A stretch of 64,000 bases of DNA from Roseobacter insulae (GTDB lineage: Bacteria; Pseudomonadota; Alphaproteobacteria; Rhodobacterales; Rhodobacteraceae). The notes below the pieces were generated by a model. The model was given only the letters and a program-made list of their open reading frames with translations. It ran no database searches and was not told the origin of the DNA. Location: positions 1-64,000 of the forward strand of contig NZ_JAHXDN010000008.1 of NCBI RefSeq assembly GCF_019375555.1, given 5' to 3'. The translations under genes and the position numbers were made by a program. Below, one piece after another: positions 1 to 64,000 of this stretch (the stretch's first letter is position 1; every line of letters begins with the position of its first letter).

Positions 1-495
1 GAACCGATTGGAGTAAAAGGACACATCAGAAACTGCACTTCAGCGTGAGCTCACAATGACGCAGTCAGCTGGAGCACAATTTTCCTGCTCGCCAGCCTGA
101 TCCCGCTGGGACAAGCCGTGCAGACCACCGGCACGGCGGAGTGGATTGCACAGCAGATCCTGACGCTGCTGGATGGTTGGCCCCTCTGGGGCTTGCAGGC
201 GGGTCTGGCGGTGCTTGCCACGGTGTTTACACTGATCATGTCGAATGTCGGGGCTACGGTCTTGCTTGTGCCCCTCGCCGTGTCGATTGCCGTGGCCGCA
301 GGCGGAGATCCGGCGATTTTCGCGCTGACGGTGGCGATCTCAACCTCCAATTCCTTCCTGATCCCGACCCATCAGGTGAATGCCCTGATCATGGGACCGG
401 CCGGCTACAAGGTGACCGACTTCATGAAGAGCGGCGGTATCATGACGCTCCTGTTCCTGATTGTCTCACTGCTGATCATGAATGTTGTCTTCTGA
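1..495 (+). pseudogene. SLC13-type anion permease, C-terminal fragment, probably frameshifted
   Basis: The C-terminal about 150 residues of a DASS/SLC13 (CitT-like) sodium-coupled anion permease are readable from 49 to 495. The diagnostic stretch SNVGATVLLVPLA and the later SNSFLIPTHQVNALIMGP pattern are present, with three hydrophobic segments. The reading frame is closed upstream by a TGA at 46-48. The residues expected just before DAVSW seem to continue in another frame (bases 3-50 give KLHFSVSS-like residues), so a frameshift near position 50 is likely. Only 48 bases upstream are visible, so a sequencing error or a real pseudogene cannot be told apart. A strong terminator follows directly. 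Confidence 0.55.
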
Positions 496-504
496 ACAGC
501 AAAA

Positions 505-531
505 GCGGCGCAGGGAAGCGCCGCCTTTTTT
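505..531 (+). terminator. Rho-independent terminator
   Basis: A perfect 7-bp stem GCGGCGC / GCGCCGC (505-511 and 518-524) with a 6-nt loop is followed by C and six T residues. It lies 10 bases after the permease stop. The opposite strand has AAAA before the stem, which reads as TTTT after it, so it can also end the leftward GMC transcript, whose stop is at 547. Confidence 0.85.
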
Positions 532-546
532 GGTGTTGAATTGACC

Positions 547-2118
547 TCAGAGGTTCTGAGCCGAGAGCTCCCGCGCGAGGTGGTCAGCCTGCCGGATGGC
601 AAGCGCCACGATCGTGAGCGTCGGGTTTTCCGCCGCACCGGTCGTGAACTGCGACCCGTCAGAGATGAACAGGTTCTTGATGTCATGGGTCTGCCCCCAT
701 TTGTTCACCACCCCGTCGCGCGCAGTCTCCGACATCCGGTTGGTACCGAGGTTATGCGTTGACGGGTAAGGCGGCGTCGGGAAGGTTCGGGTGGCCCCTA
801 CCGCGTCATAAACCGCCGCACCCTGCTTGTACGCGTGGTTGCGCATGGCGATATCATTGGGGTGATCGTCAAAGTGGACGTTCACCACCGGCATCCCGAA
901 CTGGTCTTGCACATCGTGGTTCAGGGTTACGCGGTTGGTTTCCTGTGGCATGTCCTCGCCCACGATCCACATGCCGGCCATGTTCTCGTACATGTCCAGG
1001 GCTGTGGTAAACTCGCGCCCCCAGCCGCCCGGATCGAGGAAGGCCGCCATGAACGGCAAGCCCAGAGCCAGCGTCTCAAGCTCGTAGCCGCCCACAAAGC
1101 CGCGCGACGGGTCGTGGCGCGACTCGTCCTGAATGATCCCGGCCATCGTGGTGCCACGCCACATCTTCACCGGCTTGTCGAAGACGCCGTAGACCGACCC
1201 GGTCATGTGTCGCATGTAGTTACGCCCCACCTGCCCGGAGCTGTTGGCCAGCCCGTCGGGATACATCGAGGTGGCCGAATTGAGCAGCATGCGCGGGCTT
1301 TCAAAGGAGTTGCCCGCAACACAGACCACACGCGCCATCTGCTTGTGTTCTGTCCCATCGGCATCGGCATAGACCACGCCGTTCACCAGACCATCGTCGC
1401 CGTGCTCGATGCGCAGCACATGGGCTTTTTCGCGCACCTCAAGGTTGCCGGTCGCTTCGCCCTGCGGAATATCGGTGTAGGCCGCTGACCACTTCGCGCC
1501 CCACTTGCAGCCCTGGAAACAGAACCCTGTCTGCTGGCAGGCCTGCCGGTCAGCGGTATCCGCGCTGTTGATGGCCATGCGACCGGTGTGGACCTCTTCA
1601 TACCCCAGCGCCTTGGCCCCGGCCTCGAAAACCTTGTAGTTGTTGTTGCCAGGCAGCCCCGCATTGCCGTTGGTGCGCGTCACGTTGAGTTTTTTCTCGG
1701 CCAGATCGTACCATGGCGCCATCTCCGCCCCGTCGATGGGCCAGTCCAGAAGGTTCGCGCCCTGCACGGCACCATAGGTGGTCCTTGCCTTCCACTCGTG
1801 GTCCTGAAACCGCAAGGACGCGCCCGCCCAGTGGGTGGTCGTGCCGCCAACGGCTTTCACGATCCATGCCGGCAGGCCCGAGAAGTCCTTAGCCACCCGC
1901 CAGTCGCCGGATGTGGTGCGCGGGTCCAGCCAGGCCAGCTGGCCGAAGCTTTCCCATTCGTCGTTCACGTAGTCCTCGGGCAGGTATCGCCCGCCCGCCT
2001 CCAGCGCCACGACGCTCACGCCCTTCTGGGCCAGTTCATTTGCCAGCACACCGCCGCCTGCGCCGGTGCCGATGACCACGACGACCGATGCGTCGTTCAG
2101 ATCAAAAGGTGCAGCCAT
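547..2118 (-). CDS. GMC-family oxidoreductase (gluconate/sugar dehydrogenase large-subunit type)
   Basis: This 523-residue FAD-dependent dehydrogenase of the glucose-methanol-choline family resembles the large subunit of membrane gluconate/sorbose-type dehydrogenases. An N-terminal ADP-binding loop GTGAGGG lies at residues 17-23, the family stretch GGTTTHWAGA near residue 90, and the C-terminal GMC domain carries HNLGTNRMS and GAAENPTLT with the catalytic His/Asn region. It has no signal peptide of its own. The start is supported by GGGAGG a few bases upstream. The gene directly upstream encodes the Tat-targeted small subunit, so the pair is probably exported together as a periplasmic or membrane-associated enzyme. 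The substrate cannot be read from sequence. No cytochrome c subunit is next to it. Confidence 0.88.
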   Translation of the reverse strand: MAAPFDLNDASVVVVIGTGAGGGVLANELAQKGVSVVALEAGGRYLPEDYVNDEWESFGQLAWLDPRTTSGDWRVAKDFSGLPAWIVKAVGGTTTHWAGASLRFQDHEWKARTTYGAVQGANLLDWPIDGAEMAPWYDLAEKKLNVTRTNGNAGLPGNNNYKVFEAGAKALGYEEVHTGRMAINSADTADRQACQQTGFCFQGCKWGAKWSAAYTDIPQGEATGNLEVREKAHVLRIEHGDDGLVNGVVYADADGTEHKQMARVVCVAGNSFESPRMLLNSATSMYPDGLANSSGQVGRNYMRHMTGSVYGVFDKPVKMWRGTTMAGIIQDESRHDPSRGFVGGYELETLALGLPFMAAFLDPGGWGREFTTALDMYENMAGMWIVGEDMPQETNRVTLNHDVQDQFGMPVVNVHFDDHPNDIAMRNHAYKQGAAVYDAVGATRTFPTPPYPSTHNLGTNRMSETARDGVVNKWGQTHDIKNLFISDGSQFTTGAAENPTLTIVALAIRQADHLARELSAQNL

Positions 2119-2141
2119 AGTTTATTCCTCCCTGCTATGGC

Positions 2142-2666
2142 TCAAAGCCAGTTGATGTCGTCAAAGCCGCGCTCAAGGTAGCCGCCATGTGAAAAGGACT
2201 CGCCCTCGTAGCCAAAGATCGGCCAGACGTCTTTCTGGTTGTAGAGTCCGGTGACAAGGCCGCCGCGGATCTGTTGAAAGAATGCGCTGTCTTCGATGGC
2301 GCGCAGCAGGTCGACGCGGTCGCGCTCCCATCCGATGGACAGGTAATCCGCATGGCCTTTGCCTTGTGCCGCGGCATCCAGTGCCGCAATGCCCGCCTCG
2401 ATACCCGCTGCGGCCTCATCGGTATCATAGCCTTTGACGGCGACGGCATAGTGCATATCCGGCACCTGGTCATGCGGGTAGATATCGCGCGCCATCTGGA
2501 TCAGCGTCGCCATTGTGTGTGGTTGCAGCGCCTGAAGTTCCATCGCCCAGGCCGCGTCCGAGCCCGCAACGAAACTGGCTCCCAACACGAATGTACTGCC
2601 TGCCGCAACGCTGCTTGTCAGCAACTCGCGACGGGTCATTCCCTTCGCTCTTGGTTGGTTGGTCAT
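2142..2666 (-). CDS. Gluconate 2-dehydrogenase subunit 3 family protein, Tat-exported
   Basis: This is a 174-residue small subunit of a periplasmic GMC dehydrogenase. The N-terminus has a twin-arginine signal (TRRELL followed by a hydrophobic Ala/Ser/Val stretch and an AWA cleavage site). The ATG at 2666 was chosen because GGAGG lies 9 bases before it; an in-frame start 13 codons upstream has no such site. In this family the small subunit carries the folded FAD subunit through the Tat pore. The gap to the GMC gene is only 23 bases, so the two are one transcript. The cytochrome subunit of classical three-subunit enzymes is missing here. Confidence 0.85.
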   Translation of the reverse strand: MTNQPRAKGMTRRELLTSSVAAGSTFVLGASFVAGSDAAWAMELQALQPHTMATLIQMARDIYPHDQVPDMHYAVAVKGYDTDEAAAGIEAGIAALDAAAQGKGHADYLSIGWERDRVDLLRAIEDSAFFQQIRGGLVTGLYNQKDVWPIFGYEGESFSHGGYLERGFDDINWL

Positions 2667-2714
2667 TGAGTCTCCTCCCTCAACTATGGTGATTGGTGAT
2701 CGCACGCCGGTGCG

Positions 2715-3116
2715 CTACAAAAAGCGCCCGCTGCGTTCGAGAACTTCGATCTGGTATCCGTCGGGATCGGCCACGAAAAAGAATTTGCCCACCAGTTTAC
2801 CGTCAGGCGCAAATTCCACGATCTTGCGCGGAGCCAGCCCGGCGGCTTCAAACCGCGCATGCTCTGCTTCGAGATTGTCGACCGACACGGCCAGATGACC
2901 GTAGCCATTGCCCAGATCATACGGCGCCGACTGGCCCTTGTTGATTGTCAGCTCAAGTTCAAAAGCCGTCTCATGGTTGGATAGGTAAACAAGCGTGAAA
3001 TCGGTGAAATCGAGCCTGTCGGCGATCTCAAGTCCGAATGCCTCGCGGTAGAATGCGACCGACTTCTCCTCGTCGATCACGCGGATCATACTGTGAATTG
3101 CCTTGGCCAAACGCAT
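2715..3116 (-). CDS. VOC-family protein (glyoxalase I-like)
   Basis: A 133-residue single vicinal-oxygen-chelate module pair resembling lactoylglutathione lyase. It shows the beta-alpha-beta-beta-beta pattern typical of glyoxalase I: HSMIRV near the start, FYREAFGLE, FELELT, YGHLAVSV and the final DPDGYQIEVLE. The metal ligands expected for GloA (His near residue 8, Glu near 54, His near 73, Glu near 126) are at plausible places. Its start is preceded by GGAGG. It is read in the same direction as the GMC pair, 48 bases upstream of it. It could detoxify methylglyoxal; other VOC activities are possible. Confidence 0.82.
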   Translation of the reverse strand: MRLAKAIHSMIRVIDEEKSVAFYREAFGLEIADRLDFTDFTLVYLSNHETAFELELTINKGQSAPYDLGNGYGHLAVSVDNLEAEHARFEAAGLAPRKIVEFAPDGKLVGKFFFVADPDGYQIEVLERSGRFL

Positions 3117-3215
3117 CGCTCCTCCATGTGGTTCTGTGCTTGGTTACAGCAGATCACGCGGAGAGTGGCCGGGGTAGTAGCGGGTTACTACGGCGATTGA
3201 TTTTGAGGTGACGCG

Positions 3216-3509
3216 TTACTCTGCCGCGAACTTCACCTCTGCCTCGTCTTTCTTCTTGTCGAGGAACACGAGGCATGCGCAGCGCAGGAGCGACGAGAAA
3301 TTCGATGGCTCGCCGTGCAGTTCCAACACTTCGCTATGCAGTGTGGAGATGAAGGCGGGCGTCGATAGGTCGCTTGCCTCGGCGATTTCGTCGAGGATGT
3401 CCCAAAAGCTGTTCTCGAGCCGAATGCTGGTGCTCTGCCCATTCAGCCGCAATCGCCGCGTTTCCTGCTGATACCGATGCGGATCCTGTCCGGCAAATAC
3501 CTTGCACAT
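3216..3509 (-). CDS. Small ribbon-helix-helix domain protein
   Basis: A 97-residue protein with a central segment STSIRLENSFWDILDEIA, the usual look of the RHH_4 type: a short beta strand with alternating Arg followed by two helices. This family is common and poorly characterised in Rhodobacterales. The ATG at 3509 has GGGGAGG upstream and was preferred over an ATG 13 codons earlier. A DNA-binding or toxin-antitoxin-like regulatory role is possible, but no partner toxin is visible. It is separated from the ABC cluster by 188 bases. Confidence 0.7.
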   Translation of the reverse strand: MCKVFAGQDPHRYQQETRRLRLNGQSTSIRLENSFWDILDEIAEASDLSTPAFISTLHSEVLELHGEPSNFSSLLRCACLVFLDKKKDEAEVKFAAE

Positions 3510-3697
3510 GAATATATCCTCCCCTGTTGCAAACGCGTCTGATCGCAATGAGGCGCAGTTCAGCGCTGGACGCTTGCGCCCCTATTGAACCAAAATATCG
3601 CGCATGCGTCCATTTGTTTGGCCAACATGCCCGTTATGTGGCGGCAATGCCCAGGGGGGTTACCGCGTCCGGCACCGCGAGAGACTGGCGATGAGGG

Positions 3698-4447
3698 TCA
3701 CCCGACTACCGATGCCGCAAGAAGTGACTGTGAATAGGCATGCTTTGCAGTGTTGTTGCGCAGATCGTCAGACTGCATGATCTCCACGATCTCCCCGTCC
3801 TTCATCACCGCCAGCCGGTCGCACATATGGCCGATCACGGGCAGATCGTGAGAAACCATCAGATAGGTCAGCTTGTGTTCTTCGCGCAGATCGGTCAGCA
3901 GGTTGAGGATTTCCGCCTGCACGGAGACATCGAGCGCCGACGTGGGCTCGTCCAGCAACAGGATGTCGGGTTCGCCCGCCAGAGCGCGGGCAATCGCCAC
4001 GCGTTGCCTCTGCCCGCCTGATAGCTGATGCGGGTATCGAAAGCGAAACCGCTTGCCCAGCCCCACATCATGCAGCAGTCGTTCCACACGCGCATCGATG
4101 TCCGCCATGCCGTGCAGGTGCAATGTCTCGCTGAGCACCTGATCGACCGTATGGCGGGGGTGCAGCGATGCATAGGGATCCTGAAACACCATCTGCACCG
4201 TTTTATAGAACTCCCGGTCCCGCTTTGCGCCCTGCAGCGCTTTGCCTTCCACGGTGATCCCGCCGGACCATGTTGGCGCCAGCCCGGTGATCGCCCGCAG
4301 GATGGTGGATTTGCCGGACCCGCTTTCGCCGACAAGGCCAAAGCTTTCACCAATCGCCACGTCGAAACGCGCGGCCTTGACCGCGTCCACCCGATCGCGA
4401 TCCGTACCGAACCAGACATTCAGGTTGTCGATGCCGAGCGCGGTCAT
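3698..4447 (-). CDS. Peptide ABC transporter ATP-binding protein (DppF/OppF-like)
   Basis: This is the second ATPase of a peptide/nickel-type importer, 249 residues. The Walker A GESGSGKST is near residue 40, followed by the Q-loop VFQDPYASLHP, signature LSGGQRQRVAIARAL, Walker B ILLLDEPTSALD and switch VSHDLP. It is shorter than classical DppF (about 330) because the C-terminal oligopeptide domain is missing. It overlaps the preceding ATPase gene by 4 bases (ATGA), which shows translational coupling. It is the last gene of the leftward operon. Confidence 0.92.
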   Translation of the reverse strand: MTALGIDNLNVWFGTDRDRVDAVKAARFDVAIGESFGLVGESGSGKSTILRAITGLAPTWSGGITVEGKALQGAKRDREFYKTVQMVFQDPYASLHPRHTVDQVLSETLHLHGMADIDARVERLLHDVGLGKRFRFRYPHQLSGGQRQRVAIARALAGEPDILLLDEPTSALDVSVQAEILNLLTDLREEHKLTYLMVSHDLPVIGHMCDRLAVMKDGEIVEIMQSDDLRNNTAKHAYSQSLLAASVVG

Positions 4448-5298
4448 TGTCCGCCCCGCACGCTGGCTGCATCAGCCCAGGTGTCATCGCGTTTCAGGAC
4501 CTCCAGATGTTTGCGCGGCTGATCAAGCCGGGGCAGCGAATTCAGCAGCCCCCGCGTGTAGGGGTGCTGCGCCTGGTGCAGCTTGTCGGCGTCGCAGACT
4601 TCCACGATGCGGCCGGCGTACATGATCAGCACCCGGTCGCAGAATTCGGAGACGAGGTTGAGATCGTGACTGATGAAGATCAGCCCCATGCCGCGCTCCT
4701 TGACCAGCCCGTCCATGATGTCGAGCACCTGCCGCTGCACGGAGACATCCAGCGCGCTCGTCGGCTCATCCGCAATCAGGATCTGCGGGTCGGGGATCAG
4801 CATCATCGCGATCATGATACGCTGACCCATACCGCCGGACACTTCATGCGGATAGGCGCGCATCACGCGTTCCGGGTCGCGGATCGATACCGCCTCCAGC
4901 ATCGCGATGGATTTGGCCCGTGCCTGCGCTTTCGAGGTGTTGTTGTGCAGCAGGTAGGCCTCCATGATCTGATCCCCCACGGTCATCACCGGGTTCAGCG
5001 AAAACTTCGGATCCTGCATCACCATGGAAATCCGCTGACCGCGTACCTCGCGCATCTGCGGTTCGGTCAGTTCAAGCAGGTTCTGCCCTTCCAGCTTGAT
5101 GTAATCCGCCTCGACGATACCCGGTTTGCGGATCAGCCGCAGAATGGCGCGGCCGGTCATGGATTTGCCCGACCCGCTTTCGCCGACGATGCCCAGCCGT
5201 TCACGGTCAAGTGTGAAGGACACACCACGCACCGCATCGAACACCCCTTGCCGGGTCGGGAATCTGACCCAGAGGTTTTCAACTTCCAGCAAGCTCAT
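4444..5298 (-). CDS. Peptide ABC transporter ATP-binding protein (DppD/OppD-like)
   Basis: This is the first ATPase of the importer, 284 residues. It carries Walker A GESGSGKS, Q-loop VMQDPKFSLNP, a slightly unusual signature VSGGMGQRIMIAMML, Walker B ILIADEPTSALD, switch ISHDL and a C-terminal HPYTRGLL stretch typical of the oligopeptide ATPase family. The ATG at 5298 overlaps the permease stop by 4 bases, and the protein begins directly with the ATPase fold (MSLLEVENL). A much longer open frame continues upstream through the permease gene in another frame and is not coding. Confidence 0.92.
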   Translation of the reverse strand: MSLLEVENLWVRFPTRQGVFDAVRGVSFTLDRERLGIVGESGSGKSMTGRAILRLIRKPGIVEADYIKLEGQNLLELTEPQMREVRGQRISMVMQDPKFSLNPVMTVGDQIMEAYLLHNNTSKAQARAKSIAMLEAVSIRDPERVMRAYPHEVSGGMGQRIMIAMMLIPDPQILIADEPTSALDVSVQRQVLDIMDGLVKERGMGLIFISHDLNLVSEFCDRVLIMYAGRIVEVCDADKLHQAQHPYTRGLLNSLPRLDQPRKHLEVLKRDDTWADAASVRGGQ

Positions 5299-6221
5299 TG
5301 GCCGCCATCCTTCGGATCGAGCACGTCGCGCAGACCGTCGCCCAGCAGGTTGAATGCCAGCGAGACGGTAAAGATCGCCAGCCCCGGCACCGTGGCGACC
5401 CACCAGTGATCGAGGATGAAGCGGCGGCCTTCGGAGATCATCGCGCCCCATTCCGGGCTCGGTGGTTGCGCCCCAAGCCCCAGAAACCCAAGACCGGCGG
5501 CTGCCAGGATGATGCCCGCCATGTCGAGGGTCACCCGCACGATCAGCGAGGAAATGCACAAGGGCCAGATATGTTTGGTGATAATGCGCAGCGCCCCCGC
5601 CCCTTGCAGCCGAATGGCGGAGATATAGTCGGAGGATCGGATGGTCAGCGTCTCCGCCCGTGCAATCCGCGCATAAGGCGGCCAGGCGGTCAGCGAAATC
5701 GCCAGCACCGCGTTTTCGATCCCCGCCCCGAGGGCGGCAACGAAAGCTAGCGCCAGCACAAGGCGCGGAAAGGCAAGGAAGATATCCGTGATCCGCATCA
5801 GGATCGTGTCTGTCCACCCGCCGGCATAGCCTGCCACGGTCCCGACGAGCAGTCCGGCAACCGGTGCGATCAGCGCTACCAGGGCGACGATGTAAAGCGT
5901 GATGCGCGAGCCGTAGATCAGGCGGCTGAGGATATCGCGGCCCAGACTGTCGGTGCCCAGCAAGTGCCCCTCGGCCCCCATCGGTTGCAGCCTGTTGCCA
6001 AGGCTTTGCACGAAAGGGTCGTAGGGAGCAATGAACGGTGCAAAGAGCGCCACAAGCAGCAGGAATATCAGGATGCCGAGGCCAAACATCGCCATGGTGT
6101 TGGACCGCAGCGACAGCCAGCCCTGATAGAAGCTTGCCAGCTGTGCATGGCGGCGCGACGTCGGCGCATCCGTCAGCAGCCATGCGCGCCACGTAAGGTC
6201 GGGGGCAGTCATGTCACTCAT
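5295..6221 (-). CDS. Peptide ABC transporter permease (DppC-like)
   Basis: A 308-residue inner-membrane permease with an N-terminal cytoplasmic part, a first membrane helix (GLGILIFLLLVALFAPFIAP), the usual GTDSLGRDILSRLIYGSR periplasmic motif and five more helices in the BPD transport domain. The EAA-like loop contains the ATPase docking stretch DYISAIRLQGAGALRII. It overlaps both neighbours by 4 bases. With the DppB-like partner it forms the pore for di- or oligopeptides or other family 5 ligands. Confidence 0.92.
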   Translation of the reverse strand: MSDMTAPDLTWRAWLLTDAPTSRRHAQLASFYQGWLSLRSNTMAMFGLGILIFLLLVALFAPFIAPYDPFVQSLGNRLQPMGAEGHLLGTDSLGRDILSRLIYGSRITLYIVALVALIAPVAGLLVGTVAGYAGGWTDTILMRITDIFLAFPRLVLALAFVAALGAGIENAVLAISLTAWPPYARIARAETLTIRSSDYISAIRLQGAGALRIITKHIWPLCISSLIVRVTLDMAGIILAAAGLGFLGLGAQPPSPEWGAMISEGRRFILDHWWVATVPGLAIFTVSLAFNLLGDGLRDVLDPKDGGQ

Positions 6222-7273
6222 TTCGACCTCGGATCAAAGACGCGGTAAAGAAGGTCCGACAGGATGTTGAGGCAGATGAAGATCAGCCCGACAACCACCG
6301 TTCCACCCAGCACGGCATTCATATCGGCGCTCAGCAGCGCTGTCGTGATATAGCTGCCGATCCCGGGCCAGGAGAAGATGATCTCTGTCAGCACCGAACC
6401 TTCCAGCAGGTTGGCATAGCTCAGCGCAATCACGGTGATCAGCTGCACGCGGATGTTGCGGAATGCGTGACGCCAGATCACTGCGCGTTCAGACATGCCC
6501 TTGACGCGGGCGGTGGTGACGTATTCCGCGGAAAGCTGTTCCAGCATGAACGACCGGGTCATGCGGCTGATATAGGCCAGCGAGTAATACCCCAGCAATG
6601 CCGCGGGCAGTACAATGTGAGAAAACGCGTTGCGGAACACCGACCAGTCGCCGGCGATGGCACTGTCCACGAGGATCATGCCGGTGCGCGAGGGCACGAT
6701 GTCCTGATAAAAGATGTCGAGGCGTCCGGGGCCGCCGACCCAGCCGAGGATGCCATAGAAAACCAGCAGCCCCATGAGGCCAAGCCAGAAGATCGGCATG
6801 GAGTATCCCACCAGCGCCACGACCCGGGCAATCTGGTCGATCCACGAGCCACGGCGGACGGCTGCGATCACCCCCAGCGGCACCCCCAGCACGATGCCGA
6901 TGAACACGCCCAGCGTGGCCAGTTCGAGCGTCGCGGGGAAGACGCGGGCGATGTCTTCGGAAACCGGGCGTGCATTCAGCAGCGACATGCCAAAGTCACC
7001 GCGCACGACATCCCAGAGATAATAGAGGAATTGGACCAGCAGCGGTTTGTCGAGACCCAGTTGCTGGTAGACCGCGTCATAGGTCGATTGCGAGGCGCGC
7101 TCGCCCACAATGGCCAGTACCGGGTCGATGGGCATCACGCGCCCGATGATAAAGGTCACAAAGAGCAGACCAAGCATGGTGACGGCGACGGAGCCGAGCG
7201 TCAGCAGCGCGCCCTTGATCCATGGAACGAGGGGCGCCCGGCGGCGCCCCTCTGTCGTGTCGGTAACGGCCAT
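6218..7273 (-). CDS. Peptide ABC transporter permease (DppB-like)
   Basis: A 351-residue DppB/OppB-type permease. It has a first helix near residues 20-45 (GSVAVTMLGLLFVTFIIG), the family N-terminal region with LGLDKPLLVQFLYYLWDVVRGDFG, and the EAA loop YVTTARVKGMSERAVIWRHAFRN near residue 240. It is somewhat longer than E. coli DppB (339). Its start shares one base with the stop of the binding protein gene, and its end overlaps the next permease by 4 bases, so the five genes are tightly coupled. Confidence 0.92.
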   Translation of the reverse strand: MAVTDTTEGRRRAPLVPWIKGALLTLGSVAVTMLGLLFVTFIIGRVMPIDPVLAIVGERASQSTYDAVYQQLGLDKPLLVQFLYYLWDVVRGDFGMSLLNARPVSEDIARVFPATLELATLGVFIGIVLGVPLGVIAAVRRGSWIDQIARVVALVGYSMPIFWLGLMGLLVFYGILGWVGGPGRLDIFYQDIVPSRTGMILVDSAIAGDWSVFRNAFSHIVLPAALLGYYSLAYISRMTRSFMLEQLSAEYVTTARVKGMSERAVIWRHAFRNIRVQLITVIALSYANLLEGSVLTEIIFSWPGIGSYITTALLSADMNAVLGGTVVVGLIFICLNILSDLLYRVFDPRSK

Positions 7274-8871
7274 TACTTGGTGATCGGCCAGTAGGATACA
7301 GCTGTGGTCGCGCCGCCAAGGTTGACGTTCGCCACATTGTCACGCTGGGCCGTCTGCTCGATCTTCTGGAACATGACCGCGAAGGGTGCTGTTTCGCGGA
7401 ACGTGGCCTGAATTTCCGCATACATCTGGCTGCGCTTGTCCCGGTCGTTCTCGACCACGGCGGCGGCTGTTTTCTCGGTCAAGCCACCGGTATCCCAGCT
7501 GTTGCGCCATGCGAGCAGACCGGTCGCCTGAGCCGCATCCGAATTGTCCGGGTTATAGGCAAAGGTCCCGGCGTTTGTGTGCGGGTCAGGATAGTCCGGG
7601 CCCCAGGCGCCAAGGTAAACGTCCAGTTCCCGCGCCCGGTAACGCGCCAGGATCTGCTTGGCGGTACCCACGGTGATGTTCAGCGTGATGCCTGCCTGCG
7701 CAAAGGTGTTTTGCAGCGTCTGCGCGATCTCGATACGCTCCTGCGCTTCACGCACGCCCACTTCAAGCTCCATGCTTTCCACGCCCGCTGCCGCCAGGAG
7801 TTCCTTGGCCTTTTCGACGTTGAGCGAGAACGGATTCTCATCCACAGCGCCCAGGAAGGTGCGTGGCAGGAAGTTCTGATGGATCACATACTGACCATTC
7901 AGGAAGCTGTTTTGCATGCCCTCGTAGTCGATCAGGTACTTTAGCGCCTGACGGACTTCGGGTTTGGACAGTTCGGGATGCTTCTGGTTCATCGAGACAT
8001 ACATTAGCCGGCCACGCAGCTCATCCGTGATGACCACGCCGTCCGCCCCCCGGGCCCCCGCAATATCTTCGGGGTTGAGGTTGCGGGCCATGTCGATATC
8101 GCCGCGTTCCAGCAACAGGCGTTGCGATGCACTTTCCTGCACGTGACGCACGATCACACGCTCCATCGCGGGCGCACCCAGATAAAAATCAGGGTTGGAT
8201 TGCAGCGTGACACTCTCGTTCGGTTTCCAGCTGACCAGCTTGTAGGCGCCAGAACCGGCCGAATTGGTCTTGAGCCACGTATTGCCCATGTCGCCATCGG
8301 CCTCGTTGGCCATGACAGTCTTCATGTCCACGATACCGCCGATGGTCGCCGTCAGGCAGTTCAGCACAAACGAGGTCGCATAGGGCTGATCCGTGGTGAT
8401 CGTCACGGTATTGCCATCGGCCACGATCGTCTGTTCGACGTTGTCAGCGGTGAAGCCAAACTGCGTCAGAATGAACGACGGGGTCTTGTTCAGGATCACC
8501 GCACGGCGCAGCGAGAATTCCACATCCGCCGCCGTGACCGGGTTGCCCGAGTGGAACGTCAGCCCATCGCGGATGGTGAAGGTGATGGTCTTGCCATCGT
8601 CGGATACCGTCCAGCTTTCGGCCACTTCGGGCTGATAGCCCGCATCAAGGTCCATGGGATCAAAATTCACCAGCTTCTGATACACATTGCGGCTGACGTC
8701 CGAGCCCGCAAACTCAAAGCTCTCCGCGGGGTCCAGCGTGGTGATGTCGTCGATCCGGTTGGCGATCACCAGCATATTGGCCGGTGTTTCGGCACTGCCC
8801 ATCGGGCCTGACGTAACCGCAAGCGCCAGTCCAAGGGCTGCTCCGGTCATCAATCTGTTAAAAGCGTTCAT
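7273..8871 (-). CDS. Peptide ABC transporter periplasmic binding protein (family 5)
   Basis: A 532-residue secreted solute-binding protein. A Sec signal (MNAFNRLMTGAALGLALAVT, cleavage near SAETP) precedes the SBP_bac_5 domain with DDITTLDPAESF, the YQKLV lid region, YQPEVAESWTVSDDGKT and TFHSGNPVTAADVEFSLRR, which mark the DppA/OppA family. AGAGGA stands before the ATG. It follows the dipeptidase gene by 45 bases in the same direction. The link with a dipeptidase suggests short peptides, perhaps with D-residues, as ligands; the true ligand is not shown by the sequence. Confidence 0.92.
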   Translation of the reverse strand: MNAFNRLMTGAALGLALAVTSGPMGSAETPANMLVIANRIDDITTLDPAESFEFAGSDVSRNVYQKLVNFDPMDLDAGYQPEVAESWTVSDDGKTITFTIRDGLTFHSGNPVTAADVEFSLRRAVILNKTPSFILTQFGFTADNVEQTIVADGNTVTITTDQPYATSFVLNCLTATIGGIVDMKTVMANEADGDMGNTWLKTNSAGSGAYKLVSWKPNESVTLQSNPDFYLGAPAMERVIVRHVQESASQRLLLERGDIDMARNLNPEDIAGARGADGVVITDELRGRLMYVSMNQKHPELSKPEVRQALKYLIDYEGMQNSFLNGQYVIHQNFLPRTFLGAVDENPFSLNVEKAKELLAAAGVESMELEVGVREAQERIEIAQTLQNTFAQAGITLNITVGTAKQILARYRARELDVYLGAWGPDYPDPHTNAGTFAYNPDNSDAAQATGLLAWRNSWDTGGLTEKTAAAVVENDRDKRSQMYAEIQATFRETAPFAVMFQKIEQTAQRDNVANVNLGGATTAVSYWPITK

Positions 8872-8916
8872 GATCTATCCTCTTTGCTGTTGATACTTTT
8901 CTTGGCAGCTTCGTCC

Positions 8917-9975
8917 TCATGACCCCCAGGTCGTTTCAAGGACACGCAGCCAGTTTTCGTGGCACAGTTTCTTGATGAGCGTGTCATCATATCCGTGCTC
9001 TGCCATTGCCTGTCTGAGTGTCGGAAGCTCGGCGACGGTCGTCAAGTCTTCCGGAACCACTGCTCCATCATAATCGGATCCCAGCCCAACGCGATCTTCC
9101 CCGAGAATTTCCAACAGGTGATCGAGGTGTCGCAGCATTTGGTGTATGGGCACATCCGATTGCATCTTGCCATCTGCACGCAGAAAGGCGACGGCAAAAT
9201 TCAGCCCCACCATGCCATCGCTTTCGGCAATCGCGCGCAACTGGTCGTCGGTCAGATTGCGCGTGTGCGGGCAGATCGCATGAACATTGGAGTGGGTCGC
9301 CACCAGCGGCGCATCCGAGTGGCGCGCGACATCCCAGAACCCCGCCTCGTTGAGGTGCGACAGATCGACCATGATGCTCAGCGCATTGCAGCGTTTGACC
9401 AGCCGGATACCGTGATCGGTAAGCCCATCACCGGTATCGGGCGTGGCGGGATACCGAAACGGCACGCCATGCCCGAAAATCGTCGGACGGCTCCAGACCG
9501 GGCCAATGGATCGAAGACCGGCGGCATATAGCACGTCGAGCATGTGCAGATCGGCATCTATCCCCTCCGCACCCTCGATATGAAAGATCGCCGCAATTTT
9601 TTTCTGCGTCAATGCGGTGCGGATGTCGCTAGCGCTCCGGCAGACGGTCAGCGCCCCGATGCGCTCCAATTCGAACAGGATGGCCACCTGCGACGCGACA
9701 ACCGGCATCGCGTCTTCCCACTCGATCTCCTCCGGCAGGGGCAGGTCGTAGACATCCTTTGTCATTTCCTGGAACTTGAACTCAAGATCCGTGGGCGACG
9801 GGACGTAGACGGCAAAAAATCCGCCGCCAAATCCGCCGCGCGTGGCCATTGGCAGATCGATTGCGCCATCCCGCCCTGAAAGGAAGGCACCGGCCTTTGA
9901 CGGGCCGCCCGCGCGGAAAAGCTTGAGCAGCACATCGTTATGACCGTCAAAGACGAGCGGCGTAGCGTCCGACAC
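8917..9975 (-). CDS. Membrane dipeptidase-like metallopeptidase (M19 family)
   Basis: This is a renal-dipeptidase-type binuclear zinc enzyme that cleaves dipeptides (in the family also D-residue dipeptides). Metal-ligand motifs are visible in order: FDGHNDVL (HxD) at the N-terminus, IEGAEG (bridging Glu), VATHSNVHAI (His), a further His in CPHTRN, and GLGSDYDG (Asp). I chose the GTG at 9975 because the protein then begins 7 residues before FDGHND. An ATG at 10059 would add an atypical 28-residue leader read from the AT-rich regulatory region. It is the first gene of the peptide-importer operon, so imported peptides are probably cleaved in the cytoplasm. It is divergent from a LysR gene. Confidence 0.88.
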   Translation of the reverse strand: MSDATPLVFDGHNDVLLKLFRAGGPSKAGAFLSGRDGAIDLPMATRGGFGGGFFAVYVPSPTDLEFKFQEMTKDVYDLPLPEEIEWEDAMPVVASQVAILFELERIGALTVCRSASDIRTALTQKKIAAIFHIEGAEGIDADLHMLDVLYAAGLRSIGPVWSRPTIFGHGVPFRYPATPDTGDGLTDHGIRLVKRCNALSIMVDLSHLNEAGFWDVARHSDAPLVATHSNVHAICPHTRNLTDDQLRAIAESDGMVGLNFAVAFLRADGKMQSDVPIHQMLRHLDHLLEILGEDRVGLGSDYDGAVVPEDLTTVAELPTLRQAMAEHGYDDTLIKKLCHENWLRVLETTWGS

Positions 9976-10007
9976 CCCAAACCCCCAGAGTTCCCACTGG
10001 CAGATGT

Positions 10008-10040
10008 TAACCAAAAGATTTTTGCATTGGTTAGAGCAAA
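10008..10040. promoter_or_regulatory. Dyad-rich operator between dipeptidase and LysR genes
   Basis: Two nested inverted repeats lie in the AT-rich divergent intergenic region: TAACCAA / TTGGTTA (10008-10014 and 10027-10033) and TTTGC / GCAAA (10021-10025 and 10036-10040). Their place between a LysR gene and its likely target operon is the usual position of a LysR binding site. Function is inferred from position only. Confidence 0.45.
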
Positions 10041-10087
10041 TGCTATGCATTTTACTCATAGAGCTAGTGGCTTTCTAAGGACATGGC

Positions 10088-10999
10088 ATGAGCAGGACAA
10101 AGAACTGGCATTCGATCCCGGAATACAACGCCCTGCGCGCCTTGATGCAGGCGGGCACAACCACCGGTGCCGCGCATCATCTTGGGCTGTCGCAATCAGC
10201 CGTGAGCCGCTCGATCGCGAATCTTGAAGACCGGCTCGGCGCCGCCCTCTTCGAGCGAGAGGCCGGGCGGTTGCGCCCGACCCAGGAAGCCGTGCGCCTG
10301 AACCGCCGCCTCGATCCGCTCTTCGAAGCGCTGGACCGGATCGACGGGCCGGCCGAGCCCGTGCAGGAGACCCTGCGCCTGATCGCCCCGCCGACCTACG
10401 CACATCGCTTTCTGGTCTCGCTGATCAACAGCTTTCTGACAATGAACCCGAATTTCTTTGTCAGTTTCGAAGTCAACACCTCCGATGAGGTCACGCGCGG
10501 ACTGCTGGATGACCGCTTCGATCTCGGCGTCACAGGCGTTGAGCTCAGCCGCGCGGGGGTGAAACTGCTGCCCTACCGCATGTCGCAGGCGGTCTGCGTG
10601 ATGACCCGGGATCACGCGCTCGCCGACCGTTCGGAACTGCAGCCTAAGGATCTGGACGGGCACAATATGATCGCCCTGACGCATCGCCATGCGCGACGCG
10701 GACAACTGGAACGGTTGTTGCATCAAGCCCGAAGCGCGCCGCGGATCGTTGCTGAAGTCTCTACCTCCTTTGCCGCCGCGGATCTCGCCAAGGAAGGGCT
10801 GGGGTTGACCGTGATCAATCCCTTTCCGCTCTATCACTACCGCTCGGACGATCTGGCATTCGTGCCTTTCCGCTCGCCCATCAGGTATCAAACGCACTTT
10901 GTAACCTCCGATACAAGGCCGGTGCCGCGCATTGCACGCGCCTTCATGCGCCATCTGCGATTGAACACTCCCGCCGATCCCTATTCCCGTCGGGGATAG
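10088..10999 (+). CDS. LysR-type transcriptional regulator
   Basis: A 303-residue LTTR. The winged HTH lies at residues 9-65 (TTTGAAHHLGLSQSAVSRSI, then LEDRLGAALFERE), followed by a periplasmic-binding-protein-like effector domain beginning near residue 95 (LRLIAPPTYAHRFLVSLI). AAGGA precedes the ATG. It is divergent from the dipeptidase/peptide-importer operon and probably controls it, sensing an imported peptide or a breakdown product. Confidence 0.9.
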   Translation: MSRTKNWHSIPEYNALRALMQAGTTTGAAHHLGLSQSAVSRSIANLEDRLGAALFEREAGRLRPTQEAVRLNRRLDPLFEALDRIDGPAEPVQETLRLIAPPTYAHRFLVSLINSFLTMNPNFFVSFEVNTSDEVTRGLLDDRFDLGVTGVELSRAGVKLLPYRMSQAVCVMTRDHALADRSELQPKDLDGHNMIALTHRHARRGQLERLLHQARSAPRIVAEVSTSFAAADLAKEGLGLTVINPFPLYHYRSDDLAFVPFRSPIRYQTHFVTSDTRPVPRIARAFMRHLRLNTPADPYSRRG

Positions 11000-11364
11000 C
11001 CACATCGGATCAATCGCCATCGGCTTTCGGGAGTGTGCATAACTACAACCATGGTTTCATAGCTGATGCGGCTGCCACCGACTGACTGGGTCACTTATGA
11101 CAACACCAGATGCGCGGGCGACCTTTACCGACGTTTTTTCCAGCCGATGTCGCACTGCGGGGACCCCTGCGGCACAGCCGCATAAGAAGCCTACGGTGCC
11201 GCCAACCTGAGAAAGGCCGGTTTCCGCAGCGACATTATCGCCAGCGATGCACCACCACACCAAGGCAACGCGGGGTGCAATGCGCCTGACCCGCAAGCAT
11301 GGATAGCGCGGCGCCAAATGCCCATCAGCAAGGCTCCGGTCAAGACGCTGTAACCGCGGGACCG
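11000..11364. other. Intergenic stretch without a supported gene
   Basis: About 365 bases between convergent genes. Short open frames on both strands have no recognisable motif, no good start site and unlikely composition. I see no tRNA, no clear terminator hairpin with a T run and no insertion-sequence ends. Confidence 0.5.
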
Positions 11365-11904
11365 TCAGGCGGCAGAGGGTGTAGAGGCGACAAATGACGA
11401 CACGTCTTTTGCCAGCGCATCCCAATCGGTGAATTCATACTCGTCGACGCCCGGGTCGAAATCCTTGCCGCGCAGGACCACGTGTCGCAAAACCTGCCGT
11501 GCATAGTAGTCGTACTGACTGGTGCGCACCGCGCCGGCAACGTAGAGTTCCCTGTCTGGCGTCATCTCGGTACGCATGTTCATCTCCACCACATACTCCC
11601 GCGCCTCGGCAAGACCTTCGGGAAAGGCTGCGCTCAGGCTGACGGACAACAGCAGTGTTTCCTTCTCCGCCAGTTCCTTGCGATGCGCGCCGAGAAAAAC
11701 CTCAAAAGGCTTGGGGTGCCGTCGTTCATGCACCGAGGCCGCCAGAATGACCTTGTCAACGTCGTCGAAAGATACCGAAACGGTCTTGTCCCCGGCATCC
11801 ACAACGCGGACGTTGCAGTTCTGATCCTTGAGATGGTCCTCGACAAACCGGGCTATTTTGCGGGTCTGGCCCTCTATTGATGCATAGACAATCAGAATGG
11901 TCAT
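11365..11904 (-). CDS. HemG-like flavodoxin-domain protein
   Basis: A 179-residue flavodoxin-fold protein of the menaquinone-dependent protoporphyrinogen IX oxidase (HemG) type. The FMN phosphate loop is YASIEGQTRKIA (residues 7-18). Further matches to HemG are the stretch DVDKVILAASVHERRHPKPF, the YDYYARQ segment and the final EFTDWDALAKDV. Length fits E. coli HemG (181). AAGGAG precedes the ATG. HemG proteins oxidise protoporphyrinogen at the membrane with quinone. No other heme gene is adjacent, so a more general flavodoxin role is possible. Confidence 0.78.
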   Translation of the reverse strand: MTILIVYASIEGQTRKIARFVEDHLKDQNCNVRVVDAGDKTVSVSFDDVDKVILAASVHERRHPKPFEVFLGAHRKELAEKETLLLSVSLSAAFPEGLAEAREYVVEMNMRTEMTPDRELYVAGAVRTSQYDYYARQVLRHVVLRGKDFDPGVDEYEFTDWDALAKDVSSFVASTPSAA

Positions 11905-12279
11905 ACCGTGCTCCTTCCCTGAGAGAGCGAGAACAACAAGGCGTCCACCGAATACCTGCGTTAGACCGATGGCCGCGACGCGAGTTCTCGCATTGTCCTA
12001 CGCTAGCGCGCGCCATCCCGCTGCGCCTTGTCTTAGATCAAGTCGATCATCCTTTGCCGCCTTGCGCAGGATCACATGTTGCGCCGGGACTGTGCGCGAG
12101 CAGGATCAGGAAACGCCCGCGTCGTGATGCCCGTGCTTTCGGATATGCCTTGTCCCGCCCGGATTTCACGCACGAACCCAACCCCAGCCACTCAACCCAC
12201 ACTTGCAAATTTCTTCGGTAGCGCGCATAAATCGCCAGTCTCTGGGACGGTGGGGGGTATTGGAATAGTGACTATTGTA
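11905..12279. other. Divergent intergenic region, no supported gene
   Basis: About 375 bases between the leftward flavodoxin and the rightward sensor operon. It should hold both promoters, but I do not see a convincing consensus. An open frame runs through it in frame with the next gene (from 12076), yet that stretch has no protein-like features before the signal peptide at 12280. Confidence 0.5.
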
Positions 12280-13017
12280 ATGAAACGGGCGGTTCTGGGG
12301 GCGGCGCTGATCGGGGTATCCGTCAGCGCATCACTTGCCGGTGAGACCCTGTTGGTGGTTGCGGACGAATGGCCGCCCTTTTCCGGCGATGACCTCCCCG
12401 GCAAGGGGTTGTCGGTGGATGTGACACGCGCGGTACTGACCCGCGCAGGCTATGACGTCGAAACCGCGATACTCCCGTGGGCGCGCGTGGTGAAGGGTGC
12501 GGAATCCGGCGCCTATGATGTTGTCACGAGCCTGTTCGAAGACCCGGACATGCAAAAACTCATGACCTATTCTGAGCCGTTTTTCGAAACCTCCGTACAT
12601 TTCGTTCAGAAATCGGGGAATGACATCGTCTTTGACGGGTTAGAGTCATTGCGCCCCTACCGGATTGCCGTCGGCACTGGGTTTCTCTACGAGCGCAACT
12701 TTGACACGGCCGACTTCCTGAAGAAGGTCGAGGTGACAACCACGCTTCAGGGCGTCAAGATGGTTGCGGCAGAGCGGGTCGACCTGACCCTCGACAGCGC
12801 GCATGTGGTCAGGCATTCGATCCTGATGGACGATCCCGACCTGCTGGGCCAGATCGAGCTTCTCGACCCCGCTCTCACAACGCAGCGCATCCACATGGCC
12901 GTGTCACGATCACGCGAGGACCACGCGCGTATTGCGGCCGATTTCAATGCCGCCCTCGAAGATATGCGCGCCGACGGATCGCTGGCGCAACTCCTTGAAA
13001 AGCACAAAGTCGACTAG
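12280..13017 (+). CDS. Periplasmic solute-binding-protein-like protein (SBP family 3)
   Basis: A 245-residue protein with a Sec signal (MKRAVLGAALIGVSVSASLA) and a family 3 amino-acid-binding fold: VVADEWPPFSGDDLPGKGLSVDV, then ILPWARVVKGAESGAYDVVTSLF, SEPFF and a C-terminal helix LAQLLEKHKVD. The ATG at 12280 was chosen since it gives a clean signal peptide; a GTG at 12268 is an alternative. No permease or ATPase is adjacent. The next gene, 3 to 9 bases on, is a sensor kinase, so this protein more likely presents a ligand to that kinase than feeds a transporter. Confidence 0.8.
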   Translation: MKRAVLGAALIGVSVSASLAGETLLVVADEWPPFSGDDLPGKGLSVDVTRAVLTRAGYDVETAILPWARVVKGAESGAYDVVTSLFEDPDMQKLMTYSEPFFETSVHFVQKSGNDIVFDGLESLRPYRIAVGTGFLYERNFDTADFLKKVEVTTTLQGVKMVAAERVDLTLDSAHVVRHSILMDDPDLLGQIELLDPALTTQRIHMAVSRSREDHARIAADFNAALEDMRADGSLAQLLEKHKVD

Positions 13018-13026
13018 GCTTTGAAT

Positions 13027-15324
13027 ATGACCAAAGCTTGGAACAATCGGCTGGCTCTCAAACTTCTGTTTTGGGTGCTGGTGTGTAACGCCGTCCTGTC
13101 GGCGCTGGCGACGACGGCGCAACTCTACGTGAACTTCCAGCGCCAGGACGACGCCCTGCACGATATCACGCGGCAAGTCGAACGGGGCTTTGCGCAAAGC
13201 CTCAGCACGGCAATCTGGTCTTTTGATACCGAGCAGATCGATCAGATCCTCAATGGTGTCTTCGCCGAAACTGATATCGCCTATCTGAAACTCGCAGCGG
13301 ATGGCCTGCAAGTCTGGGAACGCGGGCCGACAGACCCCAATGAACAATTGCAGACCGACACGATTAACCTCATCCATGTGGACCCAACCTTAGGTGAAAG
13401 CGTTTTGGGCACGATGGATTTGGGCCTGAGCCGTGCGCGCATCTGGTCCGATCTATACGCTCAGGTGGTTGTGGTGTTCCTGTCGAACCTGGCGAAAACA
13501 GGGCTTGCGTCGCTTGCGATCCTTGCGATTTTCCACCGGTTGGTCAGCCGCCATTTGCGCGACATCGCGACATACGTGTCTCAGCCGAACTGGTTGGTGG
13601 AAGGTGAAGCCTTACGGCTGAACAGACCGCCCACACAGGCAGCGGATGATCTGGATGCGATTTCAACGGCGCTTAACCAGACGCGGAACCGTCTGGAGGA
13701 TGTCGACAAGTTTCTCAAAACCGCGTCCGAACGGCTGCGCGTCGTGCTGGACACCACGGTGAACGGTATCGTCGGGCTGGATGAAAAAGGCGTGGTGCAG
13801 GTCATCAATCCGGCGGCCAGACATATGCTGGGGGGCATGTCCGAAAAGACGCCGTTTCCGTGGCCTGCACCCATCAAGTTTCTGGACGTGATCGATATGC
13901 AGCCACTGGATGCATCAGCCGATCCGATCAACCGCGCCCTGGCCGGGCAGATCCTGACCGGCGAGACACACATGATGACCCGTGCCGGTGAGACCGAGAA
14001 CCGCTACGTGCGTGTGTCAAGCGCCATCGTGGAGGAAGCCGACAGCGAATTGAGAACGGTCATCGTTTTGGATGATGTGTCCATGCTGGAAAAGAAAAGG
14101 CAGCAAATCGAACGCAAAGGCAGGCTCGATGCCCTTGGCCAGCTGACGGGCGGTATCGCCCATGATTTCAACAACCTGCTTGCCACAATTCTATATGCGA
14201 TGCAGCTGACACGGGCCGATAACATCTCTGAACGGTCTGACCGCGTCCTCGCAACCGCACTTAACGCGGTGGAGCGGGGGCGAGAACTGACCGGGCGGCT
14301 GCTGGCCTTTGCCAAACGGCAACCCGGTCTTGCAAGATCGCGCCCGCTGAGCGAAACCTTTTCAGAATTTGAAGCCCTTGCCAGACCGGCCATCGAGGAA
14401 ACCGTCGGGATCACACTTGTGCCGCCCAATCCGGAATTGCTGGTCTATTGCGATCATGGACAGCTCGACAATGCGCTGCTGAACCTGGTGCTGAACAGCC
14501 GCGACGCCATCATGCGCACGGGCAAGGGCAGCAAGATCACAATTAAGGCCCGTGGCATCGACGAGGTGGACGTTGACTTGCTGCTGCGCCGCGAAAACCC
14601 TCAGGCCTACATCACCCAAGGCATGCACGGAGAGCATGCGGAAGACTTCGCACGCAAGGATTTCCGGGCCTACCGCTATGTTGAAATCTCCGTGACAGAT
14701 GACGGGCCGGGCATGACGGAAGAGGTCAAGGGACGCGCAATCGATCCGTTTTTCACGACGAAGGACACGAATTCCGGCACCGGGCTCGGCCTGTCCATGG
14801 TGTATGGGTTTATCCAGCACTCGGACGGCGAACTGCGCATTTATTCCGAAGTCGGGTTTGGCACCACCATTCGCCTCATTCTGCCGCGCGGCACGGTTGA
14901 GAATGAGCGTGAGGAACCCATGAAACGGTTGCCCCTCCGGAAAGGTGCCGGACAAAGCATTCTGGTGGTTGAAGACGAGCCGAACCTGCTCGCTGTGATG
15001 GAAGACCTGCTCAAGGAACTGGGGTTCAGGATTCTTTCGGCCAGCTCCGGTCAGGAAGCATTGGACGTGATTGAAAGCGGCGACAAGGTGGACCTGCTGC
15101 TGACGGACATCGTCATGCCCGGCGGCATCGGCGGATTTGAACTGGCTCAACGGGTGCGGGAACTGCGCCCCTCGATACCGATCATCTACATGTCCGGCTA
15201 CACCGGCTTCACCTCGGCAGAAATGGGAAATGTGGTGGCACCACTTCTGCAAAAACCATGCCCCCCTGTCGAACTGGCAGAGGTGCTGAGTGACGCATTA
15301 TCAAACAGAGAAAATTCTATCTAG
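13027..15324 (+). CDS. Hybrid sensor histidine kinase with C-terminal receiver
   Basis: A membrane sensor of about 765 residues. Domains in order: a first membrane helix (about 12-35), a periplasmic sensor of about 110 residues, a second helix (about 145-170), a HAMP-like linker, a PAS domain (RLRVVLDTTVNGIVGLDEKG), a HisKA box with the phospho-His in GGIAHDFNNLLATIL, an HATPase with the N box NLVLNSRDAI and G boxes DDGPGM and GTGLGLSMVYGF, and a receiver at the end with acidic pocket VVEDE, Asp in LLLTDIVMPG and the Lys in LLQKPCPP. Starts possible are ATG 13027 or TTG 13021; neither has a strong ribosome site. It is coupled to the upstream binding protein. Confidence 0.92.
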   Translation: MTKAWNNRLALKLLFWVLVCNAVLSALATTAQLYVNFQRQDDALHDITRQVERGFAQSLSTAIWSFDTEQIDQILNGVFAETDIAYLKLAADGLQVWERGPTDPNEQLQTDTINLIHVDPTLGESVLGTMDLGLSRARIWSDLYAQVVVVFLSNLAKTGLASLAILAIFHRLVSRHLRDIATYVSQPNWLVEGEALRLNRPPTQAADDLDAISTALNQTRNRLEDVDKFLKTASERLRVVLDTTVNGIVGLDEKGVVQVINPAARHMLGGMSEKTPFPWPAPIKFLDVIDMQPLDASADPINRALAGQILTGETHMMTRAGETENRYVRVSSAIVEEADSELRTVIVLDDVSMLEKKRQQIERKGRLDALGQLTGGIAHDFNNLLATILYAMQLTRADNISERSDRVLATALNAVERGRELTGRLLAFAKRQPGLARSRPLSETFSEFEALARPAIEETVGITLVPPNPELLVYCDHGQLDNALLNLVLNSRDAIMRTGKGSKITIKARGIDEVDVDLLLRRENPQAYITQGMHGEHAEDFARKDFRAYRYVEISVTDDGPGMTEEVKGRAIDPFFTTKDTNSGTGLGLSMVYGFIQHSDGELRIYSEVGFGTTIRLILPRGTVENEREEPMKRLPLRKGAGQSILVVEDEPNLLAVMEDLLKELGFRILSASSGQEALDVIESGDKVDLLLTDIVMPGGIGGFELAQRVRELRPSIPIIYMSGYTGFTSAEMGNVVAPLLQKPCPPVELAEVLSDALSNRENSI

Positions 15325-15435
15325 GATTGCATACCCCGAAAATTGATCTTAAACCGTACCGGGCACGGGCGCAGGCTGGCTGTCCGTCACTGAAAGAAAC
15401 GACGACCTGATGTCGCGAGTATTGCGGAGATACTC

Positions 15436-15855
15436 TTGCTCGATATTCTGCTAATGGAAGATGACACTGATCTCGCGTCGGTGTTGAGGGATGTACTTGA
15501 ATCGAGAGGTTTCACCGTTACGATCAGCGCGTCGGCCACCGAAGCATTCGCGGCCATAAAGACAAAGAAATTCGATCTTCTGATCACGGACATCATTGTC
15601 CAGAAGAACAGGAAATCCATCCCGGACGGCGGGATATCCCTGATTTCAAAGCTGCGCGGTCCCTTGGGTTGGGAACTGCAGCCCTGGATGAAAACAATGC
15701 CGATCATCGCCATTTCGGGAGCAATTCACAATCAGGGCATGTCCAACCTTCTTACCATATCGCGCGACCTTGGCGCCGACCTCACGCTTGCCAAACCCAT
15801 CGAGATCGACGCGCTTATCCATGCCATCAATCTGCTGACACGCAAAACCATCTGA
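15436..15855 (+). CDS. Single-domain response regulator
   Basis: A 139-residue receiver without output domain. The acidic pair is in LLMEDDTDLA, the phospho-Asp in LLITDIIVQ, Thr/Ser in IIAISGA and the conserved Lys in TLAKPIEI. A loop of about 20 residues (KNRKSIPDGG...PLGWELQPWMK) is inserted after the phospho-Asp, unusual for a CheY-like protein. The TTG start at 15436 with GGAG upstream is needed to include the first beta strand. It lies about 110 bases after the hybrid kinase and is probably its phosphorelay partner. Confidence 0.82.
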   Translation: MLDILLMEDDTDLASVLRDVLESRGFTVTISASATEAFAAIKTKKFDLLITDIIVQKNRKSIPDGGISLISKLRGPLGWELQPWMKTMPIIAISGAIHNQGMSNLLTISRDLGADLTLAKPIEIDALIHAINLLTRKTI

Positions 15856-15917
15856 CCGGGTTTGTGGGTGCATCCTTCGCGCGCGCCCGTATCGACAGCA
15901 ATGGCGGTCCGCCGGTT

Positions 15918-16832
15918 TCATGACACCTCGGGCCGCGCCTGGCGCTTGTCCACGCTCCAGATGTCCAGCAGCGACGTCGCGGTCTGGTCCCGACTGTCGG
16001 CATAGAGCACGATTTTGAGTTGTTCCCGGCCAAAGTGATTGGACAGTGAAATCAGGTCGCCGCTTTCTATTTCCTTGTGCGCCATGCTGTAGGGAAGCCA
16101 GCCGACACCCATGCCGTTCACCACCAGTTCCCTGATCCCACTGGAAAACGCTGTCTCGCAGACCGGGTTTTCGCTCAGCGTCAGAGTCCCGAACGGTCGC
16201 TGCGCGGTAGTCAGAACGCTGCCGAAGTAGCTGTTCTGAGGATAAACGATCGCCGGTGCGTCCACCGGCAGGGACCCGTCATCCCTGACCGCGTAGCGCA
16301 GGCCGCCGCCGACGACCGGGATGAGGTAGTCATTGCCCCAGATCGCGCGCCGGATGGTACTGCCGAAGGGCAACGGGCCCGCGTTATCGGATTCGTAGCA
16401 CAGCAGGACGCTGGTATCGCCGCGCAGGAACATCGTGACACAATCCCCCAGATTGCCGGGCCGCAGCCTGAATTTGACGGAAGGGAAATGGCGTTTTGCA
16501 TAAACCGCCATGTCCGGAAAAGTGGAAATGACAGATGCGTGCTGTGCGGACAGGGAGACGGTCGAACTCGCCGGATCGAAATGTGCGATCCTGCTGCGCA
16601 GATCCCGGACCCGTCCGATCAAGGCACGGATTTCGGCCTCGTTCGCGCTCAATGCCGCGCTGATGTCGACCGAGTTCGCCCCGCGTTCCAGCACCTTGGT
16701 ACCCAGCCAGTCCTCAAACCCGCGGATACGCCTCGAAAAGGCCGGTTGCGTGATGTTTCGGCGCGACGCAGCGCGGGTCATGTTACCTTCTTCCAGAAGC
16801 ACCAAAACATCGTCGAGCCATTGCAGGTCCAT
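15918..16832 (-). CDS. LysR-type transcriptional regulator
   Basis: A 304-residue LTTR. The HTH is at residues 5-60 ([20 protein letters not shown], then [13 protein letters not shown]), followed by an effector domain from about 90. It is divergent from the PLP lyase/ABC importer/hydrolase operon and shares a 129-base regulatory region with it, which holds a perfect 9-bp inverted repeat. The likely role is substrate-responsive control of that operon, as for many Roseobacter organosulfonate clusters. Confidence 0.9.
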
Positions 16833-16843
16833 GCGATCTCCTC

Positions 16844-16921
16844 TCAGGCAAACAATATGTATGGGTGCACAAAGAAAAAAGCATTATTTTTCCACGCCAG
16901 CATTGGGCAGACTTTGCCTGA
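16844..16921. promoter_or_regulatory. Inverted repeat in divergent LysR/lyase promoter region
   Basis: A perfect 9-bp inverted repeat TCAGGCAAA (16844-16852) and TTTGCCTGA (16913-16921) is separated by 60 bases between the two divergent starts. The distance of about seven helical turns between the halves would suit a LysR tetramer that bends DNA. The AT-rich centre probably holds the promoters. Inference from position and symmetry only. Confidence 0.45.
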
Positions 16922-16961
16922 CTCATGTGAAGGATGCCAATGCGTGACCGAAAACAATCTC

Positions 16962-18038
16962 ATGTCCGAGCAAACGGAAGACCAGACACCTGAGATGACT
17001 GCAAGTCTTTGCAAAGATCTCTCGATTACCCTGGCGCAATTTCCAAAGGTGCGCCTTGGACATTTGCCTACTCCGCTGGAGCCGATGGACAGGCTCAGCG
17101 AAGAACTGGGCGGGCCACGCCTGTGGGTGAAGCGCGACGATTGCACCGGCCTGTCCTCCGGCGGCAACAAGACCCGTAAGCTGGAATTCCTGATGGCGGA
17201 TGCACAGGCGCAGGGGGCCGACACCATCATCACGCAGGGCGCAACGCAATCGAACCATGCGCGCCAGACCGCGGCGGCGGCCGCCAAGCTCGGCATGGCC
17301 TGCCACATCCTCTTAGAGGATCGTACCGGGTTCAATGACGCAAGTTACAATCTCAACGGCAATGTGTTGATGGACCGCCTGCACGGGGCGACGGTCTCCA
17401 AACGCGGCAACGGCGTCGATATGAACGCCGAAATGGCCACCCTTGCGGAGAACCTGAGGCTGGACGGCCGCGTGCCCTACATCGTGCCGGGCGGCGGCTC
17501 CAACCCGATCGGCGCCCTTGGGTATGTGAATTGCGCGCGCGAGGTCGCAGAACAGGCGGCCAATGTCGGCTTGAAGATTGACGCCTTTGTCCACGCCACC
17601 GGCAGTTCAGGCACGCAGGCAGGGCTCGTCACCGGGCTTACCGCCATTCGCAGTGACATTCACCTTCTGGGTATCGGTGTCCGTGCGCCACGCGAAAAGC
17701 AGGAGCAGATGGTCTTTGACCTTGCCCAGCGGACGGCGGATTACCTCGGGACCGGCCTGCAGATTGATCGCACACACGTCCGGGCCAATTGCGACTATGT
17801 CGGGCCGGGCTACGGATTGCCCACCGAAGGCATGAAAGAGGCGGTCAAGCTGCTTGCCAGAACCGAAGGGCTTCTGTTCGATCCGGTCTATTCGGGCAAG
17901 GGTCTGGATGGACTCATAAATCTCATTCGGCAGGGATACTTTGGCAATATGGAAAACGTCGTATTCCTGCATACTGGCGGCAGTGCCGCGCTGTTCGGCT
18001 ATCCCGACACCTTTGATCTGCACGGCTACACAGACTGA
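16962..18038 (+). CDS. PLP-dependent L-cysteate sulfo-lyase / D-cysteine desulfhydrase family enzyme
   Basis: A 358-residue fold-type II PLP enzyme of the ACC deaminase/D-cysteine desulfhydrase family. The Schiff-base Lys is in [12 protein letters not shown] (about residue 70). Other family motifs are [13 protein letters not shown], the glycine-rich phosphate loop [10 protein letters not shown] and the C-terminal [11 protein letters not shown]. In Roseobacters this family includes CuyA, which releases sulfite, pyruvate and ammonium from L-cysteate; D-cysteine lyase is the other option. The ATG at 16962 has no strong ribosome site; ATG 16995 is possible. It heads an operon with a betaine-type importer and a hydrolase, and lies opposite a LysR gene. 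No sulfite exporter is adjacent, unlike the known cuyRAZ group. Confidence 0.8.
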
Positions 18039-18074
18039 TAAAAAAATCAAAAACACCAACAAGGAGAAACACTT

Positions 18075-19040
18075 ATGTCATTCAAGAAGACCCTCATAAC
18101 GGCAACGACAGCGGTTGGGCTATTCACCGCGCCGGCCTTTGCCGCGGAAGAAGTCAAAATCGGCGTGCCCTCTTGGACCGGCGCACAGGCCATTGCCCAC
18201 CTGCTGGCAGCCGTGGTCGAAATGCGCATCGGCGGGACGGCGGAAATGGTGCCCGGCAACAACGCCACGATCTTTCAGGCCATGGATCAGGGAAAGGGCG
18301 ATATTGACGTACATCCTGACGTCTGGCTGCCCAATCAGGAAAGCTTCACCAAGAAATACGTCGATGGCGCTGGCACAGTGACCCTGTCGTCGAACCCTTA
18401 CGAAGGCAATCAGGGCTTCTGCGTCTCGCAGGATTTCGCCAAGGCCAACAGCATCACAGACATCGCCGATCTGGGCCGTCCGGACGTGGCTGCCCTGATG
18501 GACAGTGACGGCAACGGCAAGGGAGAGATGTGGATCGGGGCACCCGGTTGGGCGTCTGCAAATGTGAACGAGGTCAAGGTACGCGATTACGGTCTGCTTG
18601 ATTTCGTGGAGCCGATCCGAGCCGAGGAAAGCGTCAAGACGGCGCGGGTAAAGGACTCCATCGCCAAGGGCGAAGGCTACGCGTTCTATTGCTATAAACC
18701 CCATGCGATCTGGTATCAGTTCGATGTGGAGATGCTGAGCGAGCCGACCTACGATCCGGCAAAATACGTGATGATTCAGCCCTCCGACGATGCAGACTGG
18801 TATGAAAAGTCAAAGGTCGCCTCAAAGGATGCGCTGAAGGAAGTGCAGATCGCATGGTCCAACTCGCTGGCGGACCGGTCACCGGCGATTACGGAGTTCT
18901 TCGAGCGGTTTTCCCTGACGGCGGATGACGTCAGCAATTTCGCCTTCGAGATCAGCGGCAAGGGCCGGGATCCGGCGGAAGTTGCCCGCGAGTGGGTCGA
19001 AGCGAACCCAGAACGCGTGGACGCCTGGCTCGGTCTCTGA
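18075..19040 (+). CDS. Betaine-type ABC transporter substrate-binding protein (OpuAC/ProX family)
   Basis: A 321-residue periplasmic protein with signal peptide MSFKKTLITATTAVGLFTAPAF. The OpuAC domain follows: VKIGVPSWTGAQAIAHLLAAVVE, the cis-loop with GDIDVHPDVWLPN, and Trp residues in MWIGAPGW and IWYQF that could make an aromatic cage for a quaternary ammonium or similar zwitterion. AAGGAG lies before the ATG, 36 bases after the lyase stop. The ligand may be a betaine, or a zwitterion such as cysteate in view of the neighbour enzyme. Confidence 0.87.
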   Translation: MSFKKTLITATTAVGLFTAPAFAAEEVKIGVPSWTGAQAIAHLLAAVVEMRIGGTAEMVPGNNATIFQAMDQGKGDIDVHPDVWLPNQESFTKKYVDGAGTVTLSSNPYEGNQGFCVSQDFAKANSITDIADLGRPDVAALMDSDGNGKGEMWIGAPGWASANVNEVKVRDYGLLDFVEPIRAEESVKTARVKDSIAKGEGYAFYCYKPHAIWYQFDVEMLSEPTYDPAKYVMIQPSDDADWYEKSKVASKDALKEVQIAWSNSLADRSPAITEFFERFSLTADDVSNFAFEISGKGRDPAEVAREWVEANPERVDAWLGL

Positions 19041-19064
19041 ACGGGCGCATTTCCCACGTCTTCA

Positions 19065-19090
19065 CCGGGCCTGACAGCGCTCAGGCCCGG
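19065..19090 (+). terminator. Intercistronic hairpin after the binding-protein gene
   Basis: A perfect 10-bp stem CCGGGCCTGA / TCAGGCCCGG with a 6-base loop, 24 bases after the binding-protein stop. It has no T run, so it is more likely an mRNA-stabilising or attenuating hairpin. Such structures often follow a highly expressed binding protein and lower expression of the downstream ATPase and permease. Confidence 0.6.
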
Positions 19091-19135
19091 CCAAACCGCA
19101 GGTGACTGCGCCGATGAACTCATGGATTTGCCATT

Positions 19136-20191
19136 ATGAGCGATGACACCGTTATCGAAATCAATAACGTCTGGAAGATTTTCGGCGCCCACCCCGAGGC
19201 AGCTCTGCGCGCCATTTACGAGGAAGGCCTCGACAAGGCGCAGGTTCTGGCACAGCACAATGCCGTTGTGGGCGTCGCGGATGTCAGCCTGTCAGTCAAT
19301 CGCGGAGAAATCTTCTGTATCATGGGCTTGTCGGGCAGCGGCAAATCCACGCTGGTGCGGCACTTCAACCGCCTGCTGGAACCCACCGCCGGGCAAATCC
19401 TGATCGAGGGCACAGACGTGATGGGGCTGGCGCCGAACGACCTGCAGTCCTTTCGCAACCGCAAGATTGGAATGGTTTTCCAGAATTTCGCCCTGATGCC
19501 GCACCGGTCGGTGCTCGACAACGTCGCGATGCCGCTCGAAATCCGGCAAGTCAGCAAGAATGAACGCATGCGACAGGCGGCCGCCATCCTCGATATTGTT
19601 GAGCTTGGCGCCTGGGGATCAAAATTCGCACATGAGCTTTCGGGCGGGATGCAGCAACGTGTGGGCCTTGCGCGCGCGCTTGCTGCAAACCCCGATGTTC
19701 TGTTGATGGATGAACCCTTCAGTGCGCTGGACCCGCTGATCCGCCGACAGCTACAGGATGAATTTATCCGGCTCTCCCAGATTCTGAAAAAGACCACCAT
19801 CTTCATCACGCATGACCTGGACGAAGCCGTCCGTATCGGGGACCGCATCGCGATCATGCGGGATGGCCGCCTTGTCCAGACCGGCACGGCGGAGGAGATC
19901 GTGATGAACCCGGCGGATGACTACGTCGCTGATTTTGTCGCCGGCATATCACGCCTCAAGGTGGTCAGGGCGCACGCGGTCATGCAGGATATCGACGCCT
20001 TCACCCAATCCAGGGGCCCGCTTTCCGCGGACGCGCCGCGCGTGAACGAAAGTGAGACGCTCAGCACGCTCATCAACCTTGCAATCGACCGCGACAGTCC
20101 GATCCTCGTGGAGGATCAGGGGCGCGATGTCGGCGTCATCACACGCGCCGACATTCTGCGCACTGTTGTTGAAGGAACGGAAATGTCATGA
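19136..20191 (+). CDS. Betaine-type ABC transporter ATP-binding protein (ProV/OpuAA-like)
   Basis: A 351-residue ATPase. Family-specific N-terminal extension NNVWKIFGAHPEAAL, Walker A GLSGSGKST, Q-loop VFQNFALMPHRSV, signature LSGGMQQRVGLARAL, Walker B VLLMDEPFSALDPLIRRQLQ and switch FITHDLDEA. About 80 C-terminal residues look like a reduced CBS region, used in this family for ionic-strength gating. It overlaps the permease gene by 4 bases. Confidence 0.92.
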   Translation: MSDDTVIEINNVWKIFGAHPEAALRAIYEEGLDKAQVLAQHNAVVGVADVSLSVNRGEIFCIMGLSGSGKSTLVRHFNRLLEPTAGQILIEGTDVMGLAPNDLQSFRNRKIGMVFQNFALMPHRSVLDNVAMPLEIRQVSKNERMRQAAAILDIVELGAWGSKFAHELSGGMQQRVGLARALAANPDVLLMDEPFSALDPLIRRQLQDEFIRLSQILKKTTIFITHDLDEAVRIGDRIAIMRDGRLVQTGTAEEIVMNPADDYVADFVAGISRLKVVRAHAVMQDIDAFTQSRGPLSADAPRVNESETLSTLINLAIDRDSPILVEDQGRDVGVITRADILRTVVEGTEMS

Positions 20192-21729
20192 TGGACACTG
20201 CCCAAAACCCGCTTGAAGCCACGGATACGGACGTCGCGCGCGCCTATGCGGCAGAGCGCCGGGATAACATCCGCGCCTTTGTGCGCACCGCGCCGGACTA
20301 CTACATCGCCCAGTTCGACAAAATCGGGGCCAGCGCGAAATTCACCGCGACGTTCAATGCCATGGCCGGTCTCTTTGGTCCGATCTGGTATGGCGCACGC
20401 GGATTGTGGTCGTGGGCCCTGCCCTTCCTGATCATAGAAACGCTGGCATTCGTGCAAATCGCCCGCGGGCTGTTCGGCGATCTTGCCGCCGACGCGCGCG
20501 AGCGGATCGCCTCCATCGAGGGCACCCTGGAGTTGCGGCAGCAACAGCTGGCCGCCGCCATCGAAAGCGGTTCCGACAAGGTGGATGTCTACCAGCGCAC
20601 GGTGGATTCCCTTCAGGCGGCGATCGGCGGGATACGCGCCGAAGCCGAGGTGCTGGCCGGACAAGGGATCTGGATCGCCCTCACCGGGGTCGCCCTGCTC
20701 GTTCTGGTCAAGGCGGTTCAGGCGACGGTGGCGAACTGGGCGCTTGAGGCGCGCTTTTCGGAATGGCTATCGGATCGGTCCATCCGCTCTGGTTTGCCAG
20801 TGGCGCAGATGGCCTTCAGCGCGGTGTTCATGGTGCTGATCGCCTTCGCGGCGATGATGCACTACAGTTTCCCGGGTCGTTTCACGCTGTTGAGCGAATT
20901 CCCGACCAACCCCGAGTACCGGTTGAACAGCATCGCATGGGTTGAAGCCTTCTTTGCCTTTTGTGTTGCTAACGGCGAGGCGCTCTTTGACCTGATCACC
21001 TATGCAATCAGACTGATCCTTGATGCGCTAGAGCTGATATTCGTCAGCACACCATGGATCGTGATCGCCAGCCTGATCATCCTGCTGACATGGCTGACCG
21101 CCGGCATTCGAACCGCAATCTGGTCGGCGGCATTCCTGTCCTATATGGGGCTGCTCGGGTTCTGGGAAAAAGCGATGACAACACTGGCGCTGCTGGGGAC
21201 GGCGGCCTGCCTCTCGATCCTGATCGGCATCCCGCTTGGCATGTTCTGTGCCCGGCGGCCACGGTTTTACTCCTTCATTCAGCCGATCATGGACTTCATG
21301 CAGACGATGCCTGCCTTTGTCTTCATGATCCCTGTCATTGCCTTCTTTGGCACCGGCAAGCCGGCGGCTGTCGTCACCACGATGATCTTTGGCGGCACAC
21401 CCGTGGTGCGTCTCACGGTGCTGGGGCTGCGGGGGGTGCCGGAAAGCGTTCGCGAAGCAGCGATCTCCTTCGGGGCCAACAAGTGGTATCTGCTCACCCG
21501 GGTGGACCTGCCACTGGCCAGCCCCTCGATCCGCGCGGGAATCAATCAGACGATCATGCTGTCACTGGCGATGGTGGTCGTGGCCTCGCTGATCGGTGCA
21601 AAAGGGTTGGGAGAGGACGTGCTTGAAGCGCTCCAATACGCCAACGTCGGCCAGGGTATTCTGGCCGGGTTCGCAATCCTGTTCTGCGCGATGATCCTCG
21701 ACCGGATCGTGCAGGGACAACGCAAGTGA
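20188..21729 (+). CDS. Betaine-type ABC transporter permease with long N-terminal region
   Basis: A 513-residue permease. The C-terminal third is a standard ProW/OpuAB BPD domain with the EAA loop ESVREAAISFGANKWYLL and IGAKGLGEDVLEALQ. The N-terminal 240 residues are unusual: a first hydrophobic helix (about 68-90), a soluble segment that looks coiled-coil (ELRQQQLAAAIESGSDKVDV and on), then more membrane helices. The protein is longer than E. coli ProW (354). ATGA overlaps occur at both ends, consistent with one transcription unit. Confidence 0.88.
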   Translation: MMDTAQNPLEATDTDVARAYAAERRDNIRAFVRTAPDYYIAQFDKIGASAKFTATFNAMAGLFGPIWYGARGLWSWALPFLIIETLAFVQIARGLFGDLAADARERIASIEGTLELRQQQLAAAIESGSDKVDVYQRTVDSLQAAIGGIRAEAEVLAGQGIWIALTGVALLVLVKAVQATVANWALEARFSEWLSDRSIRSGLPVAQMAFSAVFMVLIAFAAMMHYSFPGRFTLLSEFPTNPEYRLNSIAWVEAFFAFCVANGEALFDLITYAIRLILDALELIFVSTPWIVIASLIILLTWLTAGIRTAIWSAAFLSYMGLLGFWEKAMTTLALLGTAACLSILIGIPLGMFCARRPRFYSFIQPIMDFMQTMPAFVFMIPVIAFFGTGKPAAVVTTMIFGGTPVVRLTVLGLRGVPESVREAAISFGANKWYLLTRVDLPLASPSIRAGINQTIMLSLAMVVVASLIGAKGLGEDVLEALQYANVGQGILAGFAILFCAMILDRIVQGQRK

Positions 21730-22448
21730 CACCGCTGGTTCTGGTCCATGGGTTCATGGGCGGCAGCGCACAATGGGACCTGCAACGTGAATATCTGGAA
21801 CAGCTCTGCCCAGTTGTTACCGTCGATCTGCCGGGGTTCGGAGAAAACAACCATCTGCCGCCCATTGCTACGATTGAGGGGTTTGCCGATTGGATCATCG
21901 CTCATCTGGTCGAAAAAGGCATCACGACGTTTCACCTGATGGGTCATTCCATGGGGGGCATGATCGTGCAGCAGATGGCACATCAGGTGCCGGATCGCAT
22001 TGAAAAGCTCATCCTCTACGGCACGGGCGCCGTGGGCATGCTGCCCGGCCGGTTTGAAACCATCGCGCAAAGCAAGCAACGCGCAAAGGAAGATGGTGTC
22101 GCCAGCACAGCGCGCCGGATTGCCGCGACATGGTTTGTCGAGACGGAGGCCGCTGCTGAATATCCCGCCTGCGCACGGATCGCGGAACAAAGTGCAGCGA
22201 TGGCATTCGACGCCGGTCTGGATGCGATGCAAGGCTGGTCAGGAACAGACTACCTTGCCGGCAACCCGCTGGAAACACTGGTGCTGTGGGGCGATCAGGA
22301 TCGCACCTATCTCTGGCGTCAGATCGAGCGTTTGTGGCGCAGTATTCCGAGCACAAGCCTTGCGGTGATCCCGGGCTGTGCCCATGCGGTACACATGGAA
22401 AAACCCGACCTTTTCAATCGGATTGTTGCCGACTTTCTGACGTCCTGA
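21726..22448 (+). CDS. Alpha/beta-fold hydrolase
   Basis: A 240-residue hydrolase. HG oxyanion motif LVHGFMGGSAQW near the start, nucleophile elbow GHSMGG (Ser near residue 81), acid in WGDQDRTY and catalytic His in GCAHAVHMEKP. The start is a GTG that overlaps the permease stop. As last gene of the lyase/importer operon it may cleave an ester, amide or thioester form of the imported substrate. The substrate is unknown. Confidence 0.85.
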   Translation: MTPLVLVHGFMGGSAQWDLQREYLEQLCPVVTVDLPGFGENNHLPPIATIEGFADWIIAHLVEKGITTFHLMGHSMGGMIVQQMAHQVPDRIEKLILYGTGAVGMLPGRFETIAQSKQRAKEDGVASTARRIAATWFVETEAAAEYPACARIAEQSAAMAFDAGLDAMQGWSGTDYLAGNPLETLVLWGDQDRTYLWRQIERLWRSIPSTSLAVIPGCAHAVHMEKPDLFNRIVADFLTS

Positions 22449-22505
22449 ACCGCTGTCGAAAGCCGATCTTTCCGATGTGAAAACGTCCAGCCACGCGGAT
22501 GCGTG

Positions 22506-22820
22506 TCACTTGCCGGTGATCTGGATTTTCCCGGCGACCTTCGCCCCGCTTTCGGAGGTCATTGTCTGGGCCGAAACATCCGCCTGCACCGACGACGTAG
22601 AAGCAAGTTTCAGGTCGTCACACTGCAATTTGCCCTTGTGCTTGCCTTCGATAACAACCGTCTTTGCTGACAATGCTCCGTCGATAGCGCCACCCGTCTG
22701 CACGACGACCGATTGCGCGGTGACGTCTCCCATCACTTTGCCTTTGACTTCCACATTTCCTTCACCCGACTTGATGTTGCCTTCAATTATCAGGTCTTCT
22801 TCGATGACTGAGCTTGCCAA
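22506..22820 (-). CDS. Bactofilin-family protein (polymer-forming)
   Basis: A 104-residue bactofilin, a right-handed beta-helix protein that polymerises without nucleotide and organises envelope sites. Hydrophobic/glycine-spaced strands repeat: LIIEGNIKSGEGNVEVKG, KVMGDVTAQSVVVQ, GGAIDGALSAKTVVIEG and KHKGKLQCDDL. The start is a TTG at 22820 with AGGAAA 7 bases before it; this gives the usual short tail ASSVIEEDLIIEG. A start at 22910 would add 30 Arg-rich residues unlike the family. It stands alone, convergent with the hydrolase operon. Confidence 0.82.
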   Translation of the reverse strand: MASSVIEEDLIIEGNIKSGEGNVEVKGKVMGDVTAQSVVVQTGGAIDGALSAKTVVIEGKHKGKLQCDDLKLASTSSVQADVSAQTMTSESGAKVAGKIQITGK

Positions 22821-23065
22821 ATTGATTTCCTTTCTGCGTCTGTGAGAAACCGTAGACCGGAACGACCGGATTGAACACCTCTGCAAGCGATCACATCGTT
22901 CGGCAAGCAATTATGGGCCTATGGCGCGCCGTCAGCGTACCGGCATGTCGCACGATACCGGTCGATACCTGACACGCGCCATGCAGCGCTTGGTGAAGCG
23001 CGGTGGGGTCTCCGCCACTGTCAGATTGCCGCGCAGGTCAGGTGAGCTGTCCGTGGTCAGCGGCG

Positions 23066-23545
23066 TTACCGGGTTGCCTCGGGTGGATCATCGTAAGCGC
23101 TTGTCGCCGGGTTTCCTGCTTCATCCGTCCATTCACGCGCTTTGCCGTTGCGGATAAGCCGCCGGTCGCGTCCGGGATAGGTCACCGTGTCCTGATCGCT
23201 TCTGGTGCCGATCACCATGTAACTTGCATCCTGATCGGACAGGTTTTTCAGACAATGCCCGACAGGATCGCCCGCTTTGAAACAGGCCGCATCGCCGGGT
23301 GCCAGTTGCGATGCATGGTCCCCTTCATAGAGCGTGATGTCCCCGGTCAGAACATAGATCATCTCATCTTCGTTGCTGTGCCAATGCATAAGAGAAGAGC
23401 TTGAGCCGGGCGGCAAGGTCTCGATAAAGGCACCGAACTGCGTGAGCTGACCGGTGTCGCTAATCAACTGGGCAGAGTAGCGCCCGACAAGCGGATGCTC
23501 TTTGCCTGCTTCCGTTTTCGCGGTGCCGGATTTAGTGATCGTCAT
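23066..23545 (-). CDS. Cupin-domain protein
   Basis: A 159-residue single-cupin protein. Motif 1 is LMHWHSNEDEMIYVLTGDITLYEGD with the His-His-Glu metal set, and motif 2 is PGDAACFKAGDPVGHCLKN with the last His. ATG 23545 has GGGAG before it and starts with a normal short leader. The role is not evident; such proteins are often small dioxygenase- or isomerase-like enzymes, or regulators in Rhodobacterales. Confidence 0.8.
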   Translation of the reverse strand: MTITKSGTAKTEAGKEHPLVGRYSAQLISDTGQLTQFGAFIETLPPGSSSSLMHWHSNEDEMIYVLTGDITLYEGDHASQLAPGDAACFKAGDPVGHCLKNLSDQDASYMVIGTRSDQDTVTYPGRDRRLIRNGKAREWTDEAGNPATSAYDDPPEATR

Positions 23546-23917
23546 TATGTTCTCCCGATATACGCCACACGCGCACCGGCAACCGGTGGCGATCCGCAGC
23601 AAGCTGTTTCCGACGGTCCCATCCATCGGCGTTGTGACCGGCAGCGGAGTTCAGCTCAATGCCCTGCGTGGTTCACGCCGGATATTCCTCCGCCTGTAAA
23701 CTGACGTCTGAGGCGACCCGGCGCAAGAGGTCCGTAGGCCCGAATGCGGGATCAGCGCGCGGGCATCACCGCCGCCCTTGGCCCTGTTGGATGTCGGATC
23801 ACTGCCCGACGGGTCGAAATGCAGCGGTTTTTGTCATACTCTGATCCTGAAACCGGGCCGCGCCAGACGCAGGGCGGCGTTCTCTGGCAAAGCCCTTGGT
23901 GGCAATCGGGATCGGCA
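23546..23917. other. Intergenic region upstream of the sigma-54 paralogue
   Basis: About 370 bases between the divergent cupin and rpoN-like genes. Short frames on the plus strand (about 65 residues) show no family features. The rpoN-like frame is open back to about 23744, but residues before MHLKPK do not look like sigma-54. I see no clear sigma-70 or sigma-54 promoter here. Confidence 0.5.
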
Positions 23918-25138
23918 ATGCATCTCAAACCCAAGCTGCAGACGCGACAAACACAAAAGCTGTCAATGACCCCGTCGCTGCGTCAGGCCATCGGCCTGCT
24001 GTCGCTGAGCAATGGGGACGTGACAAGAAAGCTTTGGCGCGCCGCACGCACAAACCCCTGCATCGGCATACGCCCTCCGCATACCGACAGGGGCATCGAA
24101 AATCACGCCGCGCCGGAAAGCCTCGTTGCGCATGTCACACGTCAGATCGGCGCGAGTTTCCGGCAGGCCCGCACCCGGCGCATCGCCATGGCCCTGCTGG
24201 ATGCTCTGGAACCATGGGGCTGGCTGGGGCAACCGCTGACACAGGTCGCGCAGGTGTCCGGCTCTGAGCTCGCAGAGGTCGAAGCGGTATTGACCCGGAT
24301 GCAGGGGTTCGAACCAACCGGGATATTTGCCCGGTCGCTGGCAGAATGCCTGAGGCTGCAAGCGGCAGAGAACGGTCAGTTGGACCGGTTGATGATGCAG
24401 GTACTGTCCCATCTGGAGCTTGTGGCCAAGGGCGACTGGACACGCCTTGCCGAAGCCTGCGGCGGTACTGAGGCCGCGATTGTGGATCGGGTTGGGGCGC
24501 TGCGGGGGCTTGATCCCAAACCCGGCCTCCAGTTTGGCGCAGGCCCGGTCACGCCGCCCGGCGCTGCCGACCTGCTGGTGATGCTGCAAAACGGCATCTG
24601 GACAGTCGTTCTGAACCCCGCATCCCTGCCGGAAATCACCACGCTGCCGGGTATCGATGCACAGGCGCGTCGCGAGGCCGACCGCCTGAACACCGCTCTT
24701 GAACGTCGCAATGCGACCATCCTCGCCGTCGCAACCGAGCTCGTCAGCCGGCAGGCTGCCTATCTGGATGGTGCTGATGCCCCTGCCCCCCTGACGCAGG
24801 TAACGCTCGCGGCATCGGTTGGGCGACATCCCAGCACGGTTGGCCGGGTCATGGGGGTGCTGACCGCACAGACGCCGCGCGGGCATATGCCCTTGCGCGG
24901 GCTCATGGGGCGGTCGGTGCGGGGGACAGGCCTTGGCGTCGACGAATTGCAGCACAGGATCGCCCGGCTGATTGCGGAAGAAGATCCTGCAAACCCGCTG
25001 AGTGACGCACGGCTTGCCGGTCAGTTGTGTGCCGCCGGTATTACGATCGACAGGCGCACGGTTGCAAAATACCGCGCGTCGCAAGGCGCGCCACCGGCTG
25101 CCGCGCGCCGACGGGTGGGTCCAAAAACACCCACCTGA
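23918..25138 (+). CDS. rpoN: RNA polymerase sigma-54 factor, short paralogue
   Basis: A 406-residue sigma-54. Region I is LQTRQTQKLSMTPSLRQAIGLLSLSN (shown here only as its type: Gln/Leu-rich, residues 7-32). The acidic region II is nearly absent, which makes the protein shorter than typical RpoN (470-500). The core-binding domain follows, then the HTH region (LTQVTLAASVGRHPSTVGRVM) and the RpoN box RRTVAKYR near the C-terminus. It lies just upstream of the tail-like cluster, with a consensus -24/-12 promoter 149 bases after its stop. None of the usual housekeeping rpoN neighbours is present. It is therefore probably dedicated to the injection system. Confidence 0.88.
   Translation: MHLKPKLQTRQTQKLSMTPSLRQAIGLLSLSNGDVTRKLWRAARTNPCIGIRPPHTDRGIENHAAPESLVAHVTRQIGASFRQARTRRIAMALLDALEPWGWLGQPLTQVAQVSGSELAEVEAVLTRMQGFEPTGIFARSLAECLRLQAAENGQLDRLMMQVLSHLELVAKGDWTRLAEACGGTEAAIVDRVGALRGLDPKPGLQFGAGPVTPPGAADLLVMLQNGIWTVVLNPASLPEITTLPGIDAQARREADRLNTALERRNATILAVATELVSRQAAYLDGADAPAPLTQVTLAASVGRHPSTVGRVMGVLTAQTPRGHMPLRGLMGRSVRGTGLGVDELQHRIARLIAEEDPANPLSDARLAGQLCAAGITIDRRTVAKYRASQGAPPAAARRRVGPKTPT
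25114..25135. promoter_or_regulatory. Inverted repeat, candidate activator site upstream of sigma-54 promoter
   Basis: GGTGGGT (25114-25120) and ACCCACC (25129-25135) form a perfect 7-bp inverted repeat around CCAAAAAC, at the 3' end of the rpoN-like gene. A further ACCCACC copy stands at 25219-25225. Both lie 60-170 bases upstream of the -24/-12 promoter, the normal distance for enhancer sites of sigma-54 activators. It could also be a weak hairpin at the gene end; there is no T run. Confidence 0.4.
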
Positions 25139-25286
25139 ACCAACGCTCTAACCCGCTCGCTTCACGGGACAATTCGCATCGCGCCGCGGCCGACAGACAC
25201 GCCCGTGGGGCGCATTCCACCCACCCCGCGCGCCGCGTTCTCAGGCAAAATCGATTATTAACAAAGCCTTAACCCTTTCCACACGT

Positions 25287-25302
25287 TGGCACGAAAATTG
25301 CA
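25287..25302 (+). promoter_or_regulatory. Sigma-54 (-24/-12) promoter of the tail-like cluster
   Basis: The sequence TGGCACGAAAATTGCA matches the sigma-54 consensus TGGCACG-N4-TTGCA at every fixed position, with GG and GC exactly 10 bases apart. It stands between the sigma-54 gene and the first tail gene, reading towards the latter. Transcription should begin near 25313. Confidence 0.9.
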
Positions 25303-25342
25303 TCTACCACAAGCAGTTGCCGATCCTTCCGCGGAGGGATGG

Positions 25343-26401
25343 GTGCCACGCATGTGCAAGTGTTTTCGAGGATCCTGCAACGTTATGCCGCCACCGCTGC
25401 CTCTTGATGATGCGATAAGCGAAGTCCTGAACGTGCACCTGAGCGCGTTTGTACCCGGTGCCGTGGGGGCACTGCCCAACAACAGCGTGCAGTTGGTGTC
25501 TGTTAAAGGGCGCCGGCTGGGCCTGGGCGACCGGCGCGGCGCTGAAACCCGGTTGGGTGTGCCGGTCGCCGCCCTGCGCGGGCTGCATATCGACGGTGTC
25601 GCGCGGATCGAACTATGGGATATTTCGCCCAACGCGGTCGACAGCGGCATGGAAACGGTGCAGGCCAATGTCATGGGCGCCAGCGCCAGCCTGCGCAGCG
25701 CCGGGTTCCTTCGCCTCGCGGTGTCGGACAGTGGTCCGGCAGAACATGTGCCTTCCCTGAATGCCTGGCGCAAAGCGACCGATCTGCCGTTCCTCTACGA
25801 ATATCACGGGCGCGACAACGATGATGCGGAGAGCTTCATTGTGCGTATTCCCATCCGCTCCGATCTCGAAGAAACCGGATCACCCACAGGCACCGTGGAC
25901 ACGGTGATCGACGACATGCGCCGCTGGGACGACGATGGCGCGCCGTCACTGATCGTGAGGTCCACTGGCGGGGCGCGCAAGGTACGCGCCAAGGCAATCC
26001 TTGGCATCGGGTTTCTGCCCGGTGGCTTTACCGGCGGCGCAGTCACGCTGGAGCGTGGTGTCGCGGGGGCGCCAGGCGCACCGGTCGTGCATGGCACGCT
26101 CGATGCTTTTCTGGATGCCGTCGGCGATGGTGACGCACCGCAACTTCAGGCACAGGTCAGCTTCCCCAGCGTAGCGGCCTTTCTGACCGCGCTTGGCCCG
26201 CCCGGCGACCCGTTCGATCTGGGTGACTGGGACAGCGATGCCGTCAACGACATCTACATCCCGCATCTGAGACAGTTTCCGCGTCCGATCACGCTGCGAT
26301 CCGGGCGGGATTTTCTAGCCATTCGTCATGACGCGCCGGCCTTTGCTGCGCCTGCCGTTCTTTACCTCCGCGTGGACGCGGATCACCAGAGAGCTGGCTG
26401 A
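25343..26401 (+). CDS. First gene of the tail-like cluster, unknown function
   Basis: A protein of about 352 residues that I do not recognise. It lies directly behind the sigma-54 promoter and 39 bases before the sheath gene. The N-terminus is Cys-rich (CKCFRGSC). The rest looks like a mixed beta protein with several Asp/Gly-rich turns and no membrane helix. The start is uncertain: GTG 25343 has GGAGGG at good distance; ATG 25352 and ATG 25385 are alternatives. Codon use matches the cluster. Its place suggests a structural or terminator/cap component of the tail, but no motif proves it. Confidence 0.6.
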   Translation: MPRMCKCFRGSCNVMPPPLPLDDAISEVLNVHLSAFVPGAVGALPNNSVQLVSVKGRRLGLGDRRGAETRLGVPVAALRGLHIDGVARIELWDISPNAVDSGMETVQANVMGASASLRSAGFLRLAVSDSGPAEHVPSLNAWRKATDLPFLYEYHGRDNDDAESFIVRIPIRSDLEETGSPTGTVDTVIDDMRRWDDDGAPSLIVRSTGGARKVRAKAILGIGFLPGGFTGGAVTLERGVAGAPGAPVVHGTLDAFLDAVGDGDAPQLQAQVSFPSVAAFLTALGPPGDPFDLGDWDSDAVNDIYIPHLRQFPRPITLRSGRDFLAIRHDAPAFAAPAVLYLRVDADHQRAG

Positions 26402-26440
26402 CCCTATCGGGACAGACGCCAGCCAGACCAGGAGAATGCC

Positions 26441-28117
26441 ATGGAACAGATATTACCCGGCGTGTCGGTTGCCGTCCGCCCAGAAGGCCTGATCATCCCC
26501 GGTGTCGTGTCGATCAGCGCGATCGGAATGGTCGGCACCGCCAGCAAGGGACCGGTCAACGAACCTGTCATCATCGGCTCCACCGCGGAGGCGCGGGAGG
26601 TGTTTGGCGAGGCCGATGCCTTCGACCCGGACAACCCCGGCGACGAACTGACCCTGATCCGCGCCATCGATCTGGCCTATGACCACGGCGCGCGCGATGT
26701 GATCGCTGTTCGGGCCTCGGTGCCGGAAGGTCAACCCGGTGTGGCTGAACACGCGAGTTTCACCGTGCAGTCCGCCGGCGGCGATTGCTGCACCTTGCTG
26801 GCCAAAACCCCCGGAAACTGGGGCAATGATCTGGGTATCAACATCTCGCCGGCGGAGGAAAACGCCGTGATCGCGGATGAAACGCATAACGGTCCCGTAC
26901 CGATTTCCCTGACCCACACGCAAATCGTGGAGAGTGCGCGCAACCGCATTGCCGTCTTGGCAAGCGGATCGACCGTGGCGGTGGACCGCACGGTTGTCGT
27001 TGGTGCGGCGCCTGCTGCAGGCGAGGTGCAGGTGGACCTCGCAACCGGAGACCTCACCTTTCCTGCCGGCGAAGAACCGGGGGGCGCCGACACCGTCATC
27101 GCCACCTATGTCGTGCGGTCGGACGACGCGGTGAAAGTAACACTGCGCCACGATCTGAACGAAGAGACCTTCACCGCCGTCAACGGGCAGCATCTCGCGG
27201 ATCTGCTGGAAGATTCCGATTTTGCCGAACTGGACGGCACCGCCGGTAACCCCAACATTGGCGAGATACCCACCGCTTTTGCCACAACCACGGAATTCCA
27301 GCTTTTTGGCGGCGGATCGAACGGCGCTGCCGGTGCCAGCTACAATAACGGCTTTGAAGCGCTTGCCAACGAACCGGCCTTCATCATCGTCGCGGCCGGG
27401 CAGGACAATGGCGGCACGATTGGCGCAGACCTGACGGCGCATGTGACGTCCGCCAGTTCCGACACCAACAAGCGTGAGCGCATCGGCGTGATCGGATCAC
27501 CCTTCGAGGCTGATCTTGACGACATCCTCGGCCATACGCTGAACAGCGACCGCATCGTCTTTGTCGCACCGGGTGTCACGGTGTCCGACGTTGTGACCGG
27601 TGAGCCGGTCACGCTTTCCGGTGGGTATGCCGCGGCGGCCGTCGCTGGCATGATTTCCGGGGCGCCGATCAACCGCAGCCTGACCAACAAGGTACTGTCC
27701 GTCGCCGGGCTGGAAGAAGAGTACACCCAGGCCGAATTGCGGCGGCTGGTGCAGGCCCGTGTTCTGGCGCTGGAGAAAAAGCTGGGGTTCCGAACCGTCA
27801 AGGGGATCACCACCTCGACCAACACCGCCTGGCACCAGATCACCACGCGGCGGATCGTGGATTTCGCGGTGTTCGGCGTCCGCTCTGCGGCCAACCCGTA
27901 TATCGGCCTGCTCAATAACGAGCGGGTCCGTGCGGCGATGCAGTCGACCATCAACAGCTTCCTCGCCGAAATGGTCATCGACGAACAGCTGGTCAGCTAC
28001 GAGCTGGAGGTCACCGCCACCCGCGATGACGAAATCCGCGGCATCGCACGGGTCACCATCGTGCTGCGCCCGACGTTCAGCATCGATTTCATCAAAGTCA
28101 CGATGTTCCTCGAATAG
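26441..28117 (+). CDS. Contractile tail sheath protein
   Basis: A 558-residue sheath protein of the phage/eCIS type. The N-terminus PGVSVAVRPEGLIIPGVVSIS is the usual strand-exchange arm, followed by IGMVGTASKGPVNEPVII. A long inserted middle domain (about 120-290) explains the size. The conserved C-terminal sheath domain includes RIVFVAPGV, GGYAAAAVAGMISGAPINRSLTNK, ITTRRIVDFAVFGVRSAANPYIG and the closing strand IRGIARVTIVLRPTFSIDFIKVTM. AGGAGA precedes the ATG. The sheath contracts to push the inner tube through the target envelope. Confidence 0.92.
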   Translation: MEQILPGVSVAVRPEGLIIPGVVSISAIGMVGTASKGPVNEPVIIGSTAEAREVFGEADAFDPDNPGDELTLIRAIDLAYDHGARDVIAVRASVPEGQPGVAEHASFTVQSAGGDCCTLLAKTPGNWGNDLGINISPAEENAVIADETHNGPVPISLTHTQIVESARNRIAVLASGSTVAVDRTVVVGAAPAAGEVQVDLATGDLTFPAGEEPGGADTVIATYVVRSDDAVKVTLRHDLNEETFTAVNGQHLADLLEDSDFAELDGTAGNPNIGEIPTAFATTTEFQLFGGGSNGAAGASYNNGFEALANEPAFIIVAAGQDNGGTIGADLTAHVTSASSDTNKRERIGVIGSPFEADLDDILGHTLNSDRIVFVAPGVTVSDVVTGEPVTLSGGYAAAAVAGMISGAPINRSLTNKVLSVAGLEEEYTQAELRRLVQARVLALEKKLGFRTVKGITTSTNTAWHQITTRRIVDFAVFGVRSAANPYIGLLNNERVRAAMQSTINSFLAEMVIDEQLVSYELEVTATRDDEIRGIARVTIVLRPTFSIDFIKVTMFLE

Positions 28118-28129
28118 GGAGACGAAAAA

Positions 28130-28672
28130 ATGGCAAACACCAATGTATTCACCGGTGGCGACGCGACGCTGACGCTTGCGCCGCTCGACACGCCGCCGGG
28201 CGGCGATGCGGAATCGATCATCTCCCGCTACGAAATCGCGACAGCAGTGGGGCGCGTGACCGGCGTGCGCTTCACGGTCGACACCGATCTGCGCAGCTTT
28301 CACGAGATCGGCTTTCGCCATGTCACATCGCTGCACGAAGGAAACATCGACATCTGCGGCGAGGCGGACAGAGCCTATATCAACGGCGCGCTGCTGGGTC
28401 TTCTGATGGGGCGGAAATCCTTTCTCGACAACAATCAGCGCACCTTCCAGCCGGAATTCAACATGACCCTGCAACTGAATGACCCAGCGGTCGTCGGGCA
28501 GGCAAGGTTGACGCTGAATGGCGTGAAATTCCAAAGCTGGGCCTTTGCGCTTCCCGAAGATGACATCGTGATGGAGAAAGTGAGTTTCCGCGCCAAGAGC
28601 GTCGATATCGCCGATTTCGATGATGACAGCGGCGTGTCGGCAGGCCCGGCCTTCGTTGATCAGGAAGGATGA
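28130..28672 (+). CDS. Tail tube protein
   Basis: A 180-residue protein directly after the sheath gene (12 bases, GGGAGA site), the normal position for the inner tube subunit. The beta-rich pattern fits the Hcp/gp19 tube fold: GRVTGVRFTVDTDLRSFHEIGFRH, LHEGNIDICGEADRAYIN, FQPEFNMTLQLND and MEKVSFRAKSVDIADF. I infer tube from position and fold appearance; there is only one tube-type gene here, while many eCIS have two or three. Confidence 0.78.
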   Translation: MANTNVFTGGDATLTLAPLDTPPGGDAESIISRYEIATAVGRVTGVRFTVDTDLRSFHEIGFRHVTSLHEGNIDICGEADRAYINGALLGLLMGRKSFLDNNQRTFQPEFNMTLQLNDPAVVGQARLTLNGVKFQSWAFALPEDDIVMEKVSFRAKSVDIADFDDDSGVSAGPAFVDQEG

Positions 28673-28680
28673 GGGAAACC

Positions 28681-29148
28681 ATGACACTTTCAGGCGAAGA
28701 ACTGCTGGCTGGCGCGTCGGCGCGGCACCTGCACGACATCCCGCCCGAGCATCTTGGCACAGACGACGGCGCGGCACCGGCTCAGGTCGAACTGCGCCCG
28801 CTCACTGTGCGGGACTTGCAGGTGATCGCGCGGGCCTCGAAGGAGGATGAAAACCTGTCTGCCGCGCTGATGATCCAGCAGGCTCTGGTGGCGCCGGAGT
28901 TGTCGCTGCGCGACGTCGAACGGCTGCCAGCAGGTCTGGCCCGGCACCTTGTCGATCAGATCAACGCCCTGAGCGGCATTGATCTGCCGCAAAACGCGCT
29001 GGAGGAGATGGTGCAGGCGCCGCTGGCAAAGGCCTGTTTCGTGCTGGCACGCGAATTCGGCTGGACCCCGGAGGAGGTGAGCGGAATGACGATCGGTCAA
29101 ATCCTGCTCTATCTGGAAATGGGCACGCGCGAGGCACAGGCCGGATGA
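28681..29148 (+). CDS. Tail assembly chaperone-like protein
   Basis: A 155-residue, mostly helical acidic protein after the tube gene. VELRPLTVRDLQVIARASKEDENLSAALMIQQALV and the following helices look like tail assembly chaperones (the gpG/gp24-type proteins that coat the tape measure). The start is ATG 28681 with GAGGGA before it; ATG 28669 overlaps the tube stop and has a poorly placed ribosome site. It overlaps the next gene by 4 bases. Confidence 0.6.
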   Translation: MTLSGEELLAGASARHLHDIPPEHLGTDDGAAPAQVELRPLTVRDLQVIARASKEDENLSAALMIQQALVAPELSLRDVERLPAGLARHLVDQINALSGIDLPQNALEEMVQAPLAKACFVLAREFGWTPEEVSGMTIGQILLYLEMGTREAQAG

Positions 29149-30371
29149 CCGGGCCATTGGCATCCGCCGCACCCTCGCGGTTGCGCAAGGCGGCACAGGC
29201 GGGTGCCGGTCGCGGTGCGGCGGTGTTTCTGCGCCGACTGCGGGCGCAGACGGTGGTGTTGGAAAACTGGCAGCGCGCGGCCCGCCAGCATGACTGGTTG
29301 CACAAGGATACCAGGCTGCGGCTGGGGCCACCTATGGGCAGCGGGTTGCATCATTGGTGCAGCGCGCCGCTGGCGGAAACAGCACAGGAAGCCGCGCCAA
29401 GGCCCTTGGGTAAAGCGCCGATCAAACCTGCGACACCCGTGCCACCAAGGCGTCAACCGTCATTTCTGAAACCGTCGCCCAGTAAGGCCACTGCCGTCGC
29501 GCCCGGCGCCGGCGCTGACATCAAGACGCTGCCTGCCAAGGTTGGCGGCGGCAGGTTAAGGCTGTGGTCGAAAACAGAGGCGTCCTTTCTGGAAAAGCCT
29601 AGTGGGTCACAACCATCAGCAATTGCCCTTGCGCGGAGGCCACGACCGGGACGCAGCCCCTTGCCCGATGCCGGAATTGACTGGAAAGAACCCCTCAGGT
29701 CCAAGGCAATGCAAAGGTTATCCGCGCATGGCGTGCCACAGGACAGGCCCCGCGGCTTGTCAGATGTCTGGGAAAGGCCGGTGGCAGGTATTGCCGCGCC
29801 AATCGCTCTTCTGCGGCACCTTCTGTCGCCGCCACCCCGCGCCACCGGGCAAAACACCGCTTCACGCCCCGGGACCGCAGCACAGTTTTCCGCCCTCGGC
29901 ACGGCGCCCATTCAGCACCCCGGCGACCCGATGGCACACCCCCGTGAAAAGGTCCGGCGCAACCCGCAGTTTGCCGACACCCCACCCAACGAAAGGGTCG
30001 GTCACCCCGCACCGCAGCCATTACAGGACAGTTCGGCACAGAGGCCAGCGATCCCCCAACTGGTGGACCCGGCACCTCCGGACACGCGCGACCCCCTGCA
30101 CCGCGACACGCTGGCACCGCCGCCGCATCACACACCCGTACCCCTGCCCCCGCAGCCGGACCTCACCCCGCCGGTTGCCGCGATCATCGCGCCCGCCGAC
30201 CGGGCGGCCCTGACCCGGGCGCAGGGCGCAGTGGAAGATGAGCCACCGGAGCCCGCGCCCCAGACCACCCGCACCATGCCGCATCCGCCGCGGTTCGACC
30301 GCGCCGATCTGGGCGACGCGCTTGCCAAAATTCTGCGCGACGAGGCGCGGCGCCACGGCATAGACGTATGA
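29145..30371 (+). CDS. Proline-rich, probably disordered protein of the tail-like cluster
   Basis: A 408-residue protein of unknown function. The first 60 residues are basic and helical (RLRKAAQAGAGRGAAVFLRR), the middle is long low-complexity sequence rich in Pro, Arg, Ala and His (for example TPVPLPPQPDLTPP), and the end is a short ordered segment PRFDRADLGDALAKILRDEARRHG. It sits where a tape-measure protein is usually encoded, after the chaperone-like gene, but it has no long coiled-coil or membrane segment. It could be a tape-measure substitute, a scaffold or a cargo. Confidence 0.6.
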   Translation: MTGPLASAAPSRLRKAAQAGAGRGAAVFLRRLRAQTVVLENWQRAARQHDWLHKDTRLRLGPPMGSGLHHWCSAPLAETAQEAAPRPLGKAPIKPATPVPPRRQPSFLKPSPSKATAVAPGAGADIKTLPAKVGGGRLRLWSKTEASFLEKPSGSQPSAIALARRPRPGRSPLPDAGIDWKEPLRSKAMQRLSAHGVPQDRPRGLSDVWERPVAGIAAPIALLRHLLSPPPRATGQNTASRPGTAAQFSALGTAPIQHPGDPMAHPREKVRRNPQFADTPPNERVGHPAPQPLQDSSAQRPAIPQLVDPAPPDTRDPLHRDTLAPPPHHTPVPLPPQPDLTPPVAAIIAPADRAALTRAQGAVEDEPPEPAPQTTRTMPHPPRFDRADLGDALAKILRDEARRHGIDV

Positions 30372-30380
30372 GGAACCGAT

Positions 30381-30923
30381 ATGCGCCCCATGCTTGACGA
30401 AATAGCCCTGCCGCAGGTCCAGACGCTCAGGCTGCGTGATGCCAGGGCGCTGGCCGAGCATCGCGCACCGCAGATGCAGGGCAGCTACTTTCAGAACATG
30501 GGGCGTCACGCCACCGCGATCCTCGTGGCAGGCGTGGCCAGCGGACCGGACGCACAGCAGGTGCTTGGCACCGTGACCGAGCTGTTTGAGGCCGGCGATC
30601 CGATCCCCTTCGTCGCGGACATCGTGGCGGATGCCGAAATTGATCAGGTCATTATAGACGATTTTCGCACCCGCGAAGTATCTGGCAAGCCGGACCGCTA
30701 TGCCTACGCGCTGGTGCTTAGGGAATTTCAGGAACCGGCAGAGCCCGAGGCCATTGGCCTGCTCGATGACGACATTCTGGACGAGGCCGAAGGGCTGCTG
30801 GACGGCATCATCGACGGGCTTGATCTGATGCCCGATTTCGCCACCGGACTGGAGCGTTTCGTGGCGCCGCTCAGCGGGTTGCTGGAACGGTTGCAGCAAC
30901 TTAACGGCGGCGGCCGCACGTAA
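30381..30923 (+). CDS. gpU-like tail protein, short paralogue
   Basis: A 180-residue protein. The first 120 residues look like the P2 gpU / DNA-circularisation N-terminal domain: TAILVAGVASGPDAQQVLGTV, then LFEAGDPIPFVADI and RYAYALVLREFQEP. The rest is an acidic amphipathic helix region rich in Leu/Asp. The N-terminal 120 residues align along their length with the N-terminus of the 1356-residue protein two genes on (shared PML.EI.L.QVQ, GV.SGP.A and LREF/Y.E). GAGGA precedes the start. Role: tube completion or adaptor to the hub. It has no LysM domain. Confidence 0.68.
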   Translation: MRPMLDEIALPQVQTLRLRDARALAEHRAPQMQGSYFQNMGRHATAILVAGVASGPDAQQVLGTVTELFEAGDPIPFVADIVADAEIDQVIIDDFRTREVSGKPDRYAYALVLREFQEPAEPEAIGLLDDDILDEAEGLLDGIIDGLDLMPDFATGLERFVAPLSGLLERLQQLNGGGRT

Positions 30924-30950
30924 CCGCCACCACACAAAAGGAGAAGAAGC

Positions 30951-31367
30951 ATGGCAGACAACCTGTTTGAAGACCTCAAGGAAGTTCTGCAGGATTTCAA
31001 GGACTTCCTCGACGAAAAAGTGAGTGTGATCCAGCCGGCGATTGCCGCGTTGCGATCCATCATCCCCGATCAGATCGACAGTCTTCTGGACACGCTGATC
31101 GACTTGATGGGCAAGCTGAAAACCGAAGTGCAGAACCTCGACGTCAGTGCCATTCCCGGCCTGGCGGAAGCGGCCGAGTTTACCGGGCAGGTGAAAGGTT
31201 TCGTGGATGCCGCCAAGGCTCTGCTGCCTGACAATGCGGACGATTTCGATGCGGTGTCCGATATTGCGGATGTCGTGGGCGGGCTTCCCTCCATTGACGA
31301 AGTGAAAGGTGAGATTATCGCATTGATTGATGCGATCGTGGGCCACCTCAACTCGCTGAAAGCGTAA
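30951..31367 (+). CDS. Small all-helical acidic protein of the tail-like cluster
   Basis: A 138-residue protein that I do not recognise. It consists of amphipathic helices with Leu/Ile/Val heptads (LKEVLQDFKDFLDEK, IDSLLDTLIDLMGKLKTEVQ, IIALIDAIVGHLNSLK) and no Cys. AAGGAG precedes the ATG. The pattern resembles phasin-like or apolipoprotein-like helical bundles. It stands between the two gpU-like genes and may help assembly or loading of the larger one. Confidence 0.6.
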   Translation: MADNLFEDLKEVLQDFKDFLDEKVSVIQPAIAALRSIIPDQIDSLLDTLIDLMGKLKTEVQNLDVSAIPGLAEAAEFTGQVKGFVDAAKALLPDNADDFDAVSDIADVVGGLPSIDEVKGEIIALIDAIVGHLNSLKA

Positions 31368-31383
31368 CGGAGAGGCTCGGAAC

Positions 31384-34300
31384 ATGGCGCCACCGATCCG
31401 CCCGATGCTCGGAGAGATCGAGCTTCAGCAGGTCCAGCTGATCCAGCTGGACGAGGATCAGGTATTGACCCGCCACGATGTTCCCGCCCTTGAGGGCGAC
31501 TTCTTTCAGCGGCTGGGACAGGCGGGGGCCGCGATCGAACTGACGGGTGTGCAAAGTGGACCAGAGGCGCGCGAAGGTCTGAACGGGCTTCGGGAAGCCT
31601 ACCGCGCGGCCGCGCCGCTGACCTTTGCCGCCGATATCGTCAGCGCCACCGATCTCGAAGACGTACTGATCGAGAGGTTCGAGATTGCCGAACAGGCCGG
31701 GTTGCCCGATGCCTTCGAGTACCGCCTGCGGCTGCGCGAATACACCGAAGCCCCCGAACCCGAGCCGGAAGTGCCCCCGCCGCCACCGCCACCACCACCC
31801 GTGACCGAGGACGAGGGCGTTCTTGTCGTCACCGTCATCAAGGAGGGGGATCCGGGCTTCGATCCCTCGGGCGTGAACGTCACCGTTGCAGGCACAACCC
31901 AGGACGGCGAAGAGATCAACGACCGCCCGCTGACCAATCGCGAGGACAACCGCTGGACAGAAGACCCGTTTCCGGCCGGCAGCTTCACCGTTCGGGCCGC
32001 TGCGCCCGGTGCCGCCGCCGACGGCGGAGATCTTTCCGGTGTTGCCACCGCTGCGGTCCGGGCGGGAGAGACCACCGAGGTCGAGATCGTCCTGCGCGAC
32101 ACCGCGGCGCTCGCACTGCGGTTCCTGGTGCATTTCCGGTTCGACAGCGCCTTTGTCGAACCCTGCCTGAAACATGTCTTGCGCCAGGTCGCCGGATTTG
32201 CCGCCGACAATCCGGATATGCGCCTTGTGACGGTCGGGCACACGGATCTGACGGGATCGAACGCTTACAATCAGTCCCTGTCAGAGCGCCGCGCGCGCAG
32301 CGTCTTTGCCATGCTGCGGTTCGGCAATGATCCGCAGGCCGCCATCGACGAATGGAACGAGATCCGCCAGATGCGGACACCGGGCACCACGCTCAGCCTG
32401 CGCGACAGTTGGGGTACCCGGGAATACCAGCAGATGCTGCAGGATCGCGGTTTCTACCAGGGTCGGATCGACGGCGATCACGGACCTTTGACAGACACCG
32501 CGGTACGCGATTTCCAAACGGCCAACGGCCTGCCGCCCACCGGTGCGATGAACGGCGCGACATGGCCTGTCCTGATCGAAGCCTACCTCTCCGCCGAAAA
32601 CCTTTCCGTGCCCGATGACCGCTTCCTGCCCAACTGCCCCGGCGAAATCCTGAAGTGGCTGGGCTGCGGTGAACTGGACCCGGTGCGCAATGAAACCTTC
32701 GCCTGGCGTCCCAACCGGCGGACCGAACTGCTGTTCACCCGCGCGACGGACCTGCCAGCGGACGTGGCTGAGCCTGATACAGTCAACCTACCGTCACCCG
32801 GCAGCGTCGCGGGCGGATGGTGTCTGAACGACAGCGGTACGACAACCCGCTGCTGCTTTGTCGAACCCAACCTCAACAGCGCCCGGCACGAGACCTGCCC
32901 GGGCACGTTGCCTCGCGGTGATCCACTGACCCGTCAGGCGGCAGAGCCGAGCCCAAGCTTTGTGGTGCAGGGGTCGATCCGGTTCGAGGACGGCACACCC
33001 TACACCGGCGCATTTTTCATCACGGCGCCGGATGGCGAGTATATGGACGGCGAGCGGCCCAGCAGTTCCGGCAGCGGTCGCGCCGGAACCCCGCTGCGTC
33101 GTCACCCCGAAGCCGACGGATCCTTCCAGTATCCCGACAAACCGAAAACACCGGGCATTTTCATCCTCGAACTGGATGCCGATGTGGTGGCGCGTCCGGT
33201 TGGCGCCCCCCTGAGCGAGGCGAAGGGTCCGGTGGTGTGCATGCGTCTGGCCAGCGGTGCTGATCACTTTGACGTCGTGATCGTGGATCGGTCCGTCGCG
33301 GAGGTGGTCCCACGAATCGAGCTGCCCAGACCAGTCGGCGCGCCGCCAACCGGCGGGCCAGGCACGGACCCCGTCGAGAATGTCGTGGTGCTGAAACGGG
33401 CCCATACTTCGCCGGCGCGGCGCCCGGTGGTGTTCCTTGCGACCCCGAGTTTTGAAGGCACGGGGACGGTCACCATCGAGCAGGGCGCCGATAAGGTCCG
33501 CCTGTTTGACGCGCTTGTGGGCGGCAACGAACTGACCTTCGACGGCACCGACAATGTGTTCTCGGGCACCGATTTCGAGCTTCTGGGCATCCGGCTCTTT
33601 GCCGAAGGGGGCCCCACCCCCAGCGCGGCGCTCGACGATGTGGAAATCAAACTGCAACTGACGGTGAACGGCAGTCCCGGGTTCTCGACCACGCGCAGCT
33701 TGACCACGGTCAGGCTGACGCTCGATATCACCGAAGACCCGCTGTTCGCGGCGCTCGATCCTCCGGTGCTGCCGGAAGCGGAGAAGATAAACCCGGGCCG
33801 CCCGCTGCAGGTGCAAAACATCGGGCGCAACGCGCAACGTATTCTGCTGCTGGTGCGGCGCGCGGAACCGGCGGCCTTCGCCGGTAATCTGGAGCTGAAC
33901 CGGATCAACCAGCGGGTTGCCCTCTTCGGGTCTGCCGACGAGATACCCGCAGCTGGTCAGACACCCGTGACACTGCCCCACAGCTTCGCCAATACGAGCG
34001 TGCCGGAAACGGCACCGCCCGTGCGGGAAATCGGTCTGCGTTTTTTTGCCGAGGGTGCGCAGATCAGCGCCGCCGCGCGTGACACCGGGTTCCAGCTCGG
34101 GATCGCCGGGTTGGAGCCTGATGGCGACCGCGTGATCGTCACCACCAGCAGTTTCGAGATCGTCAATCAGGCAACCGCTGCGGCGGCCGCCGTGGATTTC
34201 GTGCGTGTGGGCCTGTGGGACAACGCCTTCAACACGACCACGGGCGCCCTGTTGAACGGCGTGGCCGAGGCGGCGAATTTCGTGGGGTCGGACACCCGCC

Positions 34301-35454
34301 ATTTCTTTGCCCGCGCGGTTGATCTGAATGGTGGCGCAGAAATCGACGCCGAATGGGGCACGCGGTTTGGCGACCAGTCCGATGACGATGTGCGCCCCGG
34401 TGTGGAAACGATCACCCTGCCGCCGTTGACAGGTGCCGCGAATACCTACGTGTCACGCGCGCTGATGCTTGTTACCGACACGCAGGACCGAAACCAGGCC
34501 ACCAACAGCGGGCTGGCCGCACCGCATCTCGATGCCGGGGCCCGCACCCTGGGCCAAAGCAATCACCGGCTGCGCCGCATCACCGTCAGCGACGCGCATC
34601 CGCTCGATCATGAAACGATGCTTGAATATTCGCCGGGTGGCTTTGGCGGACGGCGCTACACCATGCGGGCCAGCAACCCGGTCTTTGACCGCGCACCCGA
34701 GGACCGCAGACGCATTCGAGTCCATCTGATCAACGTGCGTGACGTCGCGGGCGGCACCGGCGCGCTGACCAATGCCCGCCGCACCCATGTGTCCGACACC
34801 ATGCGGGCGATCTACGCGGTCTGCGGCATCTTTGCCGAGGTCGATGAGACGGTGATCGATCCGCCCGCCTCCTGCACCGGCTGGCCAACCCGCTATACCG
34901 ATGCGATTGCCGTCGATCCGGCAGTCGAGGGCTTCACGCTGCCGGGCGCGAACCTTGCGGCCTCACCCAGCCAGAATGATCTGATCGATGCCGTGCGCGC
35001 GCTTCCGACGTTCGATGCCAATGACATTTACATTGTCTTCGTGGCCCGCATTTACGCGCCGCCGATCCCCGCCCCCGCTACACCGCCCGCCGGGGGGCTG
35101 GTGGCAGGCTCCCGCGGACAGTCCTTCCCCGATGCCTGGGTCGCGGCAGGGGCGACAAGCGCGGGCTTTACCTTTGTCGGTGTGCGCGGCGGCGTCACCG
35201 ACTTCACGGAGGTGCATGAGGTCACCCATGTCACCACCGATCTGCGCAATTCAGTGGGGGGGCATCTCGACCTGCCCGCGGCAAATGTGACCGACCGCTC
35301 GAACCTGATGCACAACGGCACGATCGATACCGCTGGCGTCGCAAGCACCAAACGGCTGTGGAACACGAATTTCAACAACCCTGGCATCGCGCCCCCCCTT
35401 ATCCCGGCGCAAATCGACGCGATCAGGGCATCCCGATACGTGAGGCCATTCTGA
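31384..35454 (+). CDS. Giant tail-linked protein: gpU-like, OmpA, peptidoglycan-binding and candidate metallopeptidase domains
   Basis: A 1356-residue multidomain protein. Residues 1-120: gpU-like tail domain, paralogous to the gene at 30381. About 130-139: polyproline linker. About 145-240: Ig-like region. About 245-340: OmpA-type peptidoglycan-binding domain with GHTDLTGSNAYNQSLSERRA. About 343-410: PG_binding_1 domain (LQDRGFYQGRIDGDHGPLTD). About 410-1090: beta-rich segments, with several Cys near 420-510. About 1110-1356: zincin-like domain with HEVTH at 1278-1282, a further His at 1294 and a Met-turn-like NLMHN near 1309. No signal peptide. I infer a tail-tip or tube-loaded protein that grips the cell wall and carries a protease effector. 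Confidence 0.72.
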   Translation: MAPPIRPMLGEIELQQVQLIQLDEDQVLTRHDVPALEGDFFQRLGQAGAAIELTGVQSGPEAREGLNGLREAYRAAAPLTFAADIVSATDLEDVLIERFEIAEQAGLPDAFEYRLRLREYTEAPEPEPEVPPPPPPPPPVTEDEGVLVVTVIKEGDPGFDPSGVNVTVAGTTQDGEEINDRPLTNREDNRWTEDPFPAGSFTVRAAAPGAAADGGDLSGVATAAVRAGETTEVEIVLRDTAALALRFLVHFRFDSAFVEPCLKHVLRQVAGFAADNPDMRLVTVGHTDLTGSNAYNQSLSERRARSVFAMLRFGNDPQAAIDEWNEIRQMRTPGTTLSLRDSWGTREYQQMLQDRGFYQGRIDGDHGPLTDTAVRDFQTANGLPPTGAMNGATWPVLIEAYLSAENLSVPDDRFLPNCPGEILKWLGCGELDPVRNETFAWRPNRRTELLFTRATDLPADVAEPDTVNLPSPGSVAGGWCLNDSGTTTRCCFVEPNLNSARHETCPGTLPRGDPLTRQAAEPSPSFVVQGSIRFEDGTPYTGAFFITAPDGEYMDGERPSSSGSGRAGTPLRRHPEADGSFQYPDKPKTPGIFILELDADVVARPVGAPLSEAKGPVVCMRLASGADHFDVVIVDRSVAEVVPRIELPRPVGAPPTGGPGTDPVENVVVLKRAHTSPARRPVVFLATPSFEGTGTVTIEQGADKVRLFDALVGGNELTFDGTDNVFSGTDFELLGIRLFAEGGPTPSAALDDVEIKLQLTVNGSPGFSTTRSLTTVRLTLDITEDPLFAALDPPVLPEAEKINPGRPLQVQNIGRNAQRILLLVRRAEPAAFAGNLELNRINQRVALFGSADEIPAAGQTPVTLPHSFANTSVPETAPPVREIGLRFFAEGAQISAAARDTGFQLGIAGLEPDGDRVIVTTSSFEIVNQATAAAAAVDFVRVGLWDNAFNTTTGALLNGVAEAANFVGSDTRHFFARAVDLNGGAEIDAEWGTRFGDQSDDDVRPGVETITLPPLTGAANTYVSRALMLVTDTQDRNQATNSGLAAPHLDAGARTLGQSNHRLRRITVSDAHPLDHETMLEYSPGGFGGRRYTMRASNPVFDRAPEDRRRIRVHLINVRDVAGGTGALTNARRTHVSDTMRAIYAVCGIFAEVDETVIDPPASCTGWPTRYTDAIAVDPAVEGFTLPGANLAASPSQNDLIDAVRALPTFDANDIYIVFVARIYAPPIPAPATPPAGGLVAGSRGQSFPDAWVAAGATSAGFTFVGVRGGVTDFTEVHEVTHVTTDLRNSVGGHLDLPAANVTDRSNLMHNGTIDTAGVASTKRLWNTNFNNPGIAPPLIPAQIDAIRASRYVRPF

Positions 35455-35990
35455 TGAGTGACATGAGCAACCTTCCTGCCGGCGTGCAGGATTATCTGAT
35501 CTCCGAAGACGCGCTCCGGCGGGCGCAGTTGCTGCAGGACCATCCTCAACTGGCAGAAGAACTCAAAAGCCCGGAGGTGCGCGAGATCATCCTGGCATGG
35601 CTGGCAAGCGATCCGGCACGGCAGGCATCAAACGAAAGCCTGCTGGAAAACTGCATCGAGTTCCTGACCGCGGGGGCCGCGCCCGGGGAGGCGGCGGTTA
35701 TCCGGCCGTTTTCGCTGCACGGCAACCAGCATGTACGCCTGCGCAGCTACGAGTTCCTCGTCAGCCTGTATTTCCCGGATCGCAACCGCGAGGCGCTGAT
35801 GTCCGTTCTGCAGCTGATGCTGTCCGATCATAGCGAAACCGTTCGCAGGGAAGCCGCCGGATTCGTCCAGCGTGCCAACCTGTCCGGTGAAATGACGCCA
35901 TTTCTGCGGGTGTGGCGCGACCGGGCGGAGGAAGACGGGCGTGGCGCCGAGGAAAGCTTTGAACTGATCAACCGACTGTTGACGCCGTGA
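35454..35990 (+). CDS. HEAT-repeat-like helical protein of the tail-like cluster
   Basis: A 178-residue, all-helical protein starting inside the stop of the giant gene (TGATGA). Helix pairs such as GNQHVRLRSYEFLVSLYFPDR and HSETVRREAAGFVQRANL look like HEAT/ARM-type repeats. There is no signal or membrane segment. The coupling to the giant gene suggests a chaperone or loading factor for it; this is inference. Confidence 0.6.
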   Translation: MSDMSNLPAGVQDYLISEDALRRAQLLQDHPQLAEELKSPEVREIILAWLASDPARQASNESLLENCIEFLTAGAAPGEAAVIRPFSLHGNQHVRLRSYEFLVSLYFPDRNREALMSVLQLMLSDHSETVRREAAGFVQRANLSGEMTPFLRVWRDRAEEDGRGAEESFELINRLLTP

Positions 35991-36006
35991 AGGAGGCTGC
36001 AAGCAT

Positions 36007-37014
36007 ATGCTCACCCCGACATATAAAGTGACCCTTGGCGACCAGCGGGTCGACATGCGCGCGGAACCCCTGGCCAGCACACTGCTGGATATCGACGTGC
36101 GGCGCGATATGGCACCTCTGATCGACCGGTTTGACCTGACGATTGCACGGGTGGGATCGCTTGCGCCCAAGCGCGGCAATGACGCGGAGATCGCCCTGGG
36201 TTTTGCCGGTGCCGATACCGCACCCGTGACGGTGATGACGGGCGCGGTCGATCAGATCGACGCCGGGCCTGAGCGCGTGCGTGTTACCGGGTTTGGTGCC
36301 GGGCGGCAGCTGTCGCGCGACCGCGACAACCTGACGTTCCGCGACAAGACCGCCGCCGATATCGTGACCGAGCTTGCAGATGCATCCGGCCTTGCCGTTG
36401 CACGCAGCCAGACCAGCGAAGTTCTTCCCTATTTCGTCACCGACGCACGTCAAAACCGGTTCCAGCATATGACCGCCCTGGCCCGGCTGACCGGATTTGA
36501 CCTTTATTGCGACACGGACAACGACCTTGTGTTCGAACCCTTCGGCAGCGGGCAGCGTGTCTTCCCTCTCGATCACGGCGAGGATGTGCTGGAGTATCAG
36601 GTCGAGCGGACGGTGTCACGCGCGGCAAACGTCGAAGCATGGGGTGAAAGCCCGGGCGCGTCGGCAGGAGCCGAAAGCTGGTCGTGGCTGGTGAAGGATT
36701 TCGAACCCCTGCGGGGCAGCGCCGGGACTGGCGCACCGCTGGCATTGCTGGAGCACAGCGCGCTGCGCACGGCCGAGGCGGCCCAGCGCGCGGCAGATGC
36801 CCTGCTGGCAAGATTGCTGAACCAGCGGCTGCGCGGTCAGGTCACGGTACTGGGCAACCCCGATATCCAGCTGGGCGACGCCATTCGCCTGCAGGGCATG
36901 CCCGACGCAGATCTCAACGCGACCTTTCAGGTGCGTGGCCTGCGTCACCGGATCAGCAAGGCAACCGGGTTCGTCACCGTGGTCCGCTTTCAATCCATCG
37001 GGGGGGCACCATGA
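36007..37014 (+). CDS. Baseplate hub protein (gpD/gp27-like)
   Basis: A 335-residue hub protein of the phage late-control D type, equal to the N-terminal half of VgrG. Features are the early strands with LDIDVRRDMAPLIDRFDLTI, GAVDQIDAGPERVRVTGFG, DKTAADIVTELADASGLAV, and NRFQHMTALARLTGFDLYCD. It has no spike part; the spike is encoded by the next gene. AAGGAGG precedes the ATG. It forms the trimeric ring between tube and spike. Confidence 0.85.
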   Translation: MLTPTYKVTLGDQRVDMRAEPLASTLLDIDVRRDMAPLIDRFDLTIARVGSLAPKRGNDAEIALGFAGADTAPVTVMTGAVDQIDAGPERVRVTGFGAGRQLSRDRDNLTFRDKTAADIVTELADASGLAVARSQTSEVLPYFVTDARQNRFQHMTALARLTGFDLYCDTDNDLVFEPFGSGQRVFPLDHGEDVLEYQVERTVSRAANVEAWGESPGASAGAESWSWLVKDFEPLRGSAGTGAPLALLEHSALRTAEAAQRAADALLARLLNQRLRGQVTVLGNPDIQLGDAIRLQGMPDADLNATFQVRGLRHRISKATGFVTVVRFQSIGGAP

Positions 37015-37811
37015 CCGACACGGTTTCAACAATTCAGGCCATCGTCCGACGCGAACTCGACGCCCTGCGGGTGACCGAAATCGGGGTTGTGACGGAAGTG
37101 CACCCCCATGCCGACGCCGGTGACAGCGACAATTACAGTTGCGATGTGCGGCTGAAGAACAGCGGGCTGGAGTTGACCCGCGTGCCCGTGGCCACCGGTC
37201 ACATCGGCACCGTCGCGATCCCCAACCTGGGCGATCTGGTGTTGCTGGCTTTTGACCGGGGCAACATCAACCAGCCGATCATTACCGGACGGCTTTACAA
37301 TGACGAGGACCGCCCGCCGATCAACACCAGTGACGAGGTGATTTTCCGCCTGCCTTTGGAGGCGGGCGACACCGAAACGATCAAGGCGGCGATCCGCAAT
37401 CATCAGTCGGCATCGCCACCGCGCGAACTGATCATCGAGATGGCGCCCAAGATCACGCTTCGGATCACCGATGGCACGGTACGCGCGACCGCCGGTCCGT
37501 CGGAGTTGTTCATCGATCAGACAGGCGCGTCGGGGGGCACCGTCACCGTTGTCACCGGCGGCACAAAGATCACACTCGATCAGGACGGCGATGCCACCGT
37601 CGAGGCGGTGGGGGCGCTGACGATGAAGGCGCAGCGCGATGTGACCATCGAAGGGCTCAACGTTACCATAAAGGGCCAGATAAACACGACGGTCGAGGCC
37701 GGGGTGAACGCAAGCCTGAAAGGCGCCATCACTTCGGTCGAAGCCAATGGGTCCGCGACGCTGCGCGGTGCGGTCGTCGCCATTCAGGGCGTTACCAATT
37801 TCAGCCCGTAA
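37011..37811 (+). CDS. Baseplate spike protein (gpV/gp5-like, OB fold plus beta-helix)
   Basis: A 266-residue spike. An OB-fold domain spans residues 20-105 (VVTEVHPHADAGDSDNYSCDV, and the conserved IPNLGDLVLLAFDRGNINQPIITGRLYNDED), the gpV/gp5 hallmark. It is followed by repeats of short beta strands with VTVVTGGTKITLDQDGDATV, LTMKAQRDVTIEGLNVTIKG and VEANGSATLRGA, which should fold as the triple-stranded needle. It overlaps the hub gene by 4 bases. Confidence 0.88.
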   Translation: MTDTVSTIQAIVRRELDALRVTEIGVVTEVHPHADAGDSDNYSCDVRLKNSGLELTRVPVATGHIGTVAIPNLGDLVLLAFDRGNINQPIITGRLYNDEDRPPINTSDEVIFRLPLEAGDTETIKAAIRNHQSASPPRELIIEMAPKITLRITDGTVRATAGPSELFIDQTGASGGTVTVVTGGTKITLDQDGDATVEAVGALTMKAQRDVTIEGLNVTIKGQINTTVEAGVNASLKGAITSVEANGSATLRGAVVAIQGVTNFSP

Positions 37812-37823
37812 GGAGGTGCGAAC

Positions 37824-38156
37824 ATGCCAGGATCCCCGGTTTCAATCGGTGCGGCGGTCATCGTGACCCCCGGTGCGGCCGGTCCGCCGGACAGCGGTGT
37901 GATCGTGGGGATTTTTCCGCCCTTCATCACGGCGGGCGGCATGCCGCTGGCGACCACCGGGTCCTTGTGTTCGATGATCAACTCGGTGACCGGCATACCC
38001 TATCCGCTGGTTATCGGGCCGATCGCCAGCAGCGGTGTGCGTATCGCGGGCAAGGCCCTGGTGCGCATGCTCGACCTGATCCCGTCACCTCCGGGGGTGC
38101 TGACCATTCTTGGCCCGCCGGCGGCACCCTACATCGTCGACGGGTGGCCGCCATGA
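37824..38156 (+). CDS. PAAR-like spike-tip protein
   Basis: A 110-residue Pro/Gly-rich protein with the look of a PAAR-repeat cone: ITAGGMPLATTGSLCSMINSV, GIPYPLVIGPIASSGV and SPPGVLTILGPPAAPYIVDG. AAGGAGG precedes its ATG. It lies next to the spike gene, as in eCIS and T6SS. The tip sharpens the spike and may bind a metal ion; the Cys in SLCSM is one possible ligand. Confidence 0.78.
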   Translation: MPGSPVSIGAAVIVTPGAAGPPDSGVIVGIFPPFITAGGMPLATTGSLCSMINSVTGIPYPLVIGPIASSGVRIAGKALVRMLDLIPSPPGVLTILGPPAAPYIVDGWPP

Positions 38157-38172
38157 AGACAGGAGGCACCCG

Positions 38173-38643
38173 ATGAGCACCTTCGAAGACAGATTGGGCA
38201 CTGACCTGATCCTGCTGAGAAACCGCCGCGCCCAGACGGATCGCGACCGCGGTCGCGATCTGGTGACTGCGGAACGGCCCGGCAGCGGCGGCATTGATCT
38301 GTCAACCGTGCACGGCGTCGAAAACATCTCCCAGGCCCTGTTGATACGGTTCCTGACCAACGAAGGCGAACTGGCCGAGCTGGGTCACCCGACCTACGGC
38401 TCACGGCTCTACCTGCTTATTGGTGAACCCAATACCGAGGCCAACCGGAACCTTGCCAAGCTCTACGCGCTGCGCACGGTGCAGAGCGAACCGAGGGTCG
38501 AGCGGGTGCTGAGCGCGGAGGTACGTCAGGGGCGCGCCGATCCCGCACGCGTCGACATCGACTTGCGACTTAAGATTCTGGGCGAGGATTCACCTCTCAA
38601 CCTTGTCGTTCCGTTCTTTTTCAACACGGGGGTAGCGCCATGA
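38173..38643 (+). CDS. Baseplate wedge protein (gp25/gpW-like)
   Basis: A 156-residue wedge component. The family signatures are GVENISQALLIRFLTNEGELAELGHPTYGSRLYLLIGEPNTEAN (a GPW_gp25 core with the conserved HPxYGS turn) and a final basic/hydrophobic strand. AGGAGG precedes the ATG. It overlaps the J-like gene by 4 bases. It nucleates sheath assembly on the baseplate. Confidence 0.88.
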   Translation: MSTFEDRLGTDLILLRNRRAQTDRDRGRDLVTAERPGSGGIDLSTVHGVENISQALLIRFLTNEGELAELGHPTYGSRLYLLIGEPNTEANRNLAKLYALRTVQSEPRVERVLSAEVRQGRADPARVDIDLRLKILGEDSPLNLVVPFFFNTGVAP

Positions 38644-40247
38644 ATCCCGATACCGTTCACCTGATCCAGCGCAGTTTCGGCGAGGTCACGGATGACATCC
38701 TGACCAGCCTTGTCGGCGGGGTCGTCAACGAACCCGTCATCTTTGATCTGAAGTCCGATCTTTACCCCCTCGCCCAACCGGCCGCGGGTGTGCGCGGCCT
38801 GACCGGGCAGAAGGCGGACAACACCAATGCGGTCCCCGGCAATCACGCCTTCGAGCAGGGCATTGATTTCGCGTACGATCCCGACCTGGCCGCGATTCTC
38901 TGGCTCGACGGGGGTGCGCGACCCATCGACGGCAGTACCTTCTTTATCGATTACGTGCCCGCGGATGCCAGCTCTCCCATCACCGATATCAACGTGGGCG
39001 GCGTGGCCCGTACCCTCTCAGAGGCGGTCAGCCGCGAAATCGCCACGCTGTACCAGCAGCTGAACCGCGCCTACCGTTTCGGGTTCATCGACACGGCGGA
39101 AGGCACGGCGCTGGATCTGGTGGTGTCGATACTGGGGGTGCGGCGCAAGGCTGGTGATTTCGCGGTCGGGCTGGTCACCTTTTTTCGCGATCCGGCGGTC
39201 AACGGAGACGTGACCATCGCATCGGGCACAAAGCTAACGGCGAAGAATGGCGCGGTCGTGTTCGAAACCACCCAGCAACGCACGCTGCAACGTGGTCAGG
39301 CGCGTATCGACGTGCCGGTGCGCGCCGGTGTCGATTTCGCAGGTGAGGACGGTCAGGTCGAAGCCGGGGCGATCGACACTCTGGTCCGGGCACTGGCCGG
39401 CGTCGGTAAGGTCACCAACAATGAACCGACGATCCTTGGCGCCTCAGAGGAAACTGACGCGGAATTGCGGGCGCGGGCCAAGGCAGAGCTCTACAAGCTC
39501 GGCAACGCCACCCTGCCCGCGCTCGAAGCGGCCGCGGTCGACAACTTTGCCAAGGTCACCGAATTCTGGGACCCCAACGGGCCGGTGGCGCGGCGCACAC
39601 CGCCGGGCGTCGTCACCCTGCTGGTCGAAAGTGAGCCGGAGCGGTTTGCCAGCGTCAAGGCCGCGGTCAATGATCAGCGGGCAGCGGGCATCGCGGCAAC
39701 GCTTGTGGCGCGCTACGTGTTCGTCACCCCGCGGATCATTGCCGGGATCAAGCCGGGGCTGACCAGTGCAGGCAAGCAAAAGCTTGTTGACGAGATCATC
39801 GCGGCAGTGGCGGAATTTGTTGAACCGCTCACAAGTGGCGACCCGCTGAAGGGTGGCGACCTGATCAAGGCGGTCGAAGCGGTTGGCGATGTCCAGTCAG
39901 TCAATCTGGTCGACCTCCACACCTTCCGCACGGATGCGAGCCCGGCTGCGCCGAAAGACGTGATCGAAGCGCTGATCGGGTTTCTGGGGGCGAACCCGGC
40001 GCAGGAGGAAACCGCCCTGCGGGCCGAGCTCGATGCATTGCTGTTCGCACTGGACCCCGGTGCGCCGACCGGCAATCGCATCCCTGATCGCAGCCTGATC
40101 GTCACCGCTGACGGGACCGGCCCGGCGAGCGATGCCGACATCGAGGCCGGCAACTTCCAGGTCTTGGCAAAGCTTGACGGCGACCCGGCGTGGATCGTTG
40201 CCGACCTTACCGCGGTGGATATCGCACTGCAGGAGGCAGCGGGCTGA
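38640..40247 (+). CDS. Baseplate assembly protein (gpJ/gp6-like)
   Basis: A 535-residue J-like wedge protein. Conserved features: LNRAYRFGFIDTAEGTALDLVVSILGVRRK, VTIASGTKLTAKNGAVVFETTQ, and the domain around TNNEPTILGASEETDAELRARAKAEL, followed by GVVTLLVESEPE. The last 130 residues are a Glu/Ala-rich extension not usual in phage J proteins. It overlaps the neighbour genes on both sides. With the gp25 and gpI-like proteins it makes the baseplate wedges. Confidence 0.88.
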   Translation: MNPDTVHLIQRSFGEVTDDILTSLVGGVVNEPVIFDLKSDLYPLAQPAAGVRGLTGQKADNTNAVPGNHAFEQGIDFAYDPDLAAILWLDGGARPIDGSTFFIDYVPADASSPITDINVGGVARTLSEAVSREIATLYQQLNRAYRFGFIDTAEGTALDLVVSILGVRRKAGDFAVGLVTFFRDPAVNGDVTIASGTKLTAKNGAVVFETTQQRTLQRGQARIDVPVRAGVDFAGEDGQVEAGAIDTLVRALAGVGKVTNNEPTILGASEETDAELRARAKAELYKLGNATLPALEAAAVDNFAKVTEFWDPNGPVARRTPPGVVTLLVESEPERFASVKAAVNDQRAAGIAATLVARYVFVTPRIIAGIKPGLTSAGKQKLVDEIIAAVAEFVEPLTSGDPLKGGDLIKAVEAVGDVQSVNLVDLHTFRTDASPAAPKDVIEALIGFLGANPAQEETALRAELDALLFALDPGAPTGNRIPDRSLIVTADGTGPASDADIEAGNFQVLAKLDGDPAWIVADLTAVDIALQEAAG

Positions 40248-43200
40248 TGGCAACCAAAACCCAGCGCATACTTGACCTGCTGCCCGGTACCTTCACCGCG
40301 CAGCCAGCCAATTCGCCTTTGGCGACACTGGCGCGGACCTATGGTCAGGAATTGCAGGGGGCGGAAAATGCGCTGGCGGCCATCATGCGCGCGCATTGGT
40401 GTGATCAGGCGGACCTCGGCGTCGCCGACTTCAGCGACCTGCCGAAATTCGCCGCGCTTTACGGCCTGGCACCGCATCCCGATGACGGGGTGGAGGAGTT
40501 CCGGCGGCGTCTGAAGCTGTGGGTACGTCTGATCCTCGATGGACCGGCGACAGTGCGCGGGCTGTTGCGCGCCACCTCCATCCTGACAGGTCTGGAAGTT
40601 GACGACAGTGACGCCGCCTTCGATGCGTGGTGGCGACGTGATGACGACAGGCTGACGACCACGCATGTCAGCCGTCGCGATGCAGGGCCCGCGATCTTCG
40701 GGGGCGACCGGTCCGTGGCCATCGGTGCCGATGCCACGCCTGCTCAGATTTCCGGCACCGTTGCGCTGCCGCAGGACGTCGATCTAAGTGAAGGTGCCAT
40801 CCTGCGTGTTGCCTTCGACAAGGAACCCATGGTGGAAATCGATCTGGCCGCCGCGCCGCCTGCGGACAACCCGGACGCAATTTCCGAGCGGATCAACACG
40901 ACACTGGGTGATCCGGTGGCAAGCCTTTCTGGCGGGCGGCTCATCCTGACCTCGACAACCAGCGGCAAGAAAAGCGCCCTTCATCTGGGTGAAGGACCCG
41001 GGGATGCCGCCGCCGTGCTGCTTGGGCGGCTTCCGTTGCGCTACCTCGGCACCGAGGCCCGGTCTGCACGGTTTGCCGGCGACGCTGATCTGTCGGCAGG
41101 TATTGATTTATCGCAGCATCGCTTCCTGAGGCTCCGGATAGACGGCACACATCTGGCTGAAATTGACTGCGCAGGGGCAGACCCTGCCACCACTACGCCA
41201 GATGAGATCGTGGACGCGATCAACGCCGCTCTGGGGGCGTCGGTTGCCAGTCACGACGGTCAGGTGGTGGTCGTGCAATCTCCCACCACCGGCATCGGCT
41301 CCAGCATCGCTTTCCAGCAACCCGCCGCGCAGGATGCCACGGCCCGCATCTTCGGCACCGTCCCGACAATCGTGATCGGCGCGCAGGCGGCACCGGGCAC
41401 CGTGATAGGCACAACCGATCTCTCCGCCGGGGTTGACCTGAGCACCGGCAGCCGTCTTGTCGTCAGCGTCGATGACGGCCCGGCCTCGGAGGTCGACTGC
41501 GCAGGCCCAGACCCGACAAACACCCAGCTTCCCGAAATCGTGGCCGCCATTAATGAGGCTCTGCGCGCCGACATCGCGCGTCACAATGGCCGGAACCTGA
41601 TACTCACCGGTCTGGACACCGGCGCAAGCGGTGCGCTGGAAATCGGACAGGCGGCACAGGGTGATGCGGCGCTGACGCTGCTCGGGCTGCCACCCCGGCG
41701 GGCGCAGGGGCGCGGGGCGCAACGTGCCCAGCTGCGCGGGACTGTGGACCTGTCGGACGGGATCAGCCTCGCGGCCCGGCCCCTGGTGCAACTGGCCATC
41801 GATCATCATCAGCCGGTCACGTTCGATCTGTCGGATGCGGCAAACACCGGACCGCTCGATGCGGCGGCCATCGCGGCGGCGATCAACGGGCTGGAGGATG
41901 CGCCGTCGGCCCGGGCCGATGATGGTTACCTGGTGTTGGAAAGCGCGCAGCCCGGTGGCACCGGGCGGATTGAGCTGCTGCCCCTTCAAAAGCCGCGCGC
42001 GCGGCGGTTTGTCAGCCGTGTGCCGATCCTCGAAGACGCCGCATACGCAGTGCTCGGGTTTCTGTCCGCCGAAGCCGAAAGCGCGGCGCCGACGAAGGCC
42101 CGGATCACCGGCGCGAAAAGCCTGACCCGCGGGGTCGATCTGGGTGCGGGCCGTTACCTGCGCGTCAGCATCGACGGGGCCGCCCCGGTCGAGGTCGATT
42201 GCGTCGGCATCCGCCCGCGCACCACCACGGCGGACGAGGTGCTCGGCGCGCTGAATGCGGCTCTGGGTGATGGGGTTGCCGCGCTGAGCAGCGATAACCG
42301 CCTCAGCCTAATGTCGCCCACCAGCGGGACCGGCAGCCGCGTTACCTTATCGCCCCCAAGGTTCACCGACGCCCTCGCGCCGCTTCTCGGGGTTGATCCT
42401 GTCACCGTGTTCGGCAGTGACGCGCGACAGGTGAGTTTCACGGGCACCGCCGATCTGTCTGCGGGCGTCGATCTGAGCGCCGCATCGCACCTGCGGCTGG
42501 CAATTGACGGCGGCGCGGCGCTCGAAATCGACTGCGCCGGACCTGATCCTGCCACAACATCGCTTGGGCAGATCGCCATCGCCATCAACATCGCCCTGGG
42601 CGTGAACGTCGCCAGCCACGACGGGGTGCACCTGTTGCTGACATCACCGACGAAAGGCACCGACAGCCAACTTGCCATCCTGACCCCGACGGAGAATGAC
42701 GCAACCGCCACCCTTCTGGGCATTGAGCCGGAACGTCGCTATCAGGGTGCAGCGGCCGAGGCCGCGATGATCAGGGGGCTTGCGGATCTGGCGGGCGGCA
42801 TTGATCTGACGCGGGCGCGCTTTCTGCGTCTGGGAGTGGACACGACCGGCCCCCTTGAGATCGACTGCGCCGCGACGGCCCCGGACCCTGCGAATGCCAC
42901 CGCCGACGAGGTTGTCACCGCGATCAACGCGGCCGTCGATGGGCCCGTGGCCAGCGCGGTTGACGGGCATCTCGTTCTCAAGGCCCCTACGCCCGGACCG
43001 TCCAGTCGGTTGGTGCTGGAGCAAACGACGGCTGGCAATGCGGCACAGACATTATTCGGAGAGGGTCCTGTCGATGCGCAGGGCGAAGCCGCTTCCCGGG
43101 CGACCCTGACGGGCAAGGTTGATCTGCGCGCCGGGGTCGATCTCGGGGAACGCTCGGTCCTGCGGCTCTCCGTGAACGATGCGCTGCCCACTGACATCGA

Positions 43201-45064
43201 CATTGCCGGCGAGGCACCCGAGGCGACGTCGCCGGACGAAATTGTCGAGGCGATCAACGCGCGGTTTGCCGACATGGCGGAGATCACTGCAGACGGTCAG
43301 CTACAGCTGGCAGCCCCCGATGGCGCCACCCTGTCACTGCTGCCGCCGCGCCACTTCGAGCTGGTGGAATACCCGCCCGAAGAAACGTCGCTCTTCGCGC
43401 CGGACCTCGTCCATGCCGACGCCATCTTTGTGGAGAATACCGGTGCCGTGGAAACGGTGCATGACGTGACGCTCGCAGCGGATGCGGGCGTGGAATCACC
43501 CGGGCTGGTCAATCTCGAAACCGGATGGGAGCTGCGGCTGCGGGACGCACTGCCGCCCGGCGCGCGGGGCGACATCAGCGTCCGCAGTGGAAGACTGAGG
43601 GCATCCATCACGAGGCCCGAAGACCAGCCCGCCCGCGCGGGGCGGGTTCTTGGGCTGCCTTTGCTGCCGCATCTCGATCACCCCCGGGACGAGAGCCGCA
43701 TGATGGCGACCGGTGCAGATGGACGCCGCCATCTGGTCATCACCGGACATGTGGATCATGACACCATCAGACTGTCCGAACTATCGCGCCGCGACAGCGC
43801 GCCCAAGGTCCGGATGGGGCCTGCGACAACCCTGCCCGCCCCGTTGCCGTCAGACCTCGCCTTCGGAAGGCTGGTGACGGAGGGCACAGAACTGGCGCTG
43901 GCCGATCTGGACGGCATCAGAATTGCGCGTGTCGAACCCGTCACGTCGCAGCCGGTGCAGGCGCTTGTCGATCATCCCGTTGCGATTGTCGGTCAGCGTG
44001 TCGGCGCAGGGTCCGGCAGCCGCATTCTTGCCGAGGCGATCCACGCGCTTTACGATCTGCAGATCATCGCGACAGATGACCCCTCGGTCACCGAAGACTT
44101 CGGCGCTGTGGTGCTTGTCACCTCCGGGCTGCCGGAGCATCTGTCTGTTCTGCATCGGATCAATTCCGGCCCCGATCCGTCGACACTTGTGCGCGCAGAG
44201 GTTCTGGACCAGTCGGAGGCCGCGCATCTGCCGCGCGGCAACGGCAGGCGCCTTTATGTCGATTGTCTTGCGGCCCGGTTTGACGCGGCGGAGTTCGACA
44301 AGGCGCATTTCGCGGGTGGCAGGTGCCTTGAGCAGGGCATCTTCGACGTCAGCCGTTTTGCCGAAAGCCCGCGCGCGGCCTCGACCGCGGTATTTGCCCC
44401 CGCCTCCGGTGGCGGCGTGGCCGATGTCGGGTTCAACTGGCAAAGCCATGCCGCCGCATCCGCCCAGATCAACCTGCCGCTGGAGATGCCTGCACGCTAC
44501 GGCGCCCGGTTCGACATGGACCGCTTCGGCCTGACCGAGGACGCCCCCGAGACCATCAGCGGCCTTGTCACCGAACCCGCCGGGGATGAGGATCACTTCA
44601 CCAAGCGGCTGGACCCGGAAAAAGCGATCGAGGACCGCGACTCGCGCCTGCTTGTTGCCGCTCCAACCGATGCCGTGCCGATCGGGTTTGACGCCGCCAT
44701 TCTGCCGTTTTCGCGCCCGAAATTCCTGAAGGGCGGTCGCGCCGGACAGCCCGCGCGGCTCTTTCTCAGTGACCCCGGCGTGCCCGGCTTCATTGAAGTG
44801 TCCGCCAGCGAGGCCGGTGCCCACGGCAACCGGATCTCCGTCGTGATCTGCGACAGCGGGCCGGGCCGTTTCGATTTGCTGGTCGCCTTCGACGGCGCCC
44901 GCTTCGAAAACGCCCGCCAGCGCGTGAATGGCCCGGCGCTGACAGGCATCCCGGACGATGATCTGGCCAAACCGGGACCACGCGGCGTGCAGCATCTCAA
45001 GGCCGCTGGGGTCCGCCTGTCAGTGACCCGCGACGGCACCCCGCCCGAAGATCCAAATTGTTAA
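40247..45064 (+). CDS. Giant gpI-like baseplate/fibre protein with eight tandem repeats
   Basis: A 1605-residue protein. Residues 1-125 resemble the gpI-like tail protein that attaches fibres to the wedge (LLPGTFTAQPANSPLATLARTYG, then VEEFRRRLKLWVRLILDGPATVRGLLR). Residues about 170-1035 contain eight copies of a 108-124 residue module with GTxDLSAGVDLS, LRLxIDG, EIDCAGxDPATT and DEIVxAINxALG. The remaining 570 residues are another beta-rich region with repeated RFDxxxF motifs and a likely trimeric fibre end. The ATG shares the J-gene stop (TGATG). Length is far above phage gpI (about 170-200). It is probably the receptor-binding or surface-attachment fibre. Confidence 0.8.
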   Translation: MATKTQRILDLLPGTFTAQPANSPLATLARTYGQELQGAENALAAIMRAHWCDQADLGVADFSDLPKFAALYGLAPHPDDGVEEFRRRLKLWVRLILDGPATVRGLLRATSILTGLEVDDSDAAFDAWWRRDDDRLTTTHVSRRDAGPAIFGGDRSVAIGADATPAQISGTVALPQDVDLSEGAILRVAFDKEPMVEIDLAAAPPADNPDAISERINTTLGDPVASLSGGRLILTSTTSGKKSALHLGEGPGDAAAVLLGRLPLRYLGTEARSARFAGDADLSAGIDLSQHRFLRLRIDGTHLAEIDCAGADPATTTPDEIVDAINAALGASVASHDGQVVVVQSPTTGIGSSIAFQQPAAQDATARIFGTVPTIVIGAQAAPGTVIGTTDLSAGVDLSTGSRLVVSVDDGPASEVDCAGPDPTNTQLPEIVAAINEALRADIARHNGRNLILTGLDTGASGALEIGQAAQGDAALTLLGLPPRRAQGRGAQRAQLRGTVDLSDGISLAARPLVQLAIDHHQPVTFDLSDAANTGPLDAAAIAAAINGLEDAPSARADDGYLVLESAQPGGTGRIELLPLQKPRARRFVSRVPILEDAAYAVLGFLSAEAESAAPTKARITGAKSLTRGVDLGAGRYLRVSIDGAAPVEVDCVGIRPRTTTADEVLGALNAALGDGVAALSSDNRLSLMSPTSGTGSRVTLSPPRFTDALAPLLGVDPVTVFGSDARQVSFTGTADLSAGVDLSAASHLRLAIDGGAALEIDCAGPDPATTSLGQIAIAINIALGVNVASHDGVHLLLTSPTKGTDSQLAILTPTENDATATLLGIEPERRYQGAAAEAAMIRGLADLAGGIDLTRARFLRLGVDTTGPLEIDCAATAPDPANATADEVVTAINAAVDGPVASAVDGHLVLKAPTPGPSSRLVLEQTTAGNAAQTLFGEGPVDAQGEAASRATLTGKVDLRAGVDLGERSVLRLSVNDALPTDIDIAGEAPEATSPDEIVEAINARFADMAEITADGQLQLAAPDGATLSLLPPRHFELVEYPPEETSLFAPDLVHADAIFVENTGAVETVHDVTLAADAGVESPGLVNLETGWELRLRDALPPGARGDISVRSGRLRASITRPEDQPARAGRVLGLPLLPHLDHPRDESRMMATGADGRRHLVITGHVDHDTIRLSELSRRDSAPKVRMGPATTLPAPLPSDLAFGRLVTEGTELALADLDGIRIARVEPVTSQPVQALVDHPVAIVGQRVGAGSGSRILAEAIHALYDLQIIATDDPSVTEDFGAVVLVTSGLPEHLSVLHRINSGPDPSTLVRAEVLDQSEAAHLPRGNGRRLYVDCLAARFDAAEFDKAHFAGGRCLEQGIFDVSRFAESPRAASTAVFAPASGGGVADVGFNWQSHAAASAQINLPLEMPARYGARFDMDRFGLTEDAPETISGLVTEPAGDEDHFTKRLDPEKAIEDRDSRLLVAAPTDAVPIGFDAAILPFSRPKFLKGGRAGQPARLFLSDPGVPGFIEVSASEAGAHGNRISVVICDSGPGRFDLLVAFDGARFENARQRVNGPALTGIPDDDLAKPGPRGVQHLKAAGVRLSVTRDGTPPEDPNC
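40754..43350 (+). repeat. Eight tandem protein-coding repeats of about 330 bp
   Basis: Repeat starts (codon for the Gly of the GT.DLS motif) are at 40754, 41078, 41408, 41738, 42110, 42443, 42776 and 43112. Spacing is 324, 330, 330, 372, 333, 333 and 336 bases, all multiples of 3. The longest one is copy 4, which has an inserted loop. Copies 2, 3, 5, 6 and 7 are the closest to each other, while 1, 4 and 8 have drifted. The repeat is in the protein; DNA identity between copies is only moderate. Confidence 0.88.
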
Positions 45065-45075
45065 GGAGAATGAAT

Positions 45076-45969
45076 ATGTTAGACGAAGAAGAACCCTTTA
45101 CCACGTTCGAACCCGGGCAGCTGATCACCGCCGAGTCGATGAATGCGATGCAGTCGAAGATGCGCGCTGAAATTGCCAAGAAGATCGCCGAGGCGCTGGC
45201 TGCCCTCACTGAAATCGACAAGGCCAAGGACAGCGACGCCCTTGAGGGGTCAAGCGCCGAGGACCTTCTGGCAAAATTTCTGGAGCAAGCCATGCAACAA
45301 TTCCCCACACACACCGGTTACCGCAAACTGTTCAAGGTGCTCGAATTCGACGAGCGCAACCTGATCGACCACCAGCTTAAGCTCTGCCCGCTGGTAGACC
45401 TCTACGAGCTGAAGAGCTTTGAGGTGATATGCGCGCATGATGACGACAAGCATCGCGAAGAAGTACGTTTCTTCCTCTATCACACCAGCGAAAAGAAACT
45501 GCGGCATGACGATGTGACGGTTGAAATCGAAGCGACGGGTGAAACACCGTTTCGCATTCCGCTCGCCGAGTTGCTGGATTACCTCGACGTCGAGTACACG
45601 GACGACTCCAGTCTGGGTGATCTGGAAACCGAACTCTGGACAGCGATGTTCGCGGCCCCGAACGACTCCTTCGATCCGGCCGATTACTGCCATTCTCCCT
45701 GGTACGAACGCTGTTGCCGCGAGGAACGGACGGTCGGCAGCCTGAAAGCCAAGGGCGACTGGGATGAACTGTGGCTGAAAATGCGCCCCTGCAAAACCGT
45801 GAACCCGCCAGCGGATCGCGACGAGGCCGAGTCCGTTCGCCTGCCACGCGGCATTCTGGTCGAGCATCATGATTTCGATCAGCTGAGCCTGACCCTGAAG
45901 GAACCGATATTCGGACCGAACGGCGATGAGGCGCGCCCCATGTGCGTCATGGTGCTGCTGAAGGTCTGA
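45076..45969 (+). CDS. Conserved-looking protein after the fibre gene, unknown function
   Basis: A 297-residue acidic soluble protein. After a helical N-terminus (ITAESMNAMQSKMRAEIAKKIAEAL) it has mixed sequence with a Cys/His patch CHSPWYERCCREER and a last strand PMCVMVLLKV. ATG 45076 was chosen since AAGGAG lies 7 bases upstream. The N-terminal line resembles short proteins next to tail-fibre genes. A fibre-assembly chaperone or baseplate adaptor is possible, but I do not recognise the family. Confidence 0.62.
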   Translation: MLDEEEPFTTFEPGQLITAESMNAMQSKMRAEIAKKIAEALAALTEIDKAKDSDALEGSSAEDLLAKFLEQAMQQFPTHTGYRKLFKVLEFDERNLIDHQLKLCPLVDLYELKSFEVICAHDDDKHREEVRFFLYHTSEKKLRHDDVTVEIEATGETPFRIPLAELLDYLDVEYTDDSSLGDLETELWTAMFAAPNDSFDPADYCHSPWYERCCREERTVGSLKAKGDWDELWLKMRPCKTVNPPADRDEAESVRLPRGILVEHHDFDQLSLTLKEPIFGPNGDEARPMCVMVLLKV

Positions 45970-46006
45970 CAGGGGCACCGGCCCGGCACGCAGAGGAGTG
46001 ACAGCG

Positions 46007-49000
46007 ATGCAAGTGGTGGACAGATTTCCGGCCAGCGGATTCCTCAACGGACCCCGCACACTTGTCCTGCGCAGCCTGCCGCCGGGCGCGCGGCTGAAAT
46101 CATTCCGGCTGCTGATTACGCCGATTGCCGACGAGAGCGGCGCTGTCGGCCCGGGGCTGGAGGCCCTCACTTTCCCGGCGGGGAGTGGCCCGCAGTCTGA
46201 TGTGGCGATCGATCCCGCGGAACCCGCCCGGCCCACTGGTGTGACGCGCACCAGCGGCACCGGCGCCCTGCCCTGGACAGAGGTGGCGTTCAATGGATTC
46301 CGGGCACTGCAAAACGTCGGTGGGATCGGGCTGGCGGGGGCCGCGTTGCAGGTGGATGTTGGGGGGCTCTTTGTCGCTGTTGACGCCAACGGCACCATTC
46401 CCCAGCAATCAGGAGATTTCCCCCTGCCCGGTGACACTGCGGATCTTCCCGGCCTGTCGGTACAGCGGATGCGTCTGGTCGCACCCGACGCGGTGCCGCC
46501 GCTGCCCTTGGTCACCGACATCACCCTGCGGGCGGTGGCGAGCAACCTCACGGTCGCCTTGGGTGAGCAACCGGCTGTCTGGGCGCGACCGGGCGATGTG
46601 ACAACGGCTGTCGAAACCACTGAACTGGTCGAGTTTGCTCAGGCTGCGCTGGCCGTCGCTCCGGTTGAACACGGCTTTGCGGTGCTGCCGGTGACCGTCA
46701 AAACCGATACCACAGCGCGCCTGGGGATCGAAATAAGGGCGGAATACGACGAAACGAGCACGAGCCTGCCTGCAGGCTTGCCCGAGATGACGCTGGATTA
46801 CTCTCACGACGGCATTGCCGACGCGGGTGACGGCCTGCTGAAAGTCAAGGTGCCCGACGGCATGGAACTTGACCCGGACAAGACACGGGTGGAGATCGCA
46901 GGCACCTTTGAAAACAGTCAGATCAGCTTCGGCGCCTTGGCCGATCGCTCCCCGCAGGGGGCGCTTGACGTACCCGCGGGGCACGCGGTGGCCACCCCGC
47001 TCGCGATGATCGAAGAAACGGTGGCCGATGCTGTAGATGTGCTGTTGTCCACGTCCGACCGGAATGCCGGGGTCGAGATCGACCTGCGCGAGGATTTCGA
47101 CGGCAAACCGGGGGACGTATCGCTTCTGGCCACCCGGGCAACCGGATCGCTTGATGTCTCACGTCATGGCACGCCCCGCTGGCTCAATGCTGCACTTGGG
47201 CAGGCCGTCACGCTGCCTGCGGCGAATACGCAGACAGGCAAACCCCGCTTTTGGATCGTCGTTCAAAGCGTCGCCGGCTCCGTCACCTGGCATCTCAACC
47301 CCGAGCGCGACGGCACCGCCGAGGCGCAGACCAGCGACAACGGCGGCCTGTCGTGGCGTCCGGCACGGGCGACGGACGTGCCCGGGGCGCTGGCACCACA
47401 GGTTCGCCTTCGCCGGGCATCACCGGTTTTCAACGTGCCCGTCCGGGCAGAGATCGACCGTGGCAGCGCGGCGGAAATCCTGGAACTGGACGCGTTCCAA
47501 CCGCTGGGCAGAGTCGAGTTCTCGCTCGATTCAGAGCGGTTTACCACTGCGGTCAACGCCGCGCTTGATCGCCGCCTGGCCGATGCCTGCCCCCGTGGTG
47601 AGCACCTGATCAATGGCGGGTTTGCCGATCGTGAAGAGGCCGAGGTTTATCGTCCCGCCGGGTGGACGGCGAGCGGCGACAGTGTGGGGCGTCGGGTGTT
47701 CGGCGTGCGCCTTGCGCCGGAGTTGGACCCCGATGACGTAACAATCCTGCCGGTGACACTGGTGCGCGTCGGCACCAACGAGGACCCGGCTGAATCGCTT
47801 TCACAGGTGTTGACCGTGTCGCCGGGATGCCCTTACCGGCTGACCTTCCGCGGTTTCGGTCTGGCACCGGGCGGCCGGATCGAGGTGATCTGGCGCAGTG
47901 CCGACTGCGGGGTTGCCGGGGTGGATGTGCTGGAGCCGCCCCCTGCGTCAGTCATTGCCGATCCGGTTGTGTTCAGCGCGGCGGTTTCCGGGGGTCCGAT
48001 CCTCGCGGCGATACCCGCAGCGACCCTCGACACGACGGCACCCGCCGGGGCGCAGCAAGCCGAAGTCAGGCTTGTGGCCAGCCCGGACGACTCGTTCTTT
48101 GTCGACGTCGTTTCTTTGACCGCGGGCACCCGGTCGCTAGCCAATCCTGACATGAGGGAGGCAGCGGCGCCCGAAGACGGCACACGTGCGATCAAGGGAT
48201 GGGAGACGGCACCGCAAGACGCCTTTGCGGACGCGGCATTTTCTTTTGGGGCCGGACTTGGCGGGGTGACCTTGTCCAACAGGGACACCCGGGGCAGAAC
48301 GCTGGTTCTGCGCCAAGGTATTACCGTCATACCCGGCACAAGGGTGGCCGCCGGTCTGGAAACCACCGCGCCAGCCGATGGCCCCGACCCTGTGTTCAGC
48401 ATTGTGTGGCATGGGTCGGAGCGCGCACCGCTGACAACAGCCGTGTCAAGGGACGGTGCCGAGATCACCCGGCTTGCCGGCACCGTTCCCGATACGGTCC
48501 GGCAGGCGGAGGTGCAGATCGCCCTTGCCCAGAACGCAACGCTGACGGTTGTGGCCGTCGCGGTGGAGGCCGCGCCACCTGCCGAGGTGCCGGTTGCCTT
48601 CCTGTCGGAAGCGCCCGGGCGCCTGACGGTGCGTGATTTCACCGTTGGCTTCCGTCCACGACCCGTGCCGCAGACCCCGGTGGCACCGGGCACGCCCTGC
48701 GCCGTAACCCCGCCGGACGCCGCCCCCGGCGATGTCTGTGAACCCGACCCCTGTTGCGGCAAATCCGGGGCTGCCGAACCGGCCACTGCCACTGCCGTTA
48801 CCACGGTCTCTGCCCTTCCGCCGACGGCGACGATTGCAAGCCTGCGCCCGGCAACCACGCCTGCACTTTCGGTCATGGGCACGTTGCCCGCGGCAAGCGC
48901 CAGCGCCCGCCTTGCGGCCGTTGCGACACGGATGTCGCTGGCGGGCACGCGCCCCCGCCGGGTGCTGCGCGTGGCCGAAACCGCAGTCACCCTGCGGGCC

Positions 49001-49198
49001 GCCCTGCCGGTTGGTGACATCAACGGGGTGGGCGAGGTGCGCACCACGCAGCTCGCAACGGTGGATATCAGAACTGTCGGTGATCTCGCCCGTATCGTAC
49101 CGGAAGACCTTGTCCGGCGTCTGGGCTATACAGACGCGCTGGCACAGGATCTCGTAGCCAAGGCCAAGGCGCTCATGGAAGATCAGACACCCTCCTGA
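46007..49198 (+). CDS. Large beta-rich tail-cluster protein with C-terminal helix-hairpin-helix-like region
   Basis: A 1063-residue protein without signal peptide. The N-terminal 900 residues are beta-rich, with jelly-roll-like segments (HLINGGFADREEAEVYRPAGWT near 540, and a second similar GTRSLANPDMREA near 715) that look like carbohydrate-binding modules. A Cys-containing linker CEPDPCCGKSG is near 920. The final 60 residues (GDINGVGEVRTTQLA, IRTVGDLARIVPEDLV) look like tandem helix-hairpin-helix units. GAGGAG precedes the ATG. It is the last gene of the rightward operon, and its stop overlaps the convergent activator gene by 16 bases. Role: baseplate decoration or fibre; uncertain. Confidence 0.65.
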   Translation: MQVVDRFPASGFLNGPRTLVLRSLPPGARLKSFRLLITPIADESGAVGPGLEALTFPAGSGPQSDVAIDPAEPARPTGVTRTSGTGALPWTEVAFNGFRALQNVGGIGLAGAALQVDVGGLFVAVDANGTIPQQSGDFPLPGDTADLPGLSVQRMRLVAPDAVPPLPLVTDITLRAVASNLTVALGEQPAVWARPGDVTTAVETTELVEFAQAALAVAPVEHGFAVLPVTVKTDTTARLGIEIRAEYDETSTSLPAGLPEMTLDYSHDGIADAGDGLLKVKVPDGMELDPDKTRVEIAGTFENSQISFGALADRSPQGALDVPAGHAVATPLAMIEETVADAVDVLLSTSDRNAGVEIDLREDFDGKPGDVSLLATRATGSLDVSRHGTPRWLNAALGQAVTLPAANTQTGKPRFWIVVQSVAGSVTWHLNPERDGTAEAQTSDNGGLSWRPARATDVPGALAPQVRLRRASPVFNVPVRAEIDRGSAAEILELDAFQPLGRVEFSLDSERFTTAVNAALDRRLADACPRGEHLINGGFADREEAEVYRPAGWTASGDSVGRRVFGVRLAPELDPDDVTILPVTLVRVGTNEDPAESLSQVLTVSPGCPYRLTFRGFGLAPGGRIEVIWRSADCGVAGVDVLEPPPASVIADPVVFSAAVSGGPILAAIPAATLDTTAPAGAQQAEVRLVASPDDSFFVDVVSLTAGTRSLANPDMREAAAPEDGTRAIKGWETAPQDAFADAAFSFGAGLGGVTLSNRDTRGRTLVLRQGITVIPGTRVAAGLETTAPADGPDPVFSIVWHGSERAPLTTAVSRDGAEITRLAGTVPDTVRQAEVQIALAQNATLTVVAVAVEAAPPAEVPVAFLSEAPGRLTVRDFTVGFRPRPVPQTPVAPGTPCAVTPPDAAPGDVCEPDPCCGKSGAAEPATATAVTTVSALPPTATIASLRPATTPALSVMGTLPAASASARLAAVATRMSLAGTRPRRVLRVAETAVTLRAALPVGDINGVGEVRTTQLATVDIRTVGDLARIVPEDLVRRLGYTDALAQDLVAKAKALMEDQTPS

Positions 49199-50583
49199 GC
49201 GGGCATGTCATCGGCATTCTCCTGAAAGGCCGAAGTGTCGATCTTGTGTTTCTTGAGCAGTTTTCCCAGCGCGCGACGTTCCTTTCCGGCATGGCGCGCA
49301 GCCCGCGTCACATTGCCCTGCGCCGCGCGCATCAATGACAACAGGTAGCCCTTCTCGAAGGTGTCGATCGCCTTGCGCTTGGCCGCACCGAATGCCTGCG
49401 GCTGCGCATCCGCACCGCAGTCCGGTCCAGCGTCCGGCGTCAGCGTGACACTCTGGCCCGTGGCGGTCACCACCGCTCTGTGAACCGTGTTTTCCAGTTC
49501 GCGCACATTTCCGGGCCAGCCATAGGTTGACAGATGTATCCGCGACTCCGGCGTCAGGGTCAGCGGGCCGGTATCGTAAGAGCCCGCGAATTTGGTGAGA
49601 AAATGTTCCGCCAGCAGCTCTGAATCGGCTCCCCGCAGGCGCAGCGGCGGCAAACTCAGCGACAGGACGTTCAACCGGTAAAGTAGATCGGAGCGGAACT
49701 CGCCGTGACGCGCCAGCAGGTGCAGGTCCTCGTTGCCCGCCGCAATCACCCGCAGATCGGCTTTCCGGCTTCGATTGCCCCCGACACGCCGGTATTCCAG
49801 GCTTTCAAGGAAGCGCAGCAGTGCCGCCTGAGCCTTGGCGCTCAGCGCCTCGACTTCATCCAGAAACAACGTGCCGGATTCAGCCTGTGCCACCAAACCG
49901 CTGCGGGCTTCGCGGGCATCGGTGAAGGCCCCGCGCGCGTGACCAAACAACTCCGCTTCGATCAGGCTGTCCGGCAGGGCGCCGCAGCAGACCGGCACGA
50001 AGGGGCCGGATTTGCGGCGTGACAATCTGTGGATGGCACGCGCTGCCAGTTCCTTGCCGGTGCCCGTTTCACCGTGGATCAGCACGGCCGCATCGCATTC
50101 GGCAAACCGCGCCAGCGTCAGCAGGCTGTCCAGAAACACCGACGAACGCCCCACCAACCCAAGGGCGCGCACCGGCGCACTACGCTTCTGGCGCAACACA
50201 TCCTGAACACTGACGTCGCCGGACGGGGCAACGCAGCTCCTCTCCAGCCGAAGCTTCAGCTCGGACCGGCCACAGGGCCATGTCACAAAATCGCGGCTGT
50301 TGCGGATCACCGGTTCAGCCCAGCGGAACGCGGTTTTTTCCAGCGCCAGCAGATGGGCCGGCTCAACCGCGCCGTTTCTCAGGCGGTGCATGGCATTGGG
50401 TGACCACCCGCTGTCCCCCAGATAGATGAGGCTGGGCTGACCATGGGCAGCCTTCGGCATCTGCGTCGGCGGGACAAGGTTCAGCCGGTAATCCAGCTCG
50501 CCCAGAACCCGAACAAGCGCGTCAAACGTGTCGCCGCTTTCCTGCGAGACCAATGTCAGGACGTGAGCCGCGTTCGAAGTCAT
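49183..50583 (-). CDS. Sigma-54-dependent transcriptional activator, receiver-less
   Basis: A 466-residue bacterial enhancer-binding protein. The N-terminal 140 residues are not a receiver with an acidic pocket and Asp site; they are of unknown type. The AAA+ domain (about 145-380) has Walker A GETGTGKE, GAFTDA where the sigma-54 contact loop is usually GAFTGA, Walker B GTLFLDEVEALS, sensor I VIAAGNEDL and arginine fingers in FRSDLLYRL. A Fis-type HTH ends the protein (AAQGNVTRAARHAGKERRALGKLLKKH). ATG 50583 has GGAGAAAGG before it. Its likely target is the sigma-54 promoter at 25287. Confidence 0.88.
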   Translation of the reverse strand: MTSNAAHVLTLVSQESGDTFDALVRVLGELDYRLNLVPPTQMPKAAHGQPSLIYLGDSGWSPNAMHRLRNGAVEPAHLLALEKTAFRWAEPVIRNSRDFVTWPCGRSELKLRLERSCVAPSGDVSVQDVLRQKRSAPVRALGLVGRSSVFLDSLLTLARFAECDAAVLIHGETGTGKELAARAIHRLSRRKSGPFVPVCCGALPDSLIEAELFGHARGAFTDAREARSGLVAQAESGTLFLDEVEALSAKAQAALLRFLESLEYRRVGGNRSRKADLRVIAAGNEDLHLLARHGEFRSDLLYRLNVLSLSLPPLRLRGADSELLAEHFLTKFAGSYDTGPLTLTPESRIHLSTYGWPGNVRELENTVHRAVVTATGQSVTLTPDAGPDCGADAQPQAFGAAKRKAIDTFEKGYLLSLMRAAQGNVTRAARHAGKERRALGKLLKKHKIDTSAFQENADDMPAQEGV

Positions 50584-50606
50584 AACTCGCCGCCTTTCTC
50601 CTGATA

Positions 50607-51551
50607 TCACACCTGTGCCACCTTGACGTCATCAGGCTTCGGGCCACTCGCACGCAGGCTCAGGATGCGTCGCGTAACGTCGAACCAGAAGCCCGCCCCC
50701 AGGCTGACCGCCAGAGCGGTGATCAGCCATCCGGCAACCGATTGAATGGCAACCGCGGGGTCGGCAAAGCGGTCTGTCAGGCTTTCCGTTTCCGTCCAGC
50801 CCAGCGGCAACTGGCCAAACTGATCCATCAGCGGCCCAAGATCACCCGCGACCTGCATCGCGGGGACCGGTGTATTTTCAGCAACCTCGACAAGCGTCTC
50901 GCGCAGCGTTGCATCGGCCCAGAGCTGATGCATGAAGCTCAGCGCATCCGCATCCACGACCACCACCAATACCGCGGCCAGGATCAGGCTGATGGCTTGC
51001 GCGCGGCGCTTGTACCATCCCGACGCACGATCCATCGACTCGTCGAACCAAAGCGACAGCCGCTGCTCCACCGAGGCGATGCGGCGCTGGATAGACCGGT
51101 CGGTGTTACCAATCTGCCCGATCATCAGGGCAAGCGCGTCTTTCAGCGGACCCTTGGGCATGTCGCGCACGATGTCCGGTGCCCGCCCCAAAAGCTCATC
51201 TTCCGAAATCGGCGCAGCTGGCCCGTTTGCATTCCGGCGCCGCAGGGTGTCGAGCAGCGCGGTCACAAACGAGTGGTTCGGCATGTAGGAAGGACCATTT
51301 CCGACCAAACCCGTCAGCCAACTGCGCGCATTGCCCCGGTAGAGCCGCTTGATCGCGGGATGGTCCAGAACGTCGTCGGCCAGTGCCTTGCCGCCGTCCT
51401 CCAGAAGGTTGCGCACGGCGCGTATCAGATTGCCTGCGCGCATACCGAAGAGACCGGCAATCATTTCCTGGATTGTCGTGACAATTAAACTCAGCGTCAG
51501 AAAAAGGAGGGCAAGCCCCAAAAACGTCTCAAGTACTACGGAACCGAACAC
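50607..51551 (-). CDS. Membrane protein of unknown function linked to the activator
   Basis: A 314-residue protein with an N-terminal hydrophobic helix (LETFLGLALLFLTLSLIVTTI), a cytoplasmic or periplasmic domain of about 150 residues, a second helix (AISLILAAVLVVVVDA near 195), and a third near the C-terminus (VAGWLITALAVSLGAGFW). It ends 23 bases before the activator start on the same strand, so the two are probably co-transcribed. It may sense the envelope and control the activator, or help export or dock the machine. I do not recognise the family. Confidence 0.68.
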   Translation of the reverse strand: MFGSVVLETFLGLALLFLTLSLIVTTIQEMIAGLFGMRAGNLIRAVRNLLEDGGKALADDVLDHPAIKRLYRGNARSWLTGLVGNGPSYMPNHSFVTALLDTLRRRNANGPAAPISEDELLGRAPDIVRDMPKGPLKDALALMIGQIGNTDRSIQRRIASVEQRLSLWFDESMDRASGWYKRRAQAISLILAAVLVVVVDADALSFMHQLWADATLRETLVEVAENTPVPAMQVAGDLGPLMDQFGQLPLGWTETESLTDRFADPAVAIQSVAGWLITALAVSLGAGFWFDVTRRILSLRASGPKPDDVKVAQV

Positions 51552-51995
51552 AGTATTGACCCCAATATTTCAAAATACGCAGAATGGTCAGAAAGCACGA
51601 CTGTACAGAATGCAGTTTGGGTAATCGGACGCCAAAATTGCATCCCAACAGACAATAAGTTAACAGATTCTACCCTCGGTAGCAAATTATGCGGCGACGC
51701 GCCGCTTGTCGTCCGGGATTGTTTTGTCAAAACCGGGGGTTCACGCTCGCGCCACATATCCGGGTGGCGGCGGTGGTGGAGGCCCTTGGCGCATCGTCTC
51801 ACGCCGCCGCGCAGTGTCGGGGCGACGGTCCGTGATGGATAGCGCACTTGCATGACTTCCGGGGGGTCGGTCCTTACCCTGAAGCCGGATCAGATGTAGC
51901 GGCCTTGCGGGTATGTGGAGATCACCAACCTTGGTAAAAAACAAGGGGCGCGCCCGGCATTTCAGTATTCCGACCGATAACGGATCTGTTAGAAA
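51552..51995. other. Intergenic region between the tail cluster and the copper module
   Basis: About 450 bases without a supported gene. It contains a short perfect hairpin GCGGCG-ACG-CGCCGC (51691-51705) without a T run. Short frames on both strands have no family features. The region should hold the promoter of the leftward membrane protein/activator pair, but I find no consensus. Confidence 0.5.
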
Positions 51996-52002
51996 CTTGT
52001 GC

Positions 52003-52033
52003 TTGACCTTCCCGTAGGTGGAACGCTTATTGG
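52003..52033 (+). promoter_or_regulatory. Candidate CueR/MerR-type copper-responsive promoter
   Basis: TTGACC (52003-52008) overlaps ACCTTCC (52006-52012), and after 7 bases GGAACGC (52020-52026) follows. CueR-family operators have ACCTTCC-N7-GGAAGGT overlapping a -35 element and a stretched 19-20 bp spacer. Here a TATTGG possible -10 lies 19 bases after TTGACC. The left half is perfect and the right half keeps GGAA. It stands 50-80 bases before a cytochrome c'/multicopper oxidase operon. The regulator itself is not in the window. Confidence 0.68.
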
Positions 52034-52082
52034 CCGATTGCAACGCACCAGAGGCGTCACCCAAACTGGAAAGACAGAAACT

Positions 52083-52520
52083 ATGAAGTCATTGAACCTG
52101 CTCACCTTAATAGCCATTGTGCTGGCCGGCGCTGCATTTGCGCATACCGGCGTGAAGAACGCCGCGGTCAAAGCCCGGATGGATGCAATGAGCGGGATTG
52201 CCGACGGGATGAAAGTTCTTGGCCAGATGGCGAAGGGAGAAACGGGCTTTGACCAATCCGCGGCGCAGGCGGCTGCGACTGCAATCGCCAGACATGCGGC
52301 TGCCACACCGGAGTTGTTCGAAGCGCGCGAGGATGACCCGAAATCCGAGGCCAAGCAGGCGATCTGGAGCAACTTCGATGATTTCACCAGCAAGTCGCGC
52401 GACTTGGAAGAGATGGCCCTTGGATTGGCAACCAGCATTACCGGCCCTGCCGATTTGGGGCCAGCAATGGCATCGCTGGCGGCCAACTGCAAAGCTTGTC
52501 ACAAAGCATATCGCGAATAG
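52083..52520 (+). CDS. Cytochrome c' (class II)
   Basis: A 145-residue periplasmic protein. Sec signal MKSLNLLTLIAIVLAGAAFA, then a four-helix-bundle region (VKARMDAMSGIADGMKVLGQMAKG, and so on) and the C-terminal heme motif CKACHKAYR at the end of the last helix, typical for cytochrome c'. Such proteins bind NO or quench reactive species, and some are found with copper enzymes. It heads the operon with a multicopper oxidase and a class I cytochrome. Confidence 0.88.
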   Translation: MKSLNLLTLIAIVLAGAAFAHTGVKNAAVKARMDAMSGIADGMKVLGQMAKGETGFDQSAAQAAATAIARHAAATPELFEAREDDPKSEAKQAIWSNFDDFTSKSRDLEEMALGLATSITGPADLGPAMASLAANCKACHKAYRE

Positions 52521-52532
52521 GAATTGCATTTC

Positions 52533-53834
52533 ATGACAGTCAAACGCCGAACGTTTCTGATGGGGGCCGGTGCCGCGCTGGCGCTGCCGCGTACGACCCT
52601 GGCCAGCCCGAATGTCCTGCGCGCCGAGCCGGTCAGTGCCCAGATCCTGCCGGAAGGGGATGGCGCAACCGCAATGCTGGGTTTTAACGGATCGACACCC
52701 GGACCGGAGCTGCGTGTGCGCCAGGGCGAGACGCTGGCCGTGCGGTTCGACAACCAAACCGACGAAGGGTCGTCAGTGCATTGGCACGGCATTCGTCTGC
52801 AAAACGCCATGGATGGCGTGCCGGGCCTGACGCAGCCGCTGGTTCAGCCCGGCGACAGCTTTGACTACCGGTTTCAGGCACCTGATGCCGGAACCTTCTG
52901 GTACCACTCTCACAACCGCTCTTGGGAACAGGTGGCCAAAGGGCTCTATGGCCCTTTGATTGTTGAGGAGGTCAACCCGCCTCAGGTCGATCACGATATT
53001 ACGGTGATGCTGGACGATTGGCGGATCGAAGAAACGGGCACGCTGGTGGGGGGGTTCGGCAATCAGCACGATTTCGCACATGCCGGACGCCTGGGGAATT
53101 ATGCGAAAATTCTTCCGTCGCGCAGCACTGTCGCACTGGGCGATCGCATTCGGCTGCGCCTGATCAACACCGCAACAGCCCGGGTGTTTCCCATTCGGAT
53201 TGACGGGCTCGCGGCAAAAGTTGTGGCGCTGGACGGCATGCCACTGGCCACGCCGCGCGCCCTGGAGGACTTTCAGCTTGCTCCGGCGCAGCGCGTGGAC
53301 ATCATCGGTCGCGTCACCGGGCAGGTGGATTTCCTGTTTGTCCTGCGCGATGACATCTATGAAATGGGGCACTTGGCGATCGTGGGCGAAAACACAACAC
53401 CCCTCAGCGCTTCTGTCGATGCATTGATGCAACCTGACGTAAAGCGGCCCAAGGAGATTCCGGACAGGTCTTTGACGCTGAAAATGGAAGGCGGCGCAAT
53501 GGGCGGGCGTCATGCAGGAGGCGACATATGGTCCTTCAACGGCGTCTCGGGATTGTCCGATGCGCTCCTTGCCAGCATCACACGTGGCGAGACCGCGGTG
53601 ATTGATCTGATCAATGACACCCGCTTTGCGCACGGCATTCACCTGCATGGTCACCATTTTTACGAATTGGCCGATGATGGTACCCAAGGAGACCTGAGAG
53701 ACACAACCTTGGTTGATCGAGGCGAGGTGCGCAAGATCGCCGTGGTTTTCGACAACCCCGGAAAATGGCTGCTGCATTGTCACATGCTGGGGCACCAGGC
53801 CTCCGGTATGAAAACCTGGATTGACGTGTCTTGA
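52533..53834 (+). CDS. Multicopper oxidase, Tat-exported
   Basis: A 433-residue periplasmic copper oxidase. Tat signal KRRTFLMGAG, then the four copper-ligand motifs in order: HWHGIRL (about 85), FWYHSHNRS (about 125), HGIHLHGHHF (about 370) and HCHMLGHQASGM near the C-terminus. The last provides the type 1 Cys, His and axial Met. It is shorter than CueO (516) and lacks a Met-rich insert. ATG 52533 was chosen, as it lies just before the Tat motif. With the CueR-like site upstream it is likely to oxidise Cu(I) or protect against copper, perhaps passing electrons to the neighbouring cytochromes. Confidence 0.92.
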   Translation: MTVKRRTFLMGAGAALALPRTTLASPNVLRAEPVSAQILPEGDGATAMLGFNGSTPGPELRVRQGETLAVRFDNQTDEGSSVHWHGIRLQNAMDGVPGLTQPLVQPGDSFDYRFQAPDAGTFWYHSHNRSWEQVAKGLYGPLIVEEVNPPQVDHDITVMLDDWRIEETGTLVGGFGNQHDFAHAGRLGNYAKILPSRSTVALGDRIRLRLINTATARVFPIRIDGLAAKVVALDGMPLATPRALEDFQLAPAQRVDIIGRVTGQVDFLFVLRDDIYEMGHLAIVGENTTPLSASVDALMQPDVKRPKEIPDRSLTLKMEGGAMGGRHAGGDIWSFNGVSGLSDALLASITRGETAVIDLINDTRFAHGIHLHGHHFYELADDGTQGDLRDTTLVDRGEVRKIAVVFDNPGKWLLHCHMLGHQASGMKTWIDVS

Positions 53835-54262
53835 GACCGGTCATGGCGCTGATCGCGATGATTGCTGCGACCACCGCACAGGCGGATCACGAGTTGAATG
53901 ACCGCGATCTGGACACCGGCAAGGCGCTTTACGGCGAGAATTGCGCATCCTGCCACGGGGCCGATCTGGAAGGGCAGCCCGATTGGCAAACCCCGGATCA
54001 AGACAGCGTGCTGCGGGCCCCGCCGCATGACGAAACCGGTCACACGTGGCACCACGACAATCTGCTCCTGTTTCAATACACCAAGCTGGGCGGACAATGC
54101 GCCTTGGCCGCGCGCGGCGTCACCGGCTTCCAAAGCGGGATGCCCGGCTTTGGCGAAACACTGACTGACGACGACATATGGAACATCCTGTCTTACATCC
54201 GCTCAACCTGGCCGGAGCCAATTCAGGACATCCAGACCACGCGGAACCCGCCCCACGACTAG
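53831..54262 (+). CDS. Class I cytochrome c
   Basis: A 143-residue periplasmic cytochrome. A signal peptide (VMALIAMIAATTAQA), a heme site CASCHG near residue 38 and an axial Met in the C-terminal GMPGF, with LTDDDIWNILSYIRSTW as last helix. The start is a TTG overlapping the oxidase stop, or ATG 53843. It is the third gene of the copper/redox unit. Confidence 0.86.
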   Translation: MRPVMALIAMIAATTAQADHELNDRDLDTGKALYGENCASCHGADLEGQPDWQTPDQDSVLRAPPHDETGHTWHHDNLLLFQYTKLGGQCALAARGVTGFQSGMPGFGETLTDDDIWNILSYIRSTWPEPIQDIQTTRNPPHD

Positions 54263-54265
54263 TCC

Positions 54266-54403
54266 CATCGCCCGGTACAGTGCGTTGGGGCTATCAGGAG
54301 CACTCAAACTGGTCCAACAAAGGTCGCTCGGCAGACGCCGTGACAATGAGTTTCATAGTCTGCTCGCCTGAACGTCCCGCACTTTGAAGGTGACCGGGCG
54401 ATG
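54266..54403. repeat. Long-range 11-bp perfect inverted repeat
   Basis: CATCGCCCGGT (54266-54276) and ACCGGGCGATG (54393-54403) flank a 116-base spacer between the convergent cytochrome and GlxA-type genes. The arrangement could be a small non-autonomous element or a bidirectional RNA structure. No target-site duplication was recognised, so it may be chance. Confidence 0.4.
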
Positions 54404-54429
54404 CAAAGCCTGCCAAGCTTGACGGGACA

Positions 54430-55434
54430 TCACGGCACGTGGAAATTCTGCCGGTAGTCAGAAGGCGATACGTTCAGCAAGCGAAGAAATGACCGGCGCA
54501 TGCGATCTTCGTCGTTAAAGCCGCATTGAACTGCGATTTGCTTGATGCTGCGGTTCGTGACCTCCAACAGCTGCTGCGCCTTTTCAATGCGGATCGCCTC
54601 GACTGCCTTCGCCGGCGTGATACCCATGACCCTTGTGTAGACCCGGGCAAAGTTGCGCGCGCTCATATTCGCCCTGTCGGCAAGTGCTTCGACCGATAGC
54701 TGCGCATGCAAGTGGTCCGCGATCCACGCATGCAGAGCTTCGAACTGCCCTGCCCCATCGCGCAGCTGACGGCCCAACGCCGGGCTGAACTGGGACTGCC
54801 CACCGGAGCGGACCATTTGGGCGACCATCGACCGGGCGACCTGGAAACTTGAGGCACGCCCCAAATCCTCCGATACGATCGCCAGGGCCATGTCGATCCC
54901 CGCCGTGATCCCGGCCGATGTCCAGATATTGTCATCCTTGATGAAGATGGGATCCCCTTCGACCTTAACGTTCGGAAACGCATCGGCCAGCATCGCGCAA
55001 TCGTCCCAATGGGTGACAGCCCTGCGGCCATCCAGCAATCCGGTCACGGCCAACACCAAAGCCCCCGAACAGACCGAACAGACACGCTGCGCTCGGGCCG
55101 CCAGTTTTGCGATGGTCCCGACAAGCCTTGTGTCGCGCATACCGGGAATAGCGCCGTCCCCGCCCACCACGATCAGCGTATGGATCTGACGGTCGCTGAC
55201 GTGTGCCGCAGGCAGGCTTGGTATCGACACCACGGTATTCGTTTCGGTGAGATCTCCATCGACGGAAACCACTGCACATTCATAGCCGTTCTTCCCCGTC
55301 GCGGGATCGGGTGCATGGGAAAACACCTGCAACGGGCCAACCAGATCCAGCAGAACGATATCTGGATACACGACAAAAACGACCAACCGTGGTTTTCGGA
55401 CATCTGCGTTCGATTTGGCAGCTTTCGAGGTCAT
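54430..55434 (-). CDS. GlxA-family transcriptional regulator (DJ-1/PfpI plus AraC HTH)
   Basis: A 334-residue regulator. N-terminal DJ-1/PfpI-like domain (LVVFVVYPDIVLLDLVGPLQVFS to about residue 190), with the nucleophile-elbow region VCSVCSGALVLA containing Cys. A C-terminal AraC HTH pair follows: LSVEALADRANMSARNFARVYTRVMGITPAKAVE and the second helix-turn-helix IKQIAVQCGFNDEDRMRRSFLRLLNVSPSDYRQ. Members often control amine/betaine catabolism or stress genes. It faces convergently towards the copper module. Confidence 0.9.
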   Translation of the reverse strand: MTSKAAKSNADVRKPRLVVFVVYPDIVLLDLVGPLQVFSHAPDPATGKNGYECAVVSVDGDLTETNTVVSIPSLPAAHVSDRQIHTLIVVGGDGAIPGMRDTRLVGTIAKLAARAQRVCSVCSGALVLAVTGLLDGRRAVTHWDDCAMLADAFPNVKVEGDPIFIKDDNIWTSAGITAGIDMALAIVSEDLGRASSFQVARSMVAQMVRSGGQSQFSPALGRQLRDGAGQFEALHAWIADHLHAQLSVEALADRANMSARNFARVYTRVMGITPAKAVEAIRIEKAQQLLEVTNRSIKQIAVQCGFNDEDRMRRSFLRLLNVSPSDYRQNFHVP

Positions 55435-55496
55435 ATTGTCATTCCTGCCACGCCATCGACCGTTAGTCTATGGGCAGATGAATCGGAGGATGCCCA

Positions 55497-55751
55497 ATGC
55501 TTGCCCTGAAGCCGAACTGCGAATGCTGTGACAAAGACCTGCCGCCATCGGCCTCTGACGCCCGAATATGTACGTATGAGTGCACCTTCTGCGCGCAATG
55601 CGTGGAGACGAAGCTTGGGAACAGGTGCCCCAATTGCGGCGGCAATTTCGTGCCGAGACCCATTCGACCTGCGGCGCAGCTGACCAAACACCCGGCAGCC
55701 ACCGAGCGTTTCATCAAAAGACATGCCGCATGTGCACAGATAGAGACCTGA
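55497..55751 (+). CDS. DUF1272 zinc-ribbon protein
   Basis: An 84-residue protein with the DUF1272 Cys pattern: LKPNCECCDKDLPP, a second pair CTYECTFCAQCVE and a third CPNCGGNF. The Cys set could bind two zinc ions. GGAGG precedes the ATG. It is common and uncharacterised in Rhodobacterales; it lies 15 bases before a phosphatase-like gene in the same direction. Confidence 0.85.
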   Translation: MLALKPNCECCDKDLPPSASDARICTYECTFCAQCVETKLGNRCPNCGGNFVPRPIRPAAQLTKHPAATERFIKRHAACAQIET

Positions 55752-55766
55752 TGGTCAGAGGGTGAC

Positions 55767-56246
55767 ATGACAGACTTGCCAAAGATCTTGAACTGGCGGC
55801 GGATAAACCGGCGGATCACTACCTCCGGCCAGCCGACAGAAGAGCAGCTCGCCGATATCAGAAAGCTGGGGACAACCCATATCATCAACCTGGGTCCGCA
55901 CCACAACAAGGGGGCGCTCGACGACGAGGCGGGCACGGTGGCGTCGCTCGGCATGACGTATATCTATATTCCGGTCGAATTCGAAAACCCGACGGATCGC
56001 AATTTCGAAGACTTCAGGTCTGCCATCGAAGCGCTGCCCGATCTGAAAGTGCATGTACATTGCATCTACAATGCGCGCGTCAGTGCTTTCTTCTTCCGCT
56101 ATGCCAAGGAGGGGTTTGGCATGTCCGAAGCGGAGGCCTTCAGCAACATGGAGAGCATCTGGCGACCCGGCGACGACTGGGCCTCCTTCATCGGAAACCC
56201 GGAGGCGAGGGGCAAGCCAAATCGCTACGCGGGTGACGATTACTGA
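55767..56246 (+). CDS. Protein tyrosine phosphatase-like protein (DUF442/BLH type)
   Basis: A 159-residue protein. The N-terminus WRRINRRITTSGQPTEEQL and THIINLG match the beta-lactamase-hydrolase-like phosphatase family. The active-site loop HCIYNARVSAF has the Cys and Arg with four residues between, as in DUF442 (classical PTPs have five). A general acid Asp may be in EFENPTD. Downstream of the DUF1272 gene. Substrate unknown; related proteins act in sulfide or phospho-sugar metabolism. Confidence 0.82.
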   Translation: MTDLPKILNWRRINRRITTSGQPTEEQLADIRKLGTTHIINLGPHHNKGALDDEAGTVASLGMTYIYIPVEFENPTDRNFEDFRSAIEALPDLKVHVHCIYNARVSAFFFRYAKEGFGMSEAEAFSNMESIWRPGDDWASFIGNPEARGKPNRYAGDDY

Positions 56247-56330
56247 CAGTCGCGGGAGGGCCTTTGCCGTGTTGGTCAGCCCCATCCCCGGCAGCGCCCG
56301 AACGGGCACGCCGCCCGATGTTTCAAGCAG

Positions 56331-58061
56331 TTAGTTGATTTCCGGTTCGGGCACCGGTGCGCCAAACTCCGTTCCGAGAAAGTCGAAATCACATCCTTTG
56401 TCGGCCTGTTCGATATGCTGTGCGAACATCCAGCCATAGCCCCGGCCATACTTAGGAGGTGGCGCAACCCAGTCCGCGCGCCTTTGGGAAAGCTCTTCGT
56501 CAGAGACGCGCATGTTCAGCGACCGGTTGGGCACGTGCAGCTCGATGATGTCTCCGGTCCTGAGCAGCGCCAGCGGGCCGCCGATGAACGCCTCTGGGGC
56601 AACATGCAGGATGCAGGCGCCGAAAGATGTCCCCGACATGCGCGCATCCGACAGCCGCACCATATCTCGATGACCTTGTTTCAGAAGTGCTTTCGGCATC
56701 GGAATCATACCCCATTCCGGCATGCCGGGCCCGCCCTTGGGTCCGGCATTACGCAGCACCAGAACGCTGTCAGGGGTCATCGGGAAATCTTCGTCGTCAA
56801 TGATTTCCTTCAATTCACCATAGCTGTCTGCGACGATGGCTGGCCCTTTATGTGTCAGGAATTTCGCATCCATGGCGGCGGGCTTTATGACAGCCCCATC
56901 CGGCGCCAGATTGCCGCGCAGAACCGCCAGTGATCCTTCCGTGTAGACAGGATCAGTGAGTGGACGGATGACGTCAGCGTTGTAATTCCTGGCCCCCGCA
57001 AGGCTTTCGCCGAGTGTTTGTCCACTGACCGTCATGACAGAAAGGTCGAGCTTGTCGCCAAGTTCTTGCATCAACGCGGGCAATCCACCCGCGTAGTAGA
57101 AATCCTCCATCAAATAGTCGGTGCCAGACGGTCGGATGTTCGCAATCACGGGTATGGTGCGTCCAATGGCATCGATGTCGTCAAGCCCCAGGGGTATACC
57201 TGCCCGGCGCGCCATGGCGATAAGGTGGATAATGGCATTTGTTGAGCAGCCGGTGGCCATAGCCACGGTCACGGCGTTTCGTGTCGATTGTGGTGTGATG
57301 ATCTTGTCCGGCGTCAGGTCTTCCCAAACCATGTCGATTATCCGGCGCCCACAAGCCGCCGCCATGCGCTTGTGAGCTGCGTCAGGTGCAGGGATCGACG
57401 ACGCACCCGGCAGCGTAACGCCAAAGGCTTCAGCAATTGACATCATCGTGGAAGCGGTGCCCATGGTCATGCACGTCCCGTAAGATCGGGCGATCCCGCC
57501 TTGTACGCCTTCCCATTCGGCCCTGGTGATGTTGCCCGCGCGCCGTTCGTCCCAGTATTTCCAGACGTCTGTCCCCGACCCCAGTTTCTGCCCCGCGTAA
57601 TTGCCCCGGATCATCGCGCCGGCCGGCAGGAATATAAACGGCAGCCCCATTGAAATCGCCCCCATCACCAGCGCCGGGGTGGACTTGTCGCATCCGCCCA
57701 TCAACACAACACCGTCTACCGGATGGCTGCGCAAGGTCTCCTCGACCTCCATCGCGCCCAGATTTCGATAGAGCATCGAGGTTGGCTTCAGAAACTGTTC
57801 GGCAAAGTCATGCACCGGCAATTCTGCGGGGGTGCCGCCCGCCTGCAATATTCCGCGTTTAACCCAGTCGGCGCGATCGCGCAGGTGATGATGACACGGC
57901 GACAGGTCAGACCAGGTGTTGATGATCGCAATGACCGGCTTGCCCTGCCAATCCTCTTCGGACCACCCCATTTGCATCGCACGGCTTCGGTGCCCCATGG
58001 ACCGCAAATCGTCCGGAGCGAACCAACGTGCAGAGCGCAGATCTTCTGGTTTTTTTAGCAT
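56331..58061 (-). CDS. L-arabinonate-type dehydratase (IlvD/Edd family)
   Basis: A 576-residue [2Fe-2S] or [4Fe-4S] dehydratase. The sequence is closer to L-arabonate/xylonate dehydratases than IlvD: IINTWSDLSPCHHHLRDRADWVKRG with the first cluster Cys, GGCDKSTPALVMGA with the second, YGTCMTMGTASTMM with the third, and the C-terminal MPEWGMIP and LSDARMSGTSFGACILHVAPEA. It dehydrates sugar acids to 2-keto-3-deoxy acids. It is not part of a sugar operon in this window. Confidence 0.88.
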   Translation of the reverse strand: MLKKPEDLRSARWFAPDDLRSMGHRSRAMQMGWSEEDWQGKPVIAIINTWSDLSPCHHHLRDRADWVKRGILQAGGTPAELPVHDFAEQFLKPTSMLYRNLGAMEVEETLRSHPVDGVVLMGGCDKSTPALVMGAISMGLPFIFLPAGAMIRGNYAGQKLGSGTDVWKYWDERRAGNITRAEWEGVQGGIARSYGTCMTMGTASTMMSIAEAFGVTLPGASSIPAPDAAHKRMAAACGRRIIDMVWEDLTPDKIITPQSTRNAVTVAMATGCSTNAIIHLIAMARRAGIPLGLDDIDAIGRTIPVIANIRPSGTDYLMEDFYYAGGLPALMQELGDKLDLSVMTVSGQTLGESLAGARNYNADVIRPLTDPVYTEGSLAVLRGNLAPDGAVIKPAAMDAKFLTHKGPAIVADSYGELKEIIDDEDFPMTPDSVLVLRNAGPKGGPGMPEWGMIPMPKALLKQGHRDMVRLSDARMSGTSFGACILHVAPEAFIGGPLALLRTGDIIELHVPNRSLNMRVSDEELSQRRADWVAPPPKYGRGYGWMFAQHIEQADKGCDFDFLGTEFGAPVPEPEIN

Positions 58062-58481
58062 AGAGTTATCAATCCAGATTTCTGTTGGCGGATTAGGGGA
58101 TGGGTCAGACTAGCACTCGCACTGACGCCACGCCACTGATGCGCTGCCAGCGTCATCCACATGGCGATCAACCGGTGAGGTAATACCCGCAAGCGGCGGC
58201 GATCACGTGATGCAGCCGGTTGTCCGACAATCGCATCACCACGCTGGAAGCCGGGCTCAAATTCGTTTTGCGGATCGGGTTTGCTACCGAACGCACAAAG
58301 CGGTTCACCGCCCCAATCAGCGCGCCCGTTCAGAGCCTTGGGGGCCGATTGCGCCAATAGGTGTGACATTGCTGACCTGACGAGCCGCAATTCAGCCGCC
58401 GGACACTCTCATCGTTTCTACAAAACAACAGCCGCCCACTGCTCTGTTCCTGCAACCGCTGTCTTTCTTGCGAAAGTCCTG
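58062..58481. other. Intergenic region between dehydratase and tRNA, no supported gene
   Basis: About 420 bases. A minus-strand frame (58055-58390) gives no recognisable family and no good start site. The region may hold remnants of a decayed gene, but I cannot support a call. Confidence 0.45.
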
Positions 58482-58571
58482 TGGCGGAGGAGGTGGGATT
58501 CGAACCCACGGTACGCTTTCACGCACGCCGGTTTTCAAGACCGGTGCATTCGACCACTCTGCCACTCCTCC
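58482..58571 (-). tRNA. tRNA-Ser (anticodon UGA)
   Basis: Reading on the minus strand: acceptor GGAGGAG pairs with CTCCTCC, the D-arm GGCAGAGTGGTCGAATGC, anticodon arm CCGGTCTTGAAAACCGG with TGA in the loop, a long variable arm (CGTGCGTGAAAGCGTACC) typical of tRNA-Ser, T-arm GGGTTCGAATCCC, discriminator G and encoded CCA at 58482-58484. All arms pair well. Confidence 0.96.
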
Positions 58572-58767
58572 GGTCAGACCGTCCTAGTGGTCCGCAAATG
58601 ATTCTGAAACCGGAAATTTTCCCGATTGAATCCGTGGATAATTGCCGATCTTGCCCGCAACACCTTCCCACAAATGAGAACGCAAGTTAAAGTGCGCTCA
58701 AAGATCCCGCTTCAAGGGGCTAAAAGGCGTGCCGAACTTCCGGCAAACAGGCAAGGACACACGAAAA

Positions 58768-59673
58768 ATGAGCGGCAACATAATCACCCTCAATCGGATT
58801 TCGACAGCGCGGACCATCATGGCCCTTTGCGCGGTTGGAGTGCTCGCGGGCTGTGAAGAGGGCAGCGATTTCAATTTCAAAGATGTCTTTGCGCCGAAAC
58901 CGGAAGCAACCGCGCAAGCGCCGGACCCAGCCCGATCAACCAACGTGATCGAACGGGATGTCGAAGCCCCGGAGGTGTTTTCCGCGACCGAACCCGGGCT
59001 TTGGGACGGACGTCCGTCGCTGGGGGGGGTCTGGGTGGCGCACCCCGACGTGACCGAGCCCGAGCGCGTGATCATCCGCAATCAGACCAATGGCCAGTTC
59101 GTGGTCGGCGCATTGTTTCGCAGGGAACGCGATATTCCCGGACCGCGGCTGCAAATCTCTTCTGATGCCGCCGAGGCCCTCGGCGTGCTGGCCGGGGCAC
59201 CGGTTGATCTGGATGTCACGGCGCTGGTGAAGGAAACGGTCGAGGAAACGCCCGTCACGCCCGCCGCCGAGGCGATTGAAGCCCCCGATGACATCAGCGA
59301 AACATCTCTGGATCCTATTGCCGCCGCAGGTGCCGCGATCGAGACCGCCGACCCGACGCCCGGCGAGATCACGGCGTCTGCGGCAGCGACATCCGCGCCC
59401 GCCGCGCCGGTGATCGAGTCGACCCTCCCCAAGACAACGTTGAAGAAACCCTATGTTCAGATCGGCATCTTCAGTCAGGAAGCCAATGCCGAACGCGCTG
59501 CCAAGCAGATGCAGAGCGCCGGGCTGAAACCTGTGATCAAAGCACAGGAAGCGGGCGGCAAACCGTTCTGGCGCGTGATCGTCGGCCCGGCGACAACGAC
59601 CTCTGAGCAGAATACCCTTCTGACCAAAATCAAGGGCGAAGGTTTCTCCGACGCCTACGCTGTCACGAACTGA
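58768..59673 (+). CDS. SPOR-domain lipoprotein
   Basis: A 301-residue probable lipoprotein. Lipobox LAGC is near residue 30 after a hydrophobic segment (TIMALCAVGVLAGC). A middle RlpA-like half-barrel (GVWVAHPDVTEPERVIIRNQTN and DAAEALGVLAGAPVDLDVTAL) is followed by an Ala/Pro/Glu-rich linker and a C-terminal SPOR domain (KPYVQIGIFSQEANAERAAKQ, ending FSDAYAV). SPOR binds denuded septal peptidoglycan. The start ATG 58768 is preferred (AAGGA 12 bases upstream); ATG 58729 is possible. It is the first gene of the wall/replication operon. Confidence 0.86.
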   Translation: MSGNIITLNRISTARTIMALCAVGVLAGCEEGSDFNFKDVFAPKPEATAQAPDPARSTNVIERDVEAPEVFSATEPGLWDGRPSLGGVWVAHPDVTEPERVIIRNQTNGQFVVGALFRRERDIPGPRLQISSDAAEALGVLAGAPVDLDVTALVKETVEETPVTPAAEAIEAPDDISETSLDPIAAAGAAIETADPTPGEITASAAATSAPAAPVIESTLPKTTLKKPYVQIGIFSQEANAERAAKQMQSAGLKPVIKAQEAGGKPFWRVIVGPATTTSEQNTLLTKIKGEGFSDAYAVTN

Positions 59674-59693
59674 CCACTACATCAGGAGCCGCC

Positions 59694-60863
59694 ATGATCC
59701 GTCTTGCTGTTGCCCTCTTTACGCTGATCGCCGCGACCACAAGCGCATTGGCCTTTGACACCAAAGCGACGGCCGCTTTTGTGGTCGACCAGACGACCGG
59801 CACGGTGCTGCTGGACAAAAACGCCGATACGCCGCTGCCACCGGCCTCCATGTCCAAGCTGATGACGCTGTACATGGCGTTCGAGGCGATCCGGCGCGGC
59901 AAGGCGGATGGTGGTCTTGACCTGAACGAGGAACTGCCCGTGTCGGAACATGCGCAGTCCTACGGCGGCTCCAGCATGTTCCTGCGCTCCGGCGAAACCG
60001 TTACCGTCGAGGATCTGCTGCGCGGTATCATCGTCTTGTCCGGGAATGACGCCTGCGTGGTGATTGCCGAAGCCCTGTCGCCCGATGGCACGGAATACGG
60101 GTTCGCACGGCTTATGACCCAGCGCGCGCAGCAGATGGGGATGACGAATTCCACCTTCACCAATTCCAACGGCTGGCCGCAGCCGGGTCACTTGATGTCG
60201 ATGCGGGATCTGGCGTTGCTGTCCAACAGGCTGATCACCGATTTCCCCGAATTCTACCCACTGTTCGCAGAGACCGAGTTCGAGTTCGACAACCGGGTGC
60301 CCAGCAACAAGCGCAACCGCAATCCGCTGCTGACAATGGGCATCGGGGCGGACGGCCTGAAAACCGGCCACACGCAGGAAGCCGGCTACGGGCTGACCGG
60401 ATCTGCCAAACAGGGTGACCGGCGGGTGATTTTCGTGATCTCGGGGCTTGGCAGCGTTGCGGAACGTGCGCAGGAATCGCAGGCCATTGTCAACTGGGCC
60501 TTCCGCCAGTTTGCCATACGACCGCTTGCCAGGAAGGACGAGCAATTTGCCCAGGCCGATGTGTGGATGGGCAGCGAAGCCTCGGTTGGCCTTGTTGCCG
60601 CCGAAGACATCAGTATCCTGATGCCAGCCCTTGCGGGCAACGAGATCGCGGGCGAAGTCGTCTACACGGGTCCGGTCAGTGCGCCCATCGCCAAGGGCGA
60701 TCCCCTTGCGGAGCTTGTTTTTACGCTGGAAGGCCTGCCCGAAACCCGCATTCCCCTGGTGGCGGATCGCGCGGTTGAGCGCGGCGGGTTTGTCAGCCGG
60801 GTCAGCACTGCCGCGCTTGTCCTGTTCAAAAAGCTGGTGCAGGGACCCGAGGGCGCAACGTGA
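59694..60863 (+). CDS. D-alanyl-D-alanine carboxypeptidase (S11 family)
   Basis: A 389-residue PBP5/6-type enzyme. Signal peptide MIRLAVALFTLIAATTSALA, the three active-site motifs SMSK (about 53), SGN (about 119) and KTGH (about 224), and a C-terminal beta domain with a last amphipathic helix (ALVLFKKLVQG) that anchors to the membrane. It trims pentapeptide stems in periplasmic murein. It is 20 bases after the SPOR gene, and the next gene overlaps its stop. Confidence 0.93.
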   Translation: MIRLAVALFTLIAATTSALAFDTKATAAFVVDQTTGTVLLDKNADTPLPPASMSKLMTLYMAFEAIRRGKADGGLDLNEELPVSEHAQSYGGSSMFLRSGETVTVEDLLRGIIVLSGNDACVVIAEALSPDGTEYGFARLMTQRAQQMGMTNSTFTNSNGWPQPGHLMSMRDLALLSNRLITDFPEFYPLFAETEFEFDNRVPSNKRNRNPLLTMGIGADGLKTGHTQEAGYGLTGSAKQGDRRVIFVISGLGSVAERAQESQAIVNWAFRQFAIRPLARKDEQFAQADVWMGSEASVGLVAAEDISILMPALAGNEIAGEVVYTGPVSAPIAKGDPLAELVFTLEGLPETRIPLVADRAVERGGFVSRVSTAALVLFKKLVQGPEGAT

Positions 60864-61498
60864 GCGCAAACCCGCGCGGGAACGGCACGTTCATTACCTT
60901 CGAAGGCATTGACGGATCGGGCAAATCGACCCAGGTCAAAAAGCTTGCCGACCACCTGCGCCGCAAGGGGCATGATGTCGTTCTGACACGAGAACCCGGT
61001 GGCTCGCCCGGCGCCGAGGAAATCCGGGCACTTGTATTGCAGGGTGATCCTGATCGCTGGTCGGCAGAGACCGAGATCCTGCTTTTCACGGCGGCACGAC
61101 GGGATCACATGGAACGCACCATCCTGCCTGCCCTCGCCGCGGGGAAAATTGTGATTTGCGACCGGTTTGCAGACAGCACCCGCATGTATCAGGGATTGTC
61201 GCGGGGCGATCTGCGCGCGGTTGTGGACCAGCTGCACGACCTGATGATCGGCCATGAACCGGACCTGACGCTGCTCATTGATATGGATCCGGCGGTCGGC
61301 CTGTCCCGGGCGTTGTCCCGGCAAACAAGTGACGAGCGCTTCGAGGCATTCGGGGAAGATCTGCAGGTGGCGATGCGCCAAGGGTTTCTCAAACTGGCCG
61401 AGGAGTTCAGCCATCGGTTTTGCGTCATCGACGGTGCCCGTGATGTGGATATCGTCGCGCGCGACATCGCCGATCACGTGGATGGGCGGCTGGCATGA
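60860..61498 (+). CDS. tmk: Thymidylate kinase
   Basis: A 212-residue kinase making dTDP from dTMP. P-loop GIDGSGKST (16-24), the DR(F/Y) motif CDRFADSTRMYQG near residue 95, the LID-type Arg-containing loop, and VVLTREPGGSPGAEEIR. The GTG start at 60860 overlaps the carboxypeptidase stop. Typical length. Confidence 0.96.
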   Translation: MSANPRGNGTFITFEGIDGSGKSTQVKKLADHLRRKGHDVVLTREPGGSPGAEEIRALVLQGDPDRWSAETEILLFTAARRDHMERTILPALAAGKIVICDRFADSTRMYQGLSRGDLRAVVDQLHDLMIGHEPDLTLLIDMDPAVGLSRALSRQTSDERFEAFGEDLQVAMRQGFLKLAEEFSHRFCVIDGARDVDIVARDIADHVDGRLA

Positions 61499-62601
61499 GC
61501 GGCCCGAACCAGATCGACGGCGCGCCGCATCCGCGAGACACCGAGCGGCTGTTTGGTCAGGACGCGGCGCAGCAGGCCTTTCTGGAGGCTTTCGCAACGG
61601 GGCGGCTGCATCACGCATGGCTCCTGACCGGCCCGCGCGGGATCGGCAAGGCCACCCTGGCCTGGTCAATCGCGCGTTTCTTGCTGGCTACACCGCTGAT
61701 GGAAGATGACGGCCTCTTTGGCGCGCCGCCCGCACCGACGTCACTGACGATTGATCCTGAACATCCCGTCGCGCGGCGGATCGCGGCGGGTGCAGAGCCG
61801 GGATTGAAAGCCATCACCCGCACGCCAAACCCCACCACCGACCGCATGCGCGACCAGATCGTCGTGGATGACATCCGGTCGCTGGCCGGGTTCTTCCAGC
61901 TCTCCGCAACCGATGGCGGGCGTCGGGTGGTCCTTGTCGATGCCGCGGACGAGATGAACCCGTCGGCCGCAAACGCCCTGCTGAAAATGCTCGAGGAACC
62001 GCCGGAGCGCGCGACGCTGCTGCTGATCAGCCACCAGCCATCCGGTCTGTTGCCGACCATCAGGTCGCGCTGCCGTACCCTGCGGTTGCAGAGCCTCTCG
62101 GCGGACGACATGGCCAAGGCGCTCGATCAGGCGGGCGTAGAGACGGGCAAGACCACCGCGGCCTTGGCCGAGCTTGCCAGCGGGTCGGTCGGCGCCGCCA
62201 TCAGGCTCTCGCTTCTGGAGGGGTTGAAAACATATGGCGACCTCACGCGGCTGATCGGGAACCTGCCGCAATTCGACCGGGCCGCCGCCCTGAAGCTGGC
62301 GGAAACGGCAGCAGCGCGCGGCGGCGAGGCCAAGCGCGATCTGCTTTTCGAACTCATCGACCTGCTGCTGTCTCGCCTTGCCCGTACCGGGGCAACCGGG
62401 TCGCCGCCGCCGGTCGAGGTGGTGCCGCGCGAAGCCGCAACCCTCGCCCGGCTTGCACCGCACCAGAGCGCGGGCCGGGCCTGGGCACACACCGCGCAGG
62501 AGACGGGCGCACGCGCACGACATGGGCGCGCGGTGAACCTTGACCCTGCCGCTCTGGTCCTAGATACCCTGATCAAGATTAGCCAAACCGCCACCGGGTA
62601 A
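61495..62601 (+). CDS. holB: DNA polymerase III subunit delta-prime
   Basis: A 368-residue clamp-loader subunit. AAA+ fold starts with HHAWLLTGPRGIGKATLAWSIAR (P-loop), then VDAADEMNPSAANALLKMLEEPP (sensor and Walker B-like region, the standard clamp-loader stretch) and SHQPSGLLPTIRSRCRTLRL. It overlaps tmk by 4 bases, a common pair in alphaproteobacteria. Confidence 0.95.
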   Translation: MSGPNQIDGAPHPRDTERLFGQDAAQQAFLEAFATGRLHHAWLLTGPRGIGKATLAWSIARFLLATPLMEDDGLFGAPPAPTSLTIDPEHPVARRIAAGAEPGLKAITRTPNPTTDRMRDQIVVDDIRSLAGFFQLSATDGGRRVVLVDAADEMNPSAANALLKMLEEPPERATLLLISHQPSGLLPTIRSRCRTLRLQSLSADDMAKALDQAGVETGKTTAALAELASGSVGAAIRLSLLEGLKTYGDLTRLIGNLPQFDRAAALKLAETAAARGGEAKRDLLFELIDLLLSRLARTGATGSPPPVEVVPREAATLARLAPHQSAGRAWAHTAQETGARARHGRAVNLDPAALVLDTLIKISQTATG

Positions 62602-62633
62602 GCTCGGGCCTGGCGCTGAACGACCGGACCGGC

Positions 62634-63440
62634 ATGACCGAGACACCTCAGATCACCGACAGCCACTGCCACCTCGATTTCCCGGATTTCGACGGCCAGC
62701 ACGCGGACATCATTGCGCGCGCCGCCGACGCTGGTGTCACGCGAATGGTTACCATCTGCACCAGGCTTGGCAACGAACCGCACGTGCGCGCCATCGCCGA
62801 AGCGCATGCGCCGGTGTTCTACGCGGCGGGCACCCACCCGATGAGCGTGGCGCGCGAACCGCTGGCGACCGTCGACGAGCTGATATCGGTCACACGACAC
62901 CCCAAGATGGTGGGGATCGGGGAAACCGGGCTCGATTACCACTACACGGCGGACTCGGCAGAGCTCCAGAAGACGTCGCTGCGCCATCACATCGCTGCCG
63001 CGCGCGACACCGGTCTGCCCCTGATCATCCACGCACGCGACGCAGACAGCGATATGGCCACCATCCTCGCCGACGAATACCGCAACGGGGCCTTCGCTTG
63101 TGTGATGCATTGCTTTTCGTCCTCGGCAGCCCTGGCCACCGCGGCGCTGGACCTGGGGTTTTACCTGTCGATGTCAGGCATCACCGCCTTTCCGAAGTCC
63201 TCCGGCTTGCGCGACATATTTGCCGCGGCGCCGCTGGAGCGAATTCTCGTGGAAACCGATGCGCCGTACCTCGCGCCACCGCCCTGCCGCGGCAAGCGCA
63301 ACGAACCGGCCTACACGGCCCATACCGCGCGCCGCGCAGCCGAAACCTTTGGCATCGACTACGCAGAATTCGCCGCGCAAACCCAGGCGAATTTCGATCG
63401 CTTGTTCACCAAGGCCGCGCAGTACGAGGCCGCCGCGTAA
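62634..63440 (+). CDS. tatD: TatD-family metal-dependent hydrolase
   Basis: A 268-residue TIM-barrel hydrolase, probably a DNase. Metal-ligand motifs: DSHCHLDF at the N-terminus, GIGETGLDYHY, LIIHARDAD, MHCFS and ILVETDAPYLAP. It starts 32 bases after holB and its stop overlaps the next start. Confidence 0.94.
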   Translation: MTETPQITDSHCHLDFPDFDGQHADIIARAADAGVTRMVTICTRLGNEPHVRAIAEAHAPVFYAAGTHPMSVAREPLATVDELISVTRHPKMVGIGETGLDYHYTADSAELQKTSLRHHIAAARDTGLPLIIHARDADSDMATILADEYRNGAFACVMHCFSSSAALATAALDLGFYLSMSGITAFPKSSGLRDIFAAAPLERILVETDAPYLAPPPCRGKRNEPAYTAHTARRAAETFGIDYAEFAAQTQANFDRLFTKAAQYEAAA

Positions 63441-64000
63441 TGGCGGAAACACGCTTCACCATTCTGGGCTGCGGCTCCTCCGGCGGGGTGCCCCGGCTTG
63501 GCGGCCACTGGGGCGACTGCGACCCGTCAAACCCGAAAAACCGCCGCCAGCGCTGTTCGCTGTTGGTGGAACGGCAGACAAGTGACGGCACCACCACCGT
63601 TCTGATCGACACCTCGCCGGATTTGCGCAACCAGTTGCTGGCCGCCAATGTCGGACGTCTGGACGCGGTGATCTACACCCACGCCCACGCAGATCACGTA
63701 CACGGCATCGATGATTTGCGCATGGTTGTCTTCAACATGCGCGCGCGCCTGCCGGTCTGGGCCGATGCGCCAACCCGCGCCGCGCTGATGCAGCGGTTCG
63801 AATATGCCTTCGTGCAACCCGAAGGCTCAACCTACCCGCCGATCCTGAACATGCACCTGATGGAGGGTGAAGTAACCATCGACGGCGCGGGGGGGCTTCT
63901 TCACTTTGCACCCTTCCAGGTCGCGCATGGCGGAATGGACGCCCTGGGCTTCCGCATGGGCGATGTCGCCTATCTGCCCGACGTGGCGCAAATTCCAGAG
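63440..64000 (+). CDS. MBL-fold metallo-hydrolase, cut by the window end
   Basis: The first 187 residues of a metallo-beta-lactamase-fold protein of the PhnP/RomA-like type. GCGSSGGVPRLGG at the N-terminus, LIDTSPDLRNQLL, and the zinc motif THAHADHVHGIDD. The ATG overlaps the tatD stop (TAATG). The frame is still open at 64000. This pairing with tatD is common in Rhodobacterales; possible phosphodiesterase. Confidence 0.9.
   Translation, partial: MAETRFTILGCGSSGGVPRLGGHWGDCDPSNPKNRRQRCSLLVERQTSDGTTTVLIDTSPDLRNQLLAANVGRLDAVIYTHAHADHVHGIDDLRMVVFNMRARLPVWADAPTRAALMQRFEYAFVQPEGSTYPPILNMHLMEGEVTIDGAGGLLHFAPFQVAHGGMDALGFRMGDVAYLPDVAQIPE

What the first reader, a model, noticed from the sequence alone, without database searches (positions are those of the whole stretch)
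23918..51551. A phage-tail-like contractile injection system with its own sigma-54 switch
Sheath, tube, hub, spike, PAAR, gp25-, J- and gpI-like genes form one rightward cluster. A shortened sigma-54 gene sits directly upstream, a consensus -24/-12 promoter precedes the first tail gene, and a receiver-less sigma-54 activator lies at the far end on the other strand. All three parts of a sigma-54 circuit bracket one machine. I do not know a described eCIS or tailocin with such a built-in sigma factor. Sequence shows the parts; the regulatory link is inference.
Basis: partly seen in the sequence, partly recalled or inferred. Interest (0 to 1): 0.93.

Follow-up and report, generated by a model that had tools for sequence, protein, structure and literature searches.

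The report
Injection machine with private sigma-54 switch
This bacterial genome encodes a phage-tail-like injection machine flanked by the only sigma-54 factor found in the genome and by a matching activator gene, an arrangement that recurs in two other genera, so the machine is likely switched on by its own private sigma factor rather than by a shared cell-wide one.

Summary
An rpoN gene (23918-25138) precedes a rightward contractile-tail operon (25385-49198). A perfect -24/-12 site lies at 25286. A sigma-54 activator (49183-50610) and a membrane-protein gene (50607-51551) sit convergently at the far end. This rpoN is not a spare copy: it is the only Sigma54_DBD match in a 99.96%-complete genome. 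Of nine proteins with a PF00158 match there, only the linked activator keeps a GAFT-type contact loop (GAFTDA). The order rpoN, -24/-12, tail operon, activator, membrane gene recurs in Yoonia sediminilitoris and Shimia sp. R9_2, where the linked rpoN is again the only one above cut-off. The three rpoN genes form one clade (100/99) at 42-52% identity to the window's. Two inverted repeats 90 bp apart are candidate enhancers; a matrix trained on the other two species ranks them first and second in the window. Ten of 27 other rpoN neighbourhoods examined matched a different client set and none had CIS genes, so this may be a portable, client-linked sigma-54 kit whose client is an injection machine. 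Regulation is predicted, not measured. Capped literature searches listed no CIS with a built-in RpoN.

The parts
23918..25138 (+). rpoN (sigma-54), 406 aa; only Sigma54_DBD match in the genome
   Evidence: Pfam AID/CBD/DBD; sole genome match; RRTVAKYR
25114..25135 (.). candidate enhancer dyad 1, GGTGGGTCCAAAAACACCCACC, overlapping the 3' end of rpoN
   Evidence: rank 1 in the window for a matrix trained on Yoonia and Shimia sites only
25204..25225 (.). candidate enhancer dyad 2, CGTGGGGCGCATTCCACCCACC, 90 bp from dyad 1
   Evidence: rank 2 in the window; seen in the alignment of the three promoter regions
25286..25302 (+). -24/-12 promoter TTGGCACGAAAATTGCA, inferred start near 25313
   Evidence: counterpart sites in Yoonia and Shimia
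25385..26401 (+). first operon gene; N-terminal domain has a tail-terminator (cap) fold
26441..28117 (+). contractile sheath
   Evidence: Phage_sheath_1, phrog_279 E 1.8e-47
28130..28672 (+). inner tube protein (weak family matches)
   Evidence: Phage_tube_2/DUF2001 below cut-off; 90 and 94% identical in Yoonia and Shimia
28669..29148 (+). tail assembly chaperone-like
   Evidence: Phage_TAC_7 E 1.3e-5
29145..30371 (+). fast-diverging proline-rich protein, role unknown (36 and 34% identity in Yoonia and Shimia against 45-94% for the other matched operon proteins)
30381..30923 (+). DNA_circ_N / baseplate-hub-like small protein
   Evidence: weak
30951..31367 (+). small predicted coiled-coil protein
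   Evidence: weak, below cut-offs
31384..35454 (+). 1356-aa protein with OmpA and peptidoglycan-binding domains; an HEVTH zinc-protease-like motif lies in the C-terminal part beyond the Yoonia match
35451..35990 (+). small HEAT-like protein (start codon uncertain)
   Evidence: weak
36007..37014 (+). baseplate hub (gpD/VgrG-N-like)
37011..37811 (+). spike OB domain (Phage_base_V)
37824..38156 (+). PAAR-like tip protein (by position and composition only)
   Evidence: no Pfam match
38110..38643 (+). gp25-like baseplate wedge
   Evidence: phrog_975 E 7.7e-21
38640..40247 (+). baseplate J
   Evidence: Baseplate_J E 6.6e-16, phrog_6 E 1.1e-35
40247..45064 (+). large protein with a gpI-like N-terminus (my reading) and internal repeats
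   Evidence: syntenic
45058..45969 (+). conserved operon protein, unknown role
45998..49198 (+). 1066-aa terminal operon protein with a C-terminal HhH-like stretch
   Evidence: (weak)
49183..50610 (-). sigma-54 activator (bEBP) with GAFTDA loop, Fis-type HTH and an N-terminal domain found in 6 database proteins only
50607..51551 (-). membrane-protein gene overlapping the activator gene; candidate sensor or partner (untested)
   Evidence: beside the activator in Yoonia and Shimia

Best explanation
This is a phage-tail-type contractile injection operon flanked by the genome's only detected rpoN gene and by a sigma-54 activator gene, and those two proteins are predicted to drive the operon from the -24/-12 promoter at 25286-25302. 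In the proposed mechanism, RpoN-polymerase sits closed at that promoter; the activator, relieved by an unknown signal possibly passed on by the co-encoded membrane protein, binds the paired dyads at about -188 and -98 and remodels the complex through its GAFTDA loop. Because sigma-54 polymerase strictly needs an activator (stated in PMC11999139, section 21), the machine would be silent without the signal. The kit looks client-linked: two thirds of the family genomes sampled have no rpoN above cut-off, so a sigma-54-controlled operon likely had to travel with its own sigma factor. Shown: gene content, sole rpoN, promoter sequence, synteny, rpoN clade. Inferred: regulation, enhancer function, signal, particle assembly.
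For: Sole rpoN in a 99.96%-complete genome. Of nine proteins behind 11 PF00158 matches, only the linked one has a GAFT loop. Same gene order in Yoonia sediminilitoris and Shimia sp. R9_2, each with one rpoN above cut-off, the linked one. Upstream of the first gene, window, Yoonia and Shimia each beat all 200 mononucleotide shuffles; of 24 other relatives tested only L068 did (26 of the 28 loci with a first-gene match were tested, L059 and L078 begin inside it). rpoN clade of the three: 100/99, in all 200 bootstrap trees, 0 of 500 label shuffles as low, 79 sequences. Dyads rank 1 and 2 in the 64-kb window; 0 of 200 column-permuted motifs placed either of their two best sites in 25100-25286. GAFTDA invariant in the 6 family members and present in Shimia. 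No sigma-70-type site on + in 22900-26500. rpoN above cut-off in 1 of 25 genomes of the Shimia carrier's genus, the carrier, and in 4 of 56 of the Yoonia carrier's genus; 130 of 394 in the family sample.
Against: No expression data. Only three carriers with complete context are known. GAFTDA departs from GAFTGA. The Yoonia site (TTTGGCATCAAACTTGCAT) misses the stricter pattern. The dyad motif rests on three species; dyad 2 helped to define it; Shimia shows one strong dyad, not two. The dyad pattern with up to one mismatch is not enriched in the window (15 matches, 20 expected); 9 of 200 permuted motifs reach the score of dyad 1 somewhere, and the matrix scores 17.9 at an unrelated place in L068: the place, not the score, carries the argument. 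In the window's own genus 8 of 19 genomes have a full-length rpoN, so there rpoN is not rare. The promoter weights were recalled approximations. Genome-wide sites were sought with one pattern only: 110 matches with up to one mismatch against 81 for the reversed pattern, so other targets are not excluded.
Confidence: 0.83

Rival explanations
1. The rpoN is a general sigma-54 factor of this cell (nitrogen, transport, RNA repair) that lies beside the tail operon by accident, and the tail genes are only one of many targets.
For: It is the only rpoN. Four other exact -24/-12 matches exist in the genome, and near-matches are somewhat above the reversed-pattern control (110 against 81).
Against: The same rpoN clade sits in the same place in three genera. 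No other protein with a PF00158 match has a GAFT loop. The four other exact matches are inside predicted frames. None of 27 other rpoN neighbourhoods examined has CIS genes.
Confidence: 0.09
2. The activator with GAFTDA no longer works with sigma-54 and acts at ordinary promoters, as I recall for some NtrC proteins of this bacterial group; the rpoN is a passenger.
For: The loop is GAFTDA, not GAFTGA. Loop loss is seen in the genome's NtrC- and NtrX-like proteins.
Against: GAFTDA and GAYTDA are listed among natural loop variants expected to keep activity (PMC4641369 passages). The loop is present in all members seen, unlike the deleted loops. CIS-linked activators with GAYTDA and GAFTDA also occur in Paraglaciecola and a Nitrospirales bacterium, whose genomes have an rpoN elsewhere. 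A -24/-12 site is kept.
Confidence: 0.05
3. The cluster is a defective prophage tail or R-type tailocin induced by DNA damage, and the sigma-54 parts are unrelated neighbours.
For: Terminator-fold, sheath, tube, baseplate and chaperone genes are phage-like. Two weak PHROG matches carry a head-and-packaging label: phrog_22884 for the tube gene (E 0.0038) and phrog_1224, an endolysin, for 31384-35454.
Against: No portal, terminase, major capsid, holin or integrase match among the operon proteins or the ten flanking proteins scanned (other flanking frames were not scanned). Those ten are metabolic, transport, redox, cupin or signalling proteins. Close relatives are bacterial loci of many phyla. 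The sigma-54 parts are conserved with it.
Confidence: 0.03

Closest known systems
Client-specific RpoN/activator pairs of Cereibacter sphaeroides (RpoN1-NifA, RpoN2-FleQ, RpoN3-AprX; PMC11999139)
   Same: A particular RpoN serves one activator and one client set.
   Different: Four RpoN copies coexist there; the words tail, sheath and contractile do not occur in that paper's main text. Here one RpoN is the only one found and its client is an injection machine encoded beside it.
T6SS clusters under RpoN and a sigma-54 activator (Pseudomonas, PMC3804575 and PMC8855297: listing and abstract starts only; VasH-type activators recalled)
   Same: A contractile machine controlled by sigma-54.
   Different: As recalled, T6SS uses the cell's ordinary RpoN. 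Here rpoN itself is in the cluster, and the operon has no match above cut-off to T6SS membrane-complex or ClpV families.
Extracellular/cytoplasmic contractile injection systems (eCIS; lineage IId named in PMC12998442 passages)
   Same: Sheath, tube-like, hub, spike, gp25, J and cap-like genes on one operon.
   Different: No separate AAA+ ATPase gene was found in the operon. Regulators named for eCIS are GerE/LuxR, BTAD and RfaH types, and the word sigma does not occur in that paper's main text (PMC8213781 passages).
Other rpoN neighbourhoods of the same family and genera (propane-type monooxygenase, flagellar genes, transporters)
   Same: An rpoN gene beside a possible single client; in 4 of 6 monooxygenase neighbourhoods a -24/-12-like site precedes prmA.
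   Different: Different clients, different rpoN clades, and no CIS genes in any of 27.

Membership tests
RpoN (sigma-54) | activator-interacting, core-binding and DNA-binding domains | tested here: met
   all three above Pfam cut-off
RpoN (sigma-54) | RpoN box (motif recalled) | tested here: met
   RRTVAKYR in window and Yoonia, RRTIAKYR in Shimia
Bacterial enhancer-binding protein | Sigma54_activat AAA+ domain with Walker A | tested here: met
   E 2.9e-59; GETGTGKE
Bacterial enhancer-binding protein | GAFTGA contact loop | tested here: inconclusive
   GAFTDA variant; invariant in 6 of 6 members; listed among variants expected to stay active in PMC4641369; activity untested
Bacterial enhancer-binding protein | C-terminal DNA-binding HTH | tested here: met
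   HTH_8 matched in 6 of 6 members at E<=10; below cut-off in the window protein, E 0.0011
Contractile injection system (broad) | sheath, tube, spike/hub and baseplate wedge on one locus | tested here: met
   tube match weak
Contractile injection system (broad) | no portal, terminase or major capsid genes | tested here: met
   none in the operon or the ten flanking proteins scanned; other flanking frames not scanned
eCIS (Afp/PVC type; gene roles recalled) | AAA+ ATPase gene (Afp15-like) | tested here: not met
   in the operon, AAA matches only in the sigma-54 activator; rest of the genome not searched for it
eCIS (Afp/PVC type; gene roles recalled) | cap / tail terminator | tested here: met
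eCIS (Afp/PVC type; gene roles recalled) | tape measure protein | tested here: inconclusive
   no tape-measure family match; 29145-30371 and 31384-35454 are candidates only
Type VI secretion system | TssJLM membrane complex and ClpV | tested here: not met
   in the operon no match above a curated cut-off; TssL hit is the shared OmpA domain, 22 bits against 140, and VgrG-type hits of 25-50 bits are below cut-offs; rest of genome not searched
R-type tailocin | lysis cassette and SOS-type regulators | tested here: not met
   no holin or PrtN/PrtR-like match in the operon; endolysin-labelled matches to 31384-35454 cover its peptidoglycan-binding domain
Released particle (extracellular mode) | particles outside cells | not testable with these tools
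   needs electron microscopy

The most novel reading that the evidence does not exclude
A one-sigma, one-activator, one-operon regulon: in these bacteria the whole sigma-54 machinery of the cell exists to run a single contractile injection machine and moves between genomes with it as a self-sufficient control kit, with two phased enhancer sites and a private sensor pair.
Probability: 0.52. Interest if true: 0.86.

Novelty: new variant of a known kind. Interest (0 to 1): 0.74.

Why it matters
Sigma-54 is usually thought of as a global factor with many clients. Here it seems reduced to a single client encoded beside it, which offers a minimal natural sigma-54 circuit to study and a direct handle on when a contractile injection system is made, a question that a review calls unclear for clusters without conserved regulators (PMC10598620 passages). 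It also suggests a rule that can be tested across this bacterial family: operons that depend on sigma-54 carry their own rpoN because a shared one is missing.

Tried and rejected
Main rpoN elsewhere: searched for and not found. Plasmid origin: no plasmid record matched the sheath; rpoN relatives on plasmids are all below 60% identity, 226 records. Phage origin of rpoN: 13 phage records match, all below 60% identity. A receiver domain in the activator: no Pfam match at E<=10. The AlphaFold model of the activator was poor (mean pLDDT 49) and was not used; a receiver-like order of strands and helices in its N-terminus is only a hint. A gammaproteobacterial origin of the rpoN is not favoured by the tree, where the three sit among copies of the window's family. 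Sheath and J against solved structures gave a few phage-tail or tailocin-type hits of modest score, the tube gave none and the first gene none of use, so the CIS lineage was not assigned. The membrane-protein family was found in none of the 70 loci and in 2 of the 20 longer stretches, those of Yoonia and Shimia; the flanks held are 10 kb or less, so absence elsewhere is not shown. Foldseek gave no match at E<=0.001 for the first gene; the terminator reading rests on the VIA alignment. No -24/-12 site of the strict pattern precedes the membrane/activator gene pair on the minus strand. The script that places the four other exact -24/-12 matches inside frames also places the window's own site inside a frame, through a TTG start at 25286; the ATG at 25385 is preferred because it lines up with the Yoonia start.
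Full report

Is it the cell's sigma-54? Sigma54_DBD was searched for in the whole genome: one match, this gene. PF00158 gave 11 matches, which are nine proteins. Four that I label NtrX-like (L003), DctD-like (L005), NtrC-like (L006/L007) and a further response regulator (L008/L009) have no contact loop; an RtcR-like one (L004) has RSYLGA in its place; L010 and L011 are ClpA/B-like; L012 shows no ATP-binding frame. Only the linked activator has a GAFT loop, GAFTDA. The pattern YTGGCACGN4TTGC has five exact matches in the genome; the other four lie inside predicted frames. With up to one mismatch there are 110 matches against 81 for the reversed pattern, so absence of further targets is not proven.

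Is it conserved? A sheath search in 394 genomes of the family gave 8 matches, of which only the window's own covers the whole protein. The next, G255, matches in two pieces, shows no relative of the first gene in the 3.8 kb held, and has no rpoN above cut-off. A scan of one genome per species gave 70 loci with related sheaths, from many phyla. Within the DNA held for these, rpoN relatives appear in 2 of 70 loci, Yoonia sediminilitoris and Shimia sp. R9_2, and activator relatives in 2 of 70, Paraglaciecola and a Nitrospirales bacterium; many loci are short. With longer stretches fetched, Yoonia and Shimia show the full order rpoN, operon, activator, membrane gene. In both, the linked rpoN is the only one above cut-off. 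In the Shimia carrier's genus 1 of 25 genomes has rpoN above cut-off, the carrier; in the Yoonia carrier's genus 4 of 56. Of 80 genomes of these two genera tested for the sheath, the Yoonia carrier matched at full length and two others weakly (G425 E 4e-20, G489 E 5e-5; the Shimia carrier was left out there, known). In the family sample 130 of 394 have rpoN above cut-off. In the window's own genus 10 of 19 pass the cut-off, but two of these are partial matches, leaving 8 full-length; apart from G266 (no match) the other genomes of that genus were not searched for the sheath.

Promoter and enhancers. A rough sigma-54 matrix was run on 500 bases upstream of the first gene in the window and 26 relatives (two further loci with a first-gene match start inside it and were left out). 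The window (22.2), Shimia (19.5) and Yoonia (17.7) exceeded all 200 mononucleotide shuffles each; of the other 24, only L068 (17.1), from a genome with its own rpoN, did so too; Paraglaciecola was marginal (p 0.035). Aligning the three promoter regions showed, besides the -24/-12, a shared GGGNCNNNTNNNACCC block. With up to one mismatch this pattern is not enriched in the window (15 matches, 20 expected). A symmetric matrix made from two Yoonia sites and one Shimia site ranked 25114 and 25204 first and second in the 64-kb window. With 200 column-permuted motifs neither of the two best sites ever fell in 25100-25286, although 9 of 200 reached an equal score somewhere. The same matrix reaches 17.9 at an unrelated place in L068, so score alone proves nothing. 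The sites are 90 bp apart (91 in Yoonia), close to a whole number of helical turns. Dyad 2 was seen in the alignment that suggested the motif, so only dyad 1 is an independent find; Shimia has one strong site.

Descent. In a tree of 79 RpoN proteins the three CIS-linked ones form one group, 100/99, present in all 200 bootstrap trees, although only 42-52% identical to the window copy. They nest among copies of the same family, nearest to two (L227, L232) that sit beside peptide-transporter-like genes (the latter read from sequence by eye). The simplest reading is that the sigma factor was recruited once and has stayed with the machine. The tree tool flags unusual letter make-up in many rows.

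A wider pattern. I fetched 27 other rpoN neighbourhoods (7 from the own genus, 1 from the Yoonia carrier's genus, 19 from the family; chosen by me, not a random sample). None has CIS genes, 6 match propane-type monooxygenase genes, 1 flagellar genes and 3 a shared gene set without Pfam matches; the remaining 17 matched none of the client sets I tried; 2 have a GAFT-loop activator nearby. The unknown set was taken from one of these same loci, so its count is partly circular. Annotated plasmids show rpoN beside flagellar genes (Octadecabacter arcticus), beside an activator and TRAP transporter genes (Salipiger abyssi), and beside monooxygenase genes with an activator (Ponticoccus alexandrii). 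RpoN in this group therefore at least sometimes looks like a portable part that sits with its client.

Literature. Searches of the open library for contractile injection with sigma-54, sigma54 or rpoN, eCIS with Rhodobacter/Roseobacter, and tailocin with sigma factor, sigma54 or rpoN listed no paper whose title or abstract start describes a CIS with a built-in RpoN. Three of these lists are capped (30 of 140, 20 of 218 and 10 of 703 papers shown), and listed papers that join sigma-54 and contractile systems are on T6SS or on unrelated subjects as far as listings show. Regulators named for eCIS are GerE/LuxR, BTAD and RfaH types (PMC8213781, passages); 'sigma' does not occur in the main text of two further CIS papers looked into (PMC10598620 and PMC12210884, passages). 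Client-specific RpoN pairs in C. sphaeroides are described in PMC11999139 (abstract, passages and sections 21, 23 and 24). GAFTDA as a natural loop variant is in PMC4641369 (passages). Most subscription papers are not in the library, so priority cannot be claimed.

Limits. No function was measured. The operon lacks a separate AAA+ ATPase, so membership in the classical eCIS group is not claimed; 'contractile injection system' is used in the broad sense. The PAAR and gpI labels rest on position and reading of sequence only.

Noticed in passing
L210-L212 and L218 (own-genus genomes G508, G506, G503): An rpoN gene sits at the end of a shared run of genes; 7 of 7 proteins scanned from that run in L210 and L211 have no Pfam match at E<=0.01, and a phytochrome-type kinase lies on the other side: possibly another client-linked sigma-54 system.
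   Followed up: partly
L213-L216, L224: rpoN beside propane-type monooxygenase genes; a -24/-12-like site (TGGCACGGAACTTGCA or TGGCACGGCGATTGCA) precedes prmA in L213, L215, L216 and L224, not in L214.
   Followed up: partly
window 31384-35454: OmpA/peptidoglycan-binding protein whose C-terminal part carries an HEVTH motif; the best Yoonia match ends at residue 933: a possible exchangeable enzymatic tip or cargo.
   Followed up: no
window 29145-30371: Proline-rich operon protein, 36 and 34% identical in Yoonia and Shimia; in a gammaproteobacterial relative (L061/L193) only its last 24 residues match, at 67%.
   Followed up: no
L064 and L115: Paraglaciecola and a Nitrospirales bacterium carry an activator with GAYTDA/GAFTDA upstream of their sheath gene while their rpoN lies elsewhere in the genome.
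   Followed up: partly
L004 (G000:C1:1146634-1147125): RtcR-like activator (my label, no family scan) with RSYLGA where the sigma-54 contact loop should be, as if it had outlived a lost housekeeping rpoN.
   Followed up: partly
window 45998-49198: Terminal operon protein ends in a stretch weakly similar to DNA polymerase IV and helicase helix-hairpin-helix tails (below cut-offs), odd for a tail protein.
   Followed up: no
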